Below, piece after piece: positions 1 through 64,000 of a stretch of DNA of 64,000 bases (position 1 is its first letter; each line of letters begins with the position of its first letter). The position numbers and the translations under genes were made by a program. The stretch is from Gari tellinella (lineage: Eukaryota; Mollusca; Bivalvia; Cardiida; Psammobiidae). The DNA lies in contig OV277857.1 of assembly GCA_922989275.2 (NCBI GenBank), positions 6,572,001-6,636,000 on the forward strand, given 5' to 3'. The notes under the pieces are model-generated. The model was given only the letters and a program-made list of their open reading frames with translations, searched no databases and was not told the DNA's origin.

Positions 1-202
1 TCTTTGTCACTTGTCATTAAGTTTATTCTATCAAAATGTCCATAATGTCACTTTGAGAAAAACAGCAGACGACAATTTTAAGCAGACGATATTGCAGACG
101 TGAAAAGTTGGACATAATTGTCTTATTTGGGAAACATCGGCAAGCGTTGTTGTTAGGAGGGAATAGTTGTTGGGAGGCCAGTTGCAGGGAGGCAGCACTG
201 TA
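1..202 (-). mobile_element. MITE-B, cut by window edge
   Basis: The right side ends in GGCAGCACTGTA, the inverse of the B terminus TACAGTGCTCCCTCC. The TGAGAAAAACAGCAGACGA and AAGCAGACGA blocks of the B arm are present in inverse order. The hairpin core lies outside the window. Confidence 0.75.
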
Positions 203-330
203 AATGTATGACGTTGGCATTTGATTAGTTATTATATTAAAGTTGTGTATTACTCCATAAATACACCTTTAATTTATCCCCCACTGAAGAATTAGTTTAT
301 ACAGTCATGAATATGCATCGTACGAAATAT

Positions 331-595
331 GTTTTATCACATAACTTGCAGTCTGGGAGTGGCATAAAGCCATTATGTAAATATCGTAATCCACTAGTGG
401 AATATCGTTTTTTGGGCTCCGGCCCGACCTGTTCGTCCACCAGCGATGCATGTAGCGGGACGCCAAATGACGTCATTTGCGACGTCGTTAACGTAAACAA
501 CGTAACGTTTTGGCGGAAAATCTATTTAGCCGAGGGTCTACAAACTACGGTTTCATCAATTAAATAGGTGCTTAAACGTGTTATGTGATAAACAG
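331..595. mobile_element. Unnamed inverted-repeat insertion within MITE-E
   Basis: TGTTTTATCACATAAC at the left faces GTTATGTGATAAACAG at the right, an inverted repeat of about 15 bp. The interior is unusually CpG-rich for this window, includes the palindrome TGACGTCA, and gives an 86-residue open frame that resembles nothing I know. It interrupts a MITE-E copy, which supports a mobile origin. Confidence 0.5.
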
Positions 596-604
596 AATCT
601 CACA

Positions 605-708
605 TTCGTGCTCATTATTTATCCTTTTAATTAACTCGTTGACTAAAAGGCTCGTGTCATATTATTTTAGTCAACTCGTTTATTAAAAATGATAAATAAT
701 GAGCACTC
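605..708. repeat. Foldback of about 100 bp
   Basis: GTGCTCATTATTTATC at 609-624 is the exact reverse complement of 690-705, and an inner pair around TTGACTAAAA and TTTTAGTCAA continues the stem. It lies directly next to the inverted-repeat insertion, still within the interrupted MITE-E. Confidence 0.55.
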
Positions 709-866
709 ATGTAATATCCCCTATCTATATTATAACAGATAGTAGCTTAAAGCATACTTAAGGTAAAGCAGAATGATCCCTGATGACTGTTCTACTTTAC
801 GTTCAGCCTGCTTTAAGCAACTATCTGTGTGTCAAAACAGAAAACAAGCTAAGGAGAAAGGGTTAA

Positions 867-1277
867 CAGATAAGTGGATGTGTGAAGATGGCATTGATTA
901 AGCAGGTGCTTTAGTAGGTTTATGTGTAATTTGGTAGTAATGCGATTAAGGCAGACACCTAGATTCTAGGGCTCAATGCTCAGAGCGATACGAAAACAAA
1001 ACAACAACAGATGACGAATTCCGGCTTTGCGTCACTTAATCACCAAGGCTATATCGGGAAAGTACATCGGTAGGTGCACCAGTTTCCCTTTTAACGTACC
1101 TAAACCCAATGCAGTCAAATATATAAAATGTTATTATTATTATATTTTTTTTTCTTTGTTTAATATGAGTACATATAGCAAGCAGCTTGGAGCCTGCTCA
1201 GGGACTCATCCCCGTTTACAGGAAACTCACGTAGTGTAGACAATCAAAATATGGGCAATGTTTTACATGCTGAGTAG
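867..1277. other. Nothing recognised
   Basis: AT-rich sequence without a recognisable element or convincing coding frame. A short T-rich run occurs near 1140. Confidence 0.4.
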
Positions 1278-1387
1278 TAAACAGTTTTGAGACTGTTCAG
1301 ATGCCATGCGACCCAGTATCTGGTTCCAATATAATCGATTTAGAACAAACACGTTTATTGAGAAAGATTAACGTCTTCTCCACTGTA
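1278..1387 (-). repeat. MITE-A remnant
   Basis: A decayed core-1 half (GTAAACAGTTTTGAG, then CAGATGCC and TCTGGTTCCAA) is followed by ACACGTTTATTGAGAAAGA and the terminus TCTTCTCCACTGTA. The outer left half is missing. Confidence 0.55.
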
Positions 1388-1525
1388 CGTTTGTCCATCA
1401 TTACATCCGAAATACTGGATGAACCTTGGAGAGAACGTGTGATACAACTATTACAGCTTAATAAAAAATCAACACACAATTAACACTGCTCCGGAGTATA
1501 AACCTTAAACGTAAACAATTGTATT

Positions 1526-1672
1526 GGTCCAAGGTTATAAAGAGTTTAAATTGAGTCTGAGATCGTACTCAAGCATTTGATAGATCAGATTTAAGGAAAA
1601 TTTCAAATCTAACCAATCAAATGATTGAGCACGATATCATACTTAACAAAAAACCCTTATAACTATGGGGCA
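1526..1672. mobile_element. Foldback FB-G
   Basis: The tips are TGGTCCAAGGTTATAA and TTATAACTATGGG. TTGAGTCTGAGATCGTACTC in the left arm faces GAGCACGATATCAT in the right arm. Related copies lie near 24165, 52560 and 57767, so this is a small dispersed foldback family of about 150 bp. Confidence 0.55.
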
Positions 1673-2097
1673 TGAATGTCTTTCACTGGTTTCGTATGTA
1701 TGTGTTTATTTTTGAAGGGGTTTGTAAAAGTTGCCTCTTCGATAGAAAAAACAAACAGAAACCCATATAAATTCTTCTATTGCGACCACTCAGCCAATGC
1801 GTTCGAGATTTATTGCATTGGTCAGTATAAGATGAGGACATTACACATACCAATTTAAATCAGTTTTCATTTTCAAAACTTTAGGAAACAATACCGATTT
1901 GCAACTTTAACTTTTAACCTCTACTTCATTCAAGCGTCAACAGTGCATTTATAATAACACGAATTTGGTTAAAAAATAGAGCATCGTGTAAAAGAAATAT
2001 TTACGAACATTTTGATACCACACTTGCCTATATTTCTATTAAAAAGATGGAAATTTTAATTCCTAAACAAGTGCACAGTTTTTTTTCGTGTCAGTAT
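1673..2097. other. Nothing recognised
   Basis: AT-rich, no element or gene recognised. The 60-residue frame here has no family features. Confidence 0.4.
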
Positions 2098-2200
2098 ATG
2101 TGTTTCACATAGGTCCCTGCCTAAAACAAAGTAGCAGTAATAGTAACACTAAAACAATAGACTTTCTTTTTAGTGGTCGTTATAGAGGGCTTCTTCTGTA
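2098..2200. repeat. MITE-C right-end remnant
   Basis: TTTTTAGTGGTCGTTATAGA followed by GGGCTTCTTCTGTA matches the inner and outer parts of the C terminus. The hairpin core is not recognisable. Confidence 0.5.
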
Positions 2201-2354
2201 TTGCACACCGTTTAGATCCAAACTCTGGTGATAAGGTCTGAGTTTCTTTTCGCAAACGACAAATAAATAGCTTGATGAAGGTTACATTAAAATACCAATA
2301 ACTGTACATGGTACAATATATGCGGGCAGCATATGGTCTCTAGGAACTATAGTA

Positions 2355-2845
2355 TTAACCCTTTCACTCTCGTTGACGTCAAAAGGCGCGATAGCAAACA
2401 GTTTGAATCCTGACCAGACGCGGCGTCAAATCAAGATCCAAACTGTTTGCAAACACGCATTTTGCAATTTCTTCATGTTACAGTGGAGAATCTGTTATTC
2501 TTTCCCAATAAACGCGTTTACGCTAAAACTATTATTTGCAGTGCAAACAGTTTGGAGCCAGATCAGACGCCGGGTAACCCGGCGTCTGATCAGGCTCCAA
2601 ACTGTTTGCCACCAAGATAAACAAGAATTATCAGAATTGTCCAAAAGTTGTTCTTTTCTACGTTTTAGTGTTTTGCGTTTGCGTACGTTTGCGTTTAAAC
2701 GGGAAAGAATAACAGATTCTCCACTGTATACTGTCTTAGATTTAACTTTAAAATGATATAGCAGACAGCAATATGAAAGCAGAAGACAATATGGCGGTGA
2801 AGGGGGGGGGGAATCAAACGATATATTTGATCATGAATGGGTTAA
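2355..2845 (+). mobile_element. MITE-D (TTAA, piggyBac-like), split by a MITE-A
   Basis: It begins TTAACCCTTTCACTCTCG and ends TTTGATCATGAATGGGTTAA. A reduced core-1 hairpin is at about 2394-2450. The D sequence stops at TTCTTCATGT and resumes with TACTGTCTTAGATTTAAC beyond the inserted A. A run of ten G at about 2803 interrupts the D right arm. TTAA flanks with CCC-starting tips are typical of piggyBac-class ends; no transposase is encoded. Confidence 0.8.
2479..2728 (+). mobile_element. MITE-A, full length, inside MITE-D
   Basis: Reference copy for the family: 250 bp including the flanking TA on both sides. The terminal inverted repeat starts CAGTGGAGAATCTGTTATTC. The left arm has AATAAACGCGTTTACGCTAA. 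A 67-bp core-1 hairpin runs GCAAACAGTTTGGAGCC to GGCTCCAAACTGTTTGC with GACGCCGGGTAACCCGGCGTC at the top. The right arm has GCGTTTGCGTACGTTTGCG. CAGT tips and a TA target are typical of Tc1/mariner-related elements. There is no coding capacity; the open frame is the hairpin translated. Confidence 0.95.
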
Positions 2846-2862
2846 TATCAGCATTTAAAATC

Positions 2863-3094
2863 GATTACCCTCAACTCTATAGGTTGTTGTAGATTTGAAA
2901 ACAATTGACTACTTAAAGCAAATTGAAAGCAAAACTTTAACTTTCAGTCTACGCTAATATACAATCTGCTAGGATACATGAATAAAATATTTTCTTTTTG
3001 TACTTGTTCTTTACTGTATAATTAAGAATTATTCTCTTCAGTGATGGAATAAAATGAATGGGCTAAAATGTACTTCTATGGGGGAAAGGGTTAA
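2863..3094 (-). mobile_element. MITE-E, diverged
   Basis: The right boundary TTCTATGGGGGAAAGGGTTAA is the inverse of the E left end. A degraded core-2 (TACTTAAAGCA, GAAAGCAAAACTTTAACTTTC) sits in the middle, and the left end (GATTACCCTCAACTCTATAGG) is recognisable but mutated. Confidence 0.65.
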
Positions 3095-3172
3095 ATATAG
3101 TATGCTTTGATTAAACGCACCATTATTTGCAAAAAGCATGACTAATGAGTTCATGATGGTGATTTGTTATTC

Positions 3173-3245
3173 CAATGTTAGTGGTATGGGCGCCCGCTTC
3201 TCTCAGTCCCCGAGTTCGTTCTCGAGTTAGGGGCAGTTTGTTATA
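3173..3245 (+). repeat. Possible tRNA-derived SINE head
   Basis: TAGTGGTATGGGCGCCCGC resembles an A box, and GAGTTCGTTCTCG about 30 bp later resembles a B box with its T-stem. Spacing is that of a tRNA-like promoter. No complete cloverleaf and no second copy in this window, so this is tentative. Confidence 0.3.
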
Positions 3246-3350
3246 TAGTAACGAGTACACTGTCGGCACGTCTGGGTATATGATTTTCTGCTGTATATTT
3301 CAGATATGACGCCACCATTTGATCAATCGAGGGTGATTAATATTATATAG

Positions 3351-3555
3351 TTTAACCGTTCCACTACCTTATCCATTGAACGATAGTTATTTGCAGAACA
3401 TTTGGATAACGCGGCGTCTGATCAGGATCCAAACTGTTTGATACTCATTGAAATATTTCTTACGTCAAAATACCTAACATTTGAATATGAAAAATAAAAG
3501 TAGACGACACTTGTTTAAAATTGATGACATTGGAATGAATAGATTAATGACACAA
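3351..3555 (+). repeat. D2 element remnant
   Basis: D2 is a D-like variant. The right core arm ACGCGGCGTCTGATCAGGATCC with CAAACTGTTTGATACTC is followed by the arm ATTTGAATATGAAAAATAAA and AGACGACACTTG. The left core arm is reduced. Ends are decayed. Confidence 0.5.
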
Positions 3556-3590
3556 GCTGCTCACCGACTCAGTCCCGAGTTCCTGCCGGT

Positions 3591-3804
3591 GTAACGCAGT
3601 AGAATGACCCACGCCTGCTGAAATGACCCACGGGTCATTTCACTCCGTAGAACAGTGACCCGGGTCATTTTACTACGTAGAAAAATGACACCAGACCGTA
3701 GAAATAGGACCCCATGGGTCCTTTTTCTACGGTCTGGGGTCATTTCTCTACGTAGTATATAGACCCGGGTCATTTTGCACGGGTGGGTCATTCTACTGCG
3801 TTAC
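3591..3804. mobile_element. Foldback FB-H
   Basis: The perfect tips are GTAACGCAGTAGAATGACCC and its reverse complement. The interior is itself repetitive: CCCGGGTCATTTTACTACG-like blocks occur in both arms, and the centre GACCCCATGGGTCC is palindromic. The arms read through as a 76-residue frame that is not a real protein. Only one copy in the window. Confidence 0.7.
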
Positions 3805-4005
3805 AGGTGTCGGGACATTAAGTGAGCATGTACATTGAATAAACCGTCTATGCACTGCATATGGTTTTCCGGGCACGTTGGTGTCATGTGACAGAAATCA
3901 CTTCAACATTTTAGATAGCGACAGTGATTAAATGTTTAGCTGATATATCATATATCATAATATATTTAAATGAATAAAGTTTTATAAAATAGCGTCCAAC
4001 ATCGG

Positions 4006-4230
4006 TTAATCCGTTACCCCATAGCCTATTTCTATTTTTGTAAACAGATGACCACTAAAAGCAGGTTAAAAGTAAAGCAAATGTGCCTAAACTTAAAAGG
4101 CGCATTGCTCTACTTTCAGTCTGGTTTAAACTATCACTAATTTGAATAAAGAAAATATTTCCCACTGTGCATATTCATGACTGTATACATGTAAATTAAA
4201 ATTACTGGAATCAATGGAGGGACAATGTTA
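4006..4230 (-). repeat. MITE-E, diverged
   Basis: TTACCCCATAGCCTATTTCT at the left is the inverse of the E right end. The mid core-2 (AAGTAAAGCAAATG and TGCTCTACTTTCAG) is recognisable, then CATATTCATGACTGTATACA from the E left arm. The distal end is lost. Confidence 0.55.
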
Positions 4231-4280
4231 TGGCGTTGTATTTATTGGGTAATTGATAAAGGAGCAGATATTATTGGTTT

Positions 4281-4700
4281 CTAAACCCTTTAGCCCATTT
4301 TTTCTAGTTTTGAAGACAGTTTTGTTTAACTTACAGTGGAGAATGTGTTATTCTTTCCCAATAAACGCGTTTACGCTAAAACTATTATTTGCAGTGCAAA
4401 CAGTTTGGAGCCAGATCAGACGCCGGGTAACCCGGCGTCTGATCAGGCTTCAAACTGTTTGCCACCAAGATAAACAAGAATTATCAGAATTGTCCAAAAG
4501 TTGTTCTTTTCTACGTTTTAGTGCTTTGCGTTTGCGTACGTTTGCGTTTAAACGGGAAAGAATAACAGATTCTCCACTGTACATGTACTTATAGGTGATG
4601 CATGTTCAAAGTAAAACCAAAATGTATCTTTAAGGAACGTTCCGATTTACTTTCAACCTGATTTAAGATATCACGTGGAAAGAAAATGGAAATACCGTCT
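4281..4700 (-). repeat. MITE-E fragment split by MITE-A
   Basis: AACCCTTTAGCCCATTTTTT and CTAGTTTTGAAGACAG precede the inserted A. AAAGTAAAACCAAAATG and TTTACTTTCAACCTGATTTA of a decayed core-2 follow it. Both sides line up on one E copy. Confidence 0.5.
4332..4581 (+). mobile_element. MITE-A, full length, inside E remnant
   Basis: 250 bp with TA on both sides. The left tip carries the GAATGTG variant, the right tip the GATTCTCC form. The hairpin has one change (CAGGCTTCAAAC). Confidence 0.95.
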
Positions 4701-5103
4701 GTGTTTGATTGTTTTATGTTTGTGACTTTTTTTCGACTAGATCTACTTCTCGAAATGTTTGAAAAACTGGAAGCGCTAAAAGGCGTATTCGTGGACTAAT
4801 GAATTAAGGTCGACGGTTTTTTTGCAGTATCCAATTCCAACGTAGATCATTAGATGCCTTAGATGTTTTACTGTGACGTTAATTCTAATATATACTTCAA
4901 ACAAAGTGACGTTTCAAGTGTGATTAGTATAGATAAATTGAATTTATAAAGTAGAATTCAATTCAGAGTATCATGATTAAACTTGCAAATAGCTTATTTC
5001 GCTAGATTAAATTGTCAAAGAATGAGCTTATATCCATTTAGGATAAAAGAAAAACAACTTCTTCTAGAAAGGATTTCTTATTTAAATTAAAAAATGAACC
5101 GCC
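4701..5103. other. Nothing recognised
   Basis: AT-rich, no element or gene recognised. Confidence 0.4.
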
Positions 5104-5300
5104 CAATCACTACCTTACACCGAGTACAAATATATGCAAACATGTTGGATACTGATCAGACGCCGCGTCATGCGGCGTCTGATCAGGATCTTAACTACTT
5201 GACATTCATATAAATATGTTTGCAGTCAAAATGCTTCAATTTCAAATTTGAAAACTGAAAGCAGGCGATAATTGTTTTTATTATATACCTACCAATGTTC
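5104..5300 (+). repeat. D2 element
   Basis: A core-1 hairpin ACTGATCAGACGCCGCGTC / GCGGCGTCTGATCAGGATC is at about 5150-5190. It is followed by TTGACATTCATATAAATATG and the D2 arm with TTTGAAAACTGAAAGCAGGC. The ends are decayed. Confidence 0.5.
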
Positions 5301-5422
5301 TGCCCGAAATATGTCTGTATTTTATCGAACAAATACACCTTGACGGATTGAAAATTCCGTATTACCCATGTACCTTGTGTAATGGGAAAAGAACGTTTAC
5401 TGTGTAGTCGGAAGTTCGGAAC

Positions 5423-5629
5423 TACAGTAAAACCTCTCTATTACGACCACTAAATTATGTTAAGTAGTAGGGTATTTACGGTAGGTGACCGCTTAAAGCA
5501 AGGTGACAGTGAAACAGAAGGCTCCTTTAGGAGCTTTCTGTTTCACTGTCACCTTGCTGTAAGCTGTCACCTCTCTATTATTTAATCAATTAGCATTCGT
5601 TTTAGTGGTCGTAATAGCGAGTATTTACT
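5423..5629. mobile_element. MITE-C
   Basis: It starts TACAGTAAAACCTCTCTATT and ends in the inverse block TTTTAGTGGTCGTAATAGC, with the outer tip mutated. The centre is a core-2 hairpin: GCTTAAAGCAAGGTGACAGT, GAAACAGAAGGCTCC / GGAGCTTTCTGTTTC, CACCTTGCTGTAAGC. TA flanks and CAGT tips place it with Tc1/mariner/pogo-like MITEs. Confidence 0.8.
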
Positions 5630-5745
5630 TTCACGCGCCATTCCCCGAAGTGTGACGTATGGGAAATCCCGTTTATTTATAGTAACGCTCGAAACATTTC
5701 TATCGTTTTTCATTTTATTTTTATTATAAGAGGTATATAATAAAA

Positions 5746-5904
5746 GGAACATTACTATACTTTGCATATCTTATGTACCGGATCACTCTCGTTGTGTGTG
5801 TAAAGGCTATATCCAACTCGACCTCCGGTCTCGTTGGATATAGCCTTTACACACACAACTCGAGTGATCCGGTGCATAAGATATGCAAAGTATAGTAATA
5901 TTCC
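5746..5904. mobile_element. Foldback FB-I
   Basis: Arms of about 70 bp run from GGAACATTACTATACTTTGC to its near-exact reverse complement at 5885-5904. The loop is short (ACCTCCGGTC). The inner stem contains GTGTGTGTAAAGGCTATATC. Very few mismatches, so the foldback is young or under gene-conversion-like maintenance. Single copy here. Confidence 0.75.
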
Positions 5905-5909
5905 GTTTA

Positions 5910-6010
5910 TATTTGATGACGACATGGCAGTGAAGGGGTTAACGTATTAAACCCTAGTGATGTGTTTGTGGATCATTTACAAACAGTTCATGGAATTCTA
6001 AGCACAATCA
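5910..6010. repeat. D2 right tip and F-like remnant
   Basis: GGCAGTGAAGGGGTTAA at about 5927-5943 is a D2 right tip without its body. ATTAAACCCTAGTGATG followed by TCATTTACAAACAGT resembles the inverse right end of F. Confidence 0.4.
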
Positions 6011-6337
6011 AGCCGAGTACAAAGAACAGAATACTCCATTTAAACAGGTTATATCTTAGCAGTTGAGTTAAACGTTAATGTAACAAATGCGATACTTTTA
6101 TTTCTGCACTACAAATATATTTTCATTTTTTATATTTTTTGCCACCATGGTGTATCTTATGCATTTTCATTGGAGACATTTTAGGAGTAATACACAATTT
6201 GAATAGTGAAAAGATGCCTAGGTACCTGGCGCTTTTATGGATCTAAATGGTTGGACTGTCAATCAAATTGCATTTAGTTAACACAATATTCGTTCATAGA
6301 ATGAAATGCTTTGAACAACAAACATGAACTATATAAC
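6011..6337. other. Nothing recognised
   Basis: AT-rich, no element or gene recognised. Confidence 0.4.
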
Positions 6338-6480
6338 TATTTCCAGTCTGGTCAATATCCAAACTGTTTAACACTCGTTTCAATATATCTTAATAGGTCG
6401 AAATACATATTTGAATTTGAGGAATAAAAGCAAACCGCGATTGTTCAGAATTGATGGTAGGAATGGCAGTAAAGGGGTTT
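6338..6480 (+). repeat. D2 remnant
   Basis: ATCCAAACTGTTTAACACTC and GGTCGAAATACATATTTGAA with GAGGAATAAAAGCAAACCGC match the D2 right half, ending GGCAGTAAAGGGGTTTA. The left half is gone. Confidence 0.5.
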
Positions 6481-6559
6481 ATAAGACGAATAACGCTGTG
6501 CAATAAACTTAAGCTAATGGCAGCATGTTGGAAATATTAGCGTTTTAATATACATGTAA

Positions 6560-6699
6560 TCGGAATGGCAAACGGTTCGGAGGTTAATCAGATACCGGGT
6601 TACCAGGCGTCTTACGGGCTCAAATCTGTTTGCAACGGAAATACTGGTTTTAGCACTTGAACACTTTTTTCGGGAAATAATAACGTCTTTCCACGATAA
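6560..6699 (-). repeat. MITE-A remnant
   Basis: A decayed core-1 (GGCAAACGGTTCGGAGG, ACCGGGTTACCAGGCGTCT) is followed by ATACTGGTTTTAGC, then CGGGAAATAATAACGTCTTT and CCACGATA. The outer left half is missing. Confidence 0.55.
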
Positions 6700-7061
6700 A
6701 TTAATGCAGAAAGCGAATATAGCAGCTTATTGCATAACTTTTGTCATTTATAAGAAACACCTCATTATCTCAAACTGAATGATCTCTGAAAGGTCATACT
6801 GTTTGACCTTGATAGAAATTTACCAAATTAGACTTAAATTTAACACTCACAATTTCTGTCATTTCTTGTATGTGTTAATTGTCTGTTTCACCTATTGACT
6901 GTCAGGTTTTTAAGAACTTAATTTTAAAGCACATTCTTGTAAAACGTATCAACCTTGAACAGAAACTTCTCATAAATTATTTCGTAACTGACAGGAAGGA
7001 ATAAGTTGTGTCCTAAGAAACAAACGCGCATGTCTCCCTTACATTGCTGTTCATTGCACAC
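6700..7061. other. Nothing recognised
   Basis: AT-rich, no element or gene recognised. Confidence 0.4.
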
Positions 7062-7110
7062 AGAGTTACCAAACGTCTGATCAGGCTGCATACTCTTTGC
7101 TATTAAATAT
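7062..7110 (+). repeat. Core-1 half-hairpin remnant
   Basis: AGTTACCAAACGTCTGATCAGGCTGCATACTCTTTGC matches the right arm of the A-type hairpin with several changes. No arms or tips are recognisable. Confidence 0.4.
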
Positions 7111-7149
7111 ACAACCCATAAAGCGTCAATACTTTCAAATGTATGTACT

Positions 7150-7345
7150 GTGCACTGAAACCTCTCCTCTTAAATGTAGGCCTTTCGATAGCAGTCAAGG
7201 CAGGCTGCAGCTTAGATCAAGTTAACAGTAAAGCAGAAAGCTTCTAAATGAGATTTTTTATTTAATGTCATCTTGCTTTAAGCAGCCACCTGCCTAGCTT
7301 GGAAAAGTTGATATCATGTAGTGTTCTTAAATTTATAGATCGTTA
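7150..7345. repeat. MITE-C, degenerate
   Basis: The left tip ACTGAAACCTCTCCTCTTA is recognisable. Core-2 is present as GTAAAGCAGAAAGCTTCTAA then ATCTTGCTTTAAGCAGCC. The right tip is no longer clear. Confidence 0.5.
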
Positions 7346-7572
7346 TACTTTTATAGCATTGCGTGGCGTGTATTGTCCCCAATCTCGTTGTTCTTATGGG
7401 TAATGAGCGTGACATGCAGGAAACAATTGTCGTCATTCCCATTGAATTTAGATAGTTTGCATTTTTAGACTCGTATACAGTTAATACATGTATATGGGTT
7501 AACTAAATCAACCCTGAAGTTTCAAGGGTGAATGAGTTAACAAAATCAATGTGTCCTCCTTATACATATCGA

Positions 7573-7790
7573 TACAGTAAAGAAAACGTTATTCTTTCTC
7601 AAATAAACGCGTTTACATTAAATCTATTATTTCCGTTGCAAACAGTTTGGAGCCAGATCAGACGCCGGTTAACCCGGCGTCTGATCGGGCTACAAAATGT
7701 TTACTATTCAGATTTAAAAAATGTGTAGTTTTCTACATTTTATTGCATTACATTTGCGTTTTGTTAAGAAATAACATTTTATCCACTATA
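7573..7790 (+). mobile_element. MITE-A, short right arm
   Basis: 218 bp. The left tip is CAGTAAAGAAAACGTTATTC and the right tip CATTTTATCCACTA. The hairpin is intact with ACGCCGGTTAACCCGGCGTC. The GCGTACGTTTGCG block of the right arm is deleted. Confidence 0.85.
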
Positions 7791-8159
7791 TAACATTACT
7801 TTACAGTACAAAATAGCGTTTTGTATGGTGTTTTAAGAGAAGTTGCAGAACAAGGGCATTATGGTTGTTATGGTTGATACATTTAACATGGTTACTGATT
7901 AATCAACGCCTATTCTTCCATTCGCCATACGATTGTTATTTGCAAACAGTTTGGGTGCACTGAGTATAGAATGACGCTCACTTACAACGAACTATAGGAT
8001 ATAACAAAATCAAAAACAGTCTCCATTTTTAATTAACGTATTGTATAACGAAATCAATCTGACGGTTCCGGGGCCTTCGTTCGAAGCGGATCTTGTCTTA
8101 ATGTGTCATTTTAGTTTTATTCGTTTCATGCTGTGAGATAATTTTTGTGTTACTTTTGC

Positions 8160-8225
8160 AAACACTTAGATGTGACGCCGAGTAACGCAGAGTTTTATCT
8201 AGATCCAATCAATTTGACAATCCCA
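8160..8225 (+). repeat. Core-1 remnant
   Basis: GCAAACACTTAGATG, GACGCCGAGTAACGC and TCTAGATCCAATCAATTTGA follow the layout of the hairpin, heavily mutated. Confidence 0.35.
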
Positions 8226-8281
8226 TGATACTTACTGACTATTAATGGCAAATGAACAAAATACATGTGTTGTTTTAGAAT

Positions 8282-8521
8282 TACAGTGGAGAATCTGTTA
8301 TTCTTTCCCGTTTAAACGCAAACGCAAAGCACTAAAACGTAGAAAAGGACAACTTTTGGACAATTCTGATAGTTCATGTTTATCTTGGTGGCAAACAGTT
8401 TAGAGCCTGATCAGACGCCGGGTTACCCGGCGTCTGATCTGGCTCCAAACTGTTTGCACTACAAATAATAGTTTTAGCGTAAACGCGTTTATTGGGAAAG
8501 AATAACAGATTCTCCACTGTA
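8282..8521 (-). mobile_element. MITE-A
   Basis: 240 bp with TA on both sides. The minus orientation is shown by GTTTAAACGCAAACGCAAAG on the left and AAACGCGTTTATTGGG on the right. A small deletion removes one GTACGCAAAC unit from the long arm. Confidence 0.93.
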
Positions 8522-8574
8522 AGTTGTTGCAGACGATAGTTTCATGTACTTAGCGTGCCGAAAGCTGACACAAT

Positions 8575-8806
8575 GCCAAAGAGTTCGTGAGAGTTTTACC
8601 CCTTCACCTTTTCATTGTCGTCTGCTTCAGTTTTGTTGTCAACATTGTCGTTTCAAAGTTAAACAATAATGCAGTATGACTAAATAAATCTCAAAATGTC
8701 TGTCAAACAGTTTGGATCCTGATCAGACGCCGCGTTTCGCGGTGTCTGATCAGGATCCAAACTGTGTGCAAAGGCGCTTTTAAGCGCCATTGAGAGCGAA
8801 ATGGTA
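8575..8806 (-). mobile_element. MITE-D
   Basis: The left end TTTTACCCCTTCACC and TTGTCGTCTGCTTCAG-type arm lead to core-1 AAACAGTTTGGATCCTGATC with GACGCCGCGTTTCGCGGTGTC. The right end is GCCATTGAGAGCGAAATGGTAA, one of the decayed TTAA tips. Confidence 0.8.
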
Positions 8807-8857
8807 AAGCATGTGCAATCAGTTGCAGACATTTTGTAAAAAAAGAAAAGCCTATGA

Positions 8858-9097
8858 TACAATATTATGATTTTCAAATAAGCGCATTTGTGTTAAGGAA
8901 ATATGTTCATTGCAAACAGTTTGGGGCCAGATCAGACGCCGAGAGACCCGGCGTCTGATCTTGCTAAAACTAATTGTTACTCAGATCAAATCCTATCGTG
9001 AGATTTGTTTCAAATATTGTCAATCTCTATATTCTATTGCATTTGATTTACGTTTAGTTTCGTTTAAACTCGGAGGTATAACGTCTTCTCCGCTGTA
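8858..9097 (+). mobile_element. MITE-A, diverged
   Basis: The left tip TACAATATTATGATTTTC is mutated; the right tip ACGTCTTCTCCGCTGTA is good. The hairpin has ACGCCGAGAGACCCGGCGTC and a decayed right shoulder. An old copy. Confidence 0.75.
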
Positions 9098-9543
9098 CTA
9101 GGACCACATTGAAAAGAACATTCAACACAATGCATTTCACAACGATATCTCATTTATTGTTTCACCTGCTAACAAACAAATATTGATTCGTTTCACTGTA
9201 TGACAAAATAAACCAACAATGGAGACAGTTAACAAAAATACAATACGGTTGTCTCATACTCTCGTAAAAATAAACATGCTGATATCATATTATATCCTTT
9301 GTTCATTTGTTGTGCAGGAGGAGTTGTTCTCTTGAAAAAAAAACCCGAATAAATTGCAATTGCTGCAACAAATTTAGATATAAAGGAAAAACAAAGTATT
9401 TGGTATCATTGTAGCTGTGTAAAACGAACCCTTATTTAAAACATTTAAATATGATATTACATGTGTTTCTTAAATTTGGGTGGCCATTAAAATAGTAATA
9501 AGGAGTTTATACATCGGTGGGAGTAGATGAAACGTTATTCTTT
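9098..9543. other. Nothing recognised
   Basis: AT-rich, no element or gene recognised. Confidence 0.4.
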
Positions 9544-9991
9544 ACGACTCAAACGATATGCAGTAGAGCTTTGATACAGTGGAGAATCTGTTATTCTTTC
9601 CCAATAAACCCGTTTACGCTAAAACTATTATTTGCAGTGCAAACAGTTTGGAGCCAGATCAGACGCCGGGTAACCCGGCGTCTGATCAGGCTCCAAACTG
9701 TTTGCCACCATGATAAACATGAAATATCAGAATTGTCCAAAAGTTGTTCTTTTCTACGTTTTAGTGCTTTGCGTTTGCGTACGTTTGCGTTTAAACGGGA
9801 AAGAATAACAGATTCTCCACTGTATATCAAAGACGCTTATAAATGTCTAACGTATTCGTATGTCAAAGTTAAAACGTTGCTAAGACACGTTTTAAACATT
9901 GAAATACGAATATGCTCGACAAAAGCATGTACCATAACGTACGAGTGTTAGTACCAATTAAGCGAGTTCGAGATATCGAAATCTGACTGTT
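9544..9991 (+). mobile_element. MITE-J split by MITE-A
   Basis: Right of the inserted A, TGTCAAAGTTAAAACGTTGC, GAAATACGAATATGCTCGAC and the tip GTTCGAGATATCGAAATCTG align with the J copy at 12631-13067. Left of it, ACTCAAACGATATGCAGTAG fits the J left arm. The element is old and its left tip is unclear. Confidence 0.5.
9575..9824 (+). mobile_element. MITE-A, full length, inside MITE-J
   Basis: 250 bp, TA on both sides, near-consensus. One change in the left arm (AATAAACCCG) removes the usual ACGCGT. Confidence 0.95.
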
Positions 9992-10187
9992 TATATCCAA
10001 TTTCATTGCCTCATAAAACGAGGGCAAAGTTAGTGGCCTATCGAAACCGAGCCATTTGTAATCCATTAATTTGATTCTGCAATCTATTAGAATGGTTGTT
10101 TTAGGGCTTGCTTATTGATGAAACATATTGAAACTGTTAACCTATAGTGTGCTGGAAGCTTATGACGAATCATTAGAGTTGTGAATA

Positions 10188-10387
10188 TACAGTACAATCT
10201 CACAAATACAACCACTAAAATAAGGCTCATGGATTGTATGAAAGCAGACGGGAGCTTAAAGCATGATGCATGTAAAACAGAAAGCTATTTAAAGAGCTTT
10301 CTATTTTACTATCACCCGGCTTAAAGCTGACACCTGCCTCAAAAAAGTAACTTGATTTAGTGGTTGTTATAGAGAGGCTTTACTATA
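10188..10387. mobile_element. MITE-C
   Basis: 200 bp. TACAGTACAATCTCACAAAT at the left faces GTTATAGAGAGGCTTTACTA at the right. Core-2 is present as GAGCTTAAAGCATGATGC, AAACAGAAAGCT / AGCTTTCTATTTTAC and CGGCTTAAAGCTG. Confidence 0.8.
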
Positions 10388-10400
10388 TATTCATACTAGT

Positions 10401-10647
10401 GTTAAAACGGGAACCCTAGCGACGAGAATACTCGTCATTTACAAAAAGTCAACCTTTGAAGAGAGTACTTGTTGTATCCAACCAGTGTATACATTGAAAT
10501 AAGGGCTCTTACAGAAATCATCTAATCAGGGGCTACAGTGTCAGTCGTGTTGCAAAATATGGTTAAAAACAAACCCTTAATAGTAAACAGTGGAATATAT
10601 TAAATAGGAAACTGGAATTTTTCGTTTGAAGTTTTTAGTGTGATTGA
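10401..10647 (-). mobile_element. MITE-F, diverged
   Basis: GGAACCCTAGCGACGAGAAT and CTCGTCATTTACAAAAAGTC are the inverse of the F right end; AACTGGAATTTTTCGTTTGA and AAGTTTTTAGTGTGATTGAG are the F left end. The core is strongly reduced (AAGGGCTCTTACAG, CTAATCAGGGGCTACAGTG). Confidence 0.6.
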
Positions 10648-11539
10648 GTTGCATACCCGGTTCAATAAAAACAACAGTTTTTGACATTAAAGTAGTTTGA
10701 TAAAGGGCAAATTTTATAAAGAAAGCTCATTTAATTTATTGTCTGTTGTTTTTGATTTTTTATAAAGCATTCGACAATTACATAACATTAGTAATTTGAG
10801 AGTTTCCTCAATATTAAGGCGCTAAACATTAAATTTAAATGTATGAAATAAAAAACGATGTTTAAGAAATACCACAACAGGTTGGTTTATCATTGAATAT
10901 AGAAAGTATGGCAAAATACTCCAAAGTAAATTAAAACAATTAATAGATTGATAAAAAGAAGTTCCATAAACGTGTATGCAACTTTTTCACCAAAGGAAAC
11001 AATACTTTTCACCAGTACTACATACATATACTTTATACATTTGCATATGTACAGAATTTTCGCCAATGTATTACAGTTAAAATATCGATGTCAGAATGTG
11101 ACGATACACAACTCAATATTATTAAGATTTTCAGATGAACCTGGAGGTCTTTCTCAATATGTTGATCGGTAAGAATTATTTTGCTCAAATCTCGCCTAAT
11201 CAAATCTTGAAACAAAAATCCACAGACTCATCTCACCCGCTTTATAATCATGGAACACATCAAGGCTTTAATACGAAATAATAGTTCATTGCTTTTGGTC
11301 GTTGACATAATAAAAACGTCAATTGTTATTATACCATACAGACAGATTAGTATGCAATGAAAACAAAGTATCGTTGTCCGTTCCTAAGTTCAGCTGGGCC
11401 ATTCCTACGCATCACAAGTATCCAATTATGAGAGGATATACTGAGATTGATTTTGCTTGTTGCTGACCCCTGTAACAAGCTTGTTAATTCAGCAAATCCC
11501 ACTAGTAAACGGGCACGAAAGGATGTCATTTATCTGTGT
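10648..11539. other. Nothing recognised
   Basis: The longest blank of the first 12 kb: AT-rich, two overlapping opposite-strand frames of 60-74 residues without family features, no inverted-repeat tips seen. Confidence 0.4.
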
Positions 11540-11635
11540 CAAGGGCATGTGATAGCTTAATGCATAGTACAAGTACACATTTTGGAGCTTTCTGCTTTAT
11601 CTGCATTCTATTTTAGGCTGCCATCGATGTGTAAT
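11540..11635. repeat. Core-2 remnant
   Basis: GTGATAGCTTAATGCA, TTTTGGAGCTTTCTGCTTTA and TTTTAGGCTGCCATC follow the C/E hairpin layout. Tips are lost. Confidence 0.4.
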
Positions 11636-11839
11636 TACTCAATTGAGTAGGTGTTGACTTTGCGTAAAAATGAGATGTTGCAATTATAAAAATGAATTTG
11701 AATGGAAAGTACACCCTTTAACCATTTCACTGCCAAAGTATGATGTAATAACTCGTCTGGCACCGTCGCTGTCATATATACTTTATATTTTTCGTATGCT
11801 TTTATTTAAAAAAAAAGAGAAATTATATGTATTTTTGAC

Positions 11840-12089
11840 TTAACTCCTTGAGCCTAATGACGCATATATGCGTCCTTTACCAAAAGTGTACCTGTTAAGA
11901 GTACACTGGTCTAATGCAAACAGTGAAGTCCCTGATTAGAGGGCTCCTGTAGGAGCCCTCTAATCAGGGACTTCACTGTTTTTCATTTTGCAATATATTA
12001 TAAAAAACAACCCTAAATAGTCTAAAATGGACCAGACTTTGTTGTAAACTGGAATTGTCCATTGGAAGTTTCAGGGGATAATGAGTTAA
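11840..12089 (-). mobile_element. MITE-F, full length
   Basis: 250 bp between TTAA sites. The left end (the inverse of the F right end) is TTAACTCCTTGAGCC and carries GACGCATATATGCGTC. The F form of core-1 is AAACAGTGAAGTCCCTGATT, GAGGGCTCCTGTAGGAGCCC, then CAGGGACTTCACTGTTT. The right end TTTCAGGGGATAATGAGTTAA is the inverse of the F left end. Confidence 0.9.
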
Positions 12090-12109
12090 AAGAACATTTG
12101 ATAAGAGAA

Positions 12110-12218
12110 TCAAACAGGTTGGAACCTTATCAGACATGGCGTGACGCGTAGTCTAAATTAGAATCCAAAGTGTTTGCAGATGTCATTGTTGTCGGCATTC
12201 GCAGTGAAAGGGATAAAA
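12110..12218. repeat. D-like remnant
   Basis: A decayed core-1 (AACAGGTTGGAACCTTATCAG, GCGTGACGCG, GAATCCAAAGTGTTTGCAG) is followed by GTCGGCATTCGCAGTGAAAGG. Confidence 0.4.
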
Positions 12219-12234
12219 TCAATTTTGCCATTTC

Positions 12235-12259
12235 ATTTTTAGTGGTTCTCATAGCGGGT
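12235..12259. repeat. MITE-C right-tip remnant
   Basis: TTTTTAGTGGTTCTCATAGC is the inner part of the C terminus, truncated where the following MITE-B begins. Confidence 0.45.
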
Positions 12260-12602
12260 TACAGTGCTCCCTCCCTACAACGACTCTCCCAACAACGACT
12301 CCCTCCTTACAACGACCCTTGCCACAGTCCAACCTTTTCATAGCTGCCAAAATTGTCGTCTGCTTTTTTTCTCAAAGTTACATAAAAGTGGACATTTTGA
12401 TAAAATAAATATTATGACGAGTGACAAACAGCTTGAATCCAGATCAGACGCCACGTTACGCGGCGTCAGATCTGGATTCAAGCTGTTTGCAAATGTAAGT
12501 CAAGTCTAAATGTTACCTCCCTATAATGACTCCCTCCCAACAACACACACACACACACTCTGTGGCTCCCATTATGTGTCGTTGTAGAGAGGGAGCACTG
12601 TA
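12260..12602 (+). mobile_element. MITE-B, full length
   Basis: Reference copy for the family, 343 bp with TA on both sides. The tips are TACAGTGCTCCCTCCCTACA and GAGAGGGAGCACTGTA, and related CTCCCTCC..CAACGAC blocks recur subterminally. Core-1 in its B form runs ACAAACAGCTTGAATCCAGA, GACGCCACGTTACGCGGCGTC, then TGGATTCAAGCTGTTTGC. An AC repeat of about 16 bp is in the right arm near 12543. No coding capacity. Confidence 0.93.
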
Positions 12603-12630
12603 TTGCCATATGATAAATACCCAAGAAATA

Positions 12631-13067
12631 TACAGTCGAAACTCGATAACTCAACTAGCTTTACTCGATTTTTTAAATATTTCAAAGTTAAAACGTGGCT
12701 CAGCTACGATTTTAATCTCTGAAATATCGGTATGTTCGACTTAAGCCATGTCGATGAATCAAAGTATAACTGTAAGAAACGAGATAATTATACTTAACCC
12801 TTTCCTCCCTGAAACTTCAAATAGACAATTCCAGTTTCAAATTTAGTATAGTTTATTTTTGAATTTTTAAGGTTGGTTTTTGTCAAAGTATTACAATATC
12901 ACAAACAGTGTAGACCCTGATCAGAGGGCTCCTCCTCTGACCAGGGTCTACACTGTTTTCATAGGACAATTATACTCTTCACAGATACACTGTTTGCAGA
13001 GGACGCATGTATGCGTGACTAGGGTTCAAAGAGTTAAGTGAATTGTAATTAACAAAGTTCGACTGTA
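12631..13067 (+). mobile_element. MITE-J, carrying a nested MITE-F
   Basis: TACAGTCGAA at the left and TTCGACTGTA at the right are exact inverses with TA at the edges. About 195 bp remain when the nested F is removed. Tips of this kind are common in pogo/Tc1-related elements. The right tip lies only 15 bp from the GPCR stop codon, so the nest probably sits in or next to its 3' untranslated region. Confidence 0.75.
12794..13037 (+). mobile_element. MITE-F, full length, inside MITE-J
   Basis: 244 bp between TTAA sites: TTAACCCTTTCCTCCCTGAA at the left, CTAGGGTTCAAAGAGTTAA at the right. The hairpin tip is shortened: AGTGTAGACCCTGATCAGAG, GGCTCCTCCTCTGACC, AGGGTCTACACTGTTTTC. Confidence 0.9.
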
Positions 13068-13082
13068 CATTGATAAATCATT

Positions 13083-14438
13083 CTATAATACTCCTCTTCG
13101 CACTTCCTTCTTTCTAAATAAGTCAAAACAAAATGTCCTAAATTGAGCATTACAAAACGAGTATATTATGGGATTTATTGCACTGGATAACAGGTAGGAC
13201 CTCAGGAACACATGATAGGCCATATAACCAGACACGGACAACTGGTTCACAAAGTCACTGTATGTCTGTCGAACAATCGCAATGGTATAAAATGGTAAAA
13301 AGCTGATGATATACGCGATTGTGATCAAGAAAAGCATTAAAGTTGATCGCCCGATTCGCAGTTTAACGTTAATACACTGTGTCCCATTTCGTTTTAATAG
13401 TGAGTCTTTCAAAGCGGTCGTTTTCTTCGAAATTAAACTTCTCTTTTTGCGCTCTTTATGTACACTTTCACATTCTGAATTATCTTCGTTTGTATGTGTC
13501 GTTGAATTTTTCCTTTCTTCTTCTTCTACAATGTTACTTTCTATTGTACCATTTTTAACTATATTCGTTGTAAGCGCTTTCATTTCTGTCCCTTCCGTCT
13601 GTTGATTTTCTGCTTCTTTATGTTCTTGGTTCTTTTTGAGTTCCGAAGAATCCGAATCTTGGAGTAACGTTTCTTCTTTCTCTCTTGAAATGCGTTCAAC
13701 AAGAGTTCTAGCTATACCCCTTTCCATTTTTCTTGCCATTCTTTGCCGCCTATGCCGATAGACTTGAAGGCCAACAAAGTAGTAAAGAACAGACAGAGCT
13801 GTAAATATTACCACTGTGCTTCCCATCATCACAATGAAATAGATATACGGCAACACAGAATTGTCAAACTCGTTCTTCAATAGGCAACCTTTGCCTTGAA
13901 TTGAATTCACCTCGATAACACGCGTTCCGTAGAAAATAAACGACGGCCATGTTAGAATCAGAGCGACTATGATACACCCGATGCAAATAAACATTGATTG
14001 TTGAGCACTAAACTGTGGTCCATGTGGACGGCATATTCGCCGGAATCGATCTACGGCTATACCGACGAGGATAGCCGCTGATGAACTATTGAAGGTGTAT
14101 GTACAAAACCTAGAGATCTTACAGAGCCACGGGTTGTCTAACGTGAAAGAAAAACGCATAATGTAGATCTCGACAGGTAGTGTTGTCACGCAGTTTACAA
14201 GATCTAAAGCTGTCAGAAACAAAATGAACATCCGCGAGGTGCTCTTTCTCCACTTGAAGAAGTAAACATACAAGACAACCATGTTTCCTGGCGTTCCGAT
14301 GAACATCAGTATTGCCGTATACACAGCGGCAGGAAGTTGATACTTGAACTGTAAGTCATTTAGTTTTTCAAGCCCCATTTGTTGATCAAAGCCATCAGTG
14401 CCGTTTGATCCGGTATCGTTCTCTATAGCTGGCGACAT
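13083..14438 (-). CDS. Rhodopsin-like (class A) G protein-coupled receptor, single exon
   Basis: A complete 451-residue seven-helix receptor, probably a plasma-membrane receptor for a peptide or small amine; the ligand cannot be read from sequence. TM1 (about 36-61) has the conserved Asn in GTPGN at 52; TM2 has LxALD at 79; Cys106 and Cys185 should form the usual disulphide; TM3 ends in DRF (130-132) rather than DRY; TM4 has Trp164; TM5 is about 196-222; TM6 has FLPF (Pro382) where many relatives have CWxP; TM7 has NPIIY (422-426), followed by a short tail. The third intracellular loop is long (about 223-365), highly charged and rich in Lys, Glu and Ser. N-glycosylation sequons lie at Asn7 and Asn12. 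The start is chosen as the first Met, with A at -3; Met21 is an alternative. The stop is TAG. There are no introns and no frameshift. Single-exon GPCRs of this type are expanded in molluscs. A 100-residue frame on the opposite strand is a shadow. Confidence 0.95.
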   Translation of the reverse strand: MSPAIENDTGSNGTDGFDQQMGLEKLNDLQFKYQLPAAVYTAILMFIGTPGNMVVLYVYFFKWRKSTSRMFILFLTALDLVNCVTTLPVEIYIMRFSFTLDNPWLCKISRFCTYTFNSSSAAILVGIAVDRFRRICRPHGPQFSAQQSMFICIGCIIVALILTWPSFIFYGTRVIEVNSIQGKGCLLKNEFDNSVLPYIYFIVMMGSTVVIFTALSVLYYFVGLQVYRHRRQRMARKMERGIARTLVERISREKEETLLQDSDSSELKKNQEHKEAENQQTEGTEMKALTTNIVKNGTIESNIVEEEERKNSTTHTNEDNSECESVHKERKKRSLISKKTTALKDSLLKRNGTQCINVKLRIGRSTLMLFLITIAYIISFLPFYTIAIVRQTYSDFVNQLSVSGYMAYHVFLRSYLLSSAINPIIYSFCNAQFRTFCFDLFRKKEVRRGVL

Positions 14439-15018
14439 TGTGAAAGTGATATCAGTTGATAGTTACCACAAACTAATTGATTCTCCGCACATCTGTGGTA
14501 TCAATTGCAATTGGGTTTCACAATTTTATGGTTCAGAAAGACACAGTAATTTCAGAATCAAATTAGTCATAAAACAATGCATATTATGCATTTTGAATTA
14601 TTGATTTTATCAGACTGTAAATGTAATGTTCTGCAATAGGTACTGAACACTGTCGTTAGTCCATGAATGGTCGGCAAAAGAGCATCCAACTTGTCACGTT
14701 TCTAAAGTGTACTGGACAAAACAACTTTGTTCTAAATTATACTTATATGATCGCATGTTTTCCGAGATTCAGAAATTAAGATCACTGGTTTTTGTTTAGC
14801 ATAAGCACTAATGAGAGGGAAAATAAAACACAGAAATAATTTCTTGAGATTGACATTGATTTCCCATTTGTCGCCTCTTCCTCTTGTAAGTGGCTAAATA
14901 AACGATTGTATCGGCGCCTTTGGTCTGTTATTGGATGGTTTGATTAGGAGTTAAAGCTCTGGAGGAAAACCTGAAAATATAAAAAGGAGATAATATAATC
15001 ATTTGCATGTTTTCTAAC
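14439..15018. other. Region upstream of the GPCR, no element recognised
   Basis: 580 bp free of recognised repeats, which is rare in this window. It must contain any proximal promoter of the receptor, but I see no convincing TATA box or initiator. AATGCATATTATGCATT at about 14576-14592 is a short palindrome. Confidence 0.4.
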
Positions 15019-15228
15019 TACAGTAGAACCTCTCTATTACGACCACTAAGTTGTGTCAAATATTATTCGTTTAAGACATGTGGCTGCTTAAAGCAATGTG
15101 AAAAGTGAAACAGAAAGCTCCTATAGGAGCTTTCTGTTTCACTTCCACATTGCTTTAAGCTGCCACCTGTCCTTTTTACAGACAAATAACGTTTTTTTTA
15201 GTGGTCGTATTAGAGAGGTTCTACTGTA
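15019..15228. mobile_element. MITE-C, full length
   Basis: Reference copy for the family: 210 bp, TACAGTAGAACCTCTCTATT and its inverse TAGAGAGGTTCTACTGTA. Core-2 is nearly perfect: GCTTAAAGCAATGTGAAAAG, GAAACAGAAAGCTCC / GGAGCTTTCTGTTTC, CCACATTGCTTTAAGC. Confidence 0.93.
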
Positions 15229-15277
15229 TATCCATGGAATTGGTTAAATACGGTGTGTCTTAGTTGTCATAACAGAG

Positions 15278-15590
15278 TACAGTGTCCCATCTCTACAACG
15301 GCCCCAACCAATGTCTCCCTCCTTACAACGACCCTAGTCGCAGTTTCCTAAACACAGAACAAATATGTCCAACCTTTTCACGGCTGCAATGTCGTCTGCT
15401 TAAAATTGCCGTCTGCTGTTTTTCTCAAAGTTACATAATGGACATTTGGACAGAAAATACTAAATGACGAGTGACAAACATATTTGCTTGCAAATGTAAG
15501 ACTATTTCCATTCCTACAACGACTCCCTACCAACAACACACACGTTCTTTTGTCTCCTATTGGGTGTCATTGTACAGAGGGAATGCTGTA
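15278..15590 (+). mobile_element. MITE-B lacking its hairpin
   Basis: 313 bp with TA edges. Both arms are good, but the middle reads GTGACAAACATATTTGCTTG then CAAATGTAAG: nearly the whole core-1 hairpin has been removed. Confidence 0.88.
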
Positions 15591-15634
15591 CTATTTGCTG
15601 ATTTTATAATCTTTAATTTTATATAGCAAATTTA

Positions 15635-15885
15635 TACAGTGGAGAAAACGTTATTCTTTCCCAATAAACGCGTTTACGCTAAAACTATTATTTGCAGTGC
15701 AAACAGTTTGGAGCCACATCAGACGCCGGGTAACCTGGCGTCTGATCAGGCTCCAAACTGTTTGCCACCAAGATGAACATGAAATATCAGAATTGTCCAA
15801 AAGTTGTACTTTTCTACGTTTTTAGTGCTTTGCGTTTGCGTACGTTTGCGTTTAAACGGGAAATAATAACAGATTCTCCACTGTA
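15635..15885 (+). mobile_element. MITE-A, full length
   Basis: 251 bp with TA edges. The left tip is the GAAAACG type, the right tip the CAGATTCTCC type. The hairpin has small changes (GAGCCACATCAG, GTAACCTGGCG). Confidence 0.95.
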
Positions 15886-15991
15886 ACAGTGTCAGTTTTA
15901 ATGACGAATCCTCGCTATATGTGCCGAACAGTTTGGATGCTGATTTGTCACAATCTTTACAAATTAGCGTCTGGTATTGCTGATATCTGTC

Positions 15992-16332
15992 TACAGTGCT
16001 ACAAGGTCCTCCGAACAACGACTTCCTCCTTACAACAACGATTCCCGGTGTACCCAAGACAAGTATTCATCATGCTTTCACTTCTGCAATATTATCTACT
16101 GAAAATGTTTGTCTGCTGTCTTACTTACATAATGGACATTTTGACAGCGAAAAGGATAATGACAAGTGACAAACAGTTTGAATCAAAATCAGACGTCGCG
16201 TTATGCGTCGTCTGATCTGCATTCAAGCTGTTTGCAAACGTACGGCAATGTCCCTCCTTATAACAATCCCCTCAAAACAACACACACACACTCTTTATCT
16301 CCCATTTGGTGTCGCTGTAGAGAGGCAATGTA
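15992..16332 (+). mobile_element. MITE-B, diverged
   Basis: The left tip is TACAGTGCTACAAGGTCCTC and the right tip GTAGAGAGGCAATGTA. Core-1 is ACAAACAGTTTGAATC, GACGTCGCGTTATGCGTCGTC, GCATTCAAGCTGTTTGC. An AC repeat recurs in the right arm near 16280. Confidence 0.8.
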
Positions 16333-16389
16333 GTATCACTTTAAGCGTCTTTGGAGATGTAGAAGGTAATACAAACAACGTTACTGCAT

Positions 16390-16550
16390 TAACCCAAGTA
16401 CAATGGTTATTTCCAATCAGATCGGGTCAGGATTATAACTGTTTGACACTCATTAGATACAAGATATTTCCTATGTCAACTACTATGGTTTATATTTGAC
16501 ACATTAAAGCAGACGTCCAAGTCCAAGCCATATGGTCTGATGGCCGTGAT
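16390..16550 (+). repeat. D2 remnant
   Basis: ATTAACCCAAGTACAATGG, TCGGGTCAGGATTATAACTG, TTTGACACTCATTAGATACA and TTAAAGCAGACG keep the D2 order, with the left core arm mostly lost. Confidence 0.45.
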
Positions 16551-16819
16551 ATTGTTAAGCACATTTGACAGGTTTCGTCTGCGGATATTTAATACAGATA
16601 GACTGCAAGACAGTATAAATCCAGTAAGAATTCCGTGTTATCATAGTGAAGCTTTTCAATTATCAAGATCTAGTAACTAAAACTGAACATTGTTTGCAGC
16701 CGACAAATTCATCCTACAACAAAACGTAAAACAGTTTAACACTTCTTCTGCTATGATATAATCTGCTTTGAAAATGCCACATGTTAAATTTGTTAAGATT
16801 TTGGCATTTTCCGTTAAAT

Positions 16820-16900
16820 AATCACGCGTCAAACAGTTTAGATTCCAACCAGACGTCGCGTAAAGCGGCGTCTGATTTGGATCCAAATTTCTTGCAAAAA
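16820..16900 (+). repeat. Core-1 hairpin with unassigned arms
   Basis: TCAAACAGTTTAGATTCCAA, CAGACGTCGCGTAAAGCGGCGTCTG and TTGGATCCAAATTTCTTGC form a hairpin. Flanks do not fit any family I defined, although TTTGGCATTTTCCG and GAAAATGCCA around 16770-16815 are a local inverted repeat. Confidence 0.45.
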
Positions 16901-17009
16901 AAAGAAATGAATAGTCAAGATGCAATAAGGCAAAGATATAGTTCATATAATGGCAATAATTTATACACATGTATATAACCTTATGCAGCGTAAACATATG
17001 TTACTCAAC

Positions 17010-17381
17010 TTCAGTGTTTTCTCTCTACAACGACACCCAATGGGAGGCACAGATTTGTATAATGTTCGGCGGGATTTGTTATAGGGAGGGAATATTAAAA
17101 CTTTGCTTGCATTTGCAAACAGCTTGAATCCAGATCAGATGTTGCGTAACGCGGCGTCTGGTCTATATCCAGGCTGTTTATCAATCGCAGTTATATTTCT
17201 TTTTCCAAAATCTCTACTTATACGTAACTTTGAGGAACAACATCAGACGAAAACTTTAAGCAGACGACACTGCAGTATTTAAAGCGTTAGACATTATTGT
17301 CTTCTTAAGCAAACTTGGGGAAGCGTTGTTGTAACGAAGAAGTCCTTGTTGGGAGGATCGTTGTAGGGAGGGGGCACTGTA
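17010..17381 (-). mobile_element. MITE-B
   Basis: The left tip TTCAGTGTTTTCTCTCTACA has lost its TA; the right tip GTAGGGAGGGGGCACTGTA is intact. Core-1 is GCAAACAGCTTGAATCCAGA, then GCGTAACGCGGCGTCTGGTC. Confidence 0.85.
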
Positions 17382-17569
17382 TTTATTTCTTAATTGCCTA
17401 AAAGGTTTTGTAAATATCTCGACCCACTTTTGCGAGACAATGTCAAAAAATCATCGGTTTCTGTTTTTACACCAGATTGATACTTGAACAAGAATGTGAG
17501 TTAAGTGAAAAACTCCTTCATTTTAATAATGCTTCAAGTATCGACTTGTCACATTTGACAGAGTTCTTC

Positions 17570-17817
17570 TCAACCCTTCCACTCTCAATGAAACTTAAAA
17601 GCGTTTTTGCAAACAGTTTGGATCATGATCAGACGCCGCGTAACGCGGCGTCTGATCAGGATCCAAACTGTTTAACAATCGTTTTGAAATTTCTTCATTC
17701 CTACTGCCTTATTATTTTAAACTTTGAAACGACATTGCTTACAACAAAATTGAAGCAGACGACAATGAAACGGTGAAAGGGTAAATATCACACGAAAATG
17801 TTGGCACTGAAGGGTTT
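17570..17817 (+). mobile_element. MITE-D, full length
   Basis: The left end is TCAACCCTTCCACTCTCAATG. Core-1 is almost perfect: GCAAACAGTTTGGATCATGA, GACGCCGCGTAACGCGGCGTC, GGATCCAAACTGTTT. The right end has two TIR-like blocks, CGGTGAAAGGGTAA and GGCACTGAAGGGTTTA, about 35 bp apart. Confidence 0.88.
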
Positions 17818-17875
17818 AGAGTAATATGTGTAGCCGCAATAGCGTGACTTTGCTGTTGAATTAACACCCAGAAAG

Positions 17876-18137
17876 TAAGGCGGAGGTGACCTTATTCTCT
17901 GCCAAAAAAACGCATTTATGCTAACACATATTTTCAAATTGCAAACATTTTGGTGTGAGAACAGACGTCGGATAACTTATCCGGCGTCTGAGCAGGAACC
18001 AAACTGTTTGCATCTGATAATAGAATGAACCGTATGGAAATACGAACAATTGCATTTTTCATATTCAACTAAAATGCGTGTACGAATCTTTTGCGTTTAA
18101 ACGGGAAAGAATAACCGTCACGTCGTTTCCATTGTGG
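17876..18137 (+). repeat. MITE-A, old copy
   Basis: ACCTTATTCTCTGCC and ACGCATTTATGCTAACA match the left arm. The hairpin has an enlarged top (CGGATAACTTATCCGGCGTC). The right arm ends TTTAAACGGGAAAGAATAAC and CGTTTCCATTGTGG. Confidence 0.65.
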
Positions 18138-18160
18138 GGCTCAAATATTGAATACTCGTG

Positions 18161-18230
18161 AGTTAAATCTGGGTCTACTCTGTTTTCATAGGATATTTCT
18201 ACTTTTAACGGGTATGTTCATCTATATGAA
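18161..18230 (+). repeat. MITE-F right-half remnant
   Basis: TCTGGGTCTACTCTGTTTTC and ATAGGATATTTCTACTTTTA match the right core arm and distal arm of F. Confidence 0.4.
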
Positions 18231-18611
18231 AAGACAAACAAATGATTTTTTTTACAAAAATGTTAACAGATTGATTTGAGTGATAAACAATTTAGAACCT
18301 GGTCAGATGCTAAGTTACGAGCTGCAAGGTAACACAGTACAAAAGCAGTGCAGATTTTTCATCTAGAAATAATCTGTAATACTTGAGCACCTAACTTATG
18401 AAACATCTGCATGTGCATCTGACATTAGAGTCTGTACGTTGAAAAGCCGATGAGTTTTGACTGTACATGTATATTGCTGAAGCAATTACTCCATAAATGC
18501 CCTTTTTATGTCGTTCGTTTAGTTTGCCTACGGTAAAAAAGAGTTCCACTTTATACCGCAAAACTTTTCCTAATTCCAATTTGGTCTAGATTAGTTTTCA
18601 CTAATTATGAT

Positions 18612-18757
18612 AGTTGTTACTAAATATAGCAAAATGACAAAAAGTGCAGACCCTGATCAGAGGAGCCCTCTGATCTTGGTTCTACACTGTTTGCATAGCA
18701 CTTGTGTACTCTTCACAGAAAGACTATTTGTAAACAACGAGTATATATGATTTAATG
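18612..18757 (+). repeat. MITE-F, 5'-truncated
   Basis: CAAAATGACAAAAAGTGCAG, CCCTGATCAGAGGAGCCCTC and TTCTACACTGTTTGCATAGC form a shortened F hairpin. ACTCTTCACAGAAAGACTA and TTTGTAAACAACGAGTAT follow in F order. Confidence 0.6.
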
Positions 18758-18769
18758 GCTTGATACAGA

Positions 18770-19019
18770 TACAGTGGAGAATCTGTTATTCTTTCCCAAT
18801 AAACGCGTTTACGCTAAAACTATTATTTGCAGTGCAAACAGTTTGGAGCCAGATCAGACGCCGGGTAACCCGGCGTCTGATCAGGCTCTAAACTGTTTGC
18901 CACCAAGATAAACAAGAATTATCAGAATTGTCCAAAAGTTGTTCTTTTCTACGTTTTAGCGCTTTGCGTTTGCGTACGTTTGCGTTTAAACGGGAAAGAA
19001 TAACAGATTCTCCACTGTA
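18770..19019 (+). mobile_element. MITE-A, full length
   Basis: 250 bp, TA edges, consensus tips and intact hairpin (one change, CAGGCTCTAAAC). Confidence 0.95.
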
Positions 19020-19280
19020 ATAAAATCAATTAAAACCAAAAAAGGTTAAATGAAAGGGTTCGAGTGTCAGAGTTTTGTTTATTATTTCAAAGGTCGGTGT
19101 TCAAAGGTTTCATTGCAATGGACACATATTAATCACAACAATAACGATTTGCTGTGTTGCTTGGTTACCATGGCATGTTCTCGTCATTTACTTATATAAA
19201 TCTCTCAATACTCCCCAAGGTGTGATATAACTAATCAGTTCAAAACATGCTGTCACGAAGTGTAAAGTACTACTGCTGCA

Positions 19281-19524
19281 TGATCCCATTACCCAATGCA
19301 TACACCTTTTTTACGCCTTTAATGTGTTACTCTATAGAGGTTCACTTTAAACAATTATGAATATGTATCGTTGGAATACGTGTCTATATCCTACTACATG
19401 GTAGATTAAAGCAGACTAAAAGTTAAGCAGAATGCGCCTTACGGCGCAATCTGATTTACTTTCAACCTGTTATAGGTCTCCACCTGTCTCCAATATTAGT
19501 AACCGTCCATGGGTATTGTGTTAA
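19281..19524 (+). mobile_element. MITE-E, diverged
   Basis: CCCATTACCCAATGCATACA and ACAATTATGAATATGTATCG form the left arm. Core-2 is TAGATTAAAGCAGACTAAAA, GCAGAATGCGCCTTACGGCGC, TTTACTTTCAACCTG. The right end is CATGGGTATTGTGTTAA. Confidence 0.7.
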
Positions 19525-19604
19525 CTTATTTCTTCTATATTTCCTAATAGAAATTTGCCGTGTTTTAATATTTTGCGTTTTAACCAACTGTTTTCTACAA
19601 TATA

Positions 19605-19720
19605 ATATGGCAGAATTACAAAAAGTAAGAACTAAGATCAGATAACGTCTTGGGCGACCCTCTGATCTGAGTCTACACTGTTATTTTTAACAGGCATGGT
19701 GTTTGAACAGAACAAATATA
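19605..19720 (+). repeat. MITE-F remnant
   Basis: GTAAGAACTAAGATCAGATA and GACCCTCTGATCTGAGTCTA with CACTGTTATTTTTAACAGGC follow the F core. Both ends are missing. Confidence 0.45.
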
Positions 19721-19814
19721 TTAGTTACTTAAGTTCAACAGGTTAATCTAGCCTGATTCAAAATGTTCAAATTTCTTAAATGTAGTTTACACTTACTAAA
19801 CTTAAATCAACTGA

Positions 19815-20130
19815 AAAAAGAGTTTTGAAACTTGAAATGGACAATTCCAGTTCCCAGGCTGGTCTAGCCCATTTAGGCTATTGACAAACAGCGCATCATA
19901 ATACTTCATACGACAAATGTTGTCGTAAGTCAGATTATAAAAGTCTCAATTATTATTTATTTCTCCACCTAATCCTGATCTGTTACATCTCCTTGGAATC
20001 GTCTTTAAAAGCCAATATTAGATAGAGAAATAAAAAATTAACCTGAAACTGATCAGAGGGATGCTAACTATTCAAAAGTACTCTGTTTGAAATTGACATG
20101 TAAATGTGTTATTAGGATTCAAAAGGTTAA
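19815..20130 (+). mobile_element. MITE-F split by a foldback L
   Basis: GAAACTTGAAATGGACAATT and TGGTCTAGCCCATTTAGG are the F left arm. CTGATCAGAGGGATGC and AGGATTCAAAAGGTTAA are its right half. The sequence between, about 19893-20040, is FB-L. Confidence 0.55.
19893..20040. mobile_element. Foldback FB-L, one arm plus centre, in MITE-F
   Basis: ACTTCATACGACAAATGTTG, TCGTAAGTCAGATTATAA and TTTATTTCTCCACCTAATCC, then TTGGAATCGTCTT, match one arm of the complete L at 29645-29887. The GGGGCCC tip and most of the second arm are absent. Confidence 0.6.
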
Positions 20131-20153
20131 TAAATATCCTCCCCTAACCCTTT

Positions 20154-20381
20154 GCAAGTAGTTAGAACATTTATCAGACCCCGCAAATCGAAGCATCGGA
20201 TTACGTTTAAACAGTTTGATACCTATAGAGATATGTTTTCAACCAATGTGCCATAAATCTGATACATGTAAGCAGTTAGAACATTTATCAGACCCCGCAA
20301 ATCGAAGCATCTGATTACGTTTAAATAGTTTGACACCTGTAGAGATACGTTTTCAACCAATGTGCCATATATCTGATATTT
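20154..20381 (+). repeat. Tandem duplication, two 114-bp units
   Basis: Each unit has AGTTAGAACATTTATCAGAC, CCCGCAAATCGAAGCATC and TTTCAACCAATGTGCCATA; units start at 20154 and 20268 and differ at few positions. The unit looks like the middle of an old D-type element (GATTACGTTTAAACAGTTTG). Confidence 0.85.
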
Positions 20382-20525
20382 CAGGCAACAGTATCAGTGC
20401 ATACGATATAATGGTGTTAAACATGTTAAAAATATTGTATTTGCAAGAGTTAAACTATCCCATATTTGTAACACCACCGGTAACTGATATGTCGCTTTAG
20501 TGAATGACAGTTTTGGTTGTAGCAC

Positions 20526-20879
20526 TACAATGCTCCCGCCCTACAACATCCTTCCGAACAACGCTTCCCTCCTTACAACTACGAGTGTCCGAACAAGACA
20601 TTTATGTTTAACTCTTTCAATGCTGCAATAGTGTTTGTTTAAAATTGCTGTTTACTGTTTTTTCTCAAAATTACATTTTAGTGCACATTTTGACAGAGGA
20701 AATATAATGACGAGTGACAAACAGCTGAATTCCAGATTAGATGCCGCGTATATGTAAACGCGGCGTCTGATCTTGATTCAATCTGTTTATAAATATAAGC
20801 CAAGTCTTAAGTTTCCCTCCAAACAACACATACAATCTGTATCTCCCATTGGATGTTGTTGTAGAGAGGGTGCACTGTA
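20526..20879 (+). mobile_element. MITE-B, full length
   Basis: 354 bp. The left tip is TACAATGCTCCCGCCCTACA and the right tip GTAGAGAGGGTGCACTGTA. The hairpin top is enlarged by about 6 bp (GCCGCGTATATGTAAACGCGGC). Confidence 0.9.
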
Positions 20880-21060
20880 TCCTATTAGTATTTTTGTATT
20901 TTGTTTTCAGAAAATATGTGAACCTGACAAACTGTTCAATGTTTAATGCTGGTCGTATTAGAGATGAGCACAATTTGAAAGACACCACCAATCTTGTTTT
21001 TGTTAGTGTAATGATGTACAAAGGTTATACGGTGTAGTATCCCTAAGGTTCAATAGTTCA

Positions 21061-21195
21061 AAGGCCCCTCTTATAAAACGTCGTACGACAAATACGGTCG
21101 TTATTCAGATTCTAAAATGCTTCTTATTTACGACTCTATCTAATCCTGTCGTGTGACATCTATTTGAAATCGTCTTAAAACGACGATACCAAAGA
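21061..21195. repeat. Foldback FB-L, single arm
   Basis: GGCCCCTCTTATAAAACGTC, GTACGACAAATACGGTCG and CTAATCCTGTCGTGTGACAT with TTTGAAATCGTCTT match the left arm and centre of L; the second arm is missing. Confidence 0.6.
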
Positions 21196-21201
21196 GACGT
21201 C

Positions 21202-21453
21202 TTAACCCTTTACCCAATAGAAGCGCCTTTTAGCGGATATGATTTATTCATCCGCTGAAGAAAATATTTCCAATTTAATCAGTAATGAATATGTATTATA
21301 GGGAATATTTTCTATATTATAGCACATGATAGCTTAAAGCAGGCTGAAAGTAAAGCAGAATGCGCCCTAAGGCGCATTCTGCTTTACTTTCAACCTGCTT
21401 TAAGTAGTCATCTATCTTAAGTACTATAAATAGGCTATCAGGTAAAGGGTTAA
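21202..21453 (+). mobile_element. MITE-E, full length
   Basis: Reference copy, 252 bp between TTAA sites: TTAACCCTTTACCCAATAGA at the left, GGCTATCAGGTAAAGGGTTAA at the right. Core-2 is near perfect over about 72 bp: AGCTTAAAGCAGGCTGAAAG, AGCAGAATGCGCC and its inverse, CAACCTGCTTTAAG. TTAA plus CCC tips resemble piggyBac-class ends. Confidence 0.93.
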
Positions 21454-21527
21454 GTCAGGATTCGAGAGAGAAATCAGAAATTAGTTGTATTTTAAAGTTT
21501 TCTAAAGCTAATTGATTTCATAAAATA

Positions 21528-21681
21528 TAGGTTCCAGCTCAAAGCAAGCAAGGTGGATGTTAAACAGAAAGCTCCTAAAGGAGCTTTCTGTTTAACACTC
21601 ACCTTGCTTTAAGCAGTCAATTGCTTTTAACTCCTGTTAACTAACACACTTTAGTGGTCGTAATAGAGATGTTTTACTGCA
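21528..21681. mobile_element. MITE-C, left-truncated
   Basis: The core-2 hairpin is complete (AGCTCAAAGCAAGCAAGGTG, AAACAGAAAGCTCC / GGAGCTTTCTGTTTAA, CACCTTGCTTTAAGC). The right tip is TAGAGATGTTTTACTGCA. The left tip is missing. Confidence 0.75.
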
Positions 21682-21840
21682 TATGACCCTTACTAACGGA
21701 TGGGTTTATAGCGTGCGATACTATATCTTTGTCAGACTCTTGTGTTATATTGATACATTATGATTACAACAATATTAAACGGTTAAAAAAAATTGAACAT
21801 AATTAATTGCATCCACCACGCACGTACAATCAACTTTGCA

Positions 21841-22091
21841 TTAACTCTTTCCTCCCTGAAACCTCAAATGGACAATTCTAGTTTTCAATTTAGTCTAGTC
21901 CATTTTTGACTTTTTAGGGTTGACTATTACAATATATGCCAAACTAACAAACAGTGTAGACCCTGATCAGATGGCTCCTTAAAGAGCCATCTGATCAGGG
22001 TCTACACTGTTTGCATAGGACAAGTGTACTCCTCACAGGTACGCTGTTTGCAAATGACGCATATATGTGTGACTAGGGTACAAAGAGTTAA
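21841..22091 (+). mobile_element. MITE-F, full length
   Basis: Reference copy, 251 bp between TTAA sites. Left arm TTAACTCTTTCCTCCCTGAA; core ACAAACAGTGTAGACCCTGA, TCAGATGGCTCCTTAAAGAG, CCATCTGATCAGGGTCTACA; right arm with GACGCATATATGTGTGACTA and CAAAGAGTTAA. Confidence 0.93.
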
Positions 22092-22123
22092 GTGATCACT
22101 AATTGAAGAAGTATGGCTATTAC

Positions 22124-22447
22124 TTGAACCCTTTCCTCCCTCAAACCTCAAGTGGACAAATTTGTTTTTCAATATAGTCAAATCCGTTTTTTACTTTTTA
22201 TGATTTGTTTTCATTATATGTGTCAAAATGATAAACAGTGTAGTACAAGTCAGTACAATCGTCCTTTATTCACACCTTTCTTGTTAAGTGTGCACTTGTC
22301 CTGTACAAACAAAGGAACCCTTTGGCCATTGCTTGTTTGTTTTGCCATTTGTTGTAAAATCGATCATACATGTAGATAGTGACAAATGGAGAAGACCTTT
22401 TGGATAACTAGAACTATCCATTTGGAGTTTCAGGGGTGAATAAGTTA
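22124..22447 (+). mobile_element. MITE-F variant with both ends of the left-arm type
   Basis: The left side TTGAACCCTTTCCTCCCTCA runs to ATAAACAGTGTAG as in a normal F. The right side AACTATCCATTTGGAGTTTC and GGGGTGAATAAGTTAA is the inverse of the same left arm. The middle (about 22246-22384) is unrelated to F. This looks like a hairpin-mediated rearrangement. Confidence 0.65.
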
Positions 22448-22544
22448 AACCAGGTGTTACATTTCCTTAGCAGCACACGATTATTCAAACCGTGTCATAC
22501 TCTTTGATTAATTACAGTGCAATCAAGGCCGCTTATAGGAAAAT

Positions 22545-22605
22545 GTTTTTAGATGGAATTTCTACTTTACTTTCACCCTGATTTAAGATGGCATATACCA
22601 AAAAC
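22545..22605 (+). repeat. Core-2 half remnant
   Basis: GAATTTCTACTTTACTTTCA and CCCTGATTTAAGATGGC match the right arm of the E-type hairpin. Confidence 0.4.
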
Positions 22606-22669
22606 TGTTAATCAGTGTACCTTTGAATATCCGTCAAAATGTCGTTTTTGGTAACCAAAATATGGAATA

Positions 22670-22901
22670 AGAGAAAGAGAACACAATATTCCTTCCCGAT
22701 CAAATGCAACCGAGATGCAAATGCAATGTAGCACAATGTAGAAGATGGCAACCTTTTGAAAAAGCTAACCGTCAGTTTTAATCTGATTGGCAAACAGTTC
22801 GGAGCCTGATCAGACGCCGGGTTACCCGGCGTCTGATCTGGATCCAAACTGTTTGCTGTGGTCATAAGTTTATCATGAAAAGGACAATGTCTTCTCTACT
22901 G
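22670..22901 (-). mobile_element. MITE-A, diverged
   Basis: CCTTCCCGATCAAATGCAAC and a decayed long arm precede an intact hairpin (GGAGCCTGATCAGACGCC, GGGTTACCCGGCGTCTGATC). The right tip is GTCTTCTCTACTGTA; the GCGTAAACGCGTTT block is lost. Confidence 0.75.
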
Positions 22902-23144
22902 TATAACCCACCGAAATGTTCTGTGTTTTTGTTTCCCCCTTTTGCTTACGATTACTTCCCCCTTCCCCTCAATCATGCCAAGATCGTAATGATAAAGGAT
23001 GTTTCAAATTCTTTTGTTTTTAAAACACTTGTTTAAGATATAAATCAAATTCATTGCTTACACGATATTTCAGCACCCCCTAAAGTTTTATTGATGCATA
23101 TCCGGTATACGAATCTGCTCCAGGCATGCGAATGTGCATTCAAG
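22902..23144. other. Nothing recognised
   Basis: CCCCCTTTTGCTT and CCCCCTTCCCCTC form a C-rich stretch near 22936-22970. Otherwise no element or gene recognised. Confidence 0.4.
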
Positions 23145-23385
23145 AACAGTGGAGAAAACGTTTTTCTTTCCTATAAAATGCTTTTATGCTAGGAACCTTA
23201 TGCCCACGACATACAGTTCAGAGCCAGATCAGACGCCGGTCGACTCGATGTCTGATCAGGCTCGAACCTGTTTTCCACTCAGGCTAAAATAAACCGTAAG
23301 AAATTAAAAAACATTTCTAAACATTGAATTACAATACGATTGCGTTTCGCTTAGTAAACGTTAAACAACGGCCTCCTACACTGTA
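23145..23385 (+). mobile_element. MITE-A, diverged
   Basis: The left tip AACAGTGGAGAAAACGTTTT has AA for TA; the right tip is CTCCTACACTGTA. The hairpin top reads GACGCCGGTCGACTCGATGTC, so both arms have drifted. Confidence 0.75.
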
Positions 23386-23504
23386 GAGCACCGTTATGGT
23401 GTTTATGTGATAGGCGTGAAAGATAAATATTTTATACCGATTACTTGATATTCGTAATTAGGCCTGTTAGGAGTATATCCCGCTATCAAAATCACTTAAA
23501 ATCA

Positions 23505-23670
23505 GAATTATTTAAAGCAGGTGCCTACTTAAAACAATATAGAAGTAAGACAGAAGGCTGATTTGCCTGTTTCTAGTTTTGAAGACAAGTGATTACATAT
23601 TTTAGCTGACTGAGTTTTGGGGAATGCGAATTTCGTTTTTTAGCCTGCATTAAGATGACACCTGCTAGGA
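23505..23670. repeat. Core-2 element, strongly degenerate
   Basis: TTTAAAGCAGGTGCCTAC, TTCTAGTTTTGAAGACAAGT and GCCTGCATTAAGATGACACC are E/C blocks in disturbed order. Confidence 0.35.
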
Positions 23671-23760
23671 AAATCGAAAATATTGTTATGTTGCAATTCA
23701 CGACTCGCAAGAGTAGAATATTTTCTACGGTGCAAAAACAAACGTAAGACGTAAAAGGCT

Positions 23761-24010
23761 TACAGTGGAGAATCTGTTATTCTTTCCCAATAAACGCGTT
23801 TACGCTAAAACTATTATTTGTAGTGCAAACAGTTTGGAGCCACATCAGACGCCGGGTAACCCGGCGTCTGATCAGGCTCCAAACTGTTTGCCACCAAGAT
23901 AAACATGAAATATCAGAATTGTCCAAAAGTTGTCCTTTTCTACGTTTTAGTGCTTTGCGTTTGCGTACGTTTGCGTTTAAACGGGAAAGAATAACAGATT
24001 CATCACTGTA
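23761..24010 (+). mobile_element. MITE-A, full length
   Basis: 250 bp, TA edges. The hairpin is intact apart from GAGCCACATCAG; the right tip is GATTCATCACTGTA. Confidence 0.95.
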
Positions 24011-24014
24011 TGTA

Positions 24015-24085
24015 TTGAGTAATGAGTTAAAGCAATGTAGAAGTAAATCAGACGGCTCTTCTATGCTTTCACGCTGCTTTATGGT
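24015..24085. repeat. Core-2 remnant beside MITE-A
   Basis: GAGTTAAAGCAATGTAGAAG, AAATCAGACGGCTCTTC and CACGCTGCTTTATGGTACC keep the C-type hairpin order. Confidence 0.4.
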
Positions 24086-24164
24086 ACCGGAGTGTACTAT
24101 ACAGCATTAACCTTGTTCTCGCTACATTATGTCCAATGGTAATAAAAGCATAAAAGACGTGTCT

Positions 24165-24290
24165 AAGCTTTTCCCTAAGCTTGAATTGGTCAGATTTGAA
24201 AAAAAGATGTGTTCATCTCAACTATCGAAAGCTTGAATATTATCTCAGACTCACTCAAACGCTTTATAACAATATACCCATACTAAAAGT
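24165..24290. repeat. Foldback FB-G, diverged
   Basis: GCTTGAATTGGTCAGATTTG in the middle and TATCTCAGACTCACTCAAAC then GCTTTATAAC at the right match other G copies. The left tip is unclear. Confidence 0.45.
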
Positions 24291-24322
24291 AAAATTGAAT
24301 TTGTTATGTAATACATATCTTG

Positions 24323-24627
24323 TTAACCCTTTACTCCACATACTGTTCCTAGTTTCGACGATAAGTGATCATTTAATTCAGGTTGATAATAAAGCAGAAT
24401 GTGCCGAAAGGTGAATTCTGCTTTACTTTCAGCCTTATCTAAGCTACATTCCGTGAGGATGTATAATTCAATATAAGATATATAATTTTATAGCGGATAT
24501 TTTCTCTGTTACGGTGTATATTGTTTTATGTTGCATACTCGTTACTATATAAACTGAACTATTTTTTTGCTTGGAGGAATAAATTGAATGTGGTAAAATT
24601 AGTATGTATGGTGGAGTAAAGAGTTAA
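24323..24627 (-). mobile_element. MITE-E, long variant
   Basis: 305 bp between TTAA sites: TTAACCCTTTACTCCACATA and GGTGGAGTAAAGAGTTAA. Core-2 is AATAAAGCAGAATGTGCCG, AGGTGAATTCTGCTTTACTT. The long arm carries about 50 extra bp. Confidence 0.8.
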
Positions 24628-24876
24628 ACATATTTGTTACAGTAAAGATTATTTAACGACATCATTCTGGAACATTATCAATAATTGGGTTTATTTGGCA
24701 ACTCAGAACCATCAACCGATCACATCAATGCCCAAGGGACGTAACTCTTGAATTTGTAAAAACCTTCCAGGTGGTTTGTGGAAGCTGGGATATTCTATCC
24801 AGATTTTGGTCGGTGCCTAAAATAATGTTTACATTAACGTGTATACGAGGTATTTCACCTCTGACGAGTTAATTGG
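24628..24876. other. Nothing recognised
   Basis: No element or gene recognised. Confidence 0.4.
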
Positions 24877-25102
24877 TACAGTGGATAATACGTTATTTTT
24901 ACACATAAGCGCGCTTGTAATAAAATTAGTAAATACATTGCAAACAGATTCGGAGCCAGATAAGACGCCGAGTCACTCGGCGTCTGATCTGGTTCCAAAT
25001 ATGTTTTCACTCAGACTTTAATAAAATATTATAATTGTTAAATATGTGTCTTTTGATATATCTTAGCGGTGTTTTGGAAAGACTAATGTTTTCCATCCAG
25101 TA
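24877..25102 (+). mobile_element. MITE-A, diverged
   Basis: The left tip is TACAGTGGATAATACGTTAT. The hairpin is GCAAACAGATTCGGAGCCAG, GACGCCGAGTCACTCGGCGTC. The right tip TTTTCCATCCAGTA is decayed, and a second A begins four bases later. Confidence 0.78.
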
Positions 25103-25105
25103 TGA

Positions 25106-25440
25106 TACGATGGAGAAGACGTTATTCCGTCTACCCCCCCCCCCCCCCCCCCAAAAAAAAATCAAAACAAATCAAAACAAATCACAACAACAGCAACAAC
25201 AACAACAAAATAATAGCAAGAAAATAAATAAAAAATGAATAAATAAATAAACCACCCCCATAATCCGCGTCTACACTAAAACAGGTATGTCCATTACAAA
25301 CGGTTTGGAGCCAGATTAAACGTCAGCTATTCAGATAGAAATAAATCGTTCTAAACCTAGACATTTTGTACATGTTTACTGCATTATGTTTGTATTTTGT
25401 TTGTGGTTTAATGGGAAAGACTTACGTTTGCAACACAGTA
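25106..25440 (+). mobile_element. MITE-A carrying a microsatellite
   Basis: TACGATGGAGAAGACGTTAT is the left tip. After about 30 bp it is interrupted by simple sequence, then TCTACACTAAAACAGGTATG, CAAACGGTTTGGAGCCAG and an old right arm ending GCAACACAGTA. The hairpin centre is lost. Confidence 0.65.
25133..25245 (+). repeat. Compound simple repeat: C-run, A-run, CAA and AAT repeats
   Basis: About 19 C, then 9 A, then AATCAAAAC repeats, a (CAA)n tract and AATAAATA repeats. It lies within the A element, replacing part of its left arm. Confidence 0.9.
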
Positions 25441-25545
25441 TGATGGTAACGTAGAAACAGCTGAAGCAACACCTTGACAACCTTGTAAAAACATTTTGTA
25501 TTTGTGTAATAAAAGCAAAAACCTATCCATGCACTTCCCTATTAC

Positions 25546-25720
25546 CCTTTCCCCATAGCTTGTTCATTATACTTTAAGTTTGTAGCTGTAGCTTAGCACT
25601 GAAATACATGTACCTCAATACATGTTTCAACTTTGAAACGATATTGCAGACAGCAATATTAAAGCAGAAGATATTACGGCGGTGAGGGGGTAACACATCA
25701 CTATTAAAGTTTGTATTAGG
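25546..25720. repeat. E-D chimeric remnant
   Basis: TTACCCTTTCCCCATAGCTT is the inverse E right end. CAACTTTGAAACGATATTGC, AAAGCAGAAGATATTACGGC and GGTGAGGGGGTAA are the right half of D. They are joined within about 50 bp. Confidence 0.5.
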
Positions 25721-25782
25721 ATCAGACACCGAGTTATATTTCATCTGATAGTGTTCAAATACTCGGTTTAAGATTTAATTAA

Positions 25783-26680
25783 TTTAAGGGTGTATGAAAC
25801 TCATGAATTTGGGAATTTTTCAAAGTATATGAAAACACTCTATGATGGTTTTGTATTGAAGAGCTATTTAAGATGACTGAAAAAAAGGAAAAAATTGTAC
25901 ATTTTGGTGAACAACATTCGGCTCTTATTTTGTCCTTTTCAAACAGCACGCTTCAATAAAATCCATTTTAAATGAATACAAATATGATAATTTTGTTTTG
26001 TGTTATTTATTTCCTGTCTATGGTCGTATTTCTTCATACAAAAACTGATTTAAGAGAAAACAGGCACCAAATGAGAAATTTATAATGCTCTAAATATCAT
26101 CATTATGGTACTTTTTTGTAAATTTTGTAAAGGGAGATAACTCTTTTTACTTTAATAACTCAAAATTTTCAACACTGACCTTTCAATTTCTTTTCAAATT
26201 TTGAACTGCCTTAGCATGGGCTTTCATCTGGTAGAATATCAGAAAAAGTTTAATACAAGAACTATTTCATTTTCAAACTTTTTTACTTTTTTCATAAAAT
26301 AAAAAATCTGATAAAATCATGCCCTATAAAAAGCATATGGATCCATATTATTTAAACCAGGTACCTGCGTTGTCTAAAGTTGGTTTCTTCATGTAAAATA
26401 CCACCATAGACATAAAATGAATAATGAAAACCCACATTTCAGTGTTTGTTTTGTTTTGAAATAGATTTTACCGAAGCTTGTACTCTGAATGGGTAAAATT
26501 TGAAACAAAATCAAAATTTGACATACCTTTTTCAAATCGCTGTAGCTAAAAAAAACAGGATACCATCATAATTACTTTTTTAATTTTTTCATTCATAAAA
26601 AACAGCTCTTCCACAAAAACAATGATAGAAAAAAGCTTAATACTTTAAAAAATTCGCTTATGGTTTGATACACCCTTAAA
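25783..26680. mobile_element. Element M, about 900-bp inverted-repeat element
   Basis: TTTAAGGGTGTATGAAAC at the left and GTTTGATACACCCTTAAA at the right are near-exact inverses. The interior is AT-rich and has none of the core hairpins, no nested MITE and no long frame. Size and structure suggest a non-autonomous DNA transposon of unassigned superfamily. Confidence 0.65.
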
Positions 26681-26778
26681 ATGTAAATGACTGATTTTAG
26701 GCCTTTTGGCCGACGTCAAGTACAAGAAGACGATTGCAAAACATGTTAAGGCGCTTAAGGCGCAATAGAAAACATTAA

Positions 26779-27243
26779 TACCCAGTGGAAAAGCTTCGAG
26801 TCTTTCTCGTTTAAACACAAACGAAACGTAAACGCATGGCAACTAAGTTAACAAAATGACAGCTTTTTGGCACCTCTGTCTGCTAATTTTAATGTGAGAA
26901 GCAATAAGGTTGGATCCTGATCAGACAATGCGTTTAACTTAATTGTTTTAGCATACAGGCGTTTATTGGGAAATAATACAGTGGAGAATCTGTTATTCTT
27001 TCCCAATAAACGCGTTTACGCTAAAACTATTATTTACAGTGCAAACAGTTTGGAGTCAGATCAGACGCCGGGTAACCCGGCGTCTGATCAGGCTCCAAAC
27101 TGTTTGCCACCAAGATAAACATGAAATATCAGAATTGTCCAAAAGTTGTTCTTTTCTACGTTTTAGTGCTTTGCGTTTGCGTACGTTTGCGTTTAAACGG
27201 GAAAGAATAACAGATTCTCCACTGTAATAACATATCCACTGTA
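26779..27243 (-). mobile_element. MITE-A, older, split by a second MITE-A
   Basis: The left tip is TACCCAGTGGAAAAGC, then GTTTAAACACAAACG. The hairpin has lost its centre (TTGGATCCTGATCAGACAATG then GCGTTTAACTT). The right arm GGCGTTTATTGGGAAATAAT continues beyond the inserted copy as AACATATCCACTGTA. Confidence 0.75.
26977..27226 (+). mobile_element. MITE-A, full length, inside MITE-A
   Basis: 250 bp, TA edges, near-consensus. It is inserted in the terminal repeat of the older, opposite-strand copy. Confidence 0.95.
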
Positions 27244-27518
27244 GTTGGTGTCAGCTGCCGTTGCGCTTTTATCAAGTGATTGTGGTTACTGCTCCCATCC
27301 TCGTTATTATCGTCATGTTATTATTGATAAAGCTGCCCTTGTTAGTAGGTTGTCGGATGCAACTGTAATTGTCGTTCGATGAATGGTATTTATTTAAATG
27401 TACCATCATCTATGTATGATAGCAAACATTGATTGGACCAGGGCTGTATACAGGTCCTCAATGACAACTAGTGCGTATACATGTATAAACCGTTATGGTA
27501 CCACCAAAATATTCTAAT

Positions 27519-27765
27519 GCAACCCTTTCATGATCAAATTATTCGGGAGATGTTTACTCCTTCGCCGTTTCATTGTCGTCTGATTCAATTTTGGTGTCTG
27601 CAATGTCGTTTTAAAGTTAAAAAATAAGGCAGTATAAATGAAGAAATTTCAATATGACTGTGAAACAGTTTGGGTCCTGATCAGACACCGCGTTCCGCGG
27701 CGTCTGGTCAGGATCCTAACTTTTTGCAAACGCGTTTTTAGCGTCATTGAGAGTGAAAGGGTTAA
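27519..27765 (-). mobile_element. MITE-D, full length
   Basis: 247 bp. The left end is CAACCCTTTCATGATCAAAT, the right end GTCATTGAGAGTGAAAGGGTTAA. Core-1 is AAACAGTTTGGGTCCTGATC, GACACCGCGTTCCGCGGCGTC. Confidence 0.9.
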
Positions 27766-27909
27766 TTAACCTATTCCCATTTAAAGTGCTTATAGGTGAT
27801 TTAACAAAAAGTGAATGTTACCAGCTGTTTGGTACTCAACTCGACATTTCTTCTGTTAAAATGCCTTATATGTAATCTATTTAATATATTGTAGAAAGCG
27901 ACTCTAACT

Positions 27910-28185
27910 CAGGGACCCCGAGCGACGAGTATAAACGTCCTTTACAAACAGTGTATTTGTGAAGACTACACTTGTTCTATAAAACGGTGTAGACACAAAT
28001 CAGTGGACAGGATTTAATAATTATGTTTTTATTAAATCTATTGAAAAGTGCTAACAGTGCAGAACCTGATCAGAAGGGTCCTATTGGTACACTGTTTGCA
28101 TTGACAAATGTGCATATTAGAAGTATACTGTTTGTAAATGACGAGTATACTCGTCGGTTGTGTTGAATGGTTTCAGCGATAGTTA
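27910..28185 (-). repeat. MITE-F-like element with repeated ends
   Basis: GAGCGACGAGTATAAACGTC and TTTACAAACAGTGTATTTG at the left, and TATACTGTTTGTAAATGACG with AGTATACTCGTCGG at the right, are inverse versions of the same F right arm. The middle holds GTGCAGAACCTGATCAGAAG. Confidence 0.5.
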
Positions 28186-28691
28186 AGACATTTCCATTCG
28201 ATAATAAGATTTAATCGTATATGATCATATAATCGTCGGTACTATTTAGAAACATTTCACAAACCTTATTAGAATCCTTAGATAACGTAGTCAAACGTAG
28301 TAAACGTAGTCCATGCTTACTATAATCCAAATGCGCCTAGCAGCTTGTATCTATATATCTAGTCGATTAAACCCAATAAGCGAACTAGACAAGAGCAACT
28401 TGACATGGCACAAAGCATCAAGTCTGTGAGATGAGAGGATAGACTGATTTTAGTGCAGTAGTCATACACAGAATGGTTGTTAAGGTATAGTGCTATTGGT
28501 TTTATAGAGGGTTCGCTTCGTCACTGCAGCACACATGTCGATGATTGCGAAACACCATGTGTCTTTATGATGTCAGTTAAGACATAAAAATATTAGTAAC
28601 TGTGTTAGACGAGTCTCTTATGTAATTCTTCAGCGAGTTCGAAATCATAACGGAGGCGTTTTTAATTGCGAGTAACAGCCGTATGGTGTGC
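28186..28691. other. Nothing recognised
   Basis: Short local repeat of CGTAGTCAAACGTAGTAAACG near 28290. No element or gene recognised. Confidence 0.4.
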
Positions 28692-28941
28692 TACAGTGGA
28701 GAAAACGTTATTCTTCCCAATAAACGCGTTTACGCAAAAACTGTTATTTCCTATGCAAACAGTTTGGAGCCAGATCAGACACCGGGTAACCCGGCATCTG
28801 ATCAGGCTCCAAACTGTTTGCCACTCAGATTAAAACGAATACTCATATTTATTAAAAAGTGGTCATTTTATACGTTTTAGTGCTTTGCGTTTGCGTTTCG
28901 TTTGCGTTTAAACGGGAAGGAATAAAGTTTTGTCCACTGTA
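28692..28941 (+). mobile_element. MITE-A
   Basis: 250 bp, TA edges. The left arm is CGCAAAAACTGTTATTTCCT; the right arm has GCGTTTCGTTTGCG in place of GCGTACGTTTGCG. An older subfamily with the CAGTGGAGAAAACG tip. Confidence 0.93.
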
Positions 28942-28942
28942 C

Positions 28943-29525
28943 GATACTTTTTCTAGCAACCCTATGAATAATTTTCAGTTACTCCTCGGAGTGAAATTTG
29001 AGGAAAGTTAATCCTATGTCTCACGATTGCTATTTCACTAGCGTTTTGGTTCCAAACTGTTTGACACTTCGTTTCAGGTTTCTTCAATTCGAAATGCACT
29101 TATCTGAATTTTCTCATATTTGCAGACGACAAATTCAAAGCGGACGAAATTACGGCAGGATACGTGTTTGAAAAGTGGCGAAGACATGCTGCCTTGCAAT
29201 ATACTATGACACTGTCCATGACAACTCTACGAATAACCCTCCAATACTCCTCGGAGTAAGGTTTGATACCCTCGAAGAATACATTGACGAAGACTTTCTG
29301 CCGTCTGATGTACTACAATACTATTCCTAGCAACCCCATGAATAACCCTCTATTACTCCTCTGAGAAAAACTTGAGACCATCGAAAACTTTATTCAATGA
29401 CAAAGACTTACTGCCGTTTACTGCACTATTGTACTGTCTCTAGAAACCGTATGAATTGCTTTCAATTACTCCTCGGAGAACAATTTGATACCATTGGAAA
29501 GCGGGTTATTTCACCAATCAATGGC
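28943..29525 (+). repeat. Tandem array of about 110 bp units
   Basis: Four diverged units share TAGCAACCC.TATGAATAA, the palindrome TACTCCTCGGAGTA or variants, and TTTGATACC.T. Unit spacing is 109 and 113 bp between the last three; the first is separated by a D2 remnant at about 29040-29170. No coding frame. Confidence 0.7.
29040..29170 (+). repeat. D2 remnant within the tandem array
   Basis: GGTTCCAAACTGTTTGACAC, TTTCAGGTTTCTTCAATTCG and GCAGACGACAAATTCAAAGC match the right half of D2. Confidence 0.5.
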
Positions 29526-29644
29526 TGGTTATTGCAATGAAATCTTCCTATATGCCTTCGTTTGAGATATCGTATAAGGGTGATCCAAAGTAATGTTGTG
29601 CTTGTCAATATTGCAGATCATCTTGTGAAAAAGCATAAAATACA

Positions 29645-29887
29645 GGGGCCCGTTTCATAAAACTTCGTACGACAAAAAAGGTCGTAAGCCAAAACTTTGA
29701 AATACATTTAATTTCTTATTTCTCTACCTAATCCTGTCTTGTGACATCTCTTTGGAATCGTCTTTTCAAGACGATTCCAAAAAGATGCCACAAGACAGGA
29801 TTAGATGGAGAAATAAATAATAATTGAGTTTTTTATAATCTGACTTACGACAACATTTGTCGTACGAAGTTTTATGAAACGGGGCCC
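29645..29887. mobile_element. Foldback FB-L, complete
   Basis: 243 bp. The tips are GGGGCCCGTTTCATAAAAC and GTTTTATGAAACGGGGCCC. Arms of about 118 bp pair almost throughout, meeting at GGAATCGTCTTTTCAAGACG. The GGCCCGTTT-type tip is shared with FB-P at 55547-55773. Confidence 0.85.
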
Positions 29888-29971
29888 AGATCCTGATTAG
29901 ACACATCAAGTTGTATCGTCTCACTAGGCTGAACACTTTTTGCTTTTTTCTGCTTTTGTGGACGCCATGCA

Positions 29972-30223
29972 TTAAACCTTTACCTTGTGGCCTATCTTAA
30001 GTACTAAAGACAGGTGACTACTTAAAGCAGGTTGAAAGTAAAGCAGAATGCGCCTTAGGGCGCATTCTGCTTTACTTTCAGCCTGCTGTAAGCTATCATG
30101 TACTTTAATATAGAAACTATTCCCTAAAATACATATTCATTACTGATTAAATTGGAACTATTTTCTTCAGCGGATGAATAAAATACATGTTCTAAAAGTC
30201 GCTTCTGTAAGGGAAAGGGTTAA
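29972..30223 (-). mobile_element. MITE-E, full length
   Basis: 252 bp between TTAA sites. Core-2 is TACTTAAAGCAGGTTGAAAG, AATGCGCCTTAGGGCGCATT, CTTTCAGCCTGCTGTAAGC. The right end is TCTGTAAGGGAAAGGGTTAA. Confidence 0.92.
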
Positions 30224-30269
30224 TGGGTTAATATCATGACTGTCTACATACTCTGATGCTGTTGTATGG

Positions 30270-30498
30270 TTAACCCATTTGTGCCCACGATCCCATATAT
30301 AGGACATAGGCAAACAGTGTAGATTCTGATCAGACGCCGCATAATGCGGCGTCTGATCAGAGTCTACACTGTTTTCTGATAGGAATTTCAATATAAAACA
30401 AAATGAAAATGAAAATTTGGACCAGGCATCCCTTTGATATAAAATGGACTAATCCAATATATAAACATGGAAGCATCCATTGGGTATAAATGGGTTAA
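30270..30498 (+). mobile_element. MITE-K, full length
   Basis: Reference copy, 229 bp. TTAACCCATTTGTGCCCACG at the left faces GGGTATAAATGGGTTAA at the right. Core-1 appears in a K form: GGCAAACAGTGTAGATTCTG, GACGCCGCATAATGCGGCGTC, AGAGTCTACACTGTTTTC. The right arm has CAATATAAAACAAAATGAAA. TTAA edges place it with the piggyBac-like set. Confidence 0.88.
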
Positions 30499-30559
30499 TT
30501 CACTCGTGTGATAAAATATACATAACGCTTTTCTTGCTAATGGTGAGTCAGCAAGGTTT

Positions 30560-30635
30560 GGTAAAGGTTTGGTAAACTGTTTAGATCCAGATCAAACGCC
30601 GACTTATTCGGCATTTGATCCAAAAAAATCAGTTT
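30560..30635 (+). repeat. Core-1 remnant
   Basis: GGTAAACTGTTTAGATCCAG, AAACGCCGACTTATTCGGCAT and TTGATCC follow hairpin order. GGTTTGGTAAA is duplicated just before it. Confidence 0.45.
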
Positions 30636-30929
30636 TACATTCGCCGTTATAGTCTTTATACACATACACCTATACCTTATTTACATAAAAGCTAAATTCA
30701 GAGATGACAATGCTTTGTAGACAATATACCAGCAACAAAGCATATCAGAATATATTATAAACTAATTAATATACATGTACTTTAATTCAGCAACACGTGA
30801 TTTAATTAAAATGGCAGTAAACTGACAAATATATAAACAACAAAAAAAATCAATAGCCACGATACTAAATCTGATAGCAGCTTTGTTTTTTCTCATTGTA
30901 AGCTGATAGTGAAACCATTGTTACCTTTA

Positions 30930-31075
30930 AAAACAGCTTCGATCTAGATGAGACGCCAAGTTAACTCAACGTCTTATACGGATCCTAACTGTTTCATTAC
31001 AAGACTCAAATTCGAAGAGAATATTAAAAAATGTTCAATTGCAGAATGGTAGCAGACAATAGTTGTTGCCGACAC
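30930..31075 (+). repeat. D-like remnant
   Basis: AACAGCTTCGATCTAGATGA, GACGCCAAGTTAACTCAACGTC and GGATCCTAACTGTTTCATTA are followed by a loose D2 arm. Confidence 0.45.
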
Positions 31076-31164
31076 AATAATTATTTGAAATTTAAAGCGG
31101 ACTTATTATACTTTCTGGTCCTTTGGAATCATTGATTATATAGCGCATTTACAGTTGAATGTTG

Positions 31165-31275
31165 AATTCCGCTTAAGCCGGTGCTAGGGGGCGTGAGCAC
31201 TGTTGCACATTTCAGTATTGCTCATGAACAGACTCAATTAAACCGAGTCTGCAATTTTCAGTATTTGCTTTGTTT
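31165..31275 (+). repeat. Repeat N, plus copy
   Basis: GGTGCTAGGGGGCGTGAGCA, TTGCACATTTCAGTATTGCT and CATGAACAGACTCAATTAAA align with the inverse copy at about 32686-32805 over roughly 110 bp. Confidence 0.6.
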
Positions 31276-31496
31276 TCTGTGCTTTCAAAGGATCTCCCCT
31301 TATTCAGATTTATTTAATGGCCATTCATATTGAAATTATTCCTGTATTGTTTTACAAGTTTCTCTCATTGACAGTGGCTACATGTATCATAATGTTTATC
31401 GGAAACCGATCCAATGGGAGCACCATTGTGGTGAATGCACATTAGGTGAAACGCATTTGTTAAGTAGCAGGTAAACGTACTATACTAGCCAATGCT

Positions 31497-31650
31497 TAAC
31501 CCCTTCTCCTTTTATCAGCGTATATAATAATAGTATGATGTCTTTTGAAAACTGTGCAGACCTATATCAGACTGTGCCTGAAGCAAGCTGTGTGATCGAG
31601 GTCTACACTATTGTCTAATACATGTACGCACGGCAGCATTTGTTTTAAAC
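31497..31650. repeat. MITE-F, degenerate
   Basis: TTAACCCCTTCTCC, AACTGTGCAGACCTATATCA, GCCTGAAGCAAGC and ATCGAGGTCTACACTATTGT retain the F plan with a decayed hairpin top. Confidence 0.45.
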
Positions 31651-31805
31651 AAATGTATCGAGCAATGCGTTGTCTTACGTTTAGATTTTGCACTATAATT
31701 ATTAAGGTTTTGTTAGTTTTAGGTTGCAATTGTGTGGGTTTCTATTGACGGCCGCCAATCCTAGGGTTGGTTTGTCTTTGGAATATATTTACCAAGCAAT
31801 TATCT

Positions 31806-32043
31806 TACAAGCCAGACGATGGTACTCTTCCCGATTAACCGCAAACGCAATTCAATAAAATACAAGAATATACAAGGTACACATTCTGACCTATTTATTC
31901 CGATCTAAATGACGCTGGATCCTGTTTAGACACCGGGTTATCCGGCATCTGATCAGGTTCCAAACTGTTTGCTATTGACATAGCAGTTTAGCACAAATAT
32001 GTCTAATGCAAAACATTGAAAAATATAACGCATTCTCCATTGT
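31806..32043 (-). repeat. MITE-A, old copy
   Basis: CTCTTCCCGATTAACCGCAA, then the hairpin (GCTGGATCCTGTTTAGACACC, GGTTATCCGGCATCTGATC, GTTCCAAACTGTTTGC) and CGCATTCTCCATTGTA at the right. Confidence 0.65.
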
Positions 32044-32118
32044 AAAACATCATAAGTCCGTATATACGTTTCTTTATATGATGAATCCCGTGCTTATATG
32101 GCTGCCTTTATCTACAAG

Positions 32119-32303
32119 TACAGTGAAGAAGACGTAATTCTTTCCAAATAAAGGTGTTTACACTAAAACAAGTACTTACACTGCAATATATGCATTTGCA
32201 AATAGTTTGGAACCTGATCAGTTTCGTATTTCCTGCGCATCTGATCAGAATCCAGACTTTTTTTTTATTTCTTATATACTTGTATTTTCAACACCTTTTC
32301 ATG
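32119..32303 (+). repeat. MITE-A, left portion
   Basis: TACAGTGAAGAAGACGTAAT and AAATAAAGGTGTTTACACTA, then a drifted hairpin (AAATAGTTTGGAACCTGATC, CGCATCTGATCAGAATCC). It abuts the next A copy; the right tip is absent. Confidence 0.6.
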
Positions 32304-32531
32304 TACAGTGGATAATCTGTAATTATTTCCCAATAAACGCGTTTACGCTAAAACTATTATTTGCAGTGCAAACAGTTTGGAGCCAGATCAGACGCCGGGT
32401 AACCCGGCGTCTGATCAGGCTTCAAACTGTTTGCCACTCAGATATAACAAAGAATGGTCAGAATTATCAAATAGTTATTACACTGCGTTTGCGTTGCAAA
32501 ACCGGAAAAGAATAACGTTTTCTCCACTGTA
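32304..32531 (+). mobile_element. MITE-A, short right arm
   Basis: 228 bp, TA edges. The left tip is CAGTGGATAATCTG. The hairpin is intact. The right arm lacks the CTACGTTTTAGTGC block; the tip is AACGTTTTCTCCACTGTA. Confidence 0.92.
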
Positions 32532-32685
32532 CACGAACTATCCCATTAGACATCATTTAATAAAGTGCTTTTGCACATATATAATTTAAATCTATGTTTG
32601 TCACAATGCACTTTTCTTATAAGAAGAACACAGCCAAATGCATAATCCTTACTTTAGTTCTGAATAAGAGCAAATCTTTCGAAAG

Positions 32686-32805
32686 CATCGAACAAAAAGC
32701 AAATATTGAAAATTTAAGAACCTGCTAATTTGAATCTGTACATGAGTAATACCGAAAAGTGCAACGTTGCTCATGTCCCCTAGCACCAGCTTAATTGCAA
32801 TTCCT
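32686..32805 (-). repeat. Repeat N, inverted copy
   Basis: AGCAAATATTGAAAATTT, CATGAGTAATACCGAAAAGT and GTCCCCTAGCACCAGC are the inverse of the plus copy at 31165-31275. The pair brackets about 1.4 kb that contains three A copies. Confidence 0.6.
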
Positions 32806-32811
32806 TTTTTA

Positions 32812-32887
32812 AACTACATATGCACTGACATCAATTAGCAATCATCTGTCTTCAGTACTTACAACTAACTATTGGGAAAAGGTTAAG
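32812..32887 (+). repeat. MITE-E right-end remnant
   Basis: AGCAATCATCTGTCTTCAGT, ACTATTGGGAAAAGGTTAA match the last third of E. Confidence 0.5.
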
Positions 32888-32983
32888 TTAATGCTTTGGA
32901 AATCCAGTGGTGTGCATACTTTAAAATGTTTTATAAGGTTTTTGATATTCCAGCTTGAAATAAGATTTTGATATTGATATCGG

Positions 32984-33039
32984 TTAACCCTTTCACTGCC
33001 TAGCCTTTCTCATTTGTTTTGCATAACCGTTTGAAGTAT
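32984..33039 (+). repeat. D2 left-end remnant
   Basis: TTAACCCTTTCACTGCC is a D2-type left tip; the body is replaced by the MITE-K that follows. Confidence 0.4.
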
Positions 33040-33215
33040 TTAACCCATTTGTGTCCGCATATTGCGGCGTCTGATCAGAGTCTACATCGTTTGCTGATAG
33101 GAATGTCAATATAAAACAAAACGAAAAAAATATTTAGACTTACCACCCTTTAGATAAACATGAACTAATCTAATATATTAGCATGGAAGAATCCACAGGG
33201 CGCACATGGGTTTAA
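33040..33215 (+). mobile_element. MITE-K, left hairpin arm deleted
   Basis: TTAACCCATTTGTGTCCGCA joins directly to TATTGCGGCGTCTGATCAGA, so the left arm of core-1 is gone. The right arm and tip (GCGCACATGGGTTTAA) match the K copy at 30270. Confidence 0.8.
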
Positions 33216-33675
33216 ATAGTGTGCCAACCATCATTAACTCTTCATCTGAAGGCATGCACGATTGCAGTGTGATAACTTCAAACACATGCGTGCGATATGA
33301 TATCGAAAAACATATCTATTTTATGGACTCAGGGAGGAAAGCCTATACATTTAAAGGTAAACAACGATATTTAAAACAACATTATTTGTTTTCGTTTTTC
33401 GTTTTATGTTAATTTGACTAAATGGTTTTTTACGTTTTGTTTGTGTATTTCGGTGGATATAAATGGCAACGATACTTCATACATCTAAGAATAGAAAAAA
33501 TAAATGACTCAAACTTCTAATGACATCTTCAATTACTTTAAATTATTATCTTTTCAACATTTTAAAACAAAACATCATACTGAGTGTTTTATTTTAATCT
33601 GCAAATTGTCCGTATATTTGATCAACAAGACATTGAGTTTCTTGGAAGAAATGCAGTATGCATATGTACGCTAGG
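33216..33675. other. Nothing recognised
   Basis: AT-rich, no element or gene recognised; the 68-residue frame has no family features. Confidence 0.4.
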
Positions 33676-33925
33676 TACAGTGGAGAATGTGTTATTCTTT
33701 CCCAATAAACGCGTTTACGCTAAAACTATTATTTGCAGTGCAAACAGTTTGGAGCCAGATCAGACGCCGGGTAACCCGGCGTCTGATCAGGCTCCAAACT
33801 GTTTACCACCAAGATAAACATGAAATATCAGAATTGTCCAAAAGTTGTTCTTTTCTACGTTTTAGCGCTTTGCGTTTGCGTACGTTTGCGTTTAAACGGG
33901 AAAGAATAACAGATTCTCCACTGTA
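33676..33925 (+). mobile_element. MITE-A, full length
   Basis: 250 bp, TA edges. The left tip is the GAATGTG type, with a single change in the hairpin foot (CTGTTTACC). Confidence 0.95.
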
Positions 33926-33994
33926 GACATACAACCAATGAACAAACAGACTGTTTTAAACTGAATCATAATAATTTAATTTTAAGTGTTGATG

Positions 33995-34310
33995 AACACA
34001 AGAGGATTTAATCAATTAAATGACCTGATACTGATATTAGATCCCAAAAGTATCATTCATACAGAATGGATTGATAAACAGCACATAAAATATATGTAGA
34101 TTGGGAGATAGTCTTCTTTTTTTTTAAAAGAAATGCAGAGAGAAGATGTGAACTTTAGACTGAATAAACACTATAACAATGAGTTATTTTTGGTGTATGT
34201 AAACCTAAAAGGATTTACGTAATAAAACGAATATATTCTGATAACAGATCACCAGGTATCATCCATACACAATACTACATAATAGATGGACAAATAATGC
34301 AGAGAACTAT
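33995..34310 (+). repeat. Weak direct repeat of about 207-bp spacing
   Basis: AGGATTTAATCAATTAAATG, TATTAGATC and AGTATCATTCATACAGAAT recur as AGGATTTACGTAATAAAACG, AACAGATC and GGTATCATCCATACACAAT. The similarity is patchy, suggesting an old tandem duplication. Confidence 0.4.
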
Positions 34311-34579
34311 ATTAGTGAATCTTTACATATATAGCTCTTATTATAAATACTCCGTTTGAAGTTTATTTTAGCTTATTGCTAGACTAGACCGGATATGGAT
34401 TCTGTAACAAGGGAGGGCACATTATGTTTTTCTTTCTCAATTTAAGGTCAAAGGAGTGCAACAAAATGTAGAAAAAACACATTTTTTTAGATAAAGAGAT
34501 ATTTTGACAATTTATGTTTTTTTAAGTGATAAACAGCTTGCACCTGATCACGCTTTGGTTCACAAGGCGCCTGACATTG

Positions 34580-34801
34580 CTCTAACTCTTTCTCTATCAC
34601 TGACGCCAAAAGGCGACTTTGCAGTTTGCGTAACGCGGCGTCTAATCAGGTTCCAATCTGTTTGAACCTCGTATCATTTTTTTAGTCGAACCTGCCCTAA
34701 AGCTGACATGGCAAAATAATGCAGAAGAAACTTTGAATGCAGACGATAATTTGACGGTGAAATTGTTAAAGCAGATGATAAAACTTGTCGGTGAAAGAGC
34801 T
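34580..34801 (+). mobile_element. MITE-D, left hairpin arm missing
   Basis: CTAACTCTTTCTCTATCACT, GACGCCAAAAGGCGACTTTG then GTTTGCGTAACGCGGCGTCT: the left core arm is deleted. The right half keeps GCAGACGATAATTTGACGGT and GTCGGTGAAAGAG. Confidence 0.65.
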
Positions 34802-34805
34802 ACAT

Positions 34806-34880
34806 GTAAACTGTTTGCAATGGACACAATCGCTTTGGAACAGACACGTTTATTGGGAAAGAATACTAATTTCCATCCTG
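34806..34880 (-). repeat. MITE-A right-end remnant
   Basis: AAACTGTTTGCAATGGACAC, then GACACGTTTATTGGGAAAGA and TTTCCATCCTG match the last third of an inverted A. Confidence 0.5.
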
Positions 34881-34908
34881 TCCAGTCAAACTTGTATATA
34901 GCGACTAT

Positions 34909-35345
34909 CTAACCAATTACCCCATACATACAGTGGAGAATCTGTTATTCTTTCCCGTTTAAACGCAAACGTACGCAAACGCCAAGCACTAAAACGTAGA
35001 AAAGAACATTTTTTGGACAATTCTGATATTTCATGTTTATCTTGGTGACAAACAGTTTGGAGCCTGATCAGACGCCGGGTTACCCGGCGTCTGATCTGGC
35101 TCCAAACTGTTTGCACTGCAAATAATAGTTTTAGCGTAAACGCGTTTAATGGGAAAGAATAACACATTCTCCACTGTATGTACCAAACGAAATGGTTTGC
35201 GTATCCTAATAGATTTTAGTTTAAAGTAGGCTGCGGGTAAAAAAGAAACACCTAAAGGTACATTATGCTTTACTTCAACTTGCTTGTGAAAACCTTCTAT
35301 CTTTTTTTTTTTAACAAGAAACAGCTTATGGGGGTAACTGGTTAA
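34909..35345 (+). mobile_element. MITE-E split by MITE-A
   Basis: CTAACCAATTACCCCATACA is the left end. Beyond the inserted A, ATCCTAATAGATTTTAGTTT, AAAGTAGGCTGCGGG, CATTATGCTTTACTTCAACT and TTATGGGGGTAACTGGTTAA complete a diverged E. Confidence 0.6.
34929..35178 (-). mobile_element. MITE-A, full length, inside MITE-E
   Basis: 250 bp, TA edges. The left tip is the CAGTGGAGAATCTG type, the right tip ACACATTCTCCACTGTA. The hairpin is complete. Confidence 0.95.
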
Positions 35346-35379
35346 TGATGGTAAACCGGTAGTCATGTGGAGCTGTGAC

Positions 35380-35450
35380 ATAAAACTATTACGAAAAGCT
35401 TCTATGAGGGAATTCCGAATGACCTTCGTCCTGCTTTAAGCAGTAACTGG
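35380..35450. repeat. Core-2 remnant
   Basis: AAAGCTTCTATGAGGGAATT, CCGAATGACCTTCGTCCTG and CTTTAAGCAGTAACTGG are a decayed E/C hairpin half. Confidence 0.35.
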
Positions 35451-35586
35451 TATTGAATGTTCGACGAGCATCTTTGCGGAGGTTTTATTTCAAAGAAATA
35501 TACATGTGCCTGCTTACAGCGAGATGAGTATCAATCAAAAACATCTTGTCAGATATGATTGCTTCTAGCCTAATCTAGCCTAATTG

Positions 35587-35836
35587 TACAGTGGAGTAAA
35601 CGTTATTCTTTCCCAATAAACGCGTTTACTCTAAAACTATTATTTGCAATGAAAACAGTTTGGAGCCAGATCAGATGCCGGGTAACCCGGCGTCTGATCA
35701 GGCTCCAAACTGTTTGCCACCAAGATAAACAAGAATTATCAGAATTGTCCAAAAGTTGTTCTTTTCTACGTTTTAGTGCTTTGCGTTTGCGTACGTTTGC
35801 GTTTAAACGGGAAAGAATAACAGATTCTCCATTGTA
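35587..35836 (+). mobile_element. MITE-A, full length
   Basis: 250 bp, TA edges. The left tip is CAGTGGAGTAAACGTTATTC and the right tip CAGATTCTCCATTG. The hairpin has GATGCC in the left arm. Confidence 0.95.
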
Positions 35837-35858
35837 ACAATAGTACTTTTATTATGGT

Positions 35859-36076
35859 TACAGTGGAGACGACGTTATTCTTTCCCAATTACGTTTTTAT
35901 GATAAATCATTTAATTCCGTTGCAAACGATTTGGAGACGGGTCAGACGCCGGATAGCCCAGCGTCTGATCCGGGTTCAAACTGTTTGCCACTTTGCGTAA
36001 ATTAAATCGGCAATATTGGCAAGAAGCTGTCATGTTCCCAATTTAATTGCACTGCAATTAAGTTTTTCATCACTGT
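35859..36076 (+). mobile_element. MITE-A, older subfamily
   Basis: 218 bp. The left tip is CAGTGGAGACGACGTTATTC. The hairpin is GCAAACGATTTGGAGACGGG, GACGCCGGATAGCCCAGCGTC. The right arm is shortened and ends AAGTTTTTCATCACTGTA. Confidence 0.85.
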
Positions 36077-36082
36077 AGAATG

Positions 36083-36282
36083 CTAACACATTACTCTGTG
36101 AAATTTCAAATGTACAATTTCCATTCCCGATTAAGTCTGGTCGAACGCAAACCCTGATCAGAAGGCTCATTGATTTCGGACATCGCTGTTTGCATAGAAC
36201 ATGCATTGCACGTACTCCTCATATTTACACTGTTTGCAAAGGGAGCATACCTGTAAAGGCGTGACTAGGTTTCAAATTGTAA
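36083..36282 (+). repeat. MITE-F, diverged
   Basis: CTCTGTGAAATTTCAAATGT, CCCGATTAAGTCTGG, then AAACCCTGATCAGAAGGCTC and TTGCATAGAACATGCATTG. The hairpin centre is deleted; GGCGTGACTAGGTTTCAAA remains at the right. Confidence 0.6.
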
Positions 36283-36317
36283 CAGGTATTACAGATGATC
36301 TACACTATTGACAAAAG

Positions 36318-36379
36318 AAAAACAGTATTGATCCTGATCAGACGCTGCGTAACGCTGCGTTAGTTTGATCAGGATTAAT
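36318..36379. repeat. Core-1 remnant
   Basis: AAACAGTATTGATCCTGATC, GACGCTGCGTAACGCTGCGT and TTTGATCAGGATTAA form a hairpin just before a complete D. Confidence 0.5.
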
Positions 36380-36624
36380 TTAACCCCTTCACTCTCAAAG
36401 ACGTCATAAAGCGCATTTGCAAACAGTTTTGATCTTATCAGACTCCGCATATCGCGGCGTCTGATCAGGATCAAAACTGTTTGCCAATTGTTTTGATGTT
36501 ACATCAGTTATACTGGCTTAAATCTAACTTTGAAGTGATATTGCAGATATCATCTTTGAAGCAGACGACATTTTGGCGATGAAGGGATAAAACCTCACGA
36601 TAAATTTGATTACGAAAGGGTTAA
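36380..36624 (+). mobile_element. MITE-D, full length
   Basis: 245 bp between TTAA sites: TTAACCCCTTCACTCTCAAA and TTTGATTACGAAAGGGTTAA. Core-1 is GCAAACAGTTTTGATCTTAT, GACTCCGCATATCGCGGCGTC, GGATCAAAACTGTTTGCC. A second TIR-like block GGCGATGAAGGGATAA lies about 40 bp inside the right end. Confidence 0.92.
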
Positions 36625-36639
36625 ATCTTGCTTTGAAAC

Positions 36640-37011
36640 AAACGTCAATACTACAGTATTGAAGCAGGGGCTATTGTGCTGGTGAAAACATATGGCGAGG
36701 AAGCATACTGAACTTTTCATGTATTGTTCAAACCAGTACTCTGTAAATTTGACAAACTGACTTGAGGCATTCAGTAGCCTTCCTGCCTAAGTTACGTGAA
36801 GAATAATGATTGTTGAATCCAAACCAATCCAAACCAATTGTGATACACCCAATGACTTAATTTGGATTATTAAATAAACATTTATGTTATATTTGCAGGT
36901 ATGCAGGGCATGAACTAATGCAATAACACTTGTTATAACTTGGCATACATTGGTTATACGAAAATAATTACTCCACAATGGGTTGACCTAAATAACTCCT
37001 TTGATTCAATA
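36640..37011. other. D fragment, then nothing recognised
   Basis: CTTTGAAACAAACGTCAATA and GAAGCAGGGGCTATTG to about 36690 resemble a D right arm. The remainder has no recognised element or gene; CCAAACCAATCCAAACCAAT is a short repeat near 36820. Confidence 0.4.
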
Positions 37012-37253
37012 TACAGTCGAGAAGACGTTAGCCTTTCCTAATAAACGCGTTAATGCTGAAATCATTATATCGAGTGAAAACAGACACGAGATGTCCGTCA
37101 ACCCGGCGTCTAATCAGGTTTAAAATGTTTGCCACTTTGATTAAAATAAATGAAAGACAATCATGTTAAATAATTGTAATTTCTATATATGACTGAATTG
37201 CGTTTGCGTTTCGTTGAGTTTATACGGGAATGAATAACGTCTTTTCTATTGTA
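37012..37253 (+). mobile_element. MITE-A, diverged
   Basis: The left tip is TACAGTCGAGAAGACGTTAG, the right tip CGTCTTTTCTATTGTA. The left hairpin arm is mostly gone (GAGTGAAAACAGACACGAGA); the right arm ACCCGGCGTCTAATCAGG is kept. Confidence 0.8.
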
Positions 37254-37267
37254 GACAAATTCACAGC

Positions 37268-37517
37268 TACAGTGGAGAATGTGTTATTCTTTCCCAAAAA
37301 ACGCGTTTACGCTAAAACTATTATTTGCAGTGCAAACAGTTTGGAGCCAGATCAGACGCCGGGTAACCCGGCGTCTGATCAGGCTCCAAACTTTTTGCCA
37401 CCAAGATAAACATGAATTATCAGAATTGTCTAAAAGTTGTTCTTTTCTACGTTTTAGTGTTTTGCGTTTGCGTACGTTTGCGTTTAAACGGGAAAGAATA
37501 ACGTTTTCTCCACTGTA
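37268..37517 (+). mobile_element. MITE-A, full length
   Basis: 250 bp, TA edges. The left tip is the GAATGTG type and the right tip the AACGTTTTCTCC type, a mixed pair. Confidence 0.95.
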
Positions 37518-37528
37518 TTTCATAGCTG

Positions 37529-37753
37529 TACAGTGAACCCAATAACATACACCCACTAAGAAAGTATAGTGCTCAGCGTCGATGAGGTGGTATTGCTTAC
37601 AACATGATGAAAGTAAAGCAGAAAGTCCCCGAAGGGAGCTGTCTACTTTCCCTTCCCATGCTTTAAGTTCCACCATCCTTTAAGCTTTTACATATCTTTT
37701 ATAGCGTCAGCGAGTATTGCGGTAGTTCATCATATTAACAAGGTTTTACTGAA
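37529..37753. mobile_element. MITE-C, diverged
   Basis: TACAGTGAACCCAATAACAT at the left, CAAGGTTTTACTGAA at the right. Core-2 is CATGATGAAAGTAAAGCAGA, AAGTCCCCGAAGGGAGC, CTTCCCATGCTTTAAG. Confidence 0.65.
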
Positions 37754-38036
37754 TCTGCTTTCTAACCTCGCTAAGCTCTGTAATAATGCGTAATAAAAGT
37801 GGGAAACCTTCTGTGGAAGAGCATACTTCTAATCATATAAATCATACTGGAGCTCTTAAAAAACAGATTTGTTGGAACCATTATAGTAGTTTTTCGGGAA
37901 ATAATTCATATGGTATACATTTCAGGTGTAATAAGTCATTTCCAGAGCCTAGGTTTAAGATTTACCAAGCGTTCGTATGAAAAGATTGCAGAGCATAAAA
38001 AGGTTTAAGTGGATTATTAGTATGATAGATTTCTTT

Positions 38037-38296
38037 TACAGTGGAGAATCTGTTATTCTTTCCCGTTTAAACGCAAACGTACGCAAACGCACGCAAACGC
38101 AAAGCACTAAAACGTATAAAAGAACAACTTTTGGACAATTCTGATATTTCATGTTTATCTTATTGGCAAACAGTTTGGAGCCTGATCAGACGCCGGGTTA
38201 CCCGGCGTCTGATCTGGCTCCAAATTGTTTGCACTGCGAATAATAGTTTTAGAGTAAACGCGTTTATTGGGAAAGAATAACAGATTCTCCACTGTA
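38037..38296 (-). mobile_element. MITE-A with an extra arm repeat
   Basis: 260 bp, TA edges. An additional 10-bp ACGCAAACGC unit extends the long arm; otherwise near-consensus. Confidence 0.95.
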
Positions 38297-38301
38297 AGCT
38301 G

Positions 38302-38500
38302 GTACAGTAGAGAAAACGTTATACCATTTCCCATTCTACACTAAGTCCCTAAGTCGACTTTGCAAACAGTTTGGATCCAGATAAGAAACTGCATTACGCG
38401 GCCTATGATTTGAATCAAATTATTTTATACTCGTATAATTATTTCATCAGTCAAAACTTCAGAATTTGGTATGTGGCATAACATTAAAGGCGACATATTT
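38302..38500 (+). repeat. A-D hybrid remnant
   Basis: TACAGTAGAGAAAACGTTAT is an A tip. The following core TTTGCAAACAGTTTGGATCC, CATTACGCGGCCTATGAT and AATTATTTTATACTCG is D-like. The two are joined after about 55 bp. Confidence 0.45.
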
Positions 38501-38555
38501 TGGCAAATGGCATCTTGTCTCCGACAGGGTTACTGTTGTAACTAAAAACAATTAA

Positions 38556-38805
38556 TATAGTGGAGATAACGTTATTCTTTCCCGTTTAAACGCAAACGTA
38601 CGCAAACGCAAAGCACTAAAACGTATAAAAGAACAACTTTTGGACAATTCTGATATTTCATGTTTATTATGGTGGCAAACAGTTTGGAGCCTGATCAGAC
38701 GCCGGGTTACCCGGCGTCTGATCTGGCTCCAAACTGTTTGCACTGCAAATAATAGTTTTAGCGTAAACGCGTTTATTGGGAAAGAATAACAGATTCTCCA
38801 CTGTA
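38556..38805 (-). mobile_element. MITE-A, full length
   Basis: 250 bp, TA edges. The left tip is TATAGTGGAGATAACGTTAT and the right tip CAGATTCTCCACTGTA. The hairpin is intact. Confidence 0.95.
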
Positions 38806-38819
38806 TGAAAGTGGCATGG

Positions 38820-39315
38820 TTAACCCTTTCAACTCTAAATTTCTCTTGTGGGTGCAGTGGAGAATCTGTTATTCTTTCCCGTTTAAACGAAACGAAACGC
38901 AAACGCAAAGCACTAAAGCGTAAACAAGTGCAACTTTTGGACAATTCTGATAATTCATTTTTATTTTGGTGGCAAACAGTTTGGAGCCTGATCAGACGCC
39001 GGGTTACCCGGCGTCTTATCTGGCTCTAAACTGTTTGCAATAGAAATAATAGTTTTAGCGTAAACGCGTTTATTGGGAAAGAATAACGTTTTCTCCACTG
39101 TATTTATAATCAGCTTTTGGACTCTTCTAGTACAGGTATTTTGAGCCAGTCTGCTGTTGCAATTTTGATATGACAACCATAACCCGATGATGATTTAAAA
39201 ACATATCAAACAGTACAGACCCTGATCAGAGGGATCCTATAGGAGCGCTCTGATCAGGTTCTTCACGGTTTACATATGTAATCAGTAATAACTACAGAGG
39301 GTTGAAAGGGTTTAA
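38820..39315 (+). mobile_element. F-like element split by MITE-A
   Basis: TTAACCCTTTCAACTC at the left and GGGTTGAAAGGGTTTAA at the right are inverse tips. Beyond the A lies an F-type hairpin: ACAGACCCTGATCAGAGGGA, TCCTATAGGAGCGCTCTGAT, AGGTTCTTCACGGTTT. Confidence 0.65.
38853..39102 (-). mobile_element. MITE-A, full length, inside F-like element
   Basis: 250 bp. The left edge is TG instead of TA. The left arm has AACGAAACGAAACGC, an older version of the GTACG arm. The right tip is AACGTTTTCTCCACTGTA. Confidence 0.93.
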
Positions 39316-39321
39316 CAACAC

Positions 39322-40011
39322 TACACCGGTCCTTCCCTATAATAGTCATCCAAACAACAATTTCCTCCGTACAACAATGCCTACAGTGGAGAATCTGTTA
39401 TTCATTCCCAATAAACGCGTTTACGCTAAAACTATTATTCGCAGTGCAAACAGTTTGGAGCCAGATCAGACGCCGGGTAACCCGGCGTCTGATCAGGCTC
39501 CAAACTGTTTGCCACCAAGATAAACATGAATTATCAGAATTGTCCAAAAGTTGTTCTTTTCTACGTTTTAGCGCTTTGCGTTTGCGTACGTTTGCGTTTA
39601 AACGGGAAAGAATAACAGATTCTCCACTGTAATGGTCATCCGAACAACAATATCCCCAGTACAACACTGCCTACAACTGTTGGCCAAACAAGACACTTAA
39701 CGTATGTTTAAACTCCTCACTGCCATGAAGTCATTTGCTCTAATGTTCTCCTCTGCTTTTATTTCTCAAATCTATAGTAATACGATAAAATGAATAATAA
39801 AGTAATATCATAATAAATGTCAAATATGTGGATCCTGTTCTGACGCCGAGGTACCCGGCGTCAATTCAGGATCCAAACTGTTTAAAAATGACCTTTGTAC
39901 TCGGAGTAGGCAGTGAAGACGCTATTTTCCCTCCTTATAACAACTCTCTCCGAACAACACGCCAAATATGTGTCTCCGAATAAGTGTTGTTGGATACAGA
40001 GAGCAAACACA
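39322..40011 (+). mobile_element. MITE-B split by MITE-A
   Basis: TACACCGGTCCTTCCCTATA is a diverged left tip. GACGCCGAGGTACCCGGCGTC forms the hairpin top, and TTGTTGGATACAGAGAGC the right end. An imperfect 46-bp segment occurs on both sides of the inserted A. Confidence 0.65.
39382..39631 (+). mobile_element. MITE-A, full length, inside MITE-B
   Basis: 250 bp, TA edges, CAGTGGAGAATCTG tips on both sides and intact hairpin. One change in the left tip (TTATTCATTCCC). Confidence 0.95.
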
Positions 40012-40146
40012 ATCTTTGACTTTTGATTTTAATCGGATTGAAAAACAGTTTTGAGCTACACAAGACACTAAGTTATTTATCGATAAATAACATTGTAAAT
40101 GGGGAATACATGTATATATAATTATTGTTAAGAACCTCGAAACACA

Positions 40147-40290
40147 TTACAACGGATACGACGTTATTCGTTCCGTTTTAATGCAAACGAAACACAAAAG
40201 TATTGCCAAACAATTTGGATAAAGATCAGACGCCGTGTTTTGCGGCGTCTGATCTTGATCGAAACTGTTTCCCACTCATATTCAACTTCC
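40147..40290 (-). repeat. MITE-A left portion, drifted
   Basis: TACAACGGATACGACGTTAT and TTTTAATGCAAACGAAACAC are an inverted A arm. The hairpin GACGCCGTGTTTTGCGGCGTC follows. The right arm is not recognisable. Confidence 0.55.
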
Positions 40291-40416
40291 TTTTAGTTTA
40301 GAAAGCATAGCAATTTCAAAGAAAGCACAGCTATTGGTTGTGTGTTTTTCGCAGACGATATATTTGTAGCAGATGACAATCCAGCATGATAAAGGTTAAA
40401 ACAGCCAACAATTAGT

Positions 40417-40667
40417 TTAACCCTTTCCCCCATAGAAGCGACTTTTAGCGTATTTAATTTATTCCTCCACTGAAGAAAATAGTTCCAGTTCATACCCCCA
40501 TGAACAATTACCATTACAAAATTGTATATAGCCTAGCAGATTTTAGCTTAAAGCATGCTGAAAGTAAAGCAGAATGTGCCTTAAGGCACATTCTGCTTTA
40601 CTTTCAACCTGCTTTAAGTGGTCACCTGTCTTCAAAACTAGAAACATGCTATGAGGTAAAGGGTTAA
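40417..40667 (+). mobile_element. MITE-E, full length
   Basis: 251 bp between TTAA sites: TTAACCCTTTCCCCCATAGA and GCTATGAGGTAAAGGGTTAA. Core-2 is nearly perfect with AGAATGTGCCTTAAGGCACA. Confidence 0.93.
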
Positions 40668-40671
40668 GAGA

Positions 40672-41000
40672 TACAGTGCACCCTCCCTAAAACGGCATCA
40701 ACAACGGCCCCCTCCTTACAACGAACATTGCAGCTGTGCCGAAAACAAGACAACTATATCTACAGCCTTCACGGCTGCAATGTCGTCTGCTTAAAATTGT
40801 CGTCTGCTGGTTTTCTCAAACTTGCATATTCGACATTTTGATAGAAAGAAGCATAATGACGAGTAACAAACAGCTTGAATCTGGTCTGGATTCAAGCTGT
40901 TTGCAAATGTAAATCAATTGCCCGCCCTATAACGACTCCCTCCGAACAACACACATGTTTTGTGTCCCATTTGGTGTCGTTGTAGAGAGAGAGCATTGCA
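40672..41000 (+). mobile_element. MITE-B with clipped hairpin
   Basis: 329 bp, four bases after the E. The left tip is TACAGTGCACCCTCCCTAAA. The hairpin is only AACAGCTTGAATC, TGGTCT, GGATTCAAGCTGTT: the upper stem is missing. The right edge is CA instead of TA. Confidence 0.9.
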
Positions 41001-41009
41001 GTTGGGTAG

Positions 41010-41085
41010 AAGGCATGTTTGAGAAATAAAAGCAGACGACATTTTTTAAGCTTAAGGCGTCACGGCAGTGAAAGGGGTTATGAGA
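41010..41085 (+). repeat. D2 right-end remnant
   Basis: TTGAGAAATAAAAGCAGACG and GTCACGGCAGTGAAAGGGGTTA match the last part of D2. Confidence 0.5.
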
Positions 41086-41407
41086 TAGATCTCAGATATA
41101 TGTTTGTAATAAAACCATATTTTAGCATGATATGGGTTTATAGATTCTTATTATATCAAACTATCATTCAAACGTGTTATCTGTGTTTAATCCAAGCACT
41201 TTGTTGATTCCCAGATGCACACGTAAGATAGATAGCAATCGATACTACAGGGAAGCTGCACAGGTATCATAATAGAGGCGTTTTTCTAACAGTTTTCTCA
41301 CATCTCCGTGAGCTCAGATCGGCGATATAACCGGTACCATTTATCATGTAATATCATCTCGCACGCTAAACCCTTTCTATACTGCTACATCTAATGTCTG
41401 TCGCTTT
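41086..41407. other. Nothing recognised
   Basis: AT-rich, no element or gene recognised. Confidence 0.4.
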
Positions 41408-41443
41408 AAAAAAAAAAAAAAAAAAAAAACAACAACAAAAAAA
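41408..41443 (+). repeat. Poly-A tract with CAA units
   Basis: About 22 consecutive A followed by CAACAACAAAAAAA. No SINE or LINE body was recognised upstream. Confidence 0.85.
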
Positions 41444-41467
41444 CCTCGTTTATTTAACTTAACACTT

Positions 41468-41739
41468 TTAACCTTTAACTATCAATGGCATCATAAAGTG
41501 CATTTGCAAACAGTTTTGATCCTGATCAGCATGACTAACTCTCGTAACGAGTGTTAAACACTTTGGATCCGAACCAGACCCAGCGTAACGCGGCGTCTGA
41601 TCAGGATCAAAATAGTTTTCCACTTGTTTTGAAATTACGTAAAAAACTGGCTAAAATCTCACTCTGAAACGAAATTGAAGACAATAAGCAGACGACAATA
41701 TGGCGGTGAAGGTATAATTAAACATCGTGGAAGGGTTAA
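41468..41739 (+). mobile_element. MITE-D with a spliced core
   Basis: TTAACCTTTAACTATCAATG at the left and CATCGTGGAAGGGTTAA at the right. The core starts AAACAGTTTTGATCCTGATC, then a roughly 50-bp piece of a different core (ACGAGTGTTAAACACTTTGG, ATCCGAACCAGACCC), before ACGCGGCGTCTGATCAGGAT. Confidence 0.85.
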
Positions 41740-41749
41740 ACTCATGACA

Positions 41750-41935
41750 GACAGTTTAGATTCTATTCACGCACCGAGTAAACCGACTTCTAAATTGGAT
41801 CAACACAGTTTGGAAAACAGTCAATTCGGTCATCAATGATCATTATTACCCGCCCCTCGATCGCGGCTTGGCTGGTAGTTTGTAAACAGTAACGCGGCGT
41901 CTGAATCTGATCCAAACAGTTTAAGACACGTCATG
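41750..41935. repeat. Two core-1 remnants
   Basis: GACAGTTTAGATTCTATTCA with GATCAACACAGTTTGG is the first. TTTGTAAACAGTAACGCGGC then GATCCAAACAGTTTAAGACA is the second, which lacks its left shoulder. Confidence 0.45.
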
Positions 41936-42069
41936 TCAATTATTTTGTTAAAAAAGAACATAAACATTTGCAAAAACTTTTTTCAAAATACATGTATATG
42001 GTTTGATGGAAGGAGAAAGGTACAATGTCAGAAACTCCCATTTTGTGTCCCTTTATATTGCAACAAGTA

Positions 42070-42320
42070 TTAACTCTTTCCTCCCTGAAACTTTAAATGG
42101 ACAATTCCAGTTTCAATTTTAGTCAAGTCCAATTCTGACTTTTAAGGGTTGTTTTTGTCATTGTTTGGGATTATGACAAACAGTGAAGACCCCGATCAGA
42201 GGGCTCCTTTTGGAGCCCTCTGATCTGGGTCTTCACTGTTTGCACATGACAATTGTACTATTCACATGTATATTGTTTGAAAAGAACGCCTATTTGCGGG
42301 ACTAGGGTTCAAAGGGTTAA
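42070..42320 (+). mobile_element. MITE-F, full length
   Basis: 251 bp: TTAACTCTTTCCTCCCTGAA at the left, GGTTCAAAGGGTTAA at the right. Core AAACAGTGAAGACCCCGATC, GAGGGCTCCTTTTGGAGCCC, GGGTCTTCACTGTTTGC. Its right TTAA is also the left TTAA of the next D. Confidence 0.93.
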
Positions 42321-42553
42321 CTCTTTCACCGTCAAAAGGCGATTTTGCAAACATTTTGGATCCTGATCAGATTCCGCGTAACGCGGAGTCTAATCAGGAT
42401 AAAACTCCTTGACACTGGTATGTTTAAAGTCATACTACATGTACATTGAATCTTACTTTGAAACGATATTGCAAACAACTAAATTGAAGCAGACGACAAT
42501 GAAAGGGTGAAAGGGTAAAAATCTCACGGCTAATTTGGCAGCGAATGAGTTAA
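42317..42553 (+). mobile_element. MITE-D, full length, sharing TTAA with F
   Basis: 237 bp: TTAACTCTTTCACCGTCAAA and GGCAGCGAATGAGTTAA. Core AAACATTTTGGATCCTGATC, GATTCCGCGTAACGCGGAGTC. Compensatory-looking changes (ATTCC / GGAGT) are only partly paired. Confidence 0.92.
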
Positions 42554-42564
42554 AGTACATGTAA

Positions 42565-42610
42565 CAAGCAGTCAAGATCCAGATTAGAGCCCCATTTACT
42601 CGGAATCTGG
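42565..42610. repeat. Core-1 remnant next to MITE-A
   Basis: AGCAGTCAAGATCCAGATTA and CTCGGAATCTGG are a decayed hairpin whose right foot is cut by the A insertion. Confidence 0.4.
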
Positions 42611-42841
42611 TACAGTGGACAAAACGTTTTTCTTTACCAATAAACGCGTTTACGTTAAATCTATTATTTCCATTTCAAACTGTTTGGAGCCAGATCAGAC
42701 GCCGGGTGACCCGGCGTCTGATCAGGGTTCAAACTGTTTCCAAATTGGATTAAAATGAACGTTTAGAATTGCGATTTTATTACAATGCGTTTGCGTTTCG
42801 TTAGCGTTTACACGGGAAAGAATAACGTTTTCCTCACTGTA
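42611..42841 (+). mobile_element. MITE-A, older subfamily
   Basis: 231 bp, TA edges. The left tip is CAGTGGACAAAACGTTTTTC, the right tip GTTTTCCTCACTGTA. The hairpin is intact with GGGTGACCC at the top. Confidence 0.92.
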
Positions 42842-43175
42842 CAAACATTGCGTAAATGTATGCACTGATACACCAAGCAGCGGAATAAGTACTGTGCATA
42901 CGATTCTGCAAAAGATAAATGATTGGGGTAAATTTTGGCGCTTGCTCGGTCGTTGCAACACCGGTAATGAGCAATTATGCATCATTTGCAACATGTTACG
43001 ACTCAGCACACACAGTGGACCCTTAATATTATTACCACTGCATATATTGTTAAATATAATATGGCAGCTACAAGAAAGTATTAAAACAAGAGAAAGTCCC
43101 CTTTTGGGAATCTTGTTTCTAAGTTTCAATCTTCAAGTAACAAACTACTGCACTGAACCATATTGTTCTATTTAA
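42842..43175. other. Nothing recognised
   Basis: No element or gene recognised; overlapping frames on both strands lack family features. Confidence 0.4.
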
Positions 43176-43352
43176 TACCGAGATGAATACATGTACTATG
43201 AGATTTATTGTCTTTTTCATAGCAGATTGTAGCCTAAATCAACTTGAAAAAAGTAAATTCGAATGCGCCTTAAGACACATTCGGCTATATCTCCGACCTG
43301 CTTTAAGTAAGCACCTTTCTTTAAAACAGACTGTGTGGTAATGGATTTACCT
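43176..43352 (+). repeat. MITE-E, left-truncated
   Basis: GATGAATACATGTACTATGA, GCAGATTGTAGCCTAAATCA, GAATGCGCCTTAAGACACATTC and ACCTGCTTTAAGTAAGCACC keep E order; tips are decayed. Confidence 0.6.
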
Positions 43353-43436
43353 GATATGACAGTTTAAAAATGATGGGCGTTAAACAAGAGAAACACCACT
43401 TTGAATTTTTCTTCTTACACGTATCTCTCATCATCC

Positions 43437-44357
43437 CTTAAGGTAGCTGTATACGATCGATACTGCAAGCGGATTTTTCTAATTAGGTGTCTTGATTGAT
43501 GATTTTCCCCCCAATTTTATAGCTGACGGATGAAAATGGTAGACATCCCATCAGAAAATGCCAATTTACAAAAAATATTTTAATTTTTTACGATTTTATA
43601 AGAACATTTAAAAAAAATTTCAAACAACGATATCAAAGCCATCTTTATTTGTAACATGATTAAAATTGCCCAACATACTCTTTATAAACATATCTAGGGA
43701 TCCGTGTCTCAGATTTTTAAAATACCGCTTCAAACCTTTGCTATGTAACATCAATTTTTTTTTACGGTTTAAAGTCGACCACTATTACGTAACGCTTTAT
43801 AACGGAGCACTGGAGCTACTTATACAATTTCTGAGACACTGTTCTCTCGGGGAGATAATACCCTTTCATCTGCTTCAAACCGCACGAAAATCGAACCCCA
43901 ACAGCGAAAGTTAGGGGTGTTAAAAATACCGCTTGCTTCAAATTATGTAATGCCGGAAACTCCAATTAACTGACTGATGTGTCAATTAGGCTCCCGTGAC
44001 CCCCCGGTATTCAACTAAGACCTTCTTTTTCAACAAATAACATGATCCAGCTTATGATCAACCATTTCGTTAAACTCCGCCCCAAATTAACAAAGCCAAT
44101 CATATAAAAATAACGATTTTAATACGGTAAAAGTCGTAAATCACCTCCGACAGCTTCGAAATAAACCACCTATCTAGTCACGTAATCTACGCAATTGAGG
44201 CACCCAGCGGGGATTCTGACGCGTGATTTACCGGTAAAATGAACGAGAAAGTAAGAGAGAATTTGGTAACTTGTAGAAAATACATTTATCTATCAGGATT
44301 TGTAAAAAAGTATAAAACGACTATTTTAACATTTATTTCGTAAAACGCTACCTTAAG
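43437..44357. mobile_element. Element O, about 920-bp element
   Basis: CTTAAGGTAGC at the left and GCTACCTTAAG at the right are exact 11-bp inverses; similarity beyond that is weak. The interior carries no known MITE, which is unusual here, and is less repeat-like. The 82-residue frame inside has no family features. It could be a non-autonomous transposon or chance. Confidence 0.5.
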
Positions 44358-44436
44358 CAATTACCTATACTGTAAACATTGCAATTAAGTTACCCATCGA
44401 GAGATCATAGTAGAGTGGTAATACAGTTTTATGTTT

Positions 44437-45021
44437 TACAGTGCTCCCTCCCGACAACGTCCCTCCGAACAACGACTCCATACTTAAAACAACATTTGCT
44501 ACTGTTCCCCAAACAAGATACAGTGGAGAAAACGTTATTCATTCCCAATAAACGAGTTTACGCTAAAACTATTATTTGCAGTGCAAACAGTTTGGAGCCA
44601 GATCAGACGCCGGGTAACCCGGCGTCTGATCAGGCTTCAAACTTTTTGCCACCAAGATAAACATGAAATATCAGAATTGTTCAAAAGTTGTTCTTTTCTA
44701 CGTTTTAGAGCTTTGCGTTTGCGTACGTTTGCGTTTAAACGGTAAAGAATAACAGATTCTCCACTGTATGTATGGATAACGCTTTCACTGCTGCGATATC
44801 GTTTGCTTAATATTGTCGTCTGCAGTTTTTCATGTTGGACATTTAGCCTGAAAAAAACATATTGACGAGTGACAAATAGCTTTAATCAAGACGCGGCGCC
44901 TGATCTGGATTCAAACTGTTTGCAAATGTAAGCCCATTACTCTCCAAATAACATCTCCCTCCGAACAACGCACATAATCCTTGTCTCCGATTGGATGTTG
45001 TTGTTGAGAGGGACCACTGTT
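44437..45021 (+). mobile_element. MITE-B split by MITE-A
   Basis: TACAGTGCTCCCTCCCGACA at the left, GAGAGGGACCACTGT at the right. The hairpin is half lost (ACAAATAGCTTTAATC joined to AAGACGCGGCGCCTGATC). About 337 bp remain without the A. Confidence 0.88.
44519..44768 (+). mobile_element. MITE-A, full length, inside MITE-B
   Basis: 250 bp, TA edges. Mixed tips: GAAAACG at the left and CAGATTCTCC at the right. Confidence 0.95.
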
Positions 45022-45064
45022 CCTATCATAATAGTCGTACTCTTGTGCTGAGCGCAACTTGACT

Positions 45065-45130
45065 TACAGTTGCAAACAATTTGGAGCAACTCGGCATCTG
45101 ATCTGGATCAAAACTGTTTGACACGTAAAT
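45065..45130 (+). repeat. Core-1 remnant, centre deleted
   Basis: GCAAACAATTTGGAGCAACT then CGGCATCTGATCTGGATCAA and AACTGTTTGACACG: left shoulder joined to the right arm. Confidence 0.45.
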
Positions 45131-45855
45131 CGAGTCTGAGTGTTAGTTTCTTCAGTCATTTGCTTTAAGAATGATTCTGAGAAATATTTGTAGCCGAGAA
45201 TATGTGTAAGCTGATGATATTGTAACAGCTACGATAGGGTTAAAGTAATATAGAAATAATTAGCTTAGAAGACGTGTGATTCAACGCACACACTATCAGT
45301 TATTCTTGTTTAGTATACCATTATAAATAAATATACTACGATAACTATGTTTTGCCTAAGTGTACCGCGCGGATTGTAATGTAAATATATACTAAGTTAC
45401 TAACTAAACATAAGTATACCACTTTACAAAGGTAACATTTTACGTCACCACATTGTGTTCTTGCAATTAACACCGTGCTGAACGTAACTGCCTAAAATGT
45501 CAACTTTTTAAAATTAAAGCTGACGATATGTTTTCAAAATTTGGTGATAGGGAAGTGTATGTAAAAGACGGTTTATGACGTCACAATGAAAAAGGAAGCG
45601 TATGCGTACATTTTCCAGGAAGATATAGACGTGGATAAACCTGTAAAATACCGATATATTGACAACCGAAAAAATGACAGAATAACTGGTTTCAGAGCTA
45701 AGGGCAGATTGTTGCATGAAGTAAACTTGAATTTTCTTCATAACTTGAATTCTGCTTTAAGCTGCTCAACTCTTAGTTACCGACATCACAATCATGTATG
45801 CCCTTGAGCGTTGAGATGGAGTACTACATTCAATTATGCAATTAAATGATGCATT
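45131..45855. other. Nothing firmly recognised
   Basis: Scattered motifs (TTAAAGCTGACGATATG near 45518; TCTGCTTTAAGCTGC near 45750) hint at very old B or E pieces. No gene recognised. Confidence 0.35.
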
Positions 45856-46105
45856 TACAGTGGAGAATCTGTTATTCTTTCCCAATAAACGCGTTTACGC
45901 TAAAACTATTATTTGCAGTGCAAACAGTTTGGAGCCAGATCAGACGCCGGGTAACCCGGCGTCTGATCAGGCTCCAAACTGTTTGCCACCAAGATAAACA
46001 TGACATATCAGAATTGTCCAAAAGTTGTTCTTTTCTACATTTTAGCGCTTTGCGTTTGCGTGCGTTTGCGTTTAAACGGGAAAGAATAACAGATTCTCCA
46101 CTGTA
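45856..46105 (+). mobile_element. MITE-A, full length
   Basis: 250 bp, TA edges. One change in the right arm (GCGTGCGTTTGCG). Confidence 0.95.
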
Positions 46106-46304
46106 ATTTGTCTTAGAGTATCCCACAGAGTTTTCAGACGAATATGAAACCATTTCTAATTTATGGTAATGCATTTAATGTGTATTGATCTGGTCGAACT
46201 AGTCTAACCCATTAGGTCATAACTAGTCCTTAACCTGTCAAAATGCTCGTCTATTAAAAAACGTTCGCATGCGTGTACGTATATGAAGTATAAACGTAAA
46301 ACAA

Positions 46305-46380
46305 AATATTAAACAATAGTGATCCAGATCAAACGCCGCCATTTGCGGCGTCTGATTTTGATTAAAACTGTTAGTAAATA
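46305..46380 (+). repeat. Core-1 remnant
   Basis: AACAATAGTGATCCAGATCA, AACGCCGCCATTTGCGGCGTC and GATTTTGATTAAAACTGTTA. The preceding AACCCATTAGG may be a K-type left tip. Confidence 0.5.
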
Positions 46381-46539
46381 GCAGTAAAGTAATAGTGCAT
46401 TATACATGTAGCTGATGACCTTCGAAGCTTTTGGCAGTCTGGTATAAACTAGGAAACAAATTTTCATAATGTTATAATGATAATCTAATCAATGCACGTA
46501 ATGTTTACTTTCGATTTTCTTCGCCTTAAAGTTCGAACA

Positions 46540-46770
46540 TACAGTAGAGAAAATATTATTCTTTCCAAGCAAAGTGTTTATACTAAAACTTTTTTATCCT
46601 TTGCCAAATAGTTTGGAGCTCGATGAGACTTTGGGTAACCCGGTGTTCTATTTGCTTTAAACTAAAAATACTTGTTGCTACCCAGATAAGAATAAATCGT
46701 TAGTTTTATTGCATTTCGATTGCGTTTTATTTGCGTTAAGGCAGGAAAGAAGGACGTTTTCTCCACTGTA
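46540..46770 (+). mobile_element. MITE-A, diverged
   Basis: 231 bp. The left tip is TACAGTAGAGAAAATATTAT, the right tip ACGTTTTCTCCACTGTA. The hairpin has drifted (AAATAGTTTGGAGCTCGATG, GGGTAACCCGGTG). Confidence 0.8.
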
Positions 46771-46800
46771 CACGGGAAAGCCTCGGTTTCATCAGTTTAT

Positions 46801-47046
46801 TTAACCCTTCCATGATCAAATTTATCGGAAGGTTTTAACCCTTTCCAAGCCATATTACCGTCTGCTTCAATATTGTTGTCTGCAATATCATTTCAAAGTT
46901 AGAATTAAATCAGTATAACAGACGAACATTAAAAACAAGTGGCAAACATTCTTGATCCTGATCAGACGCAGCGTGACGCGGCGTCTGATCATGTTAAAAA
47001 CTATTTACAAATGCGCTTTATGACGTCATTGAGAGTAAAATGGCTA
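46801..47046 (-). mobile_element. MITE-D, full length
   Basis: TTAACCCTTCCATGATCAAA at the left, with a second TTAACCCTTTCC block 34 bp further in. Core GACGCAGCGTGACGCGGCGTC. The right end is GTCATTGAGAGTAAAATGG. Confidence 0.9.
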
Positions 47047-47138
47047 ACCACTAGCAAGTTATGTAATGGATGTAGTTTGCAAATATGCATTCTTCAACAA
47101 TTCGTCGAGTTAGCTTATCTTATTGTTAAACAAGCAGA

Positions 47139-47205
47139 AGGTCAACTAGTTTGGATCCAAATGAGACGCGGAGCAACCAGGTGTCTCTTTTGGACACAGC
47201 CTGTT
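47139..47205. repeat. Core-1 remnant
   Basis: CAACTAGTTTGGATCCAAAT, GAGACGCGGAGCAACCAGGTGTCTC and GACACAGCCTGTTTGTAAC form a decayed hairpin. Confidence 0.45.
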
Positions 47206-47364
47206 TGTAACTAGAATAAAAAACTCGCCAACATCTTGATAGACGTTAAAGTATTTGTGATTTCATCTTTTATGTCGGAGAAACGAACTGGACCACACAC
47301 TGTCAAGTTGTTGCATTAAGCTATTTATCTGTTTAACGAGAAAATCTAAATGTAGTTCTCCACT

Positions 47365-47621
47365 TACAGTGGAGAAAACGTTATTCTTTCCCAATAAACG
47401 CGTTTACGCTAAAACTATTACATTGTATTTGCAGTGCAAACGGTTTGTCGCCAGATCAGACGCCGGATAACCCGGCGTCTGATCAGGCTCCAAACTGTTT
47501 GCCACCAATATAAACATGAATTATCAGAATTGTCCAAAAATTGTACTTTTCTACGTTTTAGTGTTTTGCGTTTGCGTACATTTGCGTTTAAACAGGAAAG
47601 AATAACAGATTCTCCACTATA
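47365..47621 (+). mobile_element. MITE-A
   Basis: 257 bp. A 7-bp insertion in the left arm (ACTATTACATTGTATTTGCA). The right tip is TTCTCCACTATA. Confidence 0.93.
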
Positions 47622-47650
47622 TGTTTGAATTTCTACTCATCAGGCACTGA

Positions 47651-47898
47651 TTAATCCTTTCACTCTAAATGACGCTTTAAAGCGCGTTTGCAAACGGTTT
47701 GGGTCCTAATCAGACGCCGCATAACGCGGCGTCTGATCAGGACCCAAATAATTGGACACTCTTATCGTTATTTATTAAGTCATACGACATTAAATCTAAC
47801 TTTGAAACATGTATTGTAGACAAGAGTACTGAAGCAGACGACAATAAAGAGGTGAAGGGGTAAAATTCTCCCGAATAATTTGATCATGATAGGTTTAA
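47651..47898 (+). mobile_element. MITE-D, full length
   Basis: 248 bp: TTAATCCTTTCACTCTAAAT and TGATCATGATAGGTTTAA. Core AAACGGTTTGGGTCCTAATC, GACGCCGCATAACGCGGCGTC, GGACCCAAATAATTGGACAC. Confidence 0.9.
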
Positions 47899-48036
47899 AC
47901 CATTTCTCTGCCATTATGACGTCATAACAAATATTATGTATTTGCTGCCACAATAGCGTCTCTTAATTTTCGAATTTTAGGAAGTTTAACTTTAAATTTT
48001 ACCGTACAGTTAGAGAGGAATAACGTGTATACTTAC

Positions 48037-48052
48037 TATATATATATATAGT
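48037..48052 (+). repeat. TA microsatellite
   Basis: CTATATATATATATAG, directly at the left tip of an A remnant. A TA repeat is an obvious landing site for a TA-targeting element. Confidence 0.8.
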
Positions 48053-48170
48053 GGACAAGACGCTATTGTTTTCAAATAAACGCGTTTATGTTGAAACTCT
48101 AGACCATTGAAAACCTTATGGGACAAGATCATACTCCAAACTGTTTCACTCAGATTGAAACAAATATTCA
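48048..48170 (+). repeat. MITE-A remnant without hairpin top
   Basis: TATAGTGGACAAGACGCTAT and AAATAAACGCGTTTATGTTG form the left arm. GGGACAAGATCA joins to TACTCCAAACTGTTTCACTC, so the top of core-1 is deleted. The right tip is missing. Confidence 0.6.
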
Positions 48171-48179
48171 GCATGCTTC

Positions 48180-48235
48180 ATAAAGTTGAGCCACCGAGCG
48201 GCTGGATCCAAACTATTTGCAAATAATGTCAAAAG
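48180..48235. repeat. Core-1 right-foot remnant
   Basis: GAGCGGCTGGATCCAAACTA and TTTGCAAATAATGTC resemble a right hairpin foot. Confidence 0.35.
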
Positions 48236-48357
48236 TGTTGTAAAAGTTAGGTAAAAAGTTTCGTTGCTAAGGAACACATTATCTTTATCTTCAATATTTA
48301 GGTAATTTATCATTCTTTTAAATCACATCATATCATATAAAAGTAAACATTATATTT

Positions 48358-48732
48358 TATATGGTGAACCCTTTCAATTTACCAATCAATTCTATCTTTA
48401 TAATGCATCTTGTCGATTTTTGAACCCTTAACTACATATAGATGCATTTTACGCCTTTAATTTATTCCACCACTTACGAAAATAGTTCAACTTTACACAG
48501 TCACGGATATGTACCGTAGAATTGTTTTCTACATTCTAGCAGATAGAAGCTTAAAACAGACTTAAAGATAACCAAGATGCATCTTAAGGAGCAGTCATCT
48601 GTCTTTAATACTGAAGACAAGTTATGTGGGAAAGGGTAGAATCAGTGCATTTATAAATCGGTGAAAGTTTAATATGGCGAACCCTTTCAATTTCATATAT
48701 CAAGTCTATCTTCATAATGTATCTTTTCCGTT
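48358..48732 (+). repeat. 60-bp direct repeats bracketing an E element
   Basis: GAACCCTTTCAATTTACCAA..CTATCTTTATAATGCATCTT at 48358-48418 recurs as GAACCCTTTCAATTTCATAT..CTATCTTCATAATGTATCTT at 48671-48732, offset about 313 bp. Confidence 0.75.
48421..48638 (+). mobile_element. MITE-E, hairpin clipped
   Basis: CCCTTAACTACATATAGATG and TTTAATTTATTCCACCACTT form the left arm. Core-2 stops after AAGATGCATCTTAAGGAGCA, with the right stem gone. The right end is AAGTTATGTGGGAAAGGG. Confidence 0.7.
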
Positions 48733-48940
48733 CGTTTAAGTTGCCATTATATCTTTCCATTTTTATCAATCCTTTTAACTCTTATAATGCCATTTAGCGT
48801 CTGCTTTCAAATTATCGTCTTCACAAAAATGGACGCAACTCAAATTTAGTTTGGTTCAGAACTTGAGTGAAGAAACAAGAAGAGTGCCAAATAGGCATGT
48901 TGAGTCGCCGATTCATTCGGAATCTGATCTGGATACTATG

Positions 48941-49121
48941 TACAGTAATACGTCTCTATTACGCCCACTAAAAGACAGGCTAATTGATTGTTCAAAATAC
49001 AGCTTAAAGCAATGTGACAGTGAAACAGAAAGCTTCTAAAGGGGCTTTCTGTTTCACTGACACTTTGCTTTAGGCATTCACTTGTCGTAAAAACTGTTCG
49101 GAAAAGAGAGGTTATACTATG
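48941..49121. mobile_element. MITE-C, short
   Basis: 181 bp: TACAGTAATACGTCTCTATT at the left, AGAGAGGTTATACTATG at the right. Core-2 CAGCTTAAAGCAATGTGACA, GAAACAGAAAGCTTC / GGGGCTTTCTGTTTC, ACACTTTGCTTTAGGC. Confidence 0.83.
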
Positions 49122-49549
49122 ATGGAAAAGGTAAGTCGAGTGAGGTGCTGGCTGAAGGTTAATAAATGTTGTATTTGACCCTTGGTAACCTGAGATATCT
49201 TCAATATCCATGGGTAGTTCTAAGTCTTCATCACTTTGTCAAGATACAGATTGCAATTTGATATATTGAAACACGTACGTCAGATAAACATGCATCAACG
49301 ATACCCATTAAGTGCAGAAAGAGAGTTACCATTATCATGTTTGATATTAGATGTAAAAAACTGAAATATCTATTGTGATATTTCTCCTGCGATACATGTA
49401 GGTCACAAACAAGGAAAAGGTTTGTTAGTTACGAAAGCTTCAACAAGAATATCTTTAAAAATGCATATTCAGCGGAGTGCGTGGTGGAAGTAATGCTGTT
49501 GATTGTACGAAATAGAGGTTTTCAAAAGCTTATCCAAGTACAGCCTTAG
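49122..49549. other. Nothing recognised
   Basis: No element or gene recognised. Confidence 0.4.
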
Positions 49550-49798
49550 TACAGTGGAGAATGTGTTATTCTTTCCGAATAAACGCGTTTACGCTAAAAC
49601 TATTATTTGCAGTGCAAACAGTTTGAAGCCAGATCAGACGCCGGGTAATCCGGCGTCTGATCAGGCTCCAAACTTTTTGCCACCAAGATAAACATGAATT
49701 ATCAGAATTGTCCAAAGTTGTACTTTTCTACGTTTTAGTGTTTTGCGTTTGCGTACGTTTGCGTTTAAACGGGAAAGAATAACGTTTTCTCCACTGTA
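49550..49798 (+). mobile_element. MITE-A, full length
   Basis: 249 bp, TA edges. Mixed tips: GAATGTG at the left, AACGTTTTCTCC at the right. The hairpin has GGTAATCCGG at the top. Confidence 0.95.
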
Positions 49799-50068
49799 GG
49801 TCAGCTGAACATACTCAATGTATGTACCTGTGTCTCTTAATTTTGCAAAAAATCAATTTCCAAAACAATTGTAAAGTACATAGACCAACCTGGTTCATGT
49901 CCAATACGACAGTTAAGTCTTTAGCAGGTGCTCTTAAACCTTAACTTCTGATCAATATCATTGGTTGAAAATGTATCTGAATAGATATTATACAGCTCCA
50001 CTGAAAAAATGCTTAATGAGAAACTTCAACAAGAAATGTGACATACTATAAAGTTTAAACATTACTGG

Positions 50069-50135
50069 TATGTAGTGAAAACAACTTTTATTTCCTTACA
50101 AATAAACGCGTATACGCTAAAACAATTTCTATTGA
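50069..50135 (+). repeat. MITE-A left-arm remnant
   Basis: TATGTAGTGAAAACAACTTT, then AAATAAACGCGTATACGCTA and AAACAATTTCTATTG. It stops before the hairpin. Confidence 0.55.
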
Positions 50136-50171
50136 AATATTCATATAATAATCTCCGTACAAATCCTTACA

Positions 50172-50422
50172 TACAGTGGATAAGATGTTGTTTCTTTCAA
50201 AATAAACGCGTTAACACTAAAACAATTATCCCCACTGCAAACAGGTTGGTGCCAGATCAGACACCGAGTAGCCCCGTGTCTGATCAGACTCCAAACTATT
50301 TGTCATCCAGATTAAAATAGATAGTAAGAATAACGAAAGAAAACCATATTCTTAATTTTATTGCCATTCATCTTCGTTTCGTTCTTGTTTAAACGGGAAA
50401 AAATAACGTCTTCTTCACTGTA
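50172..50422 (+). mobile_element. MITE-A, older subfamily
   Basis: 251 bp, TA edges. The left tip is CAGTGGATAAGATGTTGTTT, the right tip ACGTCTTCTTCACTGTA. The hairpin is GCAAACAGGTTGGTGCCAGA, GACACCGAGTAGCCCCGTGTC. Confidence 0.88.
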
Positions 50423-50515
50423 CATATGCTAATACTCATAACTTATTTTTTATCATTTATTACCAAAAGGTAGAAATAACCTTTAGATATCCAAATGTTC
50501 TTCATAAAGATGGTT

Positions 50516-50660
50516 ATTTAACTCACTGGCTCCATAGTGCTACGTTTTTGCATATTTCATAGTGTACATTGTATGTGTGAAGGGTGCATTTGTTCTAAGC
50601 AACAAACTTTGGTTCCTGTAGGATCCCTCTGATCAGCTTCTTTACATGTCGAATAACCCA
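50516..50660 (-). repeat. MITE-F remnant
   Basis: TTAACTCACTGGCTCCATAG and TGTGTGAAGGGTGCATTTGT keep the inverse F right arm. The hairpin is CAACAAACTTTGGTTCC, GTAGGATCCCTCTGATCAGC, with one shoulder lost. Confidence 0.5.
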
Positions 50661-51012
50661 TAATTCATAATTTACTTTTAACACAGTTTAAAAGTTTGAA
50701 GCAATTTGAAGCAATGTGTTAAACCAGTGAATATGAGCCATTGATTAAGATTGACAGAAACAGAAATCAAATTTCAGAAATTCCTCGCAAAACATATCCC
50801 ATCGGGAAAACACTCATATGTTTTGTACAAAATAATTACAAGGTGAGGTTATTTTCCAAGAAACTATGTATAGAATTTGAAACCCAGCTGTTGTTTTTAG
50901 TTACTCTTTCTTTCAGTGAATGATTAAAACATTTTTATTCAACGATTAAGACCTTATTGTTTCCGAATTAATATTTTAGGGGCTGCCAGATAAGGGTATA
51001 CATGTACACTGC
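50661..51012. other. Nothing recognised
   Basis: No element or gene recognised; a 60-residue frame lacks family features. Confidence 0.4.
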
Positions 51013-51263
51013 TTAACCCTTTCATGATCAAATTTATCGTGAGGAGTTACCCCTTCACTGCCATATTGTCGTCTGCTTAAATATAATTGTCTGCAATACC
51101 ATGTCAAAGTTAGATTTAAGGCAGTATAATTAACGTAACTTCAAAAGAAGTTGCAAACAGTTTTGATCCTGATCAGACGCCGCGTGACGCGGTGTCTGAT
51201 CAGGATCAAAACTGTTTGCAAATGCACGTGAGAGTTGAAATGCACTGAGAGTGAAATGGTTAA
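51013..51263 (-). mobile_element. MITE-D, full length
   Basis: 251 bp between TTAA sites: TTAACCCTTTCATGATCAAA and GAGAGTGAAATGGTTAA. Core GCAAACAGTTTTGATCCTGA, GACGCCGCGTGACGCGGTGTC, GGATCAAAACTGTTTGC. Local duplication of GAGAGT.GAAATG near the right end. Confidence 0.92.
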
Positions 51264-51379
51264 AAGGCCCTAACAAAAATGTACGAGATTCCTTCATGAG
51301 ATACTAAAAGTTCCTAATATTCTGCCTTATGCAATTTGATGATATTTTCAAGATATATATCAGAATCAAAATGCTATGC

Positions 51380-51541
51380 GAATCCTTTCTACTCGTACAA
51401 TGACGTACCCGAAGGGCAACTGTTTTTTCATATAGTTTGGATCCCGATCAGACGTCGAGTAACTATCATTTCGATTTTCCTCCTGCCAAGCAGACGGTCA
51501 TATCTAAATTTTGAGGACGTCACGGCAGTGAAGAGATTAAT
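51380..51541 (+). repeat. D2, hairpin right arm missing
   Basis: ATATAGTTTGGATCCCGATC, GACGTCGAGTAACTATC then TTTCGATTTTCCTCCTGCC, ending GTCACGGCAGTGAAGAGATTAA. Confidence 0.5.
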
Positions 51542-51724
51542 TTTCTATAATTGTTTTACATTAGACTACTTTGGAGCATGTTCTATATTAAAATACCGTT
51601 AACCTCGAATATGCAATGTTTGCTTGTAGTTGTTACGTTCAATTGGTTGCCCAAGTCAATCTGAACATTTACCAGAATCGAAATAAGCTTATTAAATAGT
51701 AAGCTTATTGAATATATTGCCATC

Positions 51725-51918
51725 TGTATCTAAATGCGATTCGTCTTTTAACGCATACTTCAATAGATACACATTTTCACGCCTTAAACCTGTCTTAAAC
51801 TGCCAGAAAGATGCAAAAGAAATAGTTCCTATATCTTAGCAGTTAACAGTGTAAAAAGGCAAGATATATTTAGCAACCATCTATATTTACTATAAAGATG
51901 CTTTGATGGAGGGTAAAG
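51725..51918 (+). repeat. MITE-E, strongly degenerate
   Basis: ATAGATACACATTTTCACGC and GAAATAGTTCCTATATCTTA, then CAACCATCTATATTTACTAT and GATGGAGGGTAAAGAA: E arms without the hairpin. Confidence 0.45.
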
Positions 51919-52030
51919 AACACACGAGGGTTCACGATGTGTTGTTGTTACAACGGGGTGTATCTGTAGAAAGGTAAAAAGTTTAAGGTAATTAACTGCT
52001 GCTTGCCTGATATGCCATGACCTCAGCCGA

Positions 52031-52246
52031 ACATTTCTGTAACGTAATTATTCTCCCGTTTAAGAGCAAACAAAACGCAAACGCATTGCACCAAAATGTT
52101 GAAAATAGTATTTGAAAATTTCTGTTTTATTTTATCTGATTGGCAAACAGTTTGGAGCTTAATTTTGCTCCAAAATGTTTGCAGTGGAGATAATGATTTT
52201 AGTGCTAACGCGTTTATTTTAGAAGGAATAACATCTTACCCATTGT
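52031..52246 (-). mobile_element. MITE-A with clipped hairpin
   Basis: TTATTCTCCCGTTTAAGAGC at the left and CATCTTACCCATTGTA at the right. The hairpin is only GCAAACAGTTTGGAGC, a short AT spacer, then GCTCCAAAATGTTTGC. Confidence 0.78.
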
Positions 52247-52487
52247 ATGTAAGGATTTGTACGGAGATTATTATATGAATATTTAAGCAGGACAGTGACG
52301 AAACGCAATTAAGGGGAGACGATATTTTAGCAAGTAAACAATTTTCAATCAATTTGAGAATCACTTTCGAAAAGGTGCAAACATGGTCCTGTTGCTCCGA
52401 GGGTATCGTCTTCTTAAACATGCAGTCTGCTTTTATTTATTATTTTAGATTTTTGAAATTTGACTAGGGAGACATCGATTTAAGTAA

Positions 52488-52555
52488 TAAACAGTTTGGA
52501 TCAGATCATGATGAGCGGCCTGTGATCAGTATCCAAACTGTTTGCAAACACCGAC
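52488..52555. repeat. Core-1 remnant
   Basis: AAACAGTTTGGATCAGATCA, GAGCGGCCTGTGATCAG and TATCCAAACTGTTTGCAAAC. The stem feet are preserved while the top has drifted. Confidence 0.5.
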
Positions 52556-52559
52556 TCCA

Positions 52560-52692
52560 ATGTTATAAACCATTAAAATTGAGACTGAAGTCGATCTCAA
52601 GCTTTTGATGTGTCAGATTTGAGCAAAGGCTCAAATTTGTCCAATGGCATCCATGAGAACGAACTCAGACTCAACTCAAACGTTTTATAAGG
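52560..52692. mobile_element. Foldback FB-G
   Basis: TGTTATAAACCATTAAAATT and GTTTTATAAGGATG tips; TTGAGACTGAAGTCGATCTC in the left arm faces GAACGAACTCAGACTCAACT in the right. The centre is TTTGAGCAAAGGCTCAAA. Confidence 0.6.
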
Positions 52693-52784
52693 ATGTTCTA
52701 CTGCTCGCGGGTAAAAGAAATTAAAGCGGCAAAACCTAGAATTTTGAGTTAAGGTTTTAGTATGATGCTTAAGTAACAATTAAT

Positions 52785-53191
52785 TAACGTACTCCCTCTC
52801 TACAACAACACCGCATGGGGGAATAAAGAATGTGTGTTGTTCTGGGGAATTGTTACAGGGAAGGAGAAGTTATACGCTTAAGACTACTGGGCTCGACTTG
52901 GCTTACATGTTGCAAACAGCCTGAATCAAGATTAATATCCGCGTTACGCAGCGTCTGATCTGGATTTAAGCTGCCTGCACCTCGTCATTATGACCTTTTT
53001 TCTGTCAAACTGTCAAAAATATAATTTTGTGAAAAACAGCAGACGACTATTTTAAGCAGACGACATTACAGCAGTAAAATGGTAAGACATAATTATCCTG
53101 TTTTGGGTACAGCGGCAATCATTACTGTAGGGAGGAAACCGTTAGGGAGGGGATTGTTGTTGAGAGGCCGTTGTAAGGAGAGAGCACTGTG
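52785..53191 (-). mobile_element. MITE-B
   Basis: TAACGTACTCCCTCTCTACA at the left, GTAAGGAGAGAGCACTGTG at the right. Core ACAGCCTGAATCAAGATTAA, CCGCGTTACGCAGCGTC, TGGATTTAAGCTGCCTGC. Confidence 0.85.
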
Positions 53192-53624
53192 TATCTGAAT
53201 GCAATAACTTGGAATGAATATGTAGCTGCCTTTTGAGGATGGTTTCTTTTATAGTGCGGTGTAGAAATTTGCCATTATCGTATTGGAACATGTTGTCTTA
53301 ATTTCCCTCAAGTTTAGACACTGTGCATAAATTCTTGCATAATAGCTGCATGTTGCATGTGCATGTTACTGGTTTTGTGACAAGGAAGCAATTTTTATAA
53401 GGTGCTTCTTTTCTATTTGCATTTGTGTTTACATGTATTACGTTGTCTGTTATATCATTATGTAAATGCTGCCACATGGGTCTTTGACCTTCTGGTTTGA
53501 TATGAAAACAATCTTTCATCCTATAACCTATTATCGGCCCCTTCCGTTTTCAAATCTGCGTATTCTTGAGAATAATCATGATGAAATATGTCTGATCTAG
53601 AGCATCACTGTTTTAAGTTCATAT
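53192..53624. other. Nothing recognised
   Basis: No element or gene recognised. Confidence 0.4.
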
Positions 53625-53823
53625 CAATTAGGCAGCTTAAAGCATTTTGCCTTATTTTCAGCATGCTTTAAGTCATCGTCTACTAAGATATCGAAACTAT
53701 TTATATCGATACGAGTTTCAAACAGTTTGAATCCTGATCAGACGCCGCGTTACGCGGCGTCTGATGAGGATCTAAACCGTTTGCAAACGCGCTTTTAGGC
53801 GTCACTAAAAGTGAAAAGGTTAA
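53625..53823 (-). repeat. Core-2 remnant joined to half a MITE-D
   Basis: CAGCTTAAAGCATTTTGCC and CAGCATGCTTTAAGTCATCG are followed by a complete D core (AAACAGTTTGAATCCTGATC, GACGCCGCGTTACGCGGCGTC) and the D end AAAAGTGAAAAGGTTAA. The other D end is missing. Confidence 0.6.
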
Positions 53824-54189
53824 TGTATAAACAGGTTGGAACGCGAAGAGTGATCTGAATTCAAACTGTTAGCAAATGGCAGTCCACGCAATTCGTAGGA
53901 GAATACCGACCGCGTATCTCTCGTTTTATCACTATGTGTCCATGTTTACGGAATCTGGCCTCTGGTTTTGCAATATAATATGAAGCAAATACCACCTTTT
54001 GCCAGATCCCTTCAGATATTAAGTATTCTGTCTCATAGATCTGTAAAGTGAGTGTATTAAATATTTCATTAATTAATAGTTTGATTTAAAATGTAATCTG
54101 CATTATAAAACCATCATTGTCCTTTCTTTAAGATGGTCGTAAGGCCATGGTTTAACTGTAGTAGGCTCAGAAGTTCATCTATAAAGTGC

Positions 54190-54465
54190 ACAACCCGTTC
54201 AGGCTCAGATTTATCGTGAGGTTTATACCTATTCACCGCCATATTGTCGTCTGCTTCAATAATGTTGTCTGCAATATCGTTTAAAGTTTGAGTTAAGGCA
54301 GTATAAATGACTTAATTTCAAAACAAGTAGGAAGATAGAAGCTTAAAACATGTTACATGTAAAGGAAAATGCGCCTGTCTTATTTTTTAATCTGTTTTAA
54401 GTGATAACGTCATTACATGTTTAATGTTTTCAAACTACAAATAGGATATGCGCAAATGAGTTAAA
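54190..54465. mobile_element. D-E chimera
   Basis: Left half: AACCCGTTCAGGCTCAGATT, TTATCGTGAGG, TTGTCGTCTGCTTCAATAAT and AATTTCAAAACAAGT of an inverted D. Right half: AGATAGAAGCTTAAAACATG, GGAAAATGCGCC, TTTTAAGTGATAACG and a GCGCAAATGAGTTAA end of E type. Confidence 0.6.
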
Positions 54466-54574
54466 GAAACCTTAATACGGGTCTCGCACAGTTTGAATCC
54501 CGATCATACACATAACTATTCAATGTCTGATTGTGATCAGTGATCAAGTGTCAGTAAATGCAGTGAACTAAGGA

Positions 54575-54811
54575 TTACCCTTTTGACCATAGCCACGCAT
54601 TGCAAGCATTGCATCTGTGATACGCACATTTGCATTATGCAAACAGCGACGAATAAAAATCAGAGGCTTTCTAAAGGAGTCATTGATCAGGGTCTGCACT
54701 ACTCGTCATTCCAATACATTGACAAAAACGAGAAGGTAAATATTAAAACACGACAAGACTAAATAGAAAACTGTCATTGCGCAATTGAAGTTTCAGGGAG
54801 GCAATGGTTAA
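54575..54811 (-). mobile_element. MITE-F, diverged
   Basis: GATTACCCTTTTGACCATAG at the left; TTTCAGGGAGGCAATGGTTAA at the right. Core AAACAGCGACGAATAAAAAT, CAGAGGCTTTCTAAAGGAGTC, TTGATCAGGGTCTGCACTAC. Confidence 0.75.
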
Positions 54812-54913
54812 TAAGGGTTACACGCTTAGCATTATGACAATTGGCAATGCCAGTTAAGTCATATCTGACAGGAGAATGCAGAACGCCTATGTCAGTTCCG
54901 CCACATTCACCTG

Positions 54914-55146
54914 TTTATCCCTTTCCCTCATAGAAGCGCCTTTTTGCACATTTGATTTATTCATCCACTGAAGAAAATAGTTCCAATTTATACAGTCTTG
55001 AAAATGAACCATAAGAAAAAAATTCTAAATCCTAGCAGATGATAGCTTAAAGCAGGCTGAAAGTAAAGCAGAATGCGCCCTGAGGCGCATTCTGCTTTAC
55101 TTTTAACCTGCTTTAAGTAGTCACCTTTCTTCAGGTAAAGGGTTAA
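54914..55146 (+). mobile_element. MITE-E
   Basis: TTTATCCCTTTCCCTCATAG at the left, TTCAGGTAAAGGGTTAA at the right. Core-2 AGCTTAAAGCAGGCTGAAAG, GAATGCGCCCTGAGGCGCATTC, AACCTGCTTTAAG. The right arm is about 20 bp shorter than usual. Confidence 0.9.
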
Positions 55147-55488
55147 AGGGTATTCTAACACACTTCGCGCTCGCCCTATATAAACAAAGAAGAGACGTTT
55201 CTGTGTTTGAATTCTCAATAAAACACTCACGCGCTGTAACGTTCTAACGTGACGTCATATGGCTTCGAAAATGCGTACGCCAAGAAATGTAGCACCGTTG
55301 CTTCGGTGCAAATTAAGGTTAAATTATGTGGTAGAATCGTTGGGTAGTCGTTGAGATGCGTGTAGTTAAACCACTCGGCCTAAAGGCCTCGTGATTAAAT
55401 TTCAACGCATTTCAACTCCTACCAGTGTTCGATTGCACGATAAAACACTGGTATGAATTTATTATTTCCTATTTGTCCATGAACATTG
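55147..55488. other. No gene; short hairpin near 55420
   Basis: TACCAGTGTT at about 55420 and AACACTGGTA at about 55443 form a small hairpin. CCCTATATAAACAAAG near 55175 resembles a TATA box, but nothing convincing lies downstream. Confidence 0.4.
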
Positions 55489-55933
55489 TAACAAACGTTA
55501 TCATTTCCGAATAGTACGTCCTTTACAACAGTTTAGAACCAGACCAGGGGCCCGTTTTACTAAACAACTTACGCAAATTTTTTGCGTTTAGTCAAAATCG
55601 TTTAACTCTTATATTTCGATCATAAACGTTTGCAAACAGCAAATAGCCTAAAAGCGCGTCCTCTGGTCTGGCTATTTGCTGTTTGTAGCAAGTGATAATA
55701 AAAAATTTAATTAGATTTTAAAATTTTGACTTACGCAAATTTTTTGCGTAAGTTGTTTAGTAAAACGGGCCCCAAACGCTGGGTAACTCCGCATCTACTC
55801 AGGTTTCAAACTGTTTGCACCAATATGGAAATAATTACACTTTCAAACATTTCAAAGAATAAAAAAAACATTGTGTCTGCGTTACAATCGCGGTTGTTTT
55901 TAAAACGGGAAAGAATGGCGTCTACTTTAGTGT
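55489..55933 (+). repeat. MITE-A, old, split by foldback P
   Basis: TAACAAACGTTATCATTTCC and ACAACAGTTTAGAACCAGAC precede the foldback. AACGCTGGGTAACTCCGCAT, CAGGTTTCAAACTGTTTGC and ACGGGAAAGAATGGCGTCTA follow it. P entered at the left half of the hairpin. Confidence 0.6.
55547..55773. mobile_element. Foldback FB-P, inside old MITE-A
   Basis: The tips are GGGGCCCGTTTTACTAAAC and its inverse GTTTAGTAAAACGGGCCCC, continuing AACTTACGCAAATTTTTTGC. The interior has a separate hairpin: GCAAACAGCAAATAGCC and GGCTATTTGCTGTTTGTAGC. About 227 bp, no coding capacity. Confidence 0.85.
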
Positions 55934-56191
55934 ATTCTCAGTCTGTAAAGGACGTAACAGTTTTGTTAGATCTCTACAACGCTAGAGTCCATCTCCTAGA
56001 AACTACAAAGTTCAGATAATCAAGCTTCCGTTAATTTCCGTATGCTCTCAACTGACATCTGTCAATATTGAATTGCAGAAGTAATTTAAGAAATATAAAG
56101 TGCATAACTACGGCATTACCGATATGATACGGATACAGTCAAACACCCGTAAACTGTGTAATTTTCTGTAATAATGTTGACATTCGATTTA

Positions 56192-56269
56192 CCCATTACC
56201 AAATAGCTCGTTTCTATTTTTGATCAGTTAAAGTATGTTGAAAGTAAAGCAGAATGCGCCGTAAGCTGC
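56192..56269 (-). repeat. MITE-E left half, cut by MITE-A
   Basis: TTACCCATTACCAAATAGCT, CAGTTAAAGTATGTTGAAAG and AAGCAGAATGCGCCGTAAGC stop at the A insertion, inside core-2. The continuation after A is not recognisable. Confidence 0.55.
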
Positions 56270-56519
56270 TACAGTGGAGAATCTGTTATTCTTTCCCGAT
56301 AAACGCGTTTACGCGAAATCTATTTTTTCTTTTACAAACAGTTTGGAGCCAGATCAGACGCCGGGTTACCCGGCGTCTGATCAGGCTCCAAACTGTTTGC
56401 CACCAAGATAAACAAGAATTATCAGAATTGTCCAAAAGTTGTTCTTTTATACGTTTTAGTGATTTGCGTTTGCGTACGTTTGCGTTTAAACGGGAAAGAA
56501 TAACAGATTATCCACTGTA
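56270..56519 (+). mobile_element. MITE-A, full length
   Basis: 250 bp, TA edges. The left arm is drifted (CGCGAAATCTATTTTTTCTT). The hairpin top reads GGGTTACCC, inverted relative to other plus copies. Confidence 0.94.
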
Positions 56520-56852
56520 AATTAAAGGCATAAAAAGGTATATCTATCGGGTAATGAGCAAAAAGGCATTGCCTTATCAGAAAACATAATAAGATCACTT
56601 TGGAATAGTTTTCTCTAATTTGCTCTCAGTGTTCAGAGGGTTAAGCACTGTTTGCTTTTGTTAAAAAGAAATAGTTGAATAATGTAAATGTCAAGAGAAG
56701 ACATTCTGAAAACACATAATGCAAATGGTTGACACATGGAAATTAATCTTTTAACGTTTTGAGTCCTAGCCCATGAGATGGATATACTCGATCTCTAATA
56801 CCGATGCACCTGTAAAAGTACACTTGTCCTATGCCATCAAAGTAGACCAATA

Positions 56853-57351
56853 TACAGTGGAGAAAACGTTATTCTTTCCCGTTTAAACGCAAACGAAACG
56901 TAAACACGTAGCAGTAAAATGTAGGAAATTGCAACTTTTTGACATTTCTAATAATTTATTTTAAGCTGAGTAGCAAACAGTTTGGAGCCTGATCAGACAC
57001 CCGGTAACCCGGCGTCTGATCTTGCTCCAAACTTCTTGCAATGAAAATAATAGTTTTACAGTGGAGAATCTGTTATTCTTTCCCAATAAACGCGTTTACG
57101 CTAAAACTATTATTTGCAGTGCAAACAGTTTGGAGCCAGATCAGACGCCGGGTAACCCGGCGTCTGATCAGGCTCCAAACTGTTTGCCACCAAGATAAAC
57201 AAGAATTATCAGAATTGTCCAAAAGTTGTTCTTTTCTACGTTTTAGTATTTTGCGTTTGGGTACGTTTGCGTTTAAACGGGAAAGAATAACAGATTCTCC
57301 ACTGTAGCATAAACGCGTTTATTGGGAAAGAATAACGTTTTCTCCACTGTA
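56853..57351 (-). mobile_element. MITE-A, outer copy of A-in-A nest
   Basis: The left tip is TACAGTGGAGAAAACGTTAT. The long arm AAACGCAAACGAAACGTAAA is of the older type. The hairpin is GGAGCCTGATCAGACACC. The arm AATAATAGTTTTA breaks and resumes GCATAAACGCGTTTATTGGG after the inner copy. Confidence 0.92.
57057..57306 (+). mobile_element. MITE-A, inner copy of A-in-A nest
   Basis: 250 bp, consensus-like, opposite orientation to its host. Its flanking TA is present on both sides and only once in the undisturbed arm. Confidence 0.97.
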
Positions 57352-57639
57352 AGAGGGCTCCTGAAAGATCGTTCTAATCATGATTTACAACGTTTGTCAT
57401 TTTACAATGAATTGTAAAAATCAACCCTTTATAGGCGAAAATGGATAAGACTTTTTTTGGAATCGGAAAATATCAATTTGAAGTTTCAGTGATGAATGCA
57501 TAAACTAAATATTTGTTTCTTGAAAGTGTATGCAATCACGACGCATAGGTGTAGATCTACCTACACTAAATTAATTATGAAATTATCAAAACTGCATTTT
57601 TATACACTTTTTGATATCATTTTATGTCAAGAAACCTTA

Positions 57640-57741
57640 AACGGGTGTCAAACAAATAGAATACTGATCAGATGCCGAGCTGGTTTGCGTCTCATCCATT
57701 CCATACGTTTTCAAATGTTAGTTTGGCAGTGAAGGGGTTAA
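57640..57741 (+). repeat. D2 remnant
   Basis: GGGTGTCAAACAAATAGAAT, GATCAGATGCCGAGCTGG and TTTGGCAGTGAAGGGGTTAA. The middle arm is deleted. Confidence 0.5.
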
Positions 57742-57766
57742 AAGTTGTATAGGCAAATAAGTGCAT

Positions 57767-57928
57767 GTTCCAAGGTTATAAATGTTTTGGTTGAGTCTAA
57801 GATCGTTCTCAAGCATTATAGTGGTCAGCTTTGAGCTTTTGTGTAGAAAGAGTGCATATCAGACCAATCAAATGCCTCAGAGCGATCTCAGACGCATTGG
57901 GAACACTTTAAACATGTAACCTTTTGGT
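57767..57928. mobile_element. Foldback FB-G
   Basis: GTTCCAAGGTTATAAATG and CATGTAACCTTTTGG tips. TTGAGTCTAAGATCGTTCTC in the left arm faces GAGCGATCTCAGACGCA in the right. Confidence 0.6.
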
Positions 57929-57983
57929 AAGGTCACTATTGTTGTAAAATTACCAGAAAGAAATTTGCTGAAAGCTTCTCTGG

Positions 57984-58324
57984 TAAAACAACTCCCTCCC
58001 TACATCGGTCCTCCCAACAACGACACCCTCCTTGCAAAATATCTTGTCGCAGTTCCCTAAACAGGACAATTATGGCTAACGCCTTTACTGTTTTAACATC
58101 GTCTGCTAAACATTTTCGTAACATATTGGACATTTTGACAGAAAACTTTCTGACGAGTTACAATCAGCTTGAATCGAGATCAAACGCCGCGTTTCGCGGC
58201 GTCTGATCTGGATTCAAACTGTTTGCAAATATAAGCCGATTTCCCTCCCTCTAACGACTCCCTCCGAAGAACGCACTTAATTGTTGTCTGCCATTGGATG
58301 TGGTTGTAGAGAGGGAGCACTGTA
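57984..58324 (+). mobile_element. MITE-B, full length
   Basis: 341 bp. The left tip is TAAAACAACTCCCTCCCTAC, the right tip GTAGAGAGGGAGCACTGTA. Core CAATCAGCTTGAATCGAGAT, AAACGCCGCGTTTCGCGGCGTC, GGATTCAAACTGTTTGC. Confidence 0.9.
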
Positions 58325-58677
58325 GTATCAACATACTTTCATATTCACAGCCGAAACTAAGAAATTCCAGTTTGTTAAGGAAATAACATATTTGTTTGAT
58401 CGGTAAACTCATAAAGCATGTATGTCTCCTAGAAACTGCAAAGTTAGGTAAGCAGGCTTTAATTAACTCGGGAGTGGTTACTTCAATGACTCTATTAACA
58501 TGGCTCCCTTTATTGCCAGGTAAAATTGATTGATGTTTAGGTTTGTTAAAGACATGTTGGCGGTAAACATTTTTATCCATTACCCTTCTAAATTACCAAA
58601 AACTTTTCAAAGTTGTTCAAAATTTAGTTCCAAATGATAGCTCTTCCTATAAATATGATGACTAAATGTTTAATGGA

Positions 58678-58765
58678 AGTTCCAAACAGTTGGAGTTTAT
58701 ATCAGACGCCGATGTACTTGACGTCGGATCTGGATTCAGACTGTTTATAAATAATAATCAGGCGA
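58678..58765. repeat. Core-1 remnant
   Basis: TCCAAACAGTTGGAGTTTAT, GACGCCGATGTACTTGACGTC and TCTGGATTCAGACTGTTTAT; a right arm of B type is suggested. Confidence 0.5.
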
Positions 58766-58932
58766 CGTTCAGCTGGTTAAGTGATGTTAAGATGATCATT
58801 TGCATGTAGTGGATAATTACGGAGCGTAATGAGCTGTCTATTCAAACTAGGTTAAGAACAAACAGTAATGTGCTGAAATGCTTTTCTGTACTAACGGTAT
58901 CTAGACATTTTCTCCTGTAGAAATACCAAAAT

Positions 58933-59185
58933 TTAACTCTTTTACTGCTAACACCGCCGAATGGCGACTTTTCAAACAGTTTGGATCTTGATCAGACGCC
59001 GCGAAACGCGGCGTCTGATCAGCATCCAAACTGTTTGACACTCGTGTCGATATGTTTTAAGTCATACAACATTGAATCCTACGTTGGAATCGTACTTACT
59101 CTTGCAAACAATTAAATTGAAGCAGACGACAATGAAACGGTGAAGGAGTAAAAATCTCCAATTCATTTGGCAGCGAAAGAGTTAA
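58933..59185 (+). mobile_element. MITE-D, full length
   Basis: 253 bp: TTAACTCTTTTACTGCTAAC and GGCAGCGAAAGAGTTAA. Core AAACAGTTTGGATCTTGATC, GACGCCGCGAAACGCGGCGTC, GCATCCAAACTGTTTGAC. Inner block CGGTGAAGGAGTAA about 38 bp from the end. Confidence 0.93.
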
Positions 59186-59272
59186 AAAGGCATATACAGG
59201 ACTGTAGTTCCTTATGAGATTACAGTTACTGTTACATGTAATATACAGCAGACACATCTATTCTATTTCGAT

Positions 59273-59510
59273 TTAACACACTGCAACCTAGCGACGAGTA
59301 TACTCGCCATGAACAAATCATATATCTATCAAGAGTACACGTGTGCTATGCAAACTGTGTAGATCCTGATCAGAGTCTCTGATCAGGATCTTTACTGTTT
59401 GTTTTTTGTAAAATATTGTTAAAAACCACCCTTATCATTAAACACAGATGGATTAGATTTAATTGTAAACTGGATTTGTCCATTTAAAATGTTAGGGGTA
59501 AATGAGTGAA
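59273..59510 (-). mobile_element. MITE-F with clipped hairpin
   Basis: TTAACACACTGCAACCTAGC at the left, TTAGGGGTAAATGAGTGAA at the right. The hairpin is GTGTAGATCCTGATCAGAG directly joined to TCTCTGATCAGGATC; the GGCTCC top is absent. Confidence 0.85.
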
Positions 59511-59514
59511 ACAA

Positions 59515-59590
59515 CCACCTGCATTATCGTACATAAAAAACTAAACATATTTTAGTGGTTGTAATATACGGGGCTTATTGAGTATGGAAT
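59515..59590. repeat. MITE-C right-end remnant
   Basis: CCACCTGCATTATCG, ATTTTAGTGGTTGTAATATA and GGGGCTTATTGAGTA match the last part of C. Confidence 0.5.
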
Positions 59591-60146
59591 GCAGAACCTT
59601 ATAAATTAATTTATATCTCATTTATGCAAACAATATTATCAACATAAGTTGTACACAAAAGGATATTTACAATAATCATTTGTACTTTACTTTTGACATA
59701 CAATGCTAAAGATTAAAAACAGAATAATTAAACAATCAAAGACATGTTCTTAATTTTTTGCATACATTTTTATAAGTGGTTTGATGAAAAATGCACATAT
59801 AACCAAACATGGATTATAAAACAAGTCGGGTAGATAAGCCCGCACCAGACTCTACATCTCGTGTGAGATCCGTATGTATGTTTTTATTATTTGTCGCAAT
59901 TCGGGATTTCTACTTTTGACAATACACTCATAATACACGTGTCTTGTTATACATGTATATGCGTCATGAGTGATTTATTCCGTAGAAGCAATTGGTATTG
60001 ATTAACGCATTGTGCACATTGTGGGTGAATAATTATATATAACTTTACACAGACACTGTGGATTAGACAATGCCAATGAATGACTATTGGTATGAAATAG
60101 AATGAAAACATTCGTTAAACGCCGCATTGAACACGTCAAGCAACAG
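59591..60146. other. Nothing recognised
   Basis: AT-rich, no element or gene recognised. Confidence 0.4.
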
Positions 60147-60396
60147 TACAATGGAGAAGACGTTATTCCTTCCCGCTTAAACGCATGCGAAATGCAAACG
60201 CAATGCACTAATACGTCGTACATTGAAAATGGCAACTTGTTGACAATTCTGACTCATTATTCTAATCTAAGTGGTAAACTGTTTGGAGCCTGATCCAACG
60301 ACGGTTTAACCGGCGTTCGATCTGACTCCAAGCTGATTGCAATAAAATAATAGTTAAACGCGTTAATTTGGAAAGAATAACGTCCCTTCCAATATA
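60147..60396 (-). mobile_element. MITE-A, diverged
   Basis: 250 bp. The left tip is TACAATGGAGAAGACGTTAT, the right tip CGTCCCTTCCAATATA. Core AAACTGTTTGGAGCCTGATC, then ACGACGGTTTAACCGGCGTT with drifted right shoulder. Confidence 0.82.
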
Positions 60397-60556
60397 CGTA
60401 CTAGTAATGCCATCAAAGACTAATGACTAAGTAAGTTGTACATGTTATCTGACAGAAACTTATCCCCATAATCGCAAATGCCTCGTGGAGTGTGACTTTG
60501 ACAAGGTTGTTTAAAAAGCATTTATTTACACATACCTTTAGATTTGAGATTAGTGA

Positions 60557-60806
60557 TACAGTGGAGAAAACGTTATTCTTTCCCAATAAACGCGTTTACG
60601 CTAAAACTATTATTTCTATTGCAAACAGTTTAGAGCCAGATAAGACGCCGGGTAACCCGGCGTCTGATCAGGCTTCAAACTGTTTGCCACCAAAATAAAA
60701 ATGAATTATCAGAATTGTCCAAAAGTTGTTCTTTTCTACGTTTTAGAGCTTTGCGTTTTCGTACGTTTGCGTTTAAACGGGAAAGAATAACAGATTCTCC
60801 ACTGTA
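60557..60806 (+). mobile_element. MITE-A, full length
   Basis: 250 bp, TA edges. Mixed tips: GAAAACG at the left, CAGATTCTCC at the right. The hairpin has AGATAAGACGCC. Confidence 0.95.
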
Positions 60807-61538
60807 AGTTTCCAAATACATTTGAAAAATTTCATTACCTAGCTTAATAGCTTGGTATTGCATGCAAAACATTTATGTCATGACTAGAGTTTGTACCAAG
60901 CGACATACCTTACAATAATGCTGTACGGATGATATTGAGTAAGCGGACGTGATATCAAACACAATACTATACATTTTAGTTCGCACTGCAGTAACAATGA
61001 AAAAAGTTCAAATATTCTCAATTATGTGAATGCATGCTTTATCAATACATGTAATAGTATGAAAATGATAACATTTATTTCACATGTTTTAAAACCCGTA
61101 AAAAAAAACAAAAAAGAAAAGCATGCACAATTAAGTTAATTGCAACGTTTCAAACAGATTATACACACCTCCTTTTATTTGAGTATTGGATCCGTAAATC
61201 CTTTTCCCCGGAAATCTAAATCTAACACTTCCACAAAGCTAAGCTAAAATCCAGATGCACACAGGTATTAATTTATACCACGGAGGTTTCTACAAGTATG
61301 CAATACTGCTCGGTATTAAAACGTTAGACTATCGTATGAGAGAGCGCCTAGGAAGGGGAGACGGCATGTAGGGCTGTAATCCAGGAACGGTGCGGGCTGA
61401 CAAGGTACTAGTCTTGTAGTTAGGCTAGTAATTCTGGTATTGGATTCTATTGAGTTTGTATGGTCAGTGCTAGGTCTTTACGATCATACGTTTGGATCAA
61501 CACATTTTATTTATCTACTTTATTATTGTTTACGTAAA
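60807..61538. other. Nothing recognised
   Basis: The longest blank in the last 15 kb. No inverted-repeat tips or convincing coding frame seen; A-rich stretch near 61100. Confidence 0.4.
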
Positions 61539-61788
61539 TACAGTGGAGAATGTGTTATTCTTTCCCAATAAACGCGTTTACGCTAAAACTATTATTTGCA
61601 GTGCAAACAGTTTGGAGCCAGATCAGACGCCGGGTAACCCGGCGTCTGATCAGACTCCAAACTGTTAGCCACCAAGATAAACATGAAATATCAGAATTGT
61701 CCAAAAGTTGTTCTTTTCTACGTTTTAGCGTTTTGCGTTTGCGTACGTTTGCGTTTAAACGGGAAAGAATAACAGATTCTCCACTGTA
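61539..61788 (+). mobile_element. MITE-A, full length
   Basis: 250 bp, TA edges. The left tip is the GAATGTG type. The hairpin has one change at the foot (CTGTTAGCC). Confidence 0.95.
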
Positions 61789-61881
61789 TGTCCTGTGTAT
61801 TTCCATTTTGAATCATATTGGCATGCCTGATTGAATAAAATGACAAGAAAGTCTAAACAGTCTGGGTCCTGGTGAGATGTT

Positions 61882-62141
61882 TACAGTGGAGAATCTGTTA
61901 TTCTTTCCCGTTTAAACGCAAACGTACGCAAACGTACGCAAACGCAAAGCACTAAAACGTAGAAAAGAACAACTTTTGGACAATTCTGATATTTCATGTT
62001 TATCTTGGTGGCAAACAGTTTGGAGCCTGATCAGACGCCGGGTTACCCGGCGTCTGATCTGGCTCCAAACTGTTTGCACTGCAAATAATAGTTTTAGCGT
62101 AAACGCGTTTATTGGGAAAGAATAACAGATTCTCCACTGTA
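61882..62141 (-). mobile_element. MITE-A with extra arm repeat
   Basis: 260 bp, TA edges. GTACGCAAAC is present twice in the long arm. Flanks AAACAGTCTGGGTCCTGGTG and CCAATCAGGATCCGAAAAG look like the two halves of an older core-1 into which it inserted. Confidence 0.95.
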
Positions 62142-62624
62142 CCTTCATGGGTCCAATCAGGATCCGAAAAGTTTTCAAAGTTCAATTATTTATTCATTTA
62201 AATGACATTTATTTCGTGTTGAGCGGGACTTCAAATCAACACGCGTTGACTTTTAGGACACGTAAGAGCTGTATTCAGATTTATGGGGAACTATTCGTTT
62301 GTTTATCTTGATTTAAATATAACATAAACTGAAAACAAACACAAAACAAACAAACTACCTCAACGAGGTAACACAGTCAATGTGTGCTCGATAAACAAAG
62401 CTACGTATTAAATGACCACCCCGCATAAGATGCTTCTTATATGTATTCTCTGAAGAACTGATAGGATAATTTATGACGTTATTATGTTTGCAGATTTTTC
62501 TAGATTCTGGAAAGTGTTTATTTTCTCTTTATATTTGTAAGCAGTTAAGATCACTTACTGGTTGCACTGCGCGTTCAAAATCATGGACAAGAAATTGTCA
62601 ATTCATATATTAAACAAAATAAAA

Positions 62625-62800
62625 CCTTACCCCTTCATCGTGTCATCAATTGTAAACAGTCATCGTCTGGTTTTAACTTTCAATTTCAAAAATCAGGTAT
62701 TTTGACTATAGAATATTGAAATTTATGTCAAACAGTTTGGATCCTGATCAGACGTCGCGTAACGCGGCGTCTGATCAGAATCTAAATAGCTTGCAAATAA
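62625..62800 (-). mobile_element. D2, inverted, end truncated
   Basis: CCTTACCCCTTCATCGTGTC, then TTTCAATTTCAAAAATCAGG. Core AAACAGTTTGGATCCTGATC, GACGTCGCGTAACGCGGCGTC, AGAATCTAAATAGCTTGC. Confidence 0.65.
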
Positions 62801-62840
62801 CCACTTGATTCTGTGTAAAGCAGAGTTGGGATTGGACGAC

Positions 62841-63082
62841 TACTACATTGTTTCATTCCCAATAAACGCGTTAAGGCAGAAACTATTATTTGCAGTGCAA
62901 ACAGTTAGGAGCCAGATCAGACGCCGGGTAACCCGGCGTCTGATCAGGCTCCAAACTGTTTGCCACCAAGATAAACATGAATTATCAGAATTGTCCAGAA
63001 GTTGTACTTTTCTACGTTTTAGTGTTTTGCGTTTGCGTACGTTTGCGTTTAAACGGGAAAGAATAACAGATTCTCCACCGTA
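62841..63082 (+). mobile_element. MITE-A, decayed left tip
   Basis: ACTACATTGTTTCATTCCCA replaces the usual tip, and CGCGTTAAGGCAGAAACTAT follows. The hairpin is intact and the right tip is CAGATTCTCCACCGTA. Confidence 0.88.
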
Positions 63083-63107
63083 AATCTCTCGAATACAGAA
63101 ACTTCAG

Positions 63108-63180
63108 CCATGTGGCGTCTAATCAGGATCTAAACTGTTTACAAATACCCACTGTACTCGGGATAAAGAAGTGAAAGGGT
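63108..63180 (+). repeat. Core-1 right-arm remnant
   Basis: TGTGGCGTCTAATCAGGATC, TAAACTGTTTACAAATACCC and GAAGTGAAAGGG match a D-type right half. Confidence 0.45.
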
Positions 63181-63195
63181 GTTTGATGTTTGAAA

Positions 63196-63520
63196 TACAG
63201 TGCTCCCCCCCTACAACGACTCCTTGCTTAAAACCATTAACAGGACAAGTATGTCCAACCTTTTCAAGACTGCAATGTCGCCTGCTTAAAATTGCCGTCT
63301 TCAGTTTTTCTCAAAGTTACATGTACATAATGGGTATTTTGACAGAAAACACTTAATGACGAGTGACAAGCAGCTTAAATCCAGATCAGACGCCGCGTTA
63401 AGCGGCGTCTGATCTTGATTCAAGCTGTTTGCAAATGGTCCTCCCTATGACGACTCCCACCAAACAACGCACACATTGTGTGTCTCCCGTTGGGTGTCGA
63501 TTTAGAGAGGGAGGGCTGTA
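63196..63520 (+). mobile_element. MITE-B, full length
   Basis: 325 bp: TACAGTGCTCCCCCCCTACA and TTAGAGAGGGAGGGCTGTA. Core ACAAGCAGCTTAAATCCAGA, GACGCCGCGTTAAGCGGCGTC, TTGATTCAAGCTGTTTGC. Confidence 0.93.
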
Positions 63521-63569
63521 TATACAAGTCAAGATTTGATCCTCGCTCGATGCCGTCAGTTAAGTGATA

Positions 63570-63690
63570 GTTGCAAACAGCTTGCCACTCGTAATTAAGC
63601 TTCTTTTAAATACACAGTTCCAAACGGAATTGAAAACAATCCCAGACGACGTTCTTTAAGCAGACGGTATTGAGACCGAGAAGGATTAGT
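63570..63690 (-). repeat. B-like arm remnant
   Basis: TTGCAAACAGCTTGCCACTC, CCCAGACGACGTTCTTTAAG and CAGACGGTATTGAGACC resemble an inverted B arm with the hairpin removed. Confidence 0.45.
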
Positions 63691-64000
63691 GTCGCGAGGG
63701 AACACTTGAGTGCAATGTTCTGACTAATCTGTCCCTAGATCAATGCATAGCTGTGGATTGATTACTGGAGTATTGTCTCGATGCACTACTGAAATGTAAA
63801 TGAAAATGTAAATGTCGACGATGATATGCATACCATTCTCTTGTCACCAGCTGCTTAGCCATTTTCAATTCTAAATACATTGTATTATGTTGTTTTCTTA
63901 TTGTCTATTTCTCGTTGTCGCCTACAGAACTATATTTAGTCCCTTTTATTGCTAAGAAACTACCTTCTTCAAGTATTACAATGCCAATACGCAGCATATT
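63691..64000. other. Nothing recognised
   Basis: No element or gene recognised up to the window end. Confidence 0.4.

Follow-up and report, generated by a model that had tools for sequence, protein, structure and literature searches.

A central hairpin shared by miniature elements of two target-site classes in the bivalve Gari tellinella

The success of MITEs is usually ascribed to the element ends. Other described systems have internal modules or hairpins. Among the closest is the MITE MER6/MER6A: in the part of its description used here (PMC6887750), as in the elements below, Tc1/mariner ends enclose a conserved domain that stems from a different type of mobile element, and the composite was amplified. 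The cargo of MER6 is the V domain of SINEs, whereas here it is the palindrome of TTAA-class DNA elements, found in many families of one genome and with arms evolving in pairs. Bacterial REPINs are likewise miniature mobile hairpins, but in the passages available (PMC3116915) they are RAYT-linked and the hairpin is the entire element, whereas here it is the centre of TA- or TTAA-ended elements. In Stowaway and mPing MITEs internal sequences raise or lower transposition, a precedent for an influence of the MITE interior on mobility; a hairpin shared across superfamilies is not described in the sections of that review drawn on here (PMC12595863). Bivalve tandem-repeat-bearing MITEs and Helentrons also have, in the excerpts used, internal modules common to small mollusc mobile elements; those modules are tandem repeats, in contrast to the single central palindrome described here.

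The window (the whole stretch analysed, 64,000 nucleotides) had 98 sites of this palindrome, core-1, a hairpin 67 bases long, and a further 123 lay in 200 kb taken at random from the genome as 20 stretches of 10 kb, giving 221. Core-1 (CAAACAG...CTGTTTG, inner GATCAGA/TCTGATC) was found in all five elements, A, B, D, F and K, for which the preliminary description had reported it (Table 1). In the preliminary description the motif GACGCC/GGCGTC usually lies below the hairpin top; F lacked GACGCC and had a different top. Folding energies of five example cores (those of the listed A, B, F and K elements and, for D, of the copy at 17609-17673) ranged from -50.8 to -60.8 kcal/mol and lay 13 to 16 sd under dinucleotide shuffles. 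Element families with core-1 or core-2 occupied 52% of the window and 26% of the 200 kb of random genome, so that the cause of their success has shaped much of this genome. No Rfam model matched the window at the gathering score, the exact core patterns had no match in viral and prokaryotic contigs, and the core sequence and its possible translation, taken as text strings, were in no paper of the literature searched. The protein search with one A copy, read in frame, gave two candidate relatives, neither of them significant. Peptide strings for a possible translation of core-1 presumably occur in part among invertebrate protein predictions, which we take as a lead only.

Table 1 Elements, nested copies and comparison features in the window.
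Feature	Positions	Strand	Core	Remarks
Element A, TA class	2479..2728	+	2543-2609	250 bp; TA on both sides; within D-type element, empty site in D consensus
D-type element, TTAA class	2355..2845	+	2395-2450 (own, worn)	Interrupted by A at 2479-2728
Element B, TA class	12260..12602	-	12425-12490	Tips CAGTGCTCCCTC
TTAA-class right arm within B	12329..12424	-		CACTC, GCAGACGACAA, worn terminus-like motif ATGAAAAGGTTGG
Element D, TTAA class	36380..36624	+	36420-36484
Element F, TTAA class	21841..22091	+	21948-22014	Differing hairpin top
Element K, TTAA class	30270..30498	+	30310-30374	Tips CCCATTT
A within another A copy	57057..57306	+		Joined flanks agree with an uninterrupted copy that has one TA
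A within B copy	44519..44768	+		B consensus reads CA at the target
Hybrid	40149..40399	+	40207-40270	A-type terminal repeat abuts core, TTAA-class right arm on opposite side; hybrid relic or truncated nesting
Family G, TTAA class	21202..21453	+		For comparison; centre is the core-2 hairpin, unrelated to core-1

Core-1 occurred in both target-site classes, in agreement with the preliminary description: the listed A and B elements had TA on both flanks, and D, F and K had TTAA. The TTAA class held three further core-1 families. Among readable copies, both ends had TA in 53 of 58 for A and 5 of 7 for B, and TTAA in 13 of 17 for F and 6 of 12 for D. In reconstructed empty sites TA stood once for A and TTAA once for F; the TTAA sites came from two F copies and the TA sites all from A. 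Nested copies were of A (in D, in B and in another A) and of F (in a core-2 repeat). When end pairs were searched by their tips alone, core-1 or core-2 lay inside all 62 A, all 5 B and all 28 TTAA pairs. Because one hairpin sits within two target-site classes, at least two types of transposase are implied, as had been proposed.

The tips of A (CAGTGGAGAA) and B (CAGTGCTCCC) carried CAGT. CAGT tips are common in Tc1 and pogo elements; we take A and B to be of the Tc1/mariner type. The CCCTTT tips ascribed to D, F and K alike varied, with CCCTTTC in D, CTCTTTC/CCCTTTG in F and CCCATTT in K. Tips of the piggyBac-type MITEs (D, F, K and M) start with CCC or CTC and are thus not of the Kolobok type, whose termini are given as 5'-RR..YY-3' in the part of the source used (PMC9587614). 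The genome contained 3.1-kb piggyBac elements that are autonomous and have TTAA and the tips CCCTTTCGGCGCCA. Of the 14 tip bases, 11 agreed with the outer right tip in the D consensus and 9 with its left tip; further inside, these elements showed no convincing likeness to D (p 0.020, the best among 28 tests). No DNA transposase was recognised in reading the 40 longest of 172 open frames of at least 90 codons from the window and the 20 stretches.

The arms had been described as mutually unlike across families, which was not the case for B. Its right arm was homologous to the right arm of D from the core edge over about 110 nt (alignment score 260, z 10.9). The match was also present in a 13-copy alignment and ended past a motif that resembles a terminus (GTGAAAGGGTTA, also in worn forms), located in B 72-99 nt off the core. 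Most B copies had TTAG or worse at the motif, instead of TTAA, and B was without a left TTAA end. M elements end 90-100 nt and P elements 92 nt off the core, about where the likeness of B stops; in D the motif at this place is an inner copy, its own end lying about 126-135 nt off the core. A profile of B right arms matched 21 of 23 D copies, and the D profile 8 of 11 B copies (E up to 0.01). Above the 99% background level, a D-only profile recognised 5/11 B, 5/5 M and 0/4 N right arms, and a joint profile, which includes the scored B, D, M and N arms as members, recognised 10/11 B, 23/23 D, 5/5 M, 3/4 N and 0/3 P right arms. Because the M profile drifted to D, the M copies (n=5) were selected by hand; those of N (n=4) and P (n=3) were hand-picked too.

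One-sided homology extended past the palindrome on the right, where an exact CACTC lay at most 9 nt beyond the core in 31 of 137 right arms; none of 136 left arms had it, and it occurs in 0.26% of random 9-mers. In the right-arm tree the B arms were not one clade (two changes, forced by starred branches). B has the make-up of a composite MITE like MER6, with the core and a TTAA-class right arm between its TA-class ends; in A the core alone was recognisable. Since the right arm of B is that of a TTAA family, terminus-like motif included, B probably represents a TTAA element that inserted into a TA element. Its entry into the TA class probably took place by such nesting and not by cutting at both core edges. 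The donor end of B is one that we infer.

For A, the claim of unlike arms stood. Although the A core was 92% identical to the D core, none of 73 A right arms rose above background when a leftover D arm was sought by profile (D, B and joint), indicating that A is a chimera. A sharp breakpoint near the core edge between unrelated arms, named as a mark of swapping in the preliminary description, was found in A only. One origin for the A and B cores was not rejected (AU p 0.215).

Repeated swapping of the core as a cassette between backbones, as suggested earlier, found no support. The cores grouped by family (six changes for seven groups, which is the minimum; the mean after shuffling was 42.2), 127 of the 128 loci with both arms recognised were single-family and one was mixed, and in 50 kb held back from the analysis core and arms were concordant at 15 of 17 loci; free swapping is therefore not supported. 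Recombination within the core that keeps exchanging arms between backbones would account for the D-like core of A with its unrelated arms, and for two chimeras: locus L014 (8984-9040), in which a D left half is fused to an A half within the core and the core centre is deleted, and the core of the hybrid (Table 1), which links an A-type end to a TTAA-class right arm. However, each chimera combines a TA end with a TTAA end and is therefore probably dead, and with so few mixed loci and with cores clustering family-wise we consider ongoing exchange very unlikely. Core-1 seems to have crossed between groups once or twice only, one case being probably nesting. The family-wise core tree also agrees with simple divergence, in which all families including A would stem from one element, the arms having become unrecognisable and the target site having shifted with the ends. 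The right arm common to B, D, M and N points the same way, as does CACTC, a neighbour of the core seen in copies of A, B, D, M, N and P (0/15 F and 0/3 K). Yet divergence fits poorly with A, whose right arms stay within background in the profile tests beside a core 92% identical to that of D, and with the TA-type ends of B, located outside a preserved TTAA-type right arm; we find it improbable.

The core-1 hairpin evolves by compensatory change. Between families, 14 of 31 core-1 pairs differed at both members and no pair at just one, and 95.9% were paired versus 84.4% after shuffling (0 of 500 shuffles). Individual copies of A, D, F and B had 289 one-sided cells; of their double changes, 28 were compensated and 11 uncompensated. 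Compensated pairs observed versus expected were 11 vs 2.25 in A, 13 vs 3.65 in D, 4 vs 0.69 in F and 0 vs 1.68 in B. A mismatched pair at the same place (A-A, T-T) was tolerated in A and F. Conservation within D, M, N, P and B (gaps ignored) was 68-91% for the core and 73-81% for the right arm, the core being not plainly higher. Symmetric changes could also arise in the absence of selection, if template switching at the replication fork copied one arm onto the other. Such self-correction would explain the symmetric changes in core-1 and those seen by eye in core-2, and could yield the excess of compensated pairs over shuffling in A, D and F. Subfamilies can give this excess as well, B had no compensated pair, and single copies, although replicated each cell cycle, changed mostly on one side; self-correction thus appears unlikely. 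As amplifying lineages stay near-perfect through paired changes while single copies decay, a perfect hairpin would be needed or favoured at copying. The earlier idea that the hairpin confers an advantage is backed to this extent by the covariation between families, and we infer that a perfect central hairpin aids the amplification of these short elements.

The scenario that we favour, with a confidence slightly above even, starts from core-1 as the central palindrome of an old TTAA-inserting (piggyBac-type) MITE lineage, which would have split into D, M, N and P, and possibly F and K. Entry into TA-inserting (Tc1/mariner-type) MITEs would have been limited to rare founding events. For B, a D- or M-like element may have inserted into a TA element, and the composite would then have amplified, retaining the core and the right half; for A, some event would have fused a D-like core to unrelated arms. 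Once the families were founded, core and arms would have moved together, and lineages that amplify would keep the hairpin near-perfect by paired changes. The most likely mechanism would be that the central hairpin, as a cruciform or in single-stranded form, serves as a hinge that draws the ends of a ~250-bp element close to each other for any transposase.

In a broader and doubtful extension, a central hairpin, be it core-1, core-2 or another perfect one, would be an amplification module independent of the transposase, giving mobility via piggyBac- and mariner-type enzymes alike; selection on its shape would drive the paired substitutions and may have helped core-1 to near a million copies. 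The central palindrome found here is common to two insertion classes, in contrast with a view of MITE success based on the ends. With arms that change together between families while copies decay, the effect of an intact central hairpin on mobility becomes plainly testable.

Core-1, the ~67-bp hairpin at the centre of several MITE families, gave 98 profile matches in the window, 123 in 20 random 10-kb stretches of the same genome and 26 in five further stretches (50 kb) that were held back. The genome sampled comprised 1.6 Gb in 80 contigs, and extrapolation, subject to the sampling error of 250 kb, gave an estimate of 0.8 to 1.0 million copies. A family was assigned for 137 of the 221 loci outside the held-back set (A 73, D 23, F 15, B 11, M 5, N 4, K 3, P 3); 35 of the 84 unassigned loci had no recognisable arm.

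The central claim of the preliminary description, that one hairpin is carried by two insertion classes, is real. The TA class with core-1 consists of A (~250 bp, ends CAGTGGAGAA) and B (~350 bp, ends CAGTGCTCCC); the TTAA class consists of D, F and K, to which we add M (~214 bp, ends CCCTTAGCC), N and P. Among readable copies, TA was found at both ends in 53/58 of A and 5/7 of B, and TTAA in 13/17 of F and 6/12 of D. Joining the flanks of 103 elements gave 16 junction-spanning matches, five of which were used as empty sites (see the table); the other 11 were judged too gapped or diverged, or lacked a clear single target. This search found no empty site for B. End pairs sought by their tips only always enclosed a central hairpin: 62/62 for A (12 of these rows spanning more than one core), 5/5 for B and 28/28 for the TTAA class (19 core-1, 9 core-2), in a sample biased by tips learned from core-bearing families.

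Coordinates of the features discussed (L-numbers are stretches outside the window)
Feature	Location	Strand	Remarks
A in A, empty site	window 57057-57306		junction-spanning match
A in D, empty site	window 2479-2728		junction-spanning match, CA in target
A in B, empty site	window 44519-44768		junction-spanning match, CA in target
F in core-2 repeat, empty site	L007 890-1140		junction-spanning match
F, empty site	L007 1222-1471		junction-spanning match
Family G, core-2	window 21202-21453		
Family G, core-2	window 40417-40667		
Mixed locus	L014 8984-9040		D left half and A half fused inside core, centre deleted
Second hybrid locus	window 40207-40270		
Autonomous piggyBac, ~3.1 kb	L028 698-3821		TTAA, CCCTTTCGGCGCCA tips
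Autonomous piggyBac, ~3.1 kb	L030 684-3770		TTAA, CCCTTTCGGCGCCA tips
Autonomous piggyBac, ~3.1 kb	L031 302-3439		TTAA, CCCTTTCGGCGCCA tips
Autonomous piggyBac, ~3.1 kb	L029		ends not delimited
Rhodopsin-type GPCR frame	window 13083-14438	-	451 aa, without introns, PF00001, E 2.3e-26

Arm consensuses were compared in pairs without the core and the first 8 flanking bases (120 tests). The strongest pair was the right arms of B and D (z 10.9), followed by those of D-M, B-P, B-N, M-N and B-M (z 7.6 to 4.6); further pairs had common terminal motifs only. Profile scans of right arms confirmed the homology of B, D and M, and that of N with a joint profile only. None of the three P right arms passed, and those of F and K were not above background with the joint profile. 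The earlier statement that arms are unlike across families thus fails for B and stands for A. The two arms of A resemble each other and none of the others convincingly (A-P right arms, p 0.023, uncorrected for 120 tests), and 0/73 A right arms scored above background. The cores of A and D are 92% identical and their arms unrelated.

In the alignment, B has the GCAGACGACAA repeats of TTAA families. At a distance of 72-99 nt from the core it also has a terminus-like motif, beyond which lay unrelated TA-class sequence. The motif stands at about the distance at which M (90-100 nt) and P (92 nt) end; D carries it as an inner copy, D's own end lying ~126-135 nt from the core. On this arrangement, the best reading of B is a TTAA element, similar to M in length, that would have lodged in a TA element and lost its left end. 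In several D right arms the motif was seen twice, at ~88-97 nt and 126-135 nt, the inner distance being where M and P elements end.

Repeated swapping of a core-1 cassette between backbones, as previously proposed, is not supported by the linkage of cores and arms. Both arms were recognised at 128 loci, of which only one was mixed. In the core tree (72 rows, including 22 of the 66 A cores and neither of the two N cores), one branch each set apart A, B, F, M, P and K, with weak support for B and K, and D was spread between the others; the six family changes were the minimum possible (shuffled mean 42.2). A quicker tree including N needed 8 changes against a minimum of 7. In the held-back stretches, one or both arms were recognisable at 17/26 core loci, and 15/17 agreed with the core type; both discordant loci were halves of a single N element, and N had no core profile. 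In the right-arm tree (46 rows), B needed two changes forced by starred branches, which sets at least one B arm apart from the rest. The core tree required two changes for the TA class, and one origin was not rejected (AU p 0.215).

As potential partners, we found 86 piggyBac transposase matches in the genome, several with an open frame. One 3.1-kb family (TTAA, tips CCCTTTCGGCGCCA) has moved recently, two copies being 99.84% identical; the four copies listed are nearly identical to each other. Its tips matched D at 11/14 bases at the outer right tip and 9/14 at the left; subterminal parts had no convincing resemblance to D. Core-1 had no match inside the three delimited copies (E up to 0.001).

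Family G, a TTAA-class element, carries core-2 (AAAGTAAAGCAGAATGCGCC...), a central hairpin unrelated to core-1. Core-2 was found at 101 places (264 kb), and by eye its variants seem to change in pairs. Families with either core made up 52% of the window (1-64000) and 26% of the 200 kb of random sequence (L001-L020). The GPCR frame was the only window ORF of at least 150 aa from a start codon.

The covariation test used the consensus cores of seven families (all but N; 31 pairs, 500 shuffles). Fourteen pairs had changed on both sides and none on one side only, three departed by unpaired cells only, and 14 were invariant. Every measure exceeded all 500 shuffles, and slid pairing registers were 25-39% paired. 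Among 118 cores, 14/31 pairs had at least two Watson-Crick states, each in at least three copies, and 21/31 also had a non-pairing state in at least three copies. Pair 17/69 of the core alignment was A-A in 61 copies (A family) and T-T in seven (F consensus), a mismatch at the same place in A and F with the rest of the stem paired. Within A, D, F and B we counted 289 one-sided, 28 compensated and 11 double uncompensated cells, a contrast with the consensuses that is favoured by majority consensus hiding rare states. The paired evolution of the central hairpin deserves a specialist's attention: change is mostly one-sided decay within families and paired between them, so the hairpin decays after insertion yet amplifying lineages retain it.
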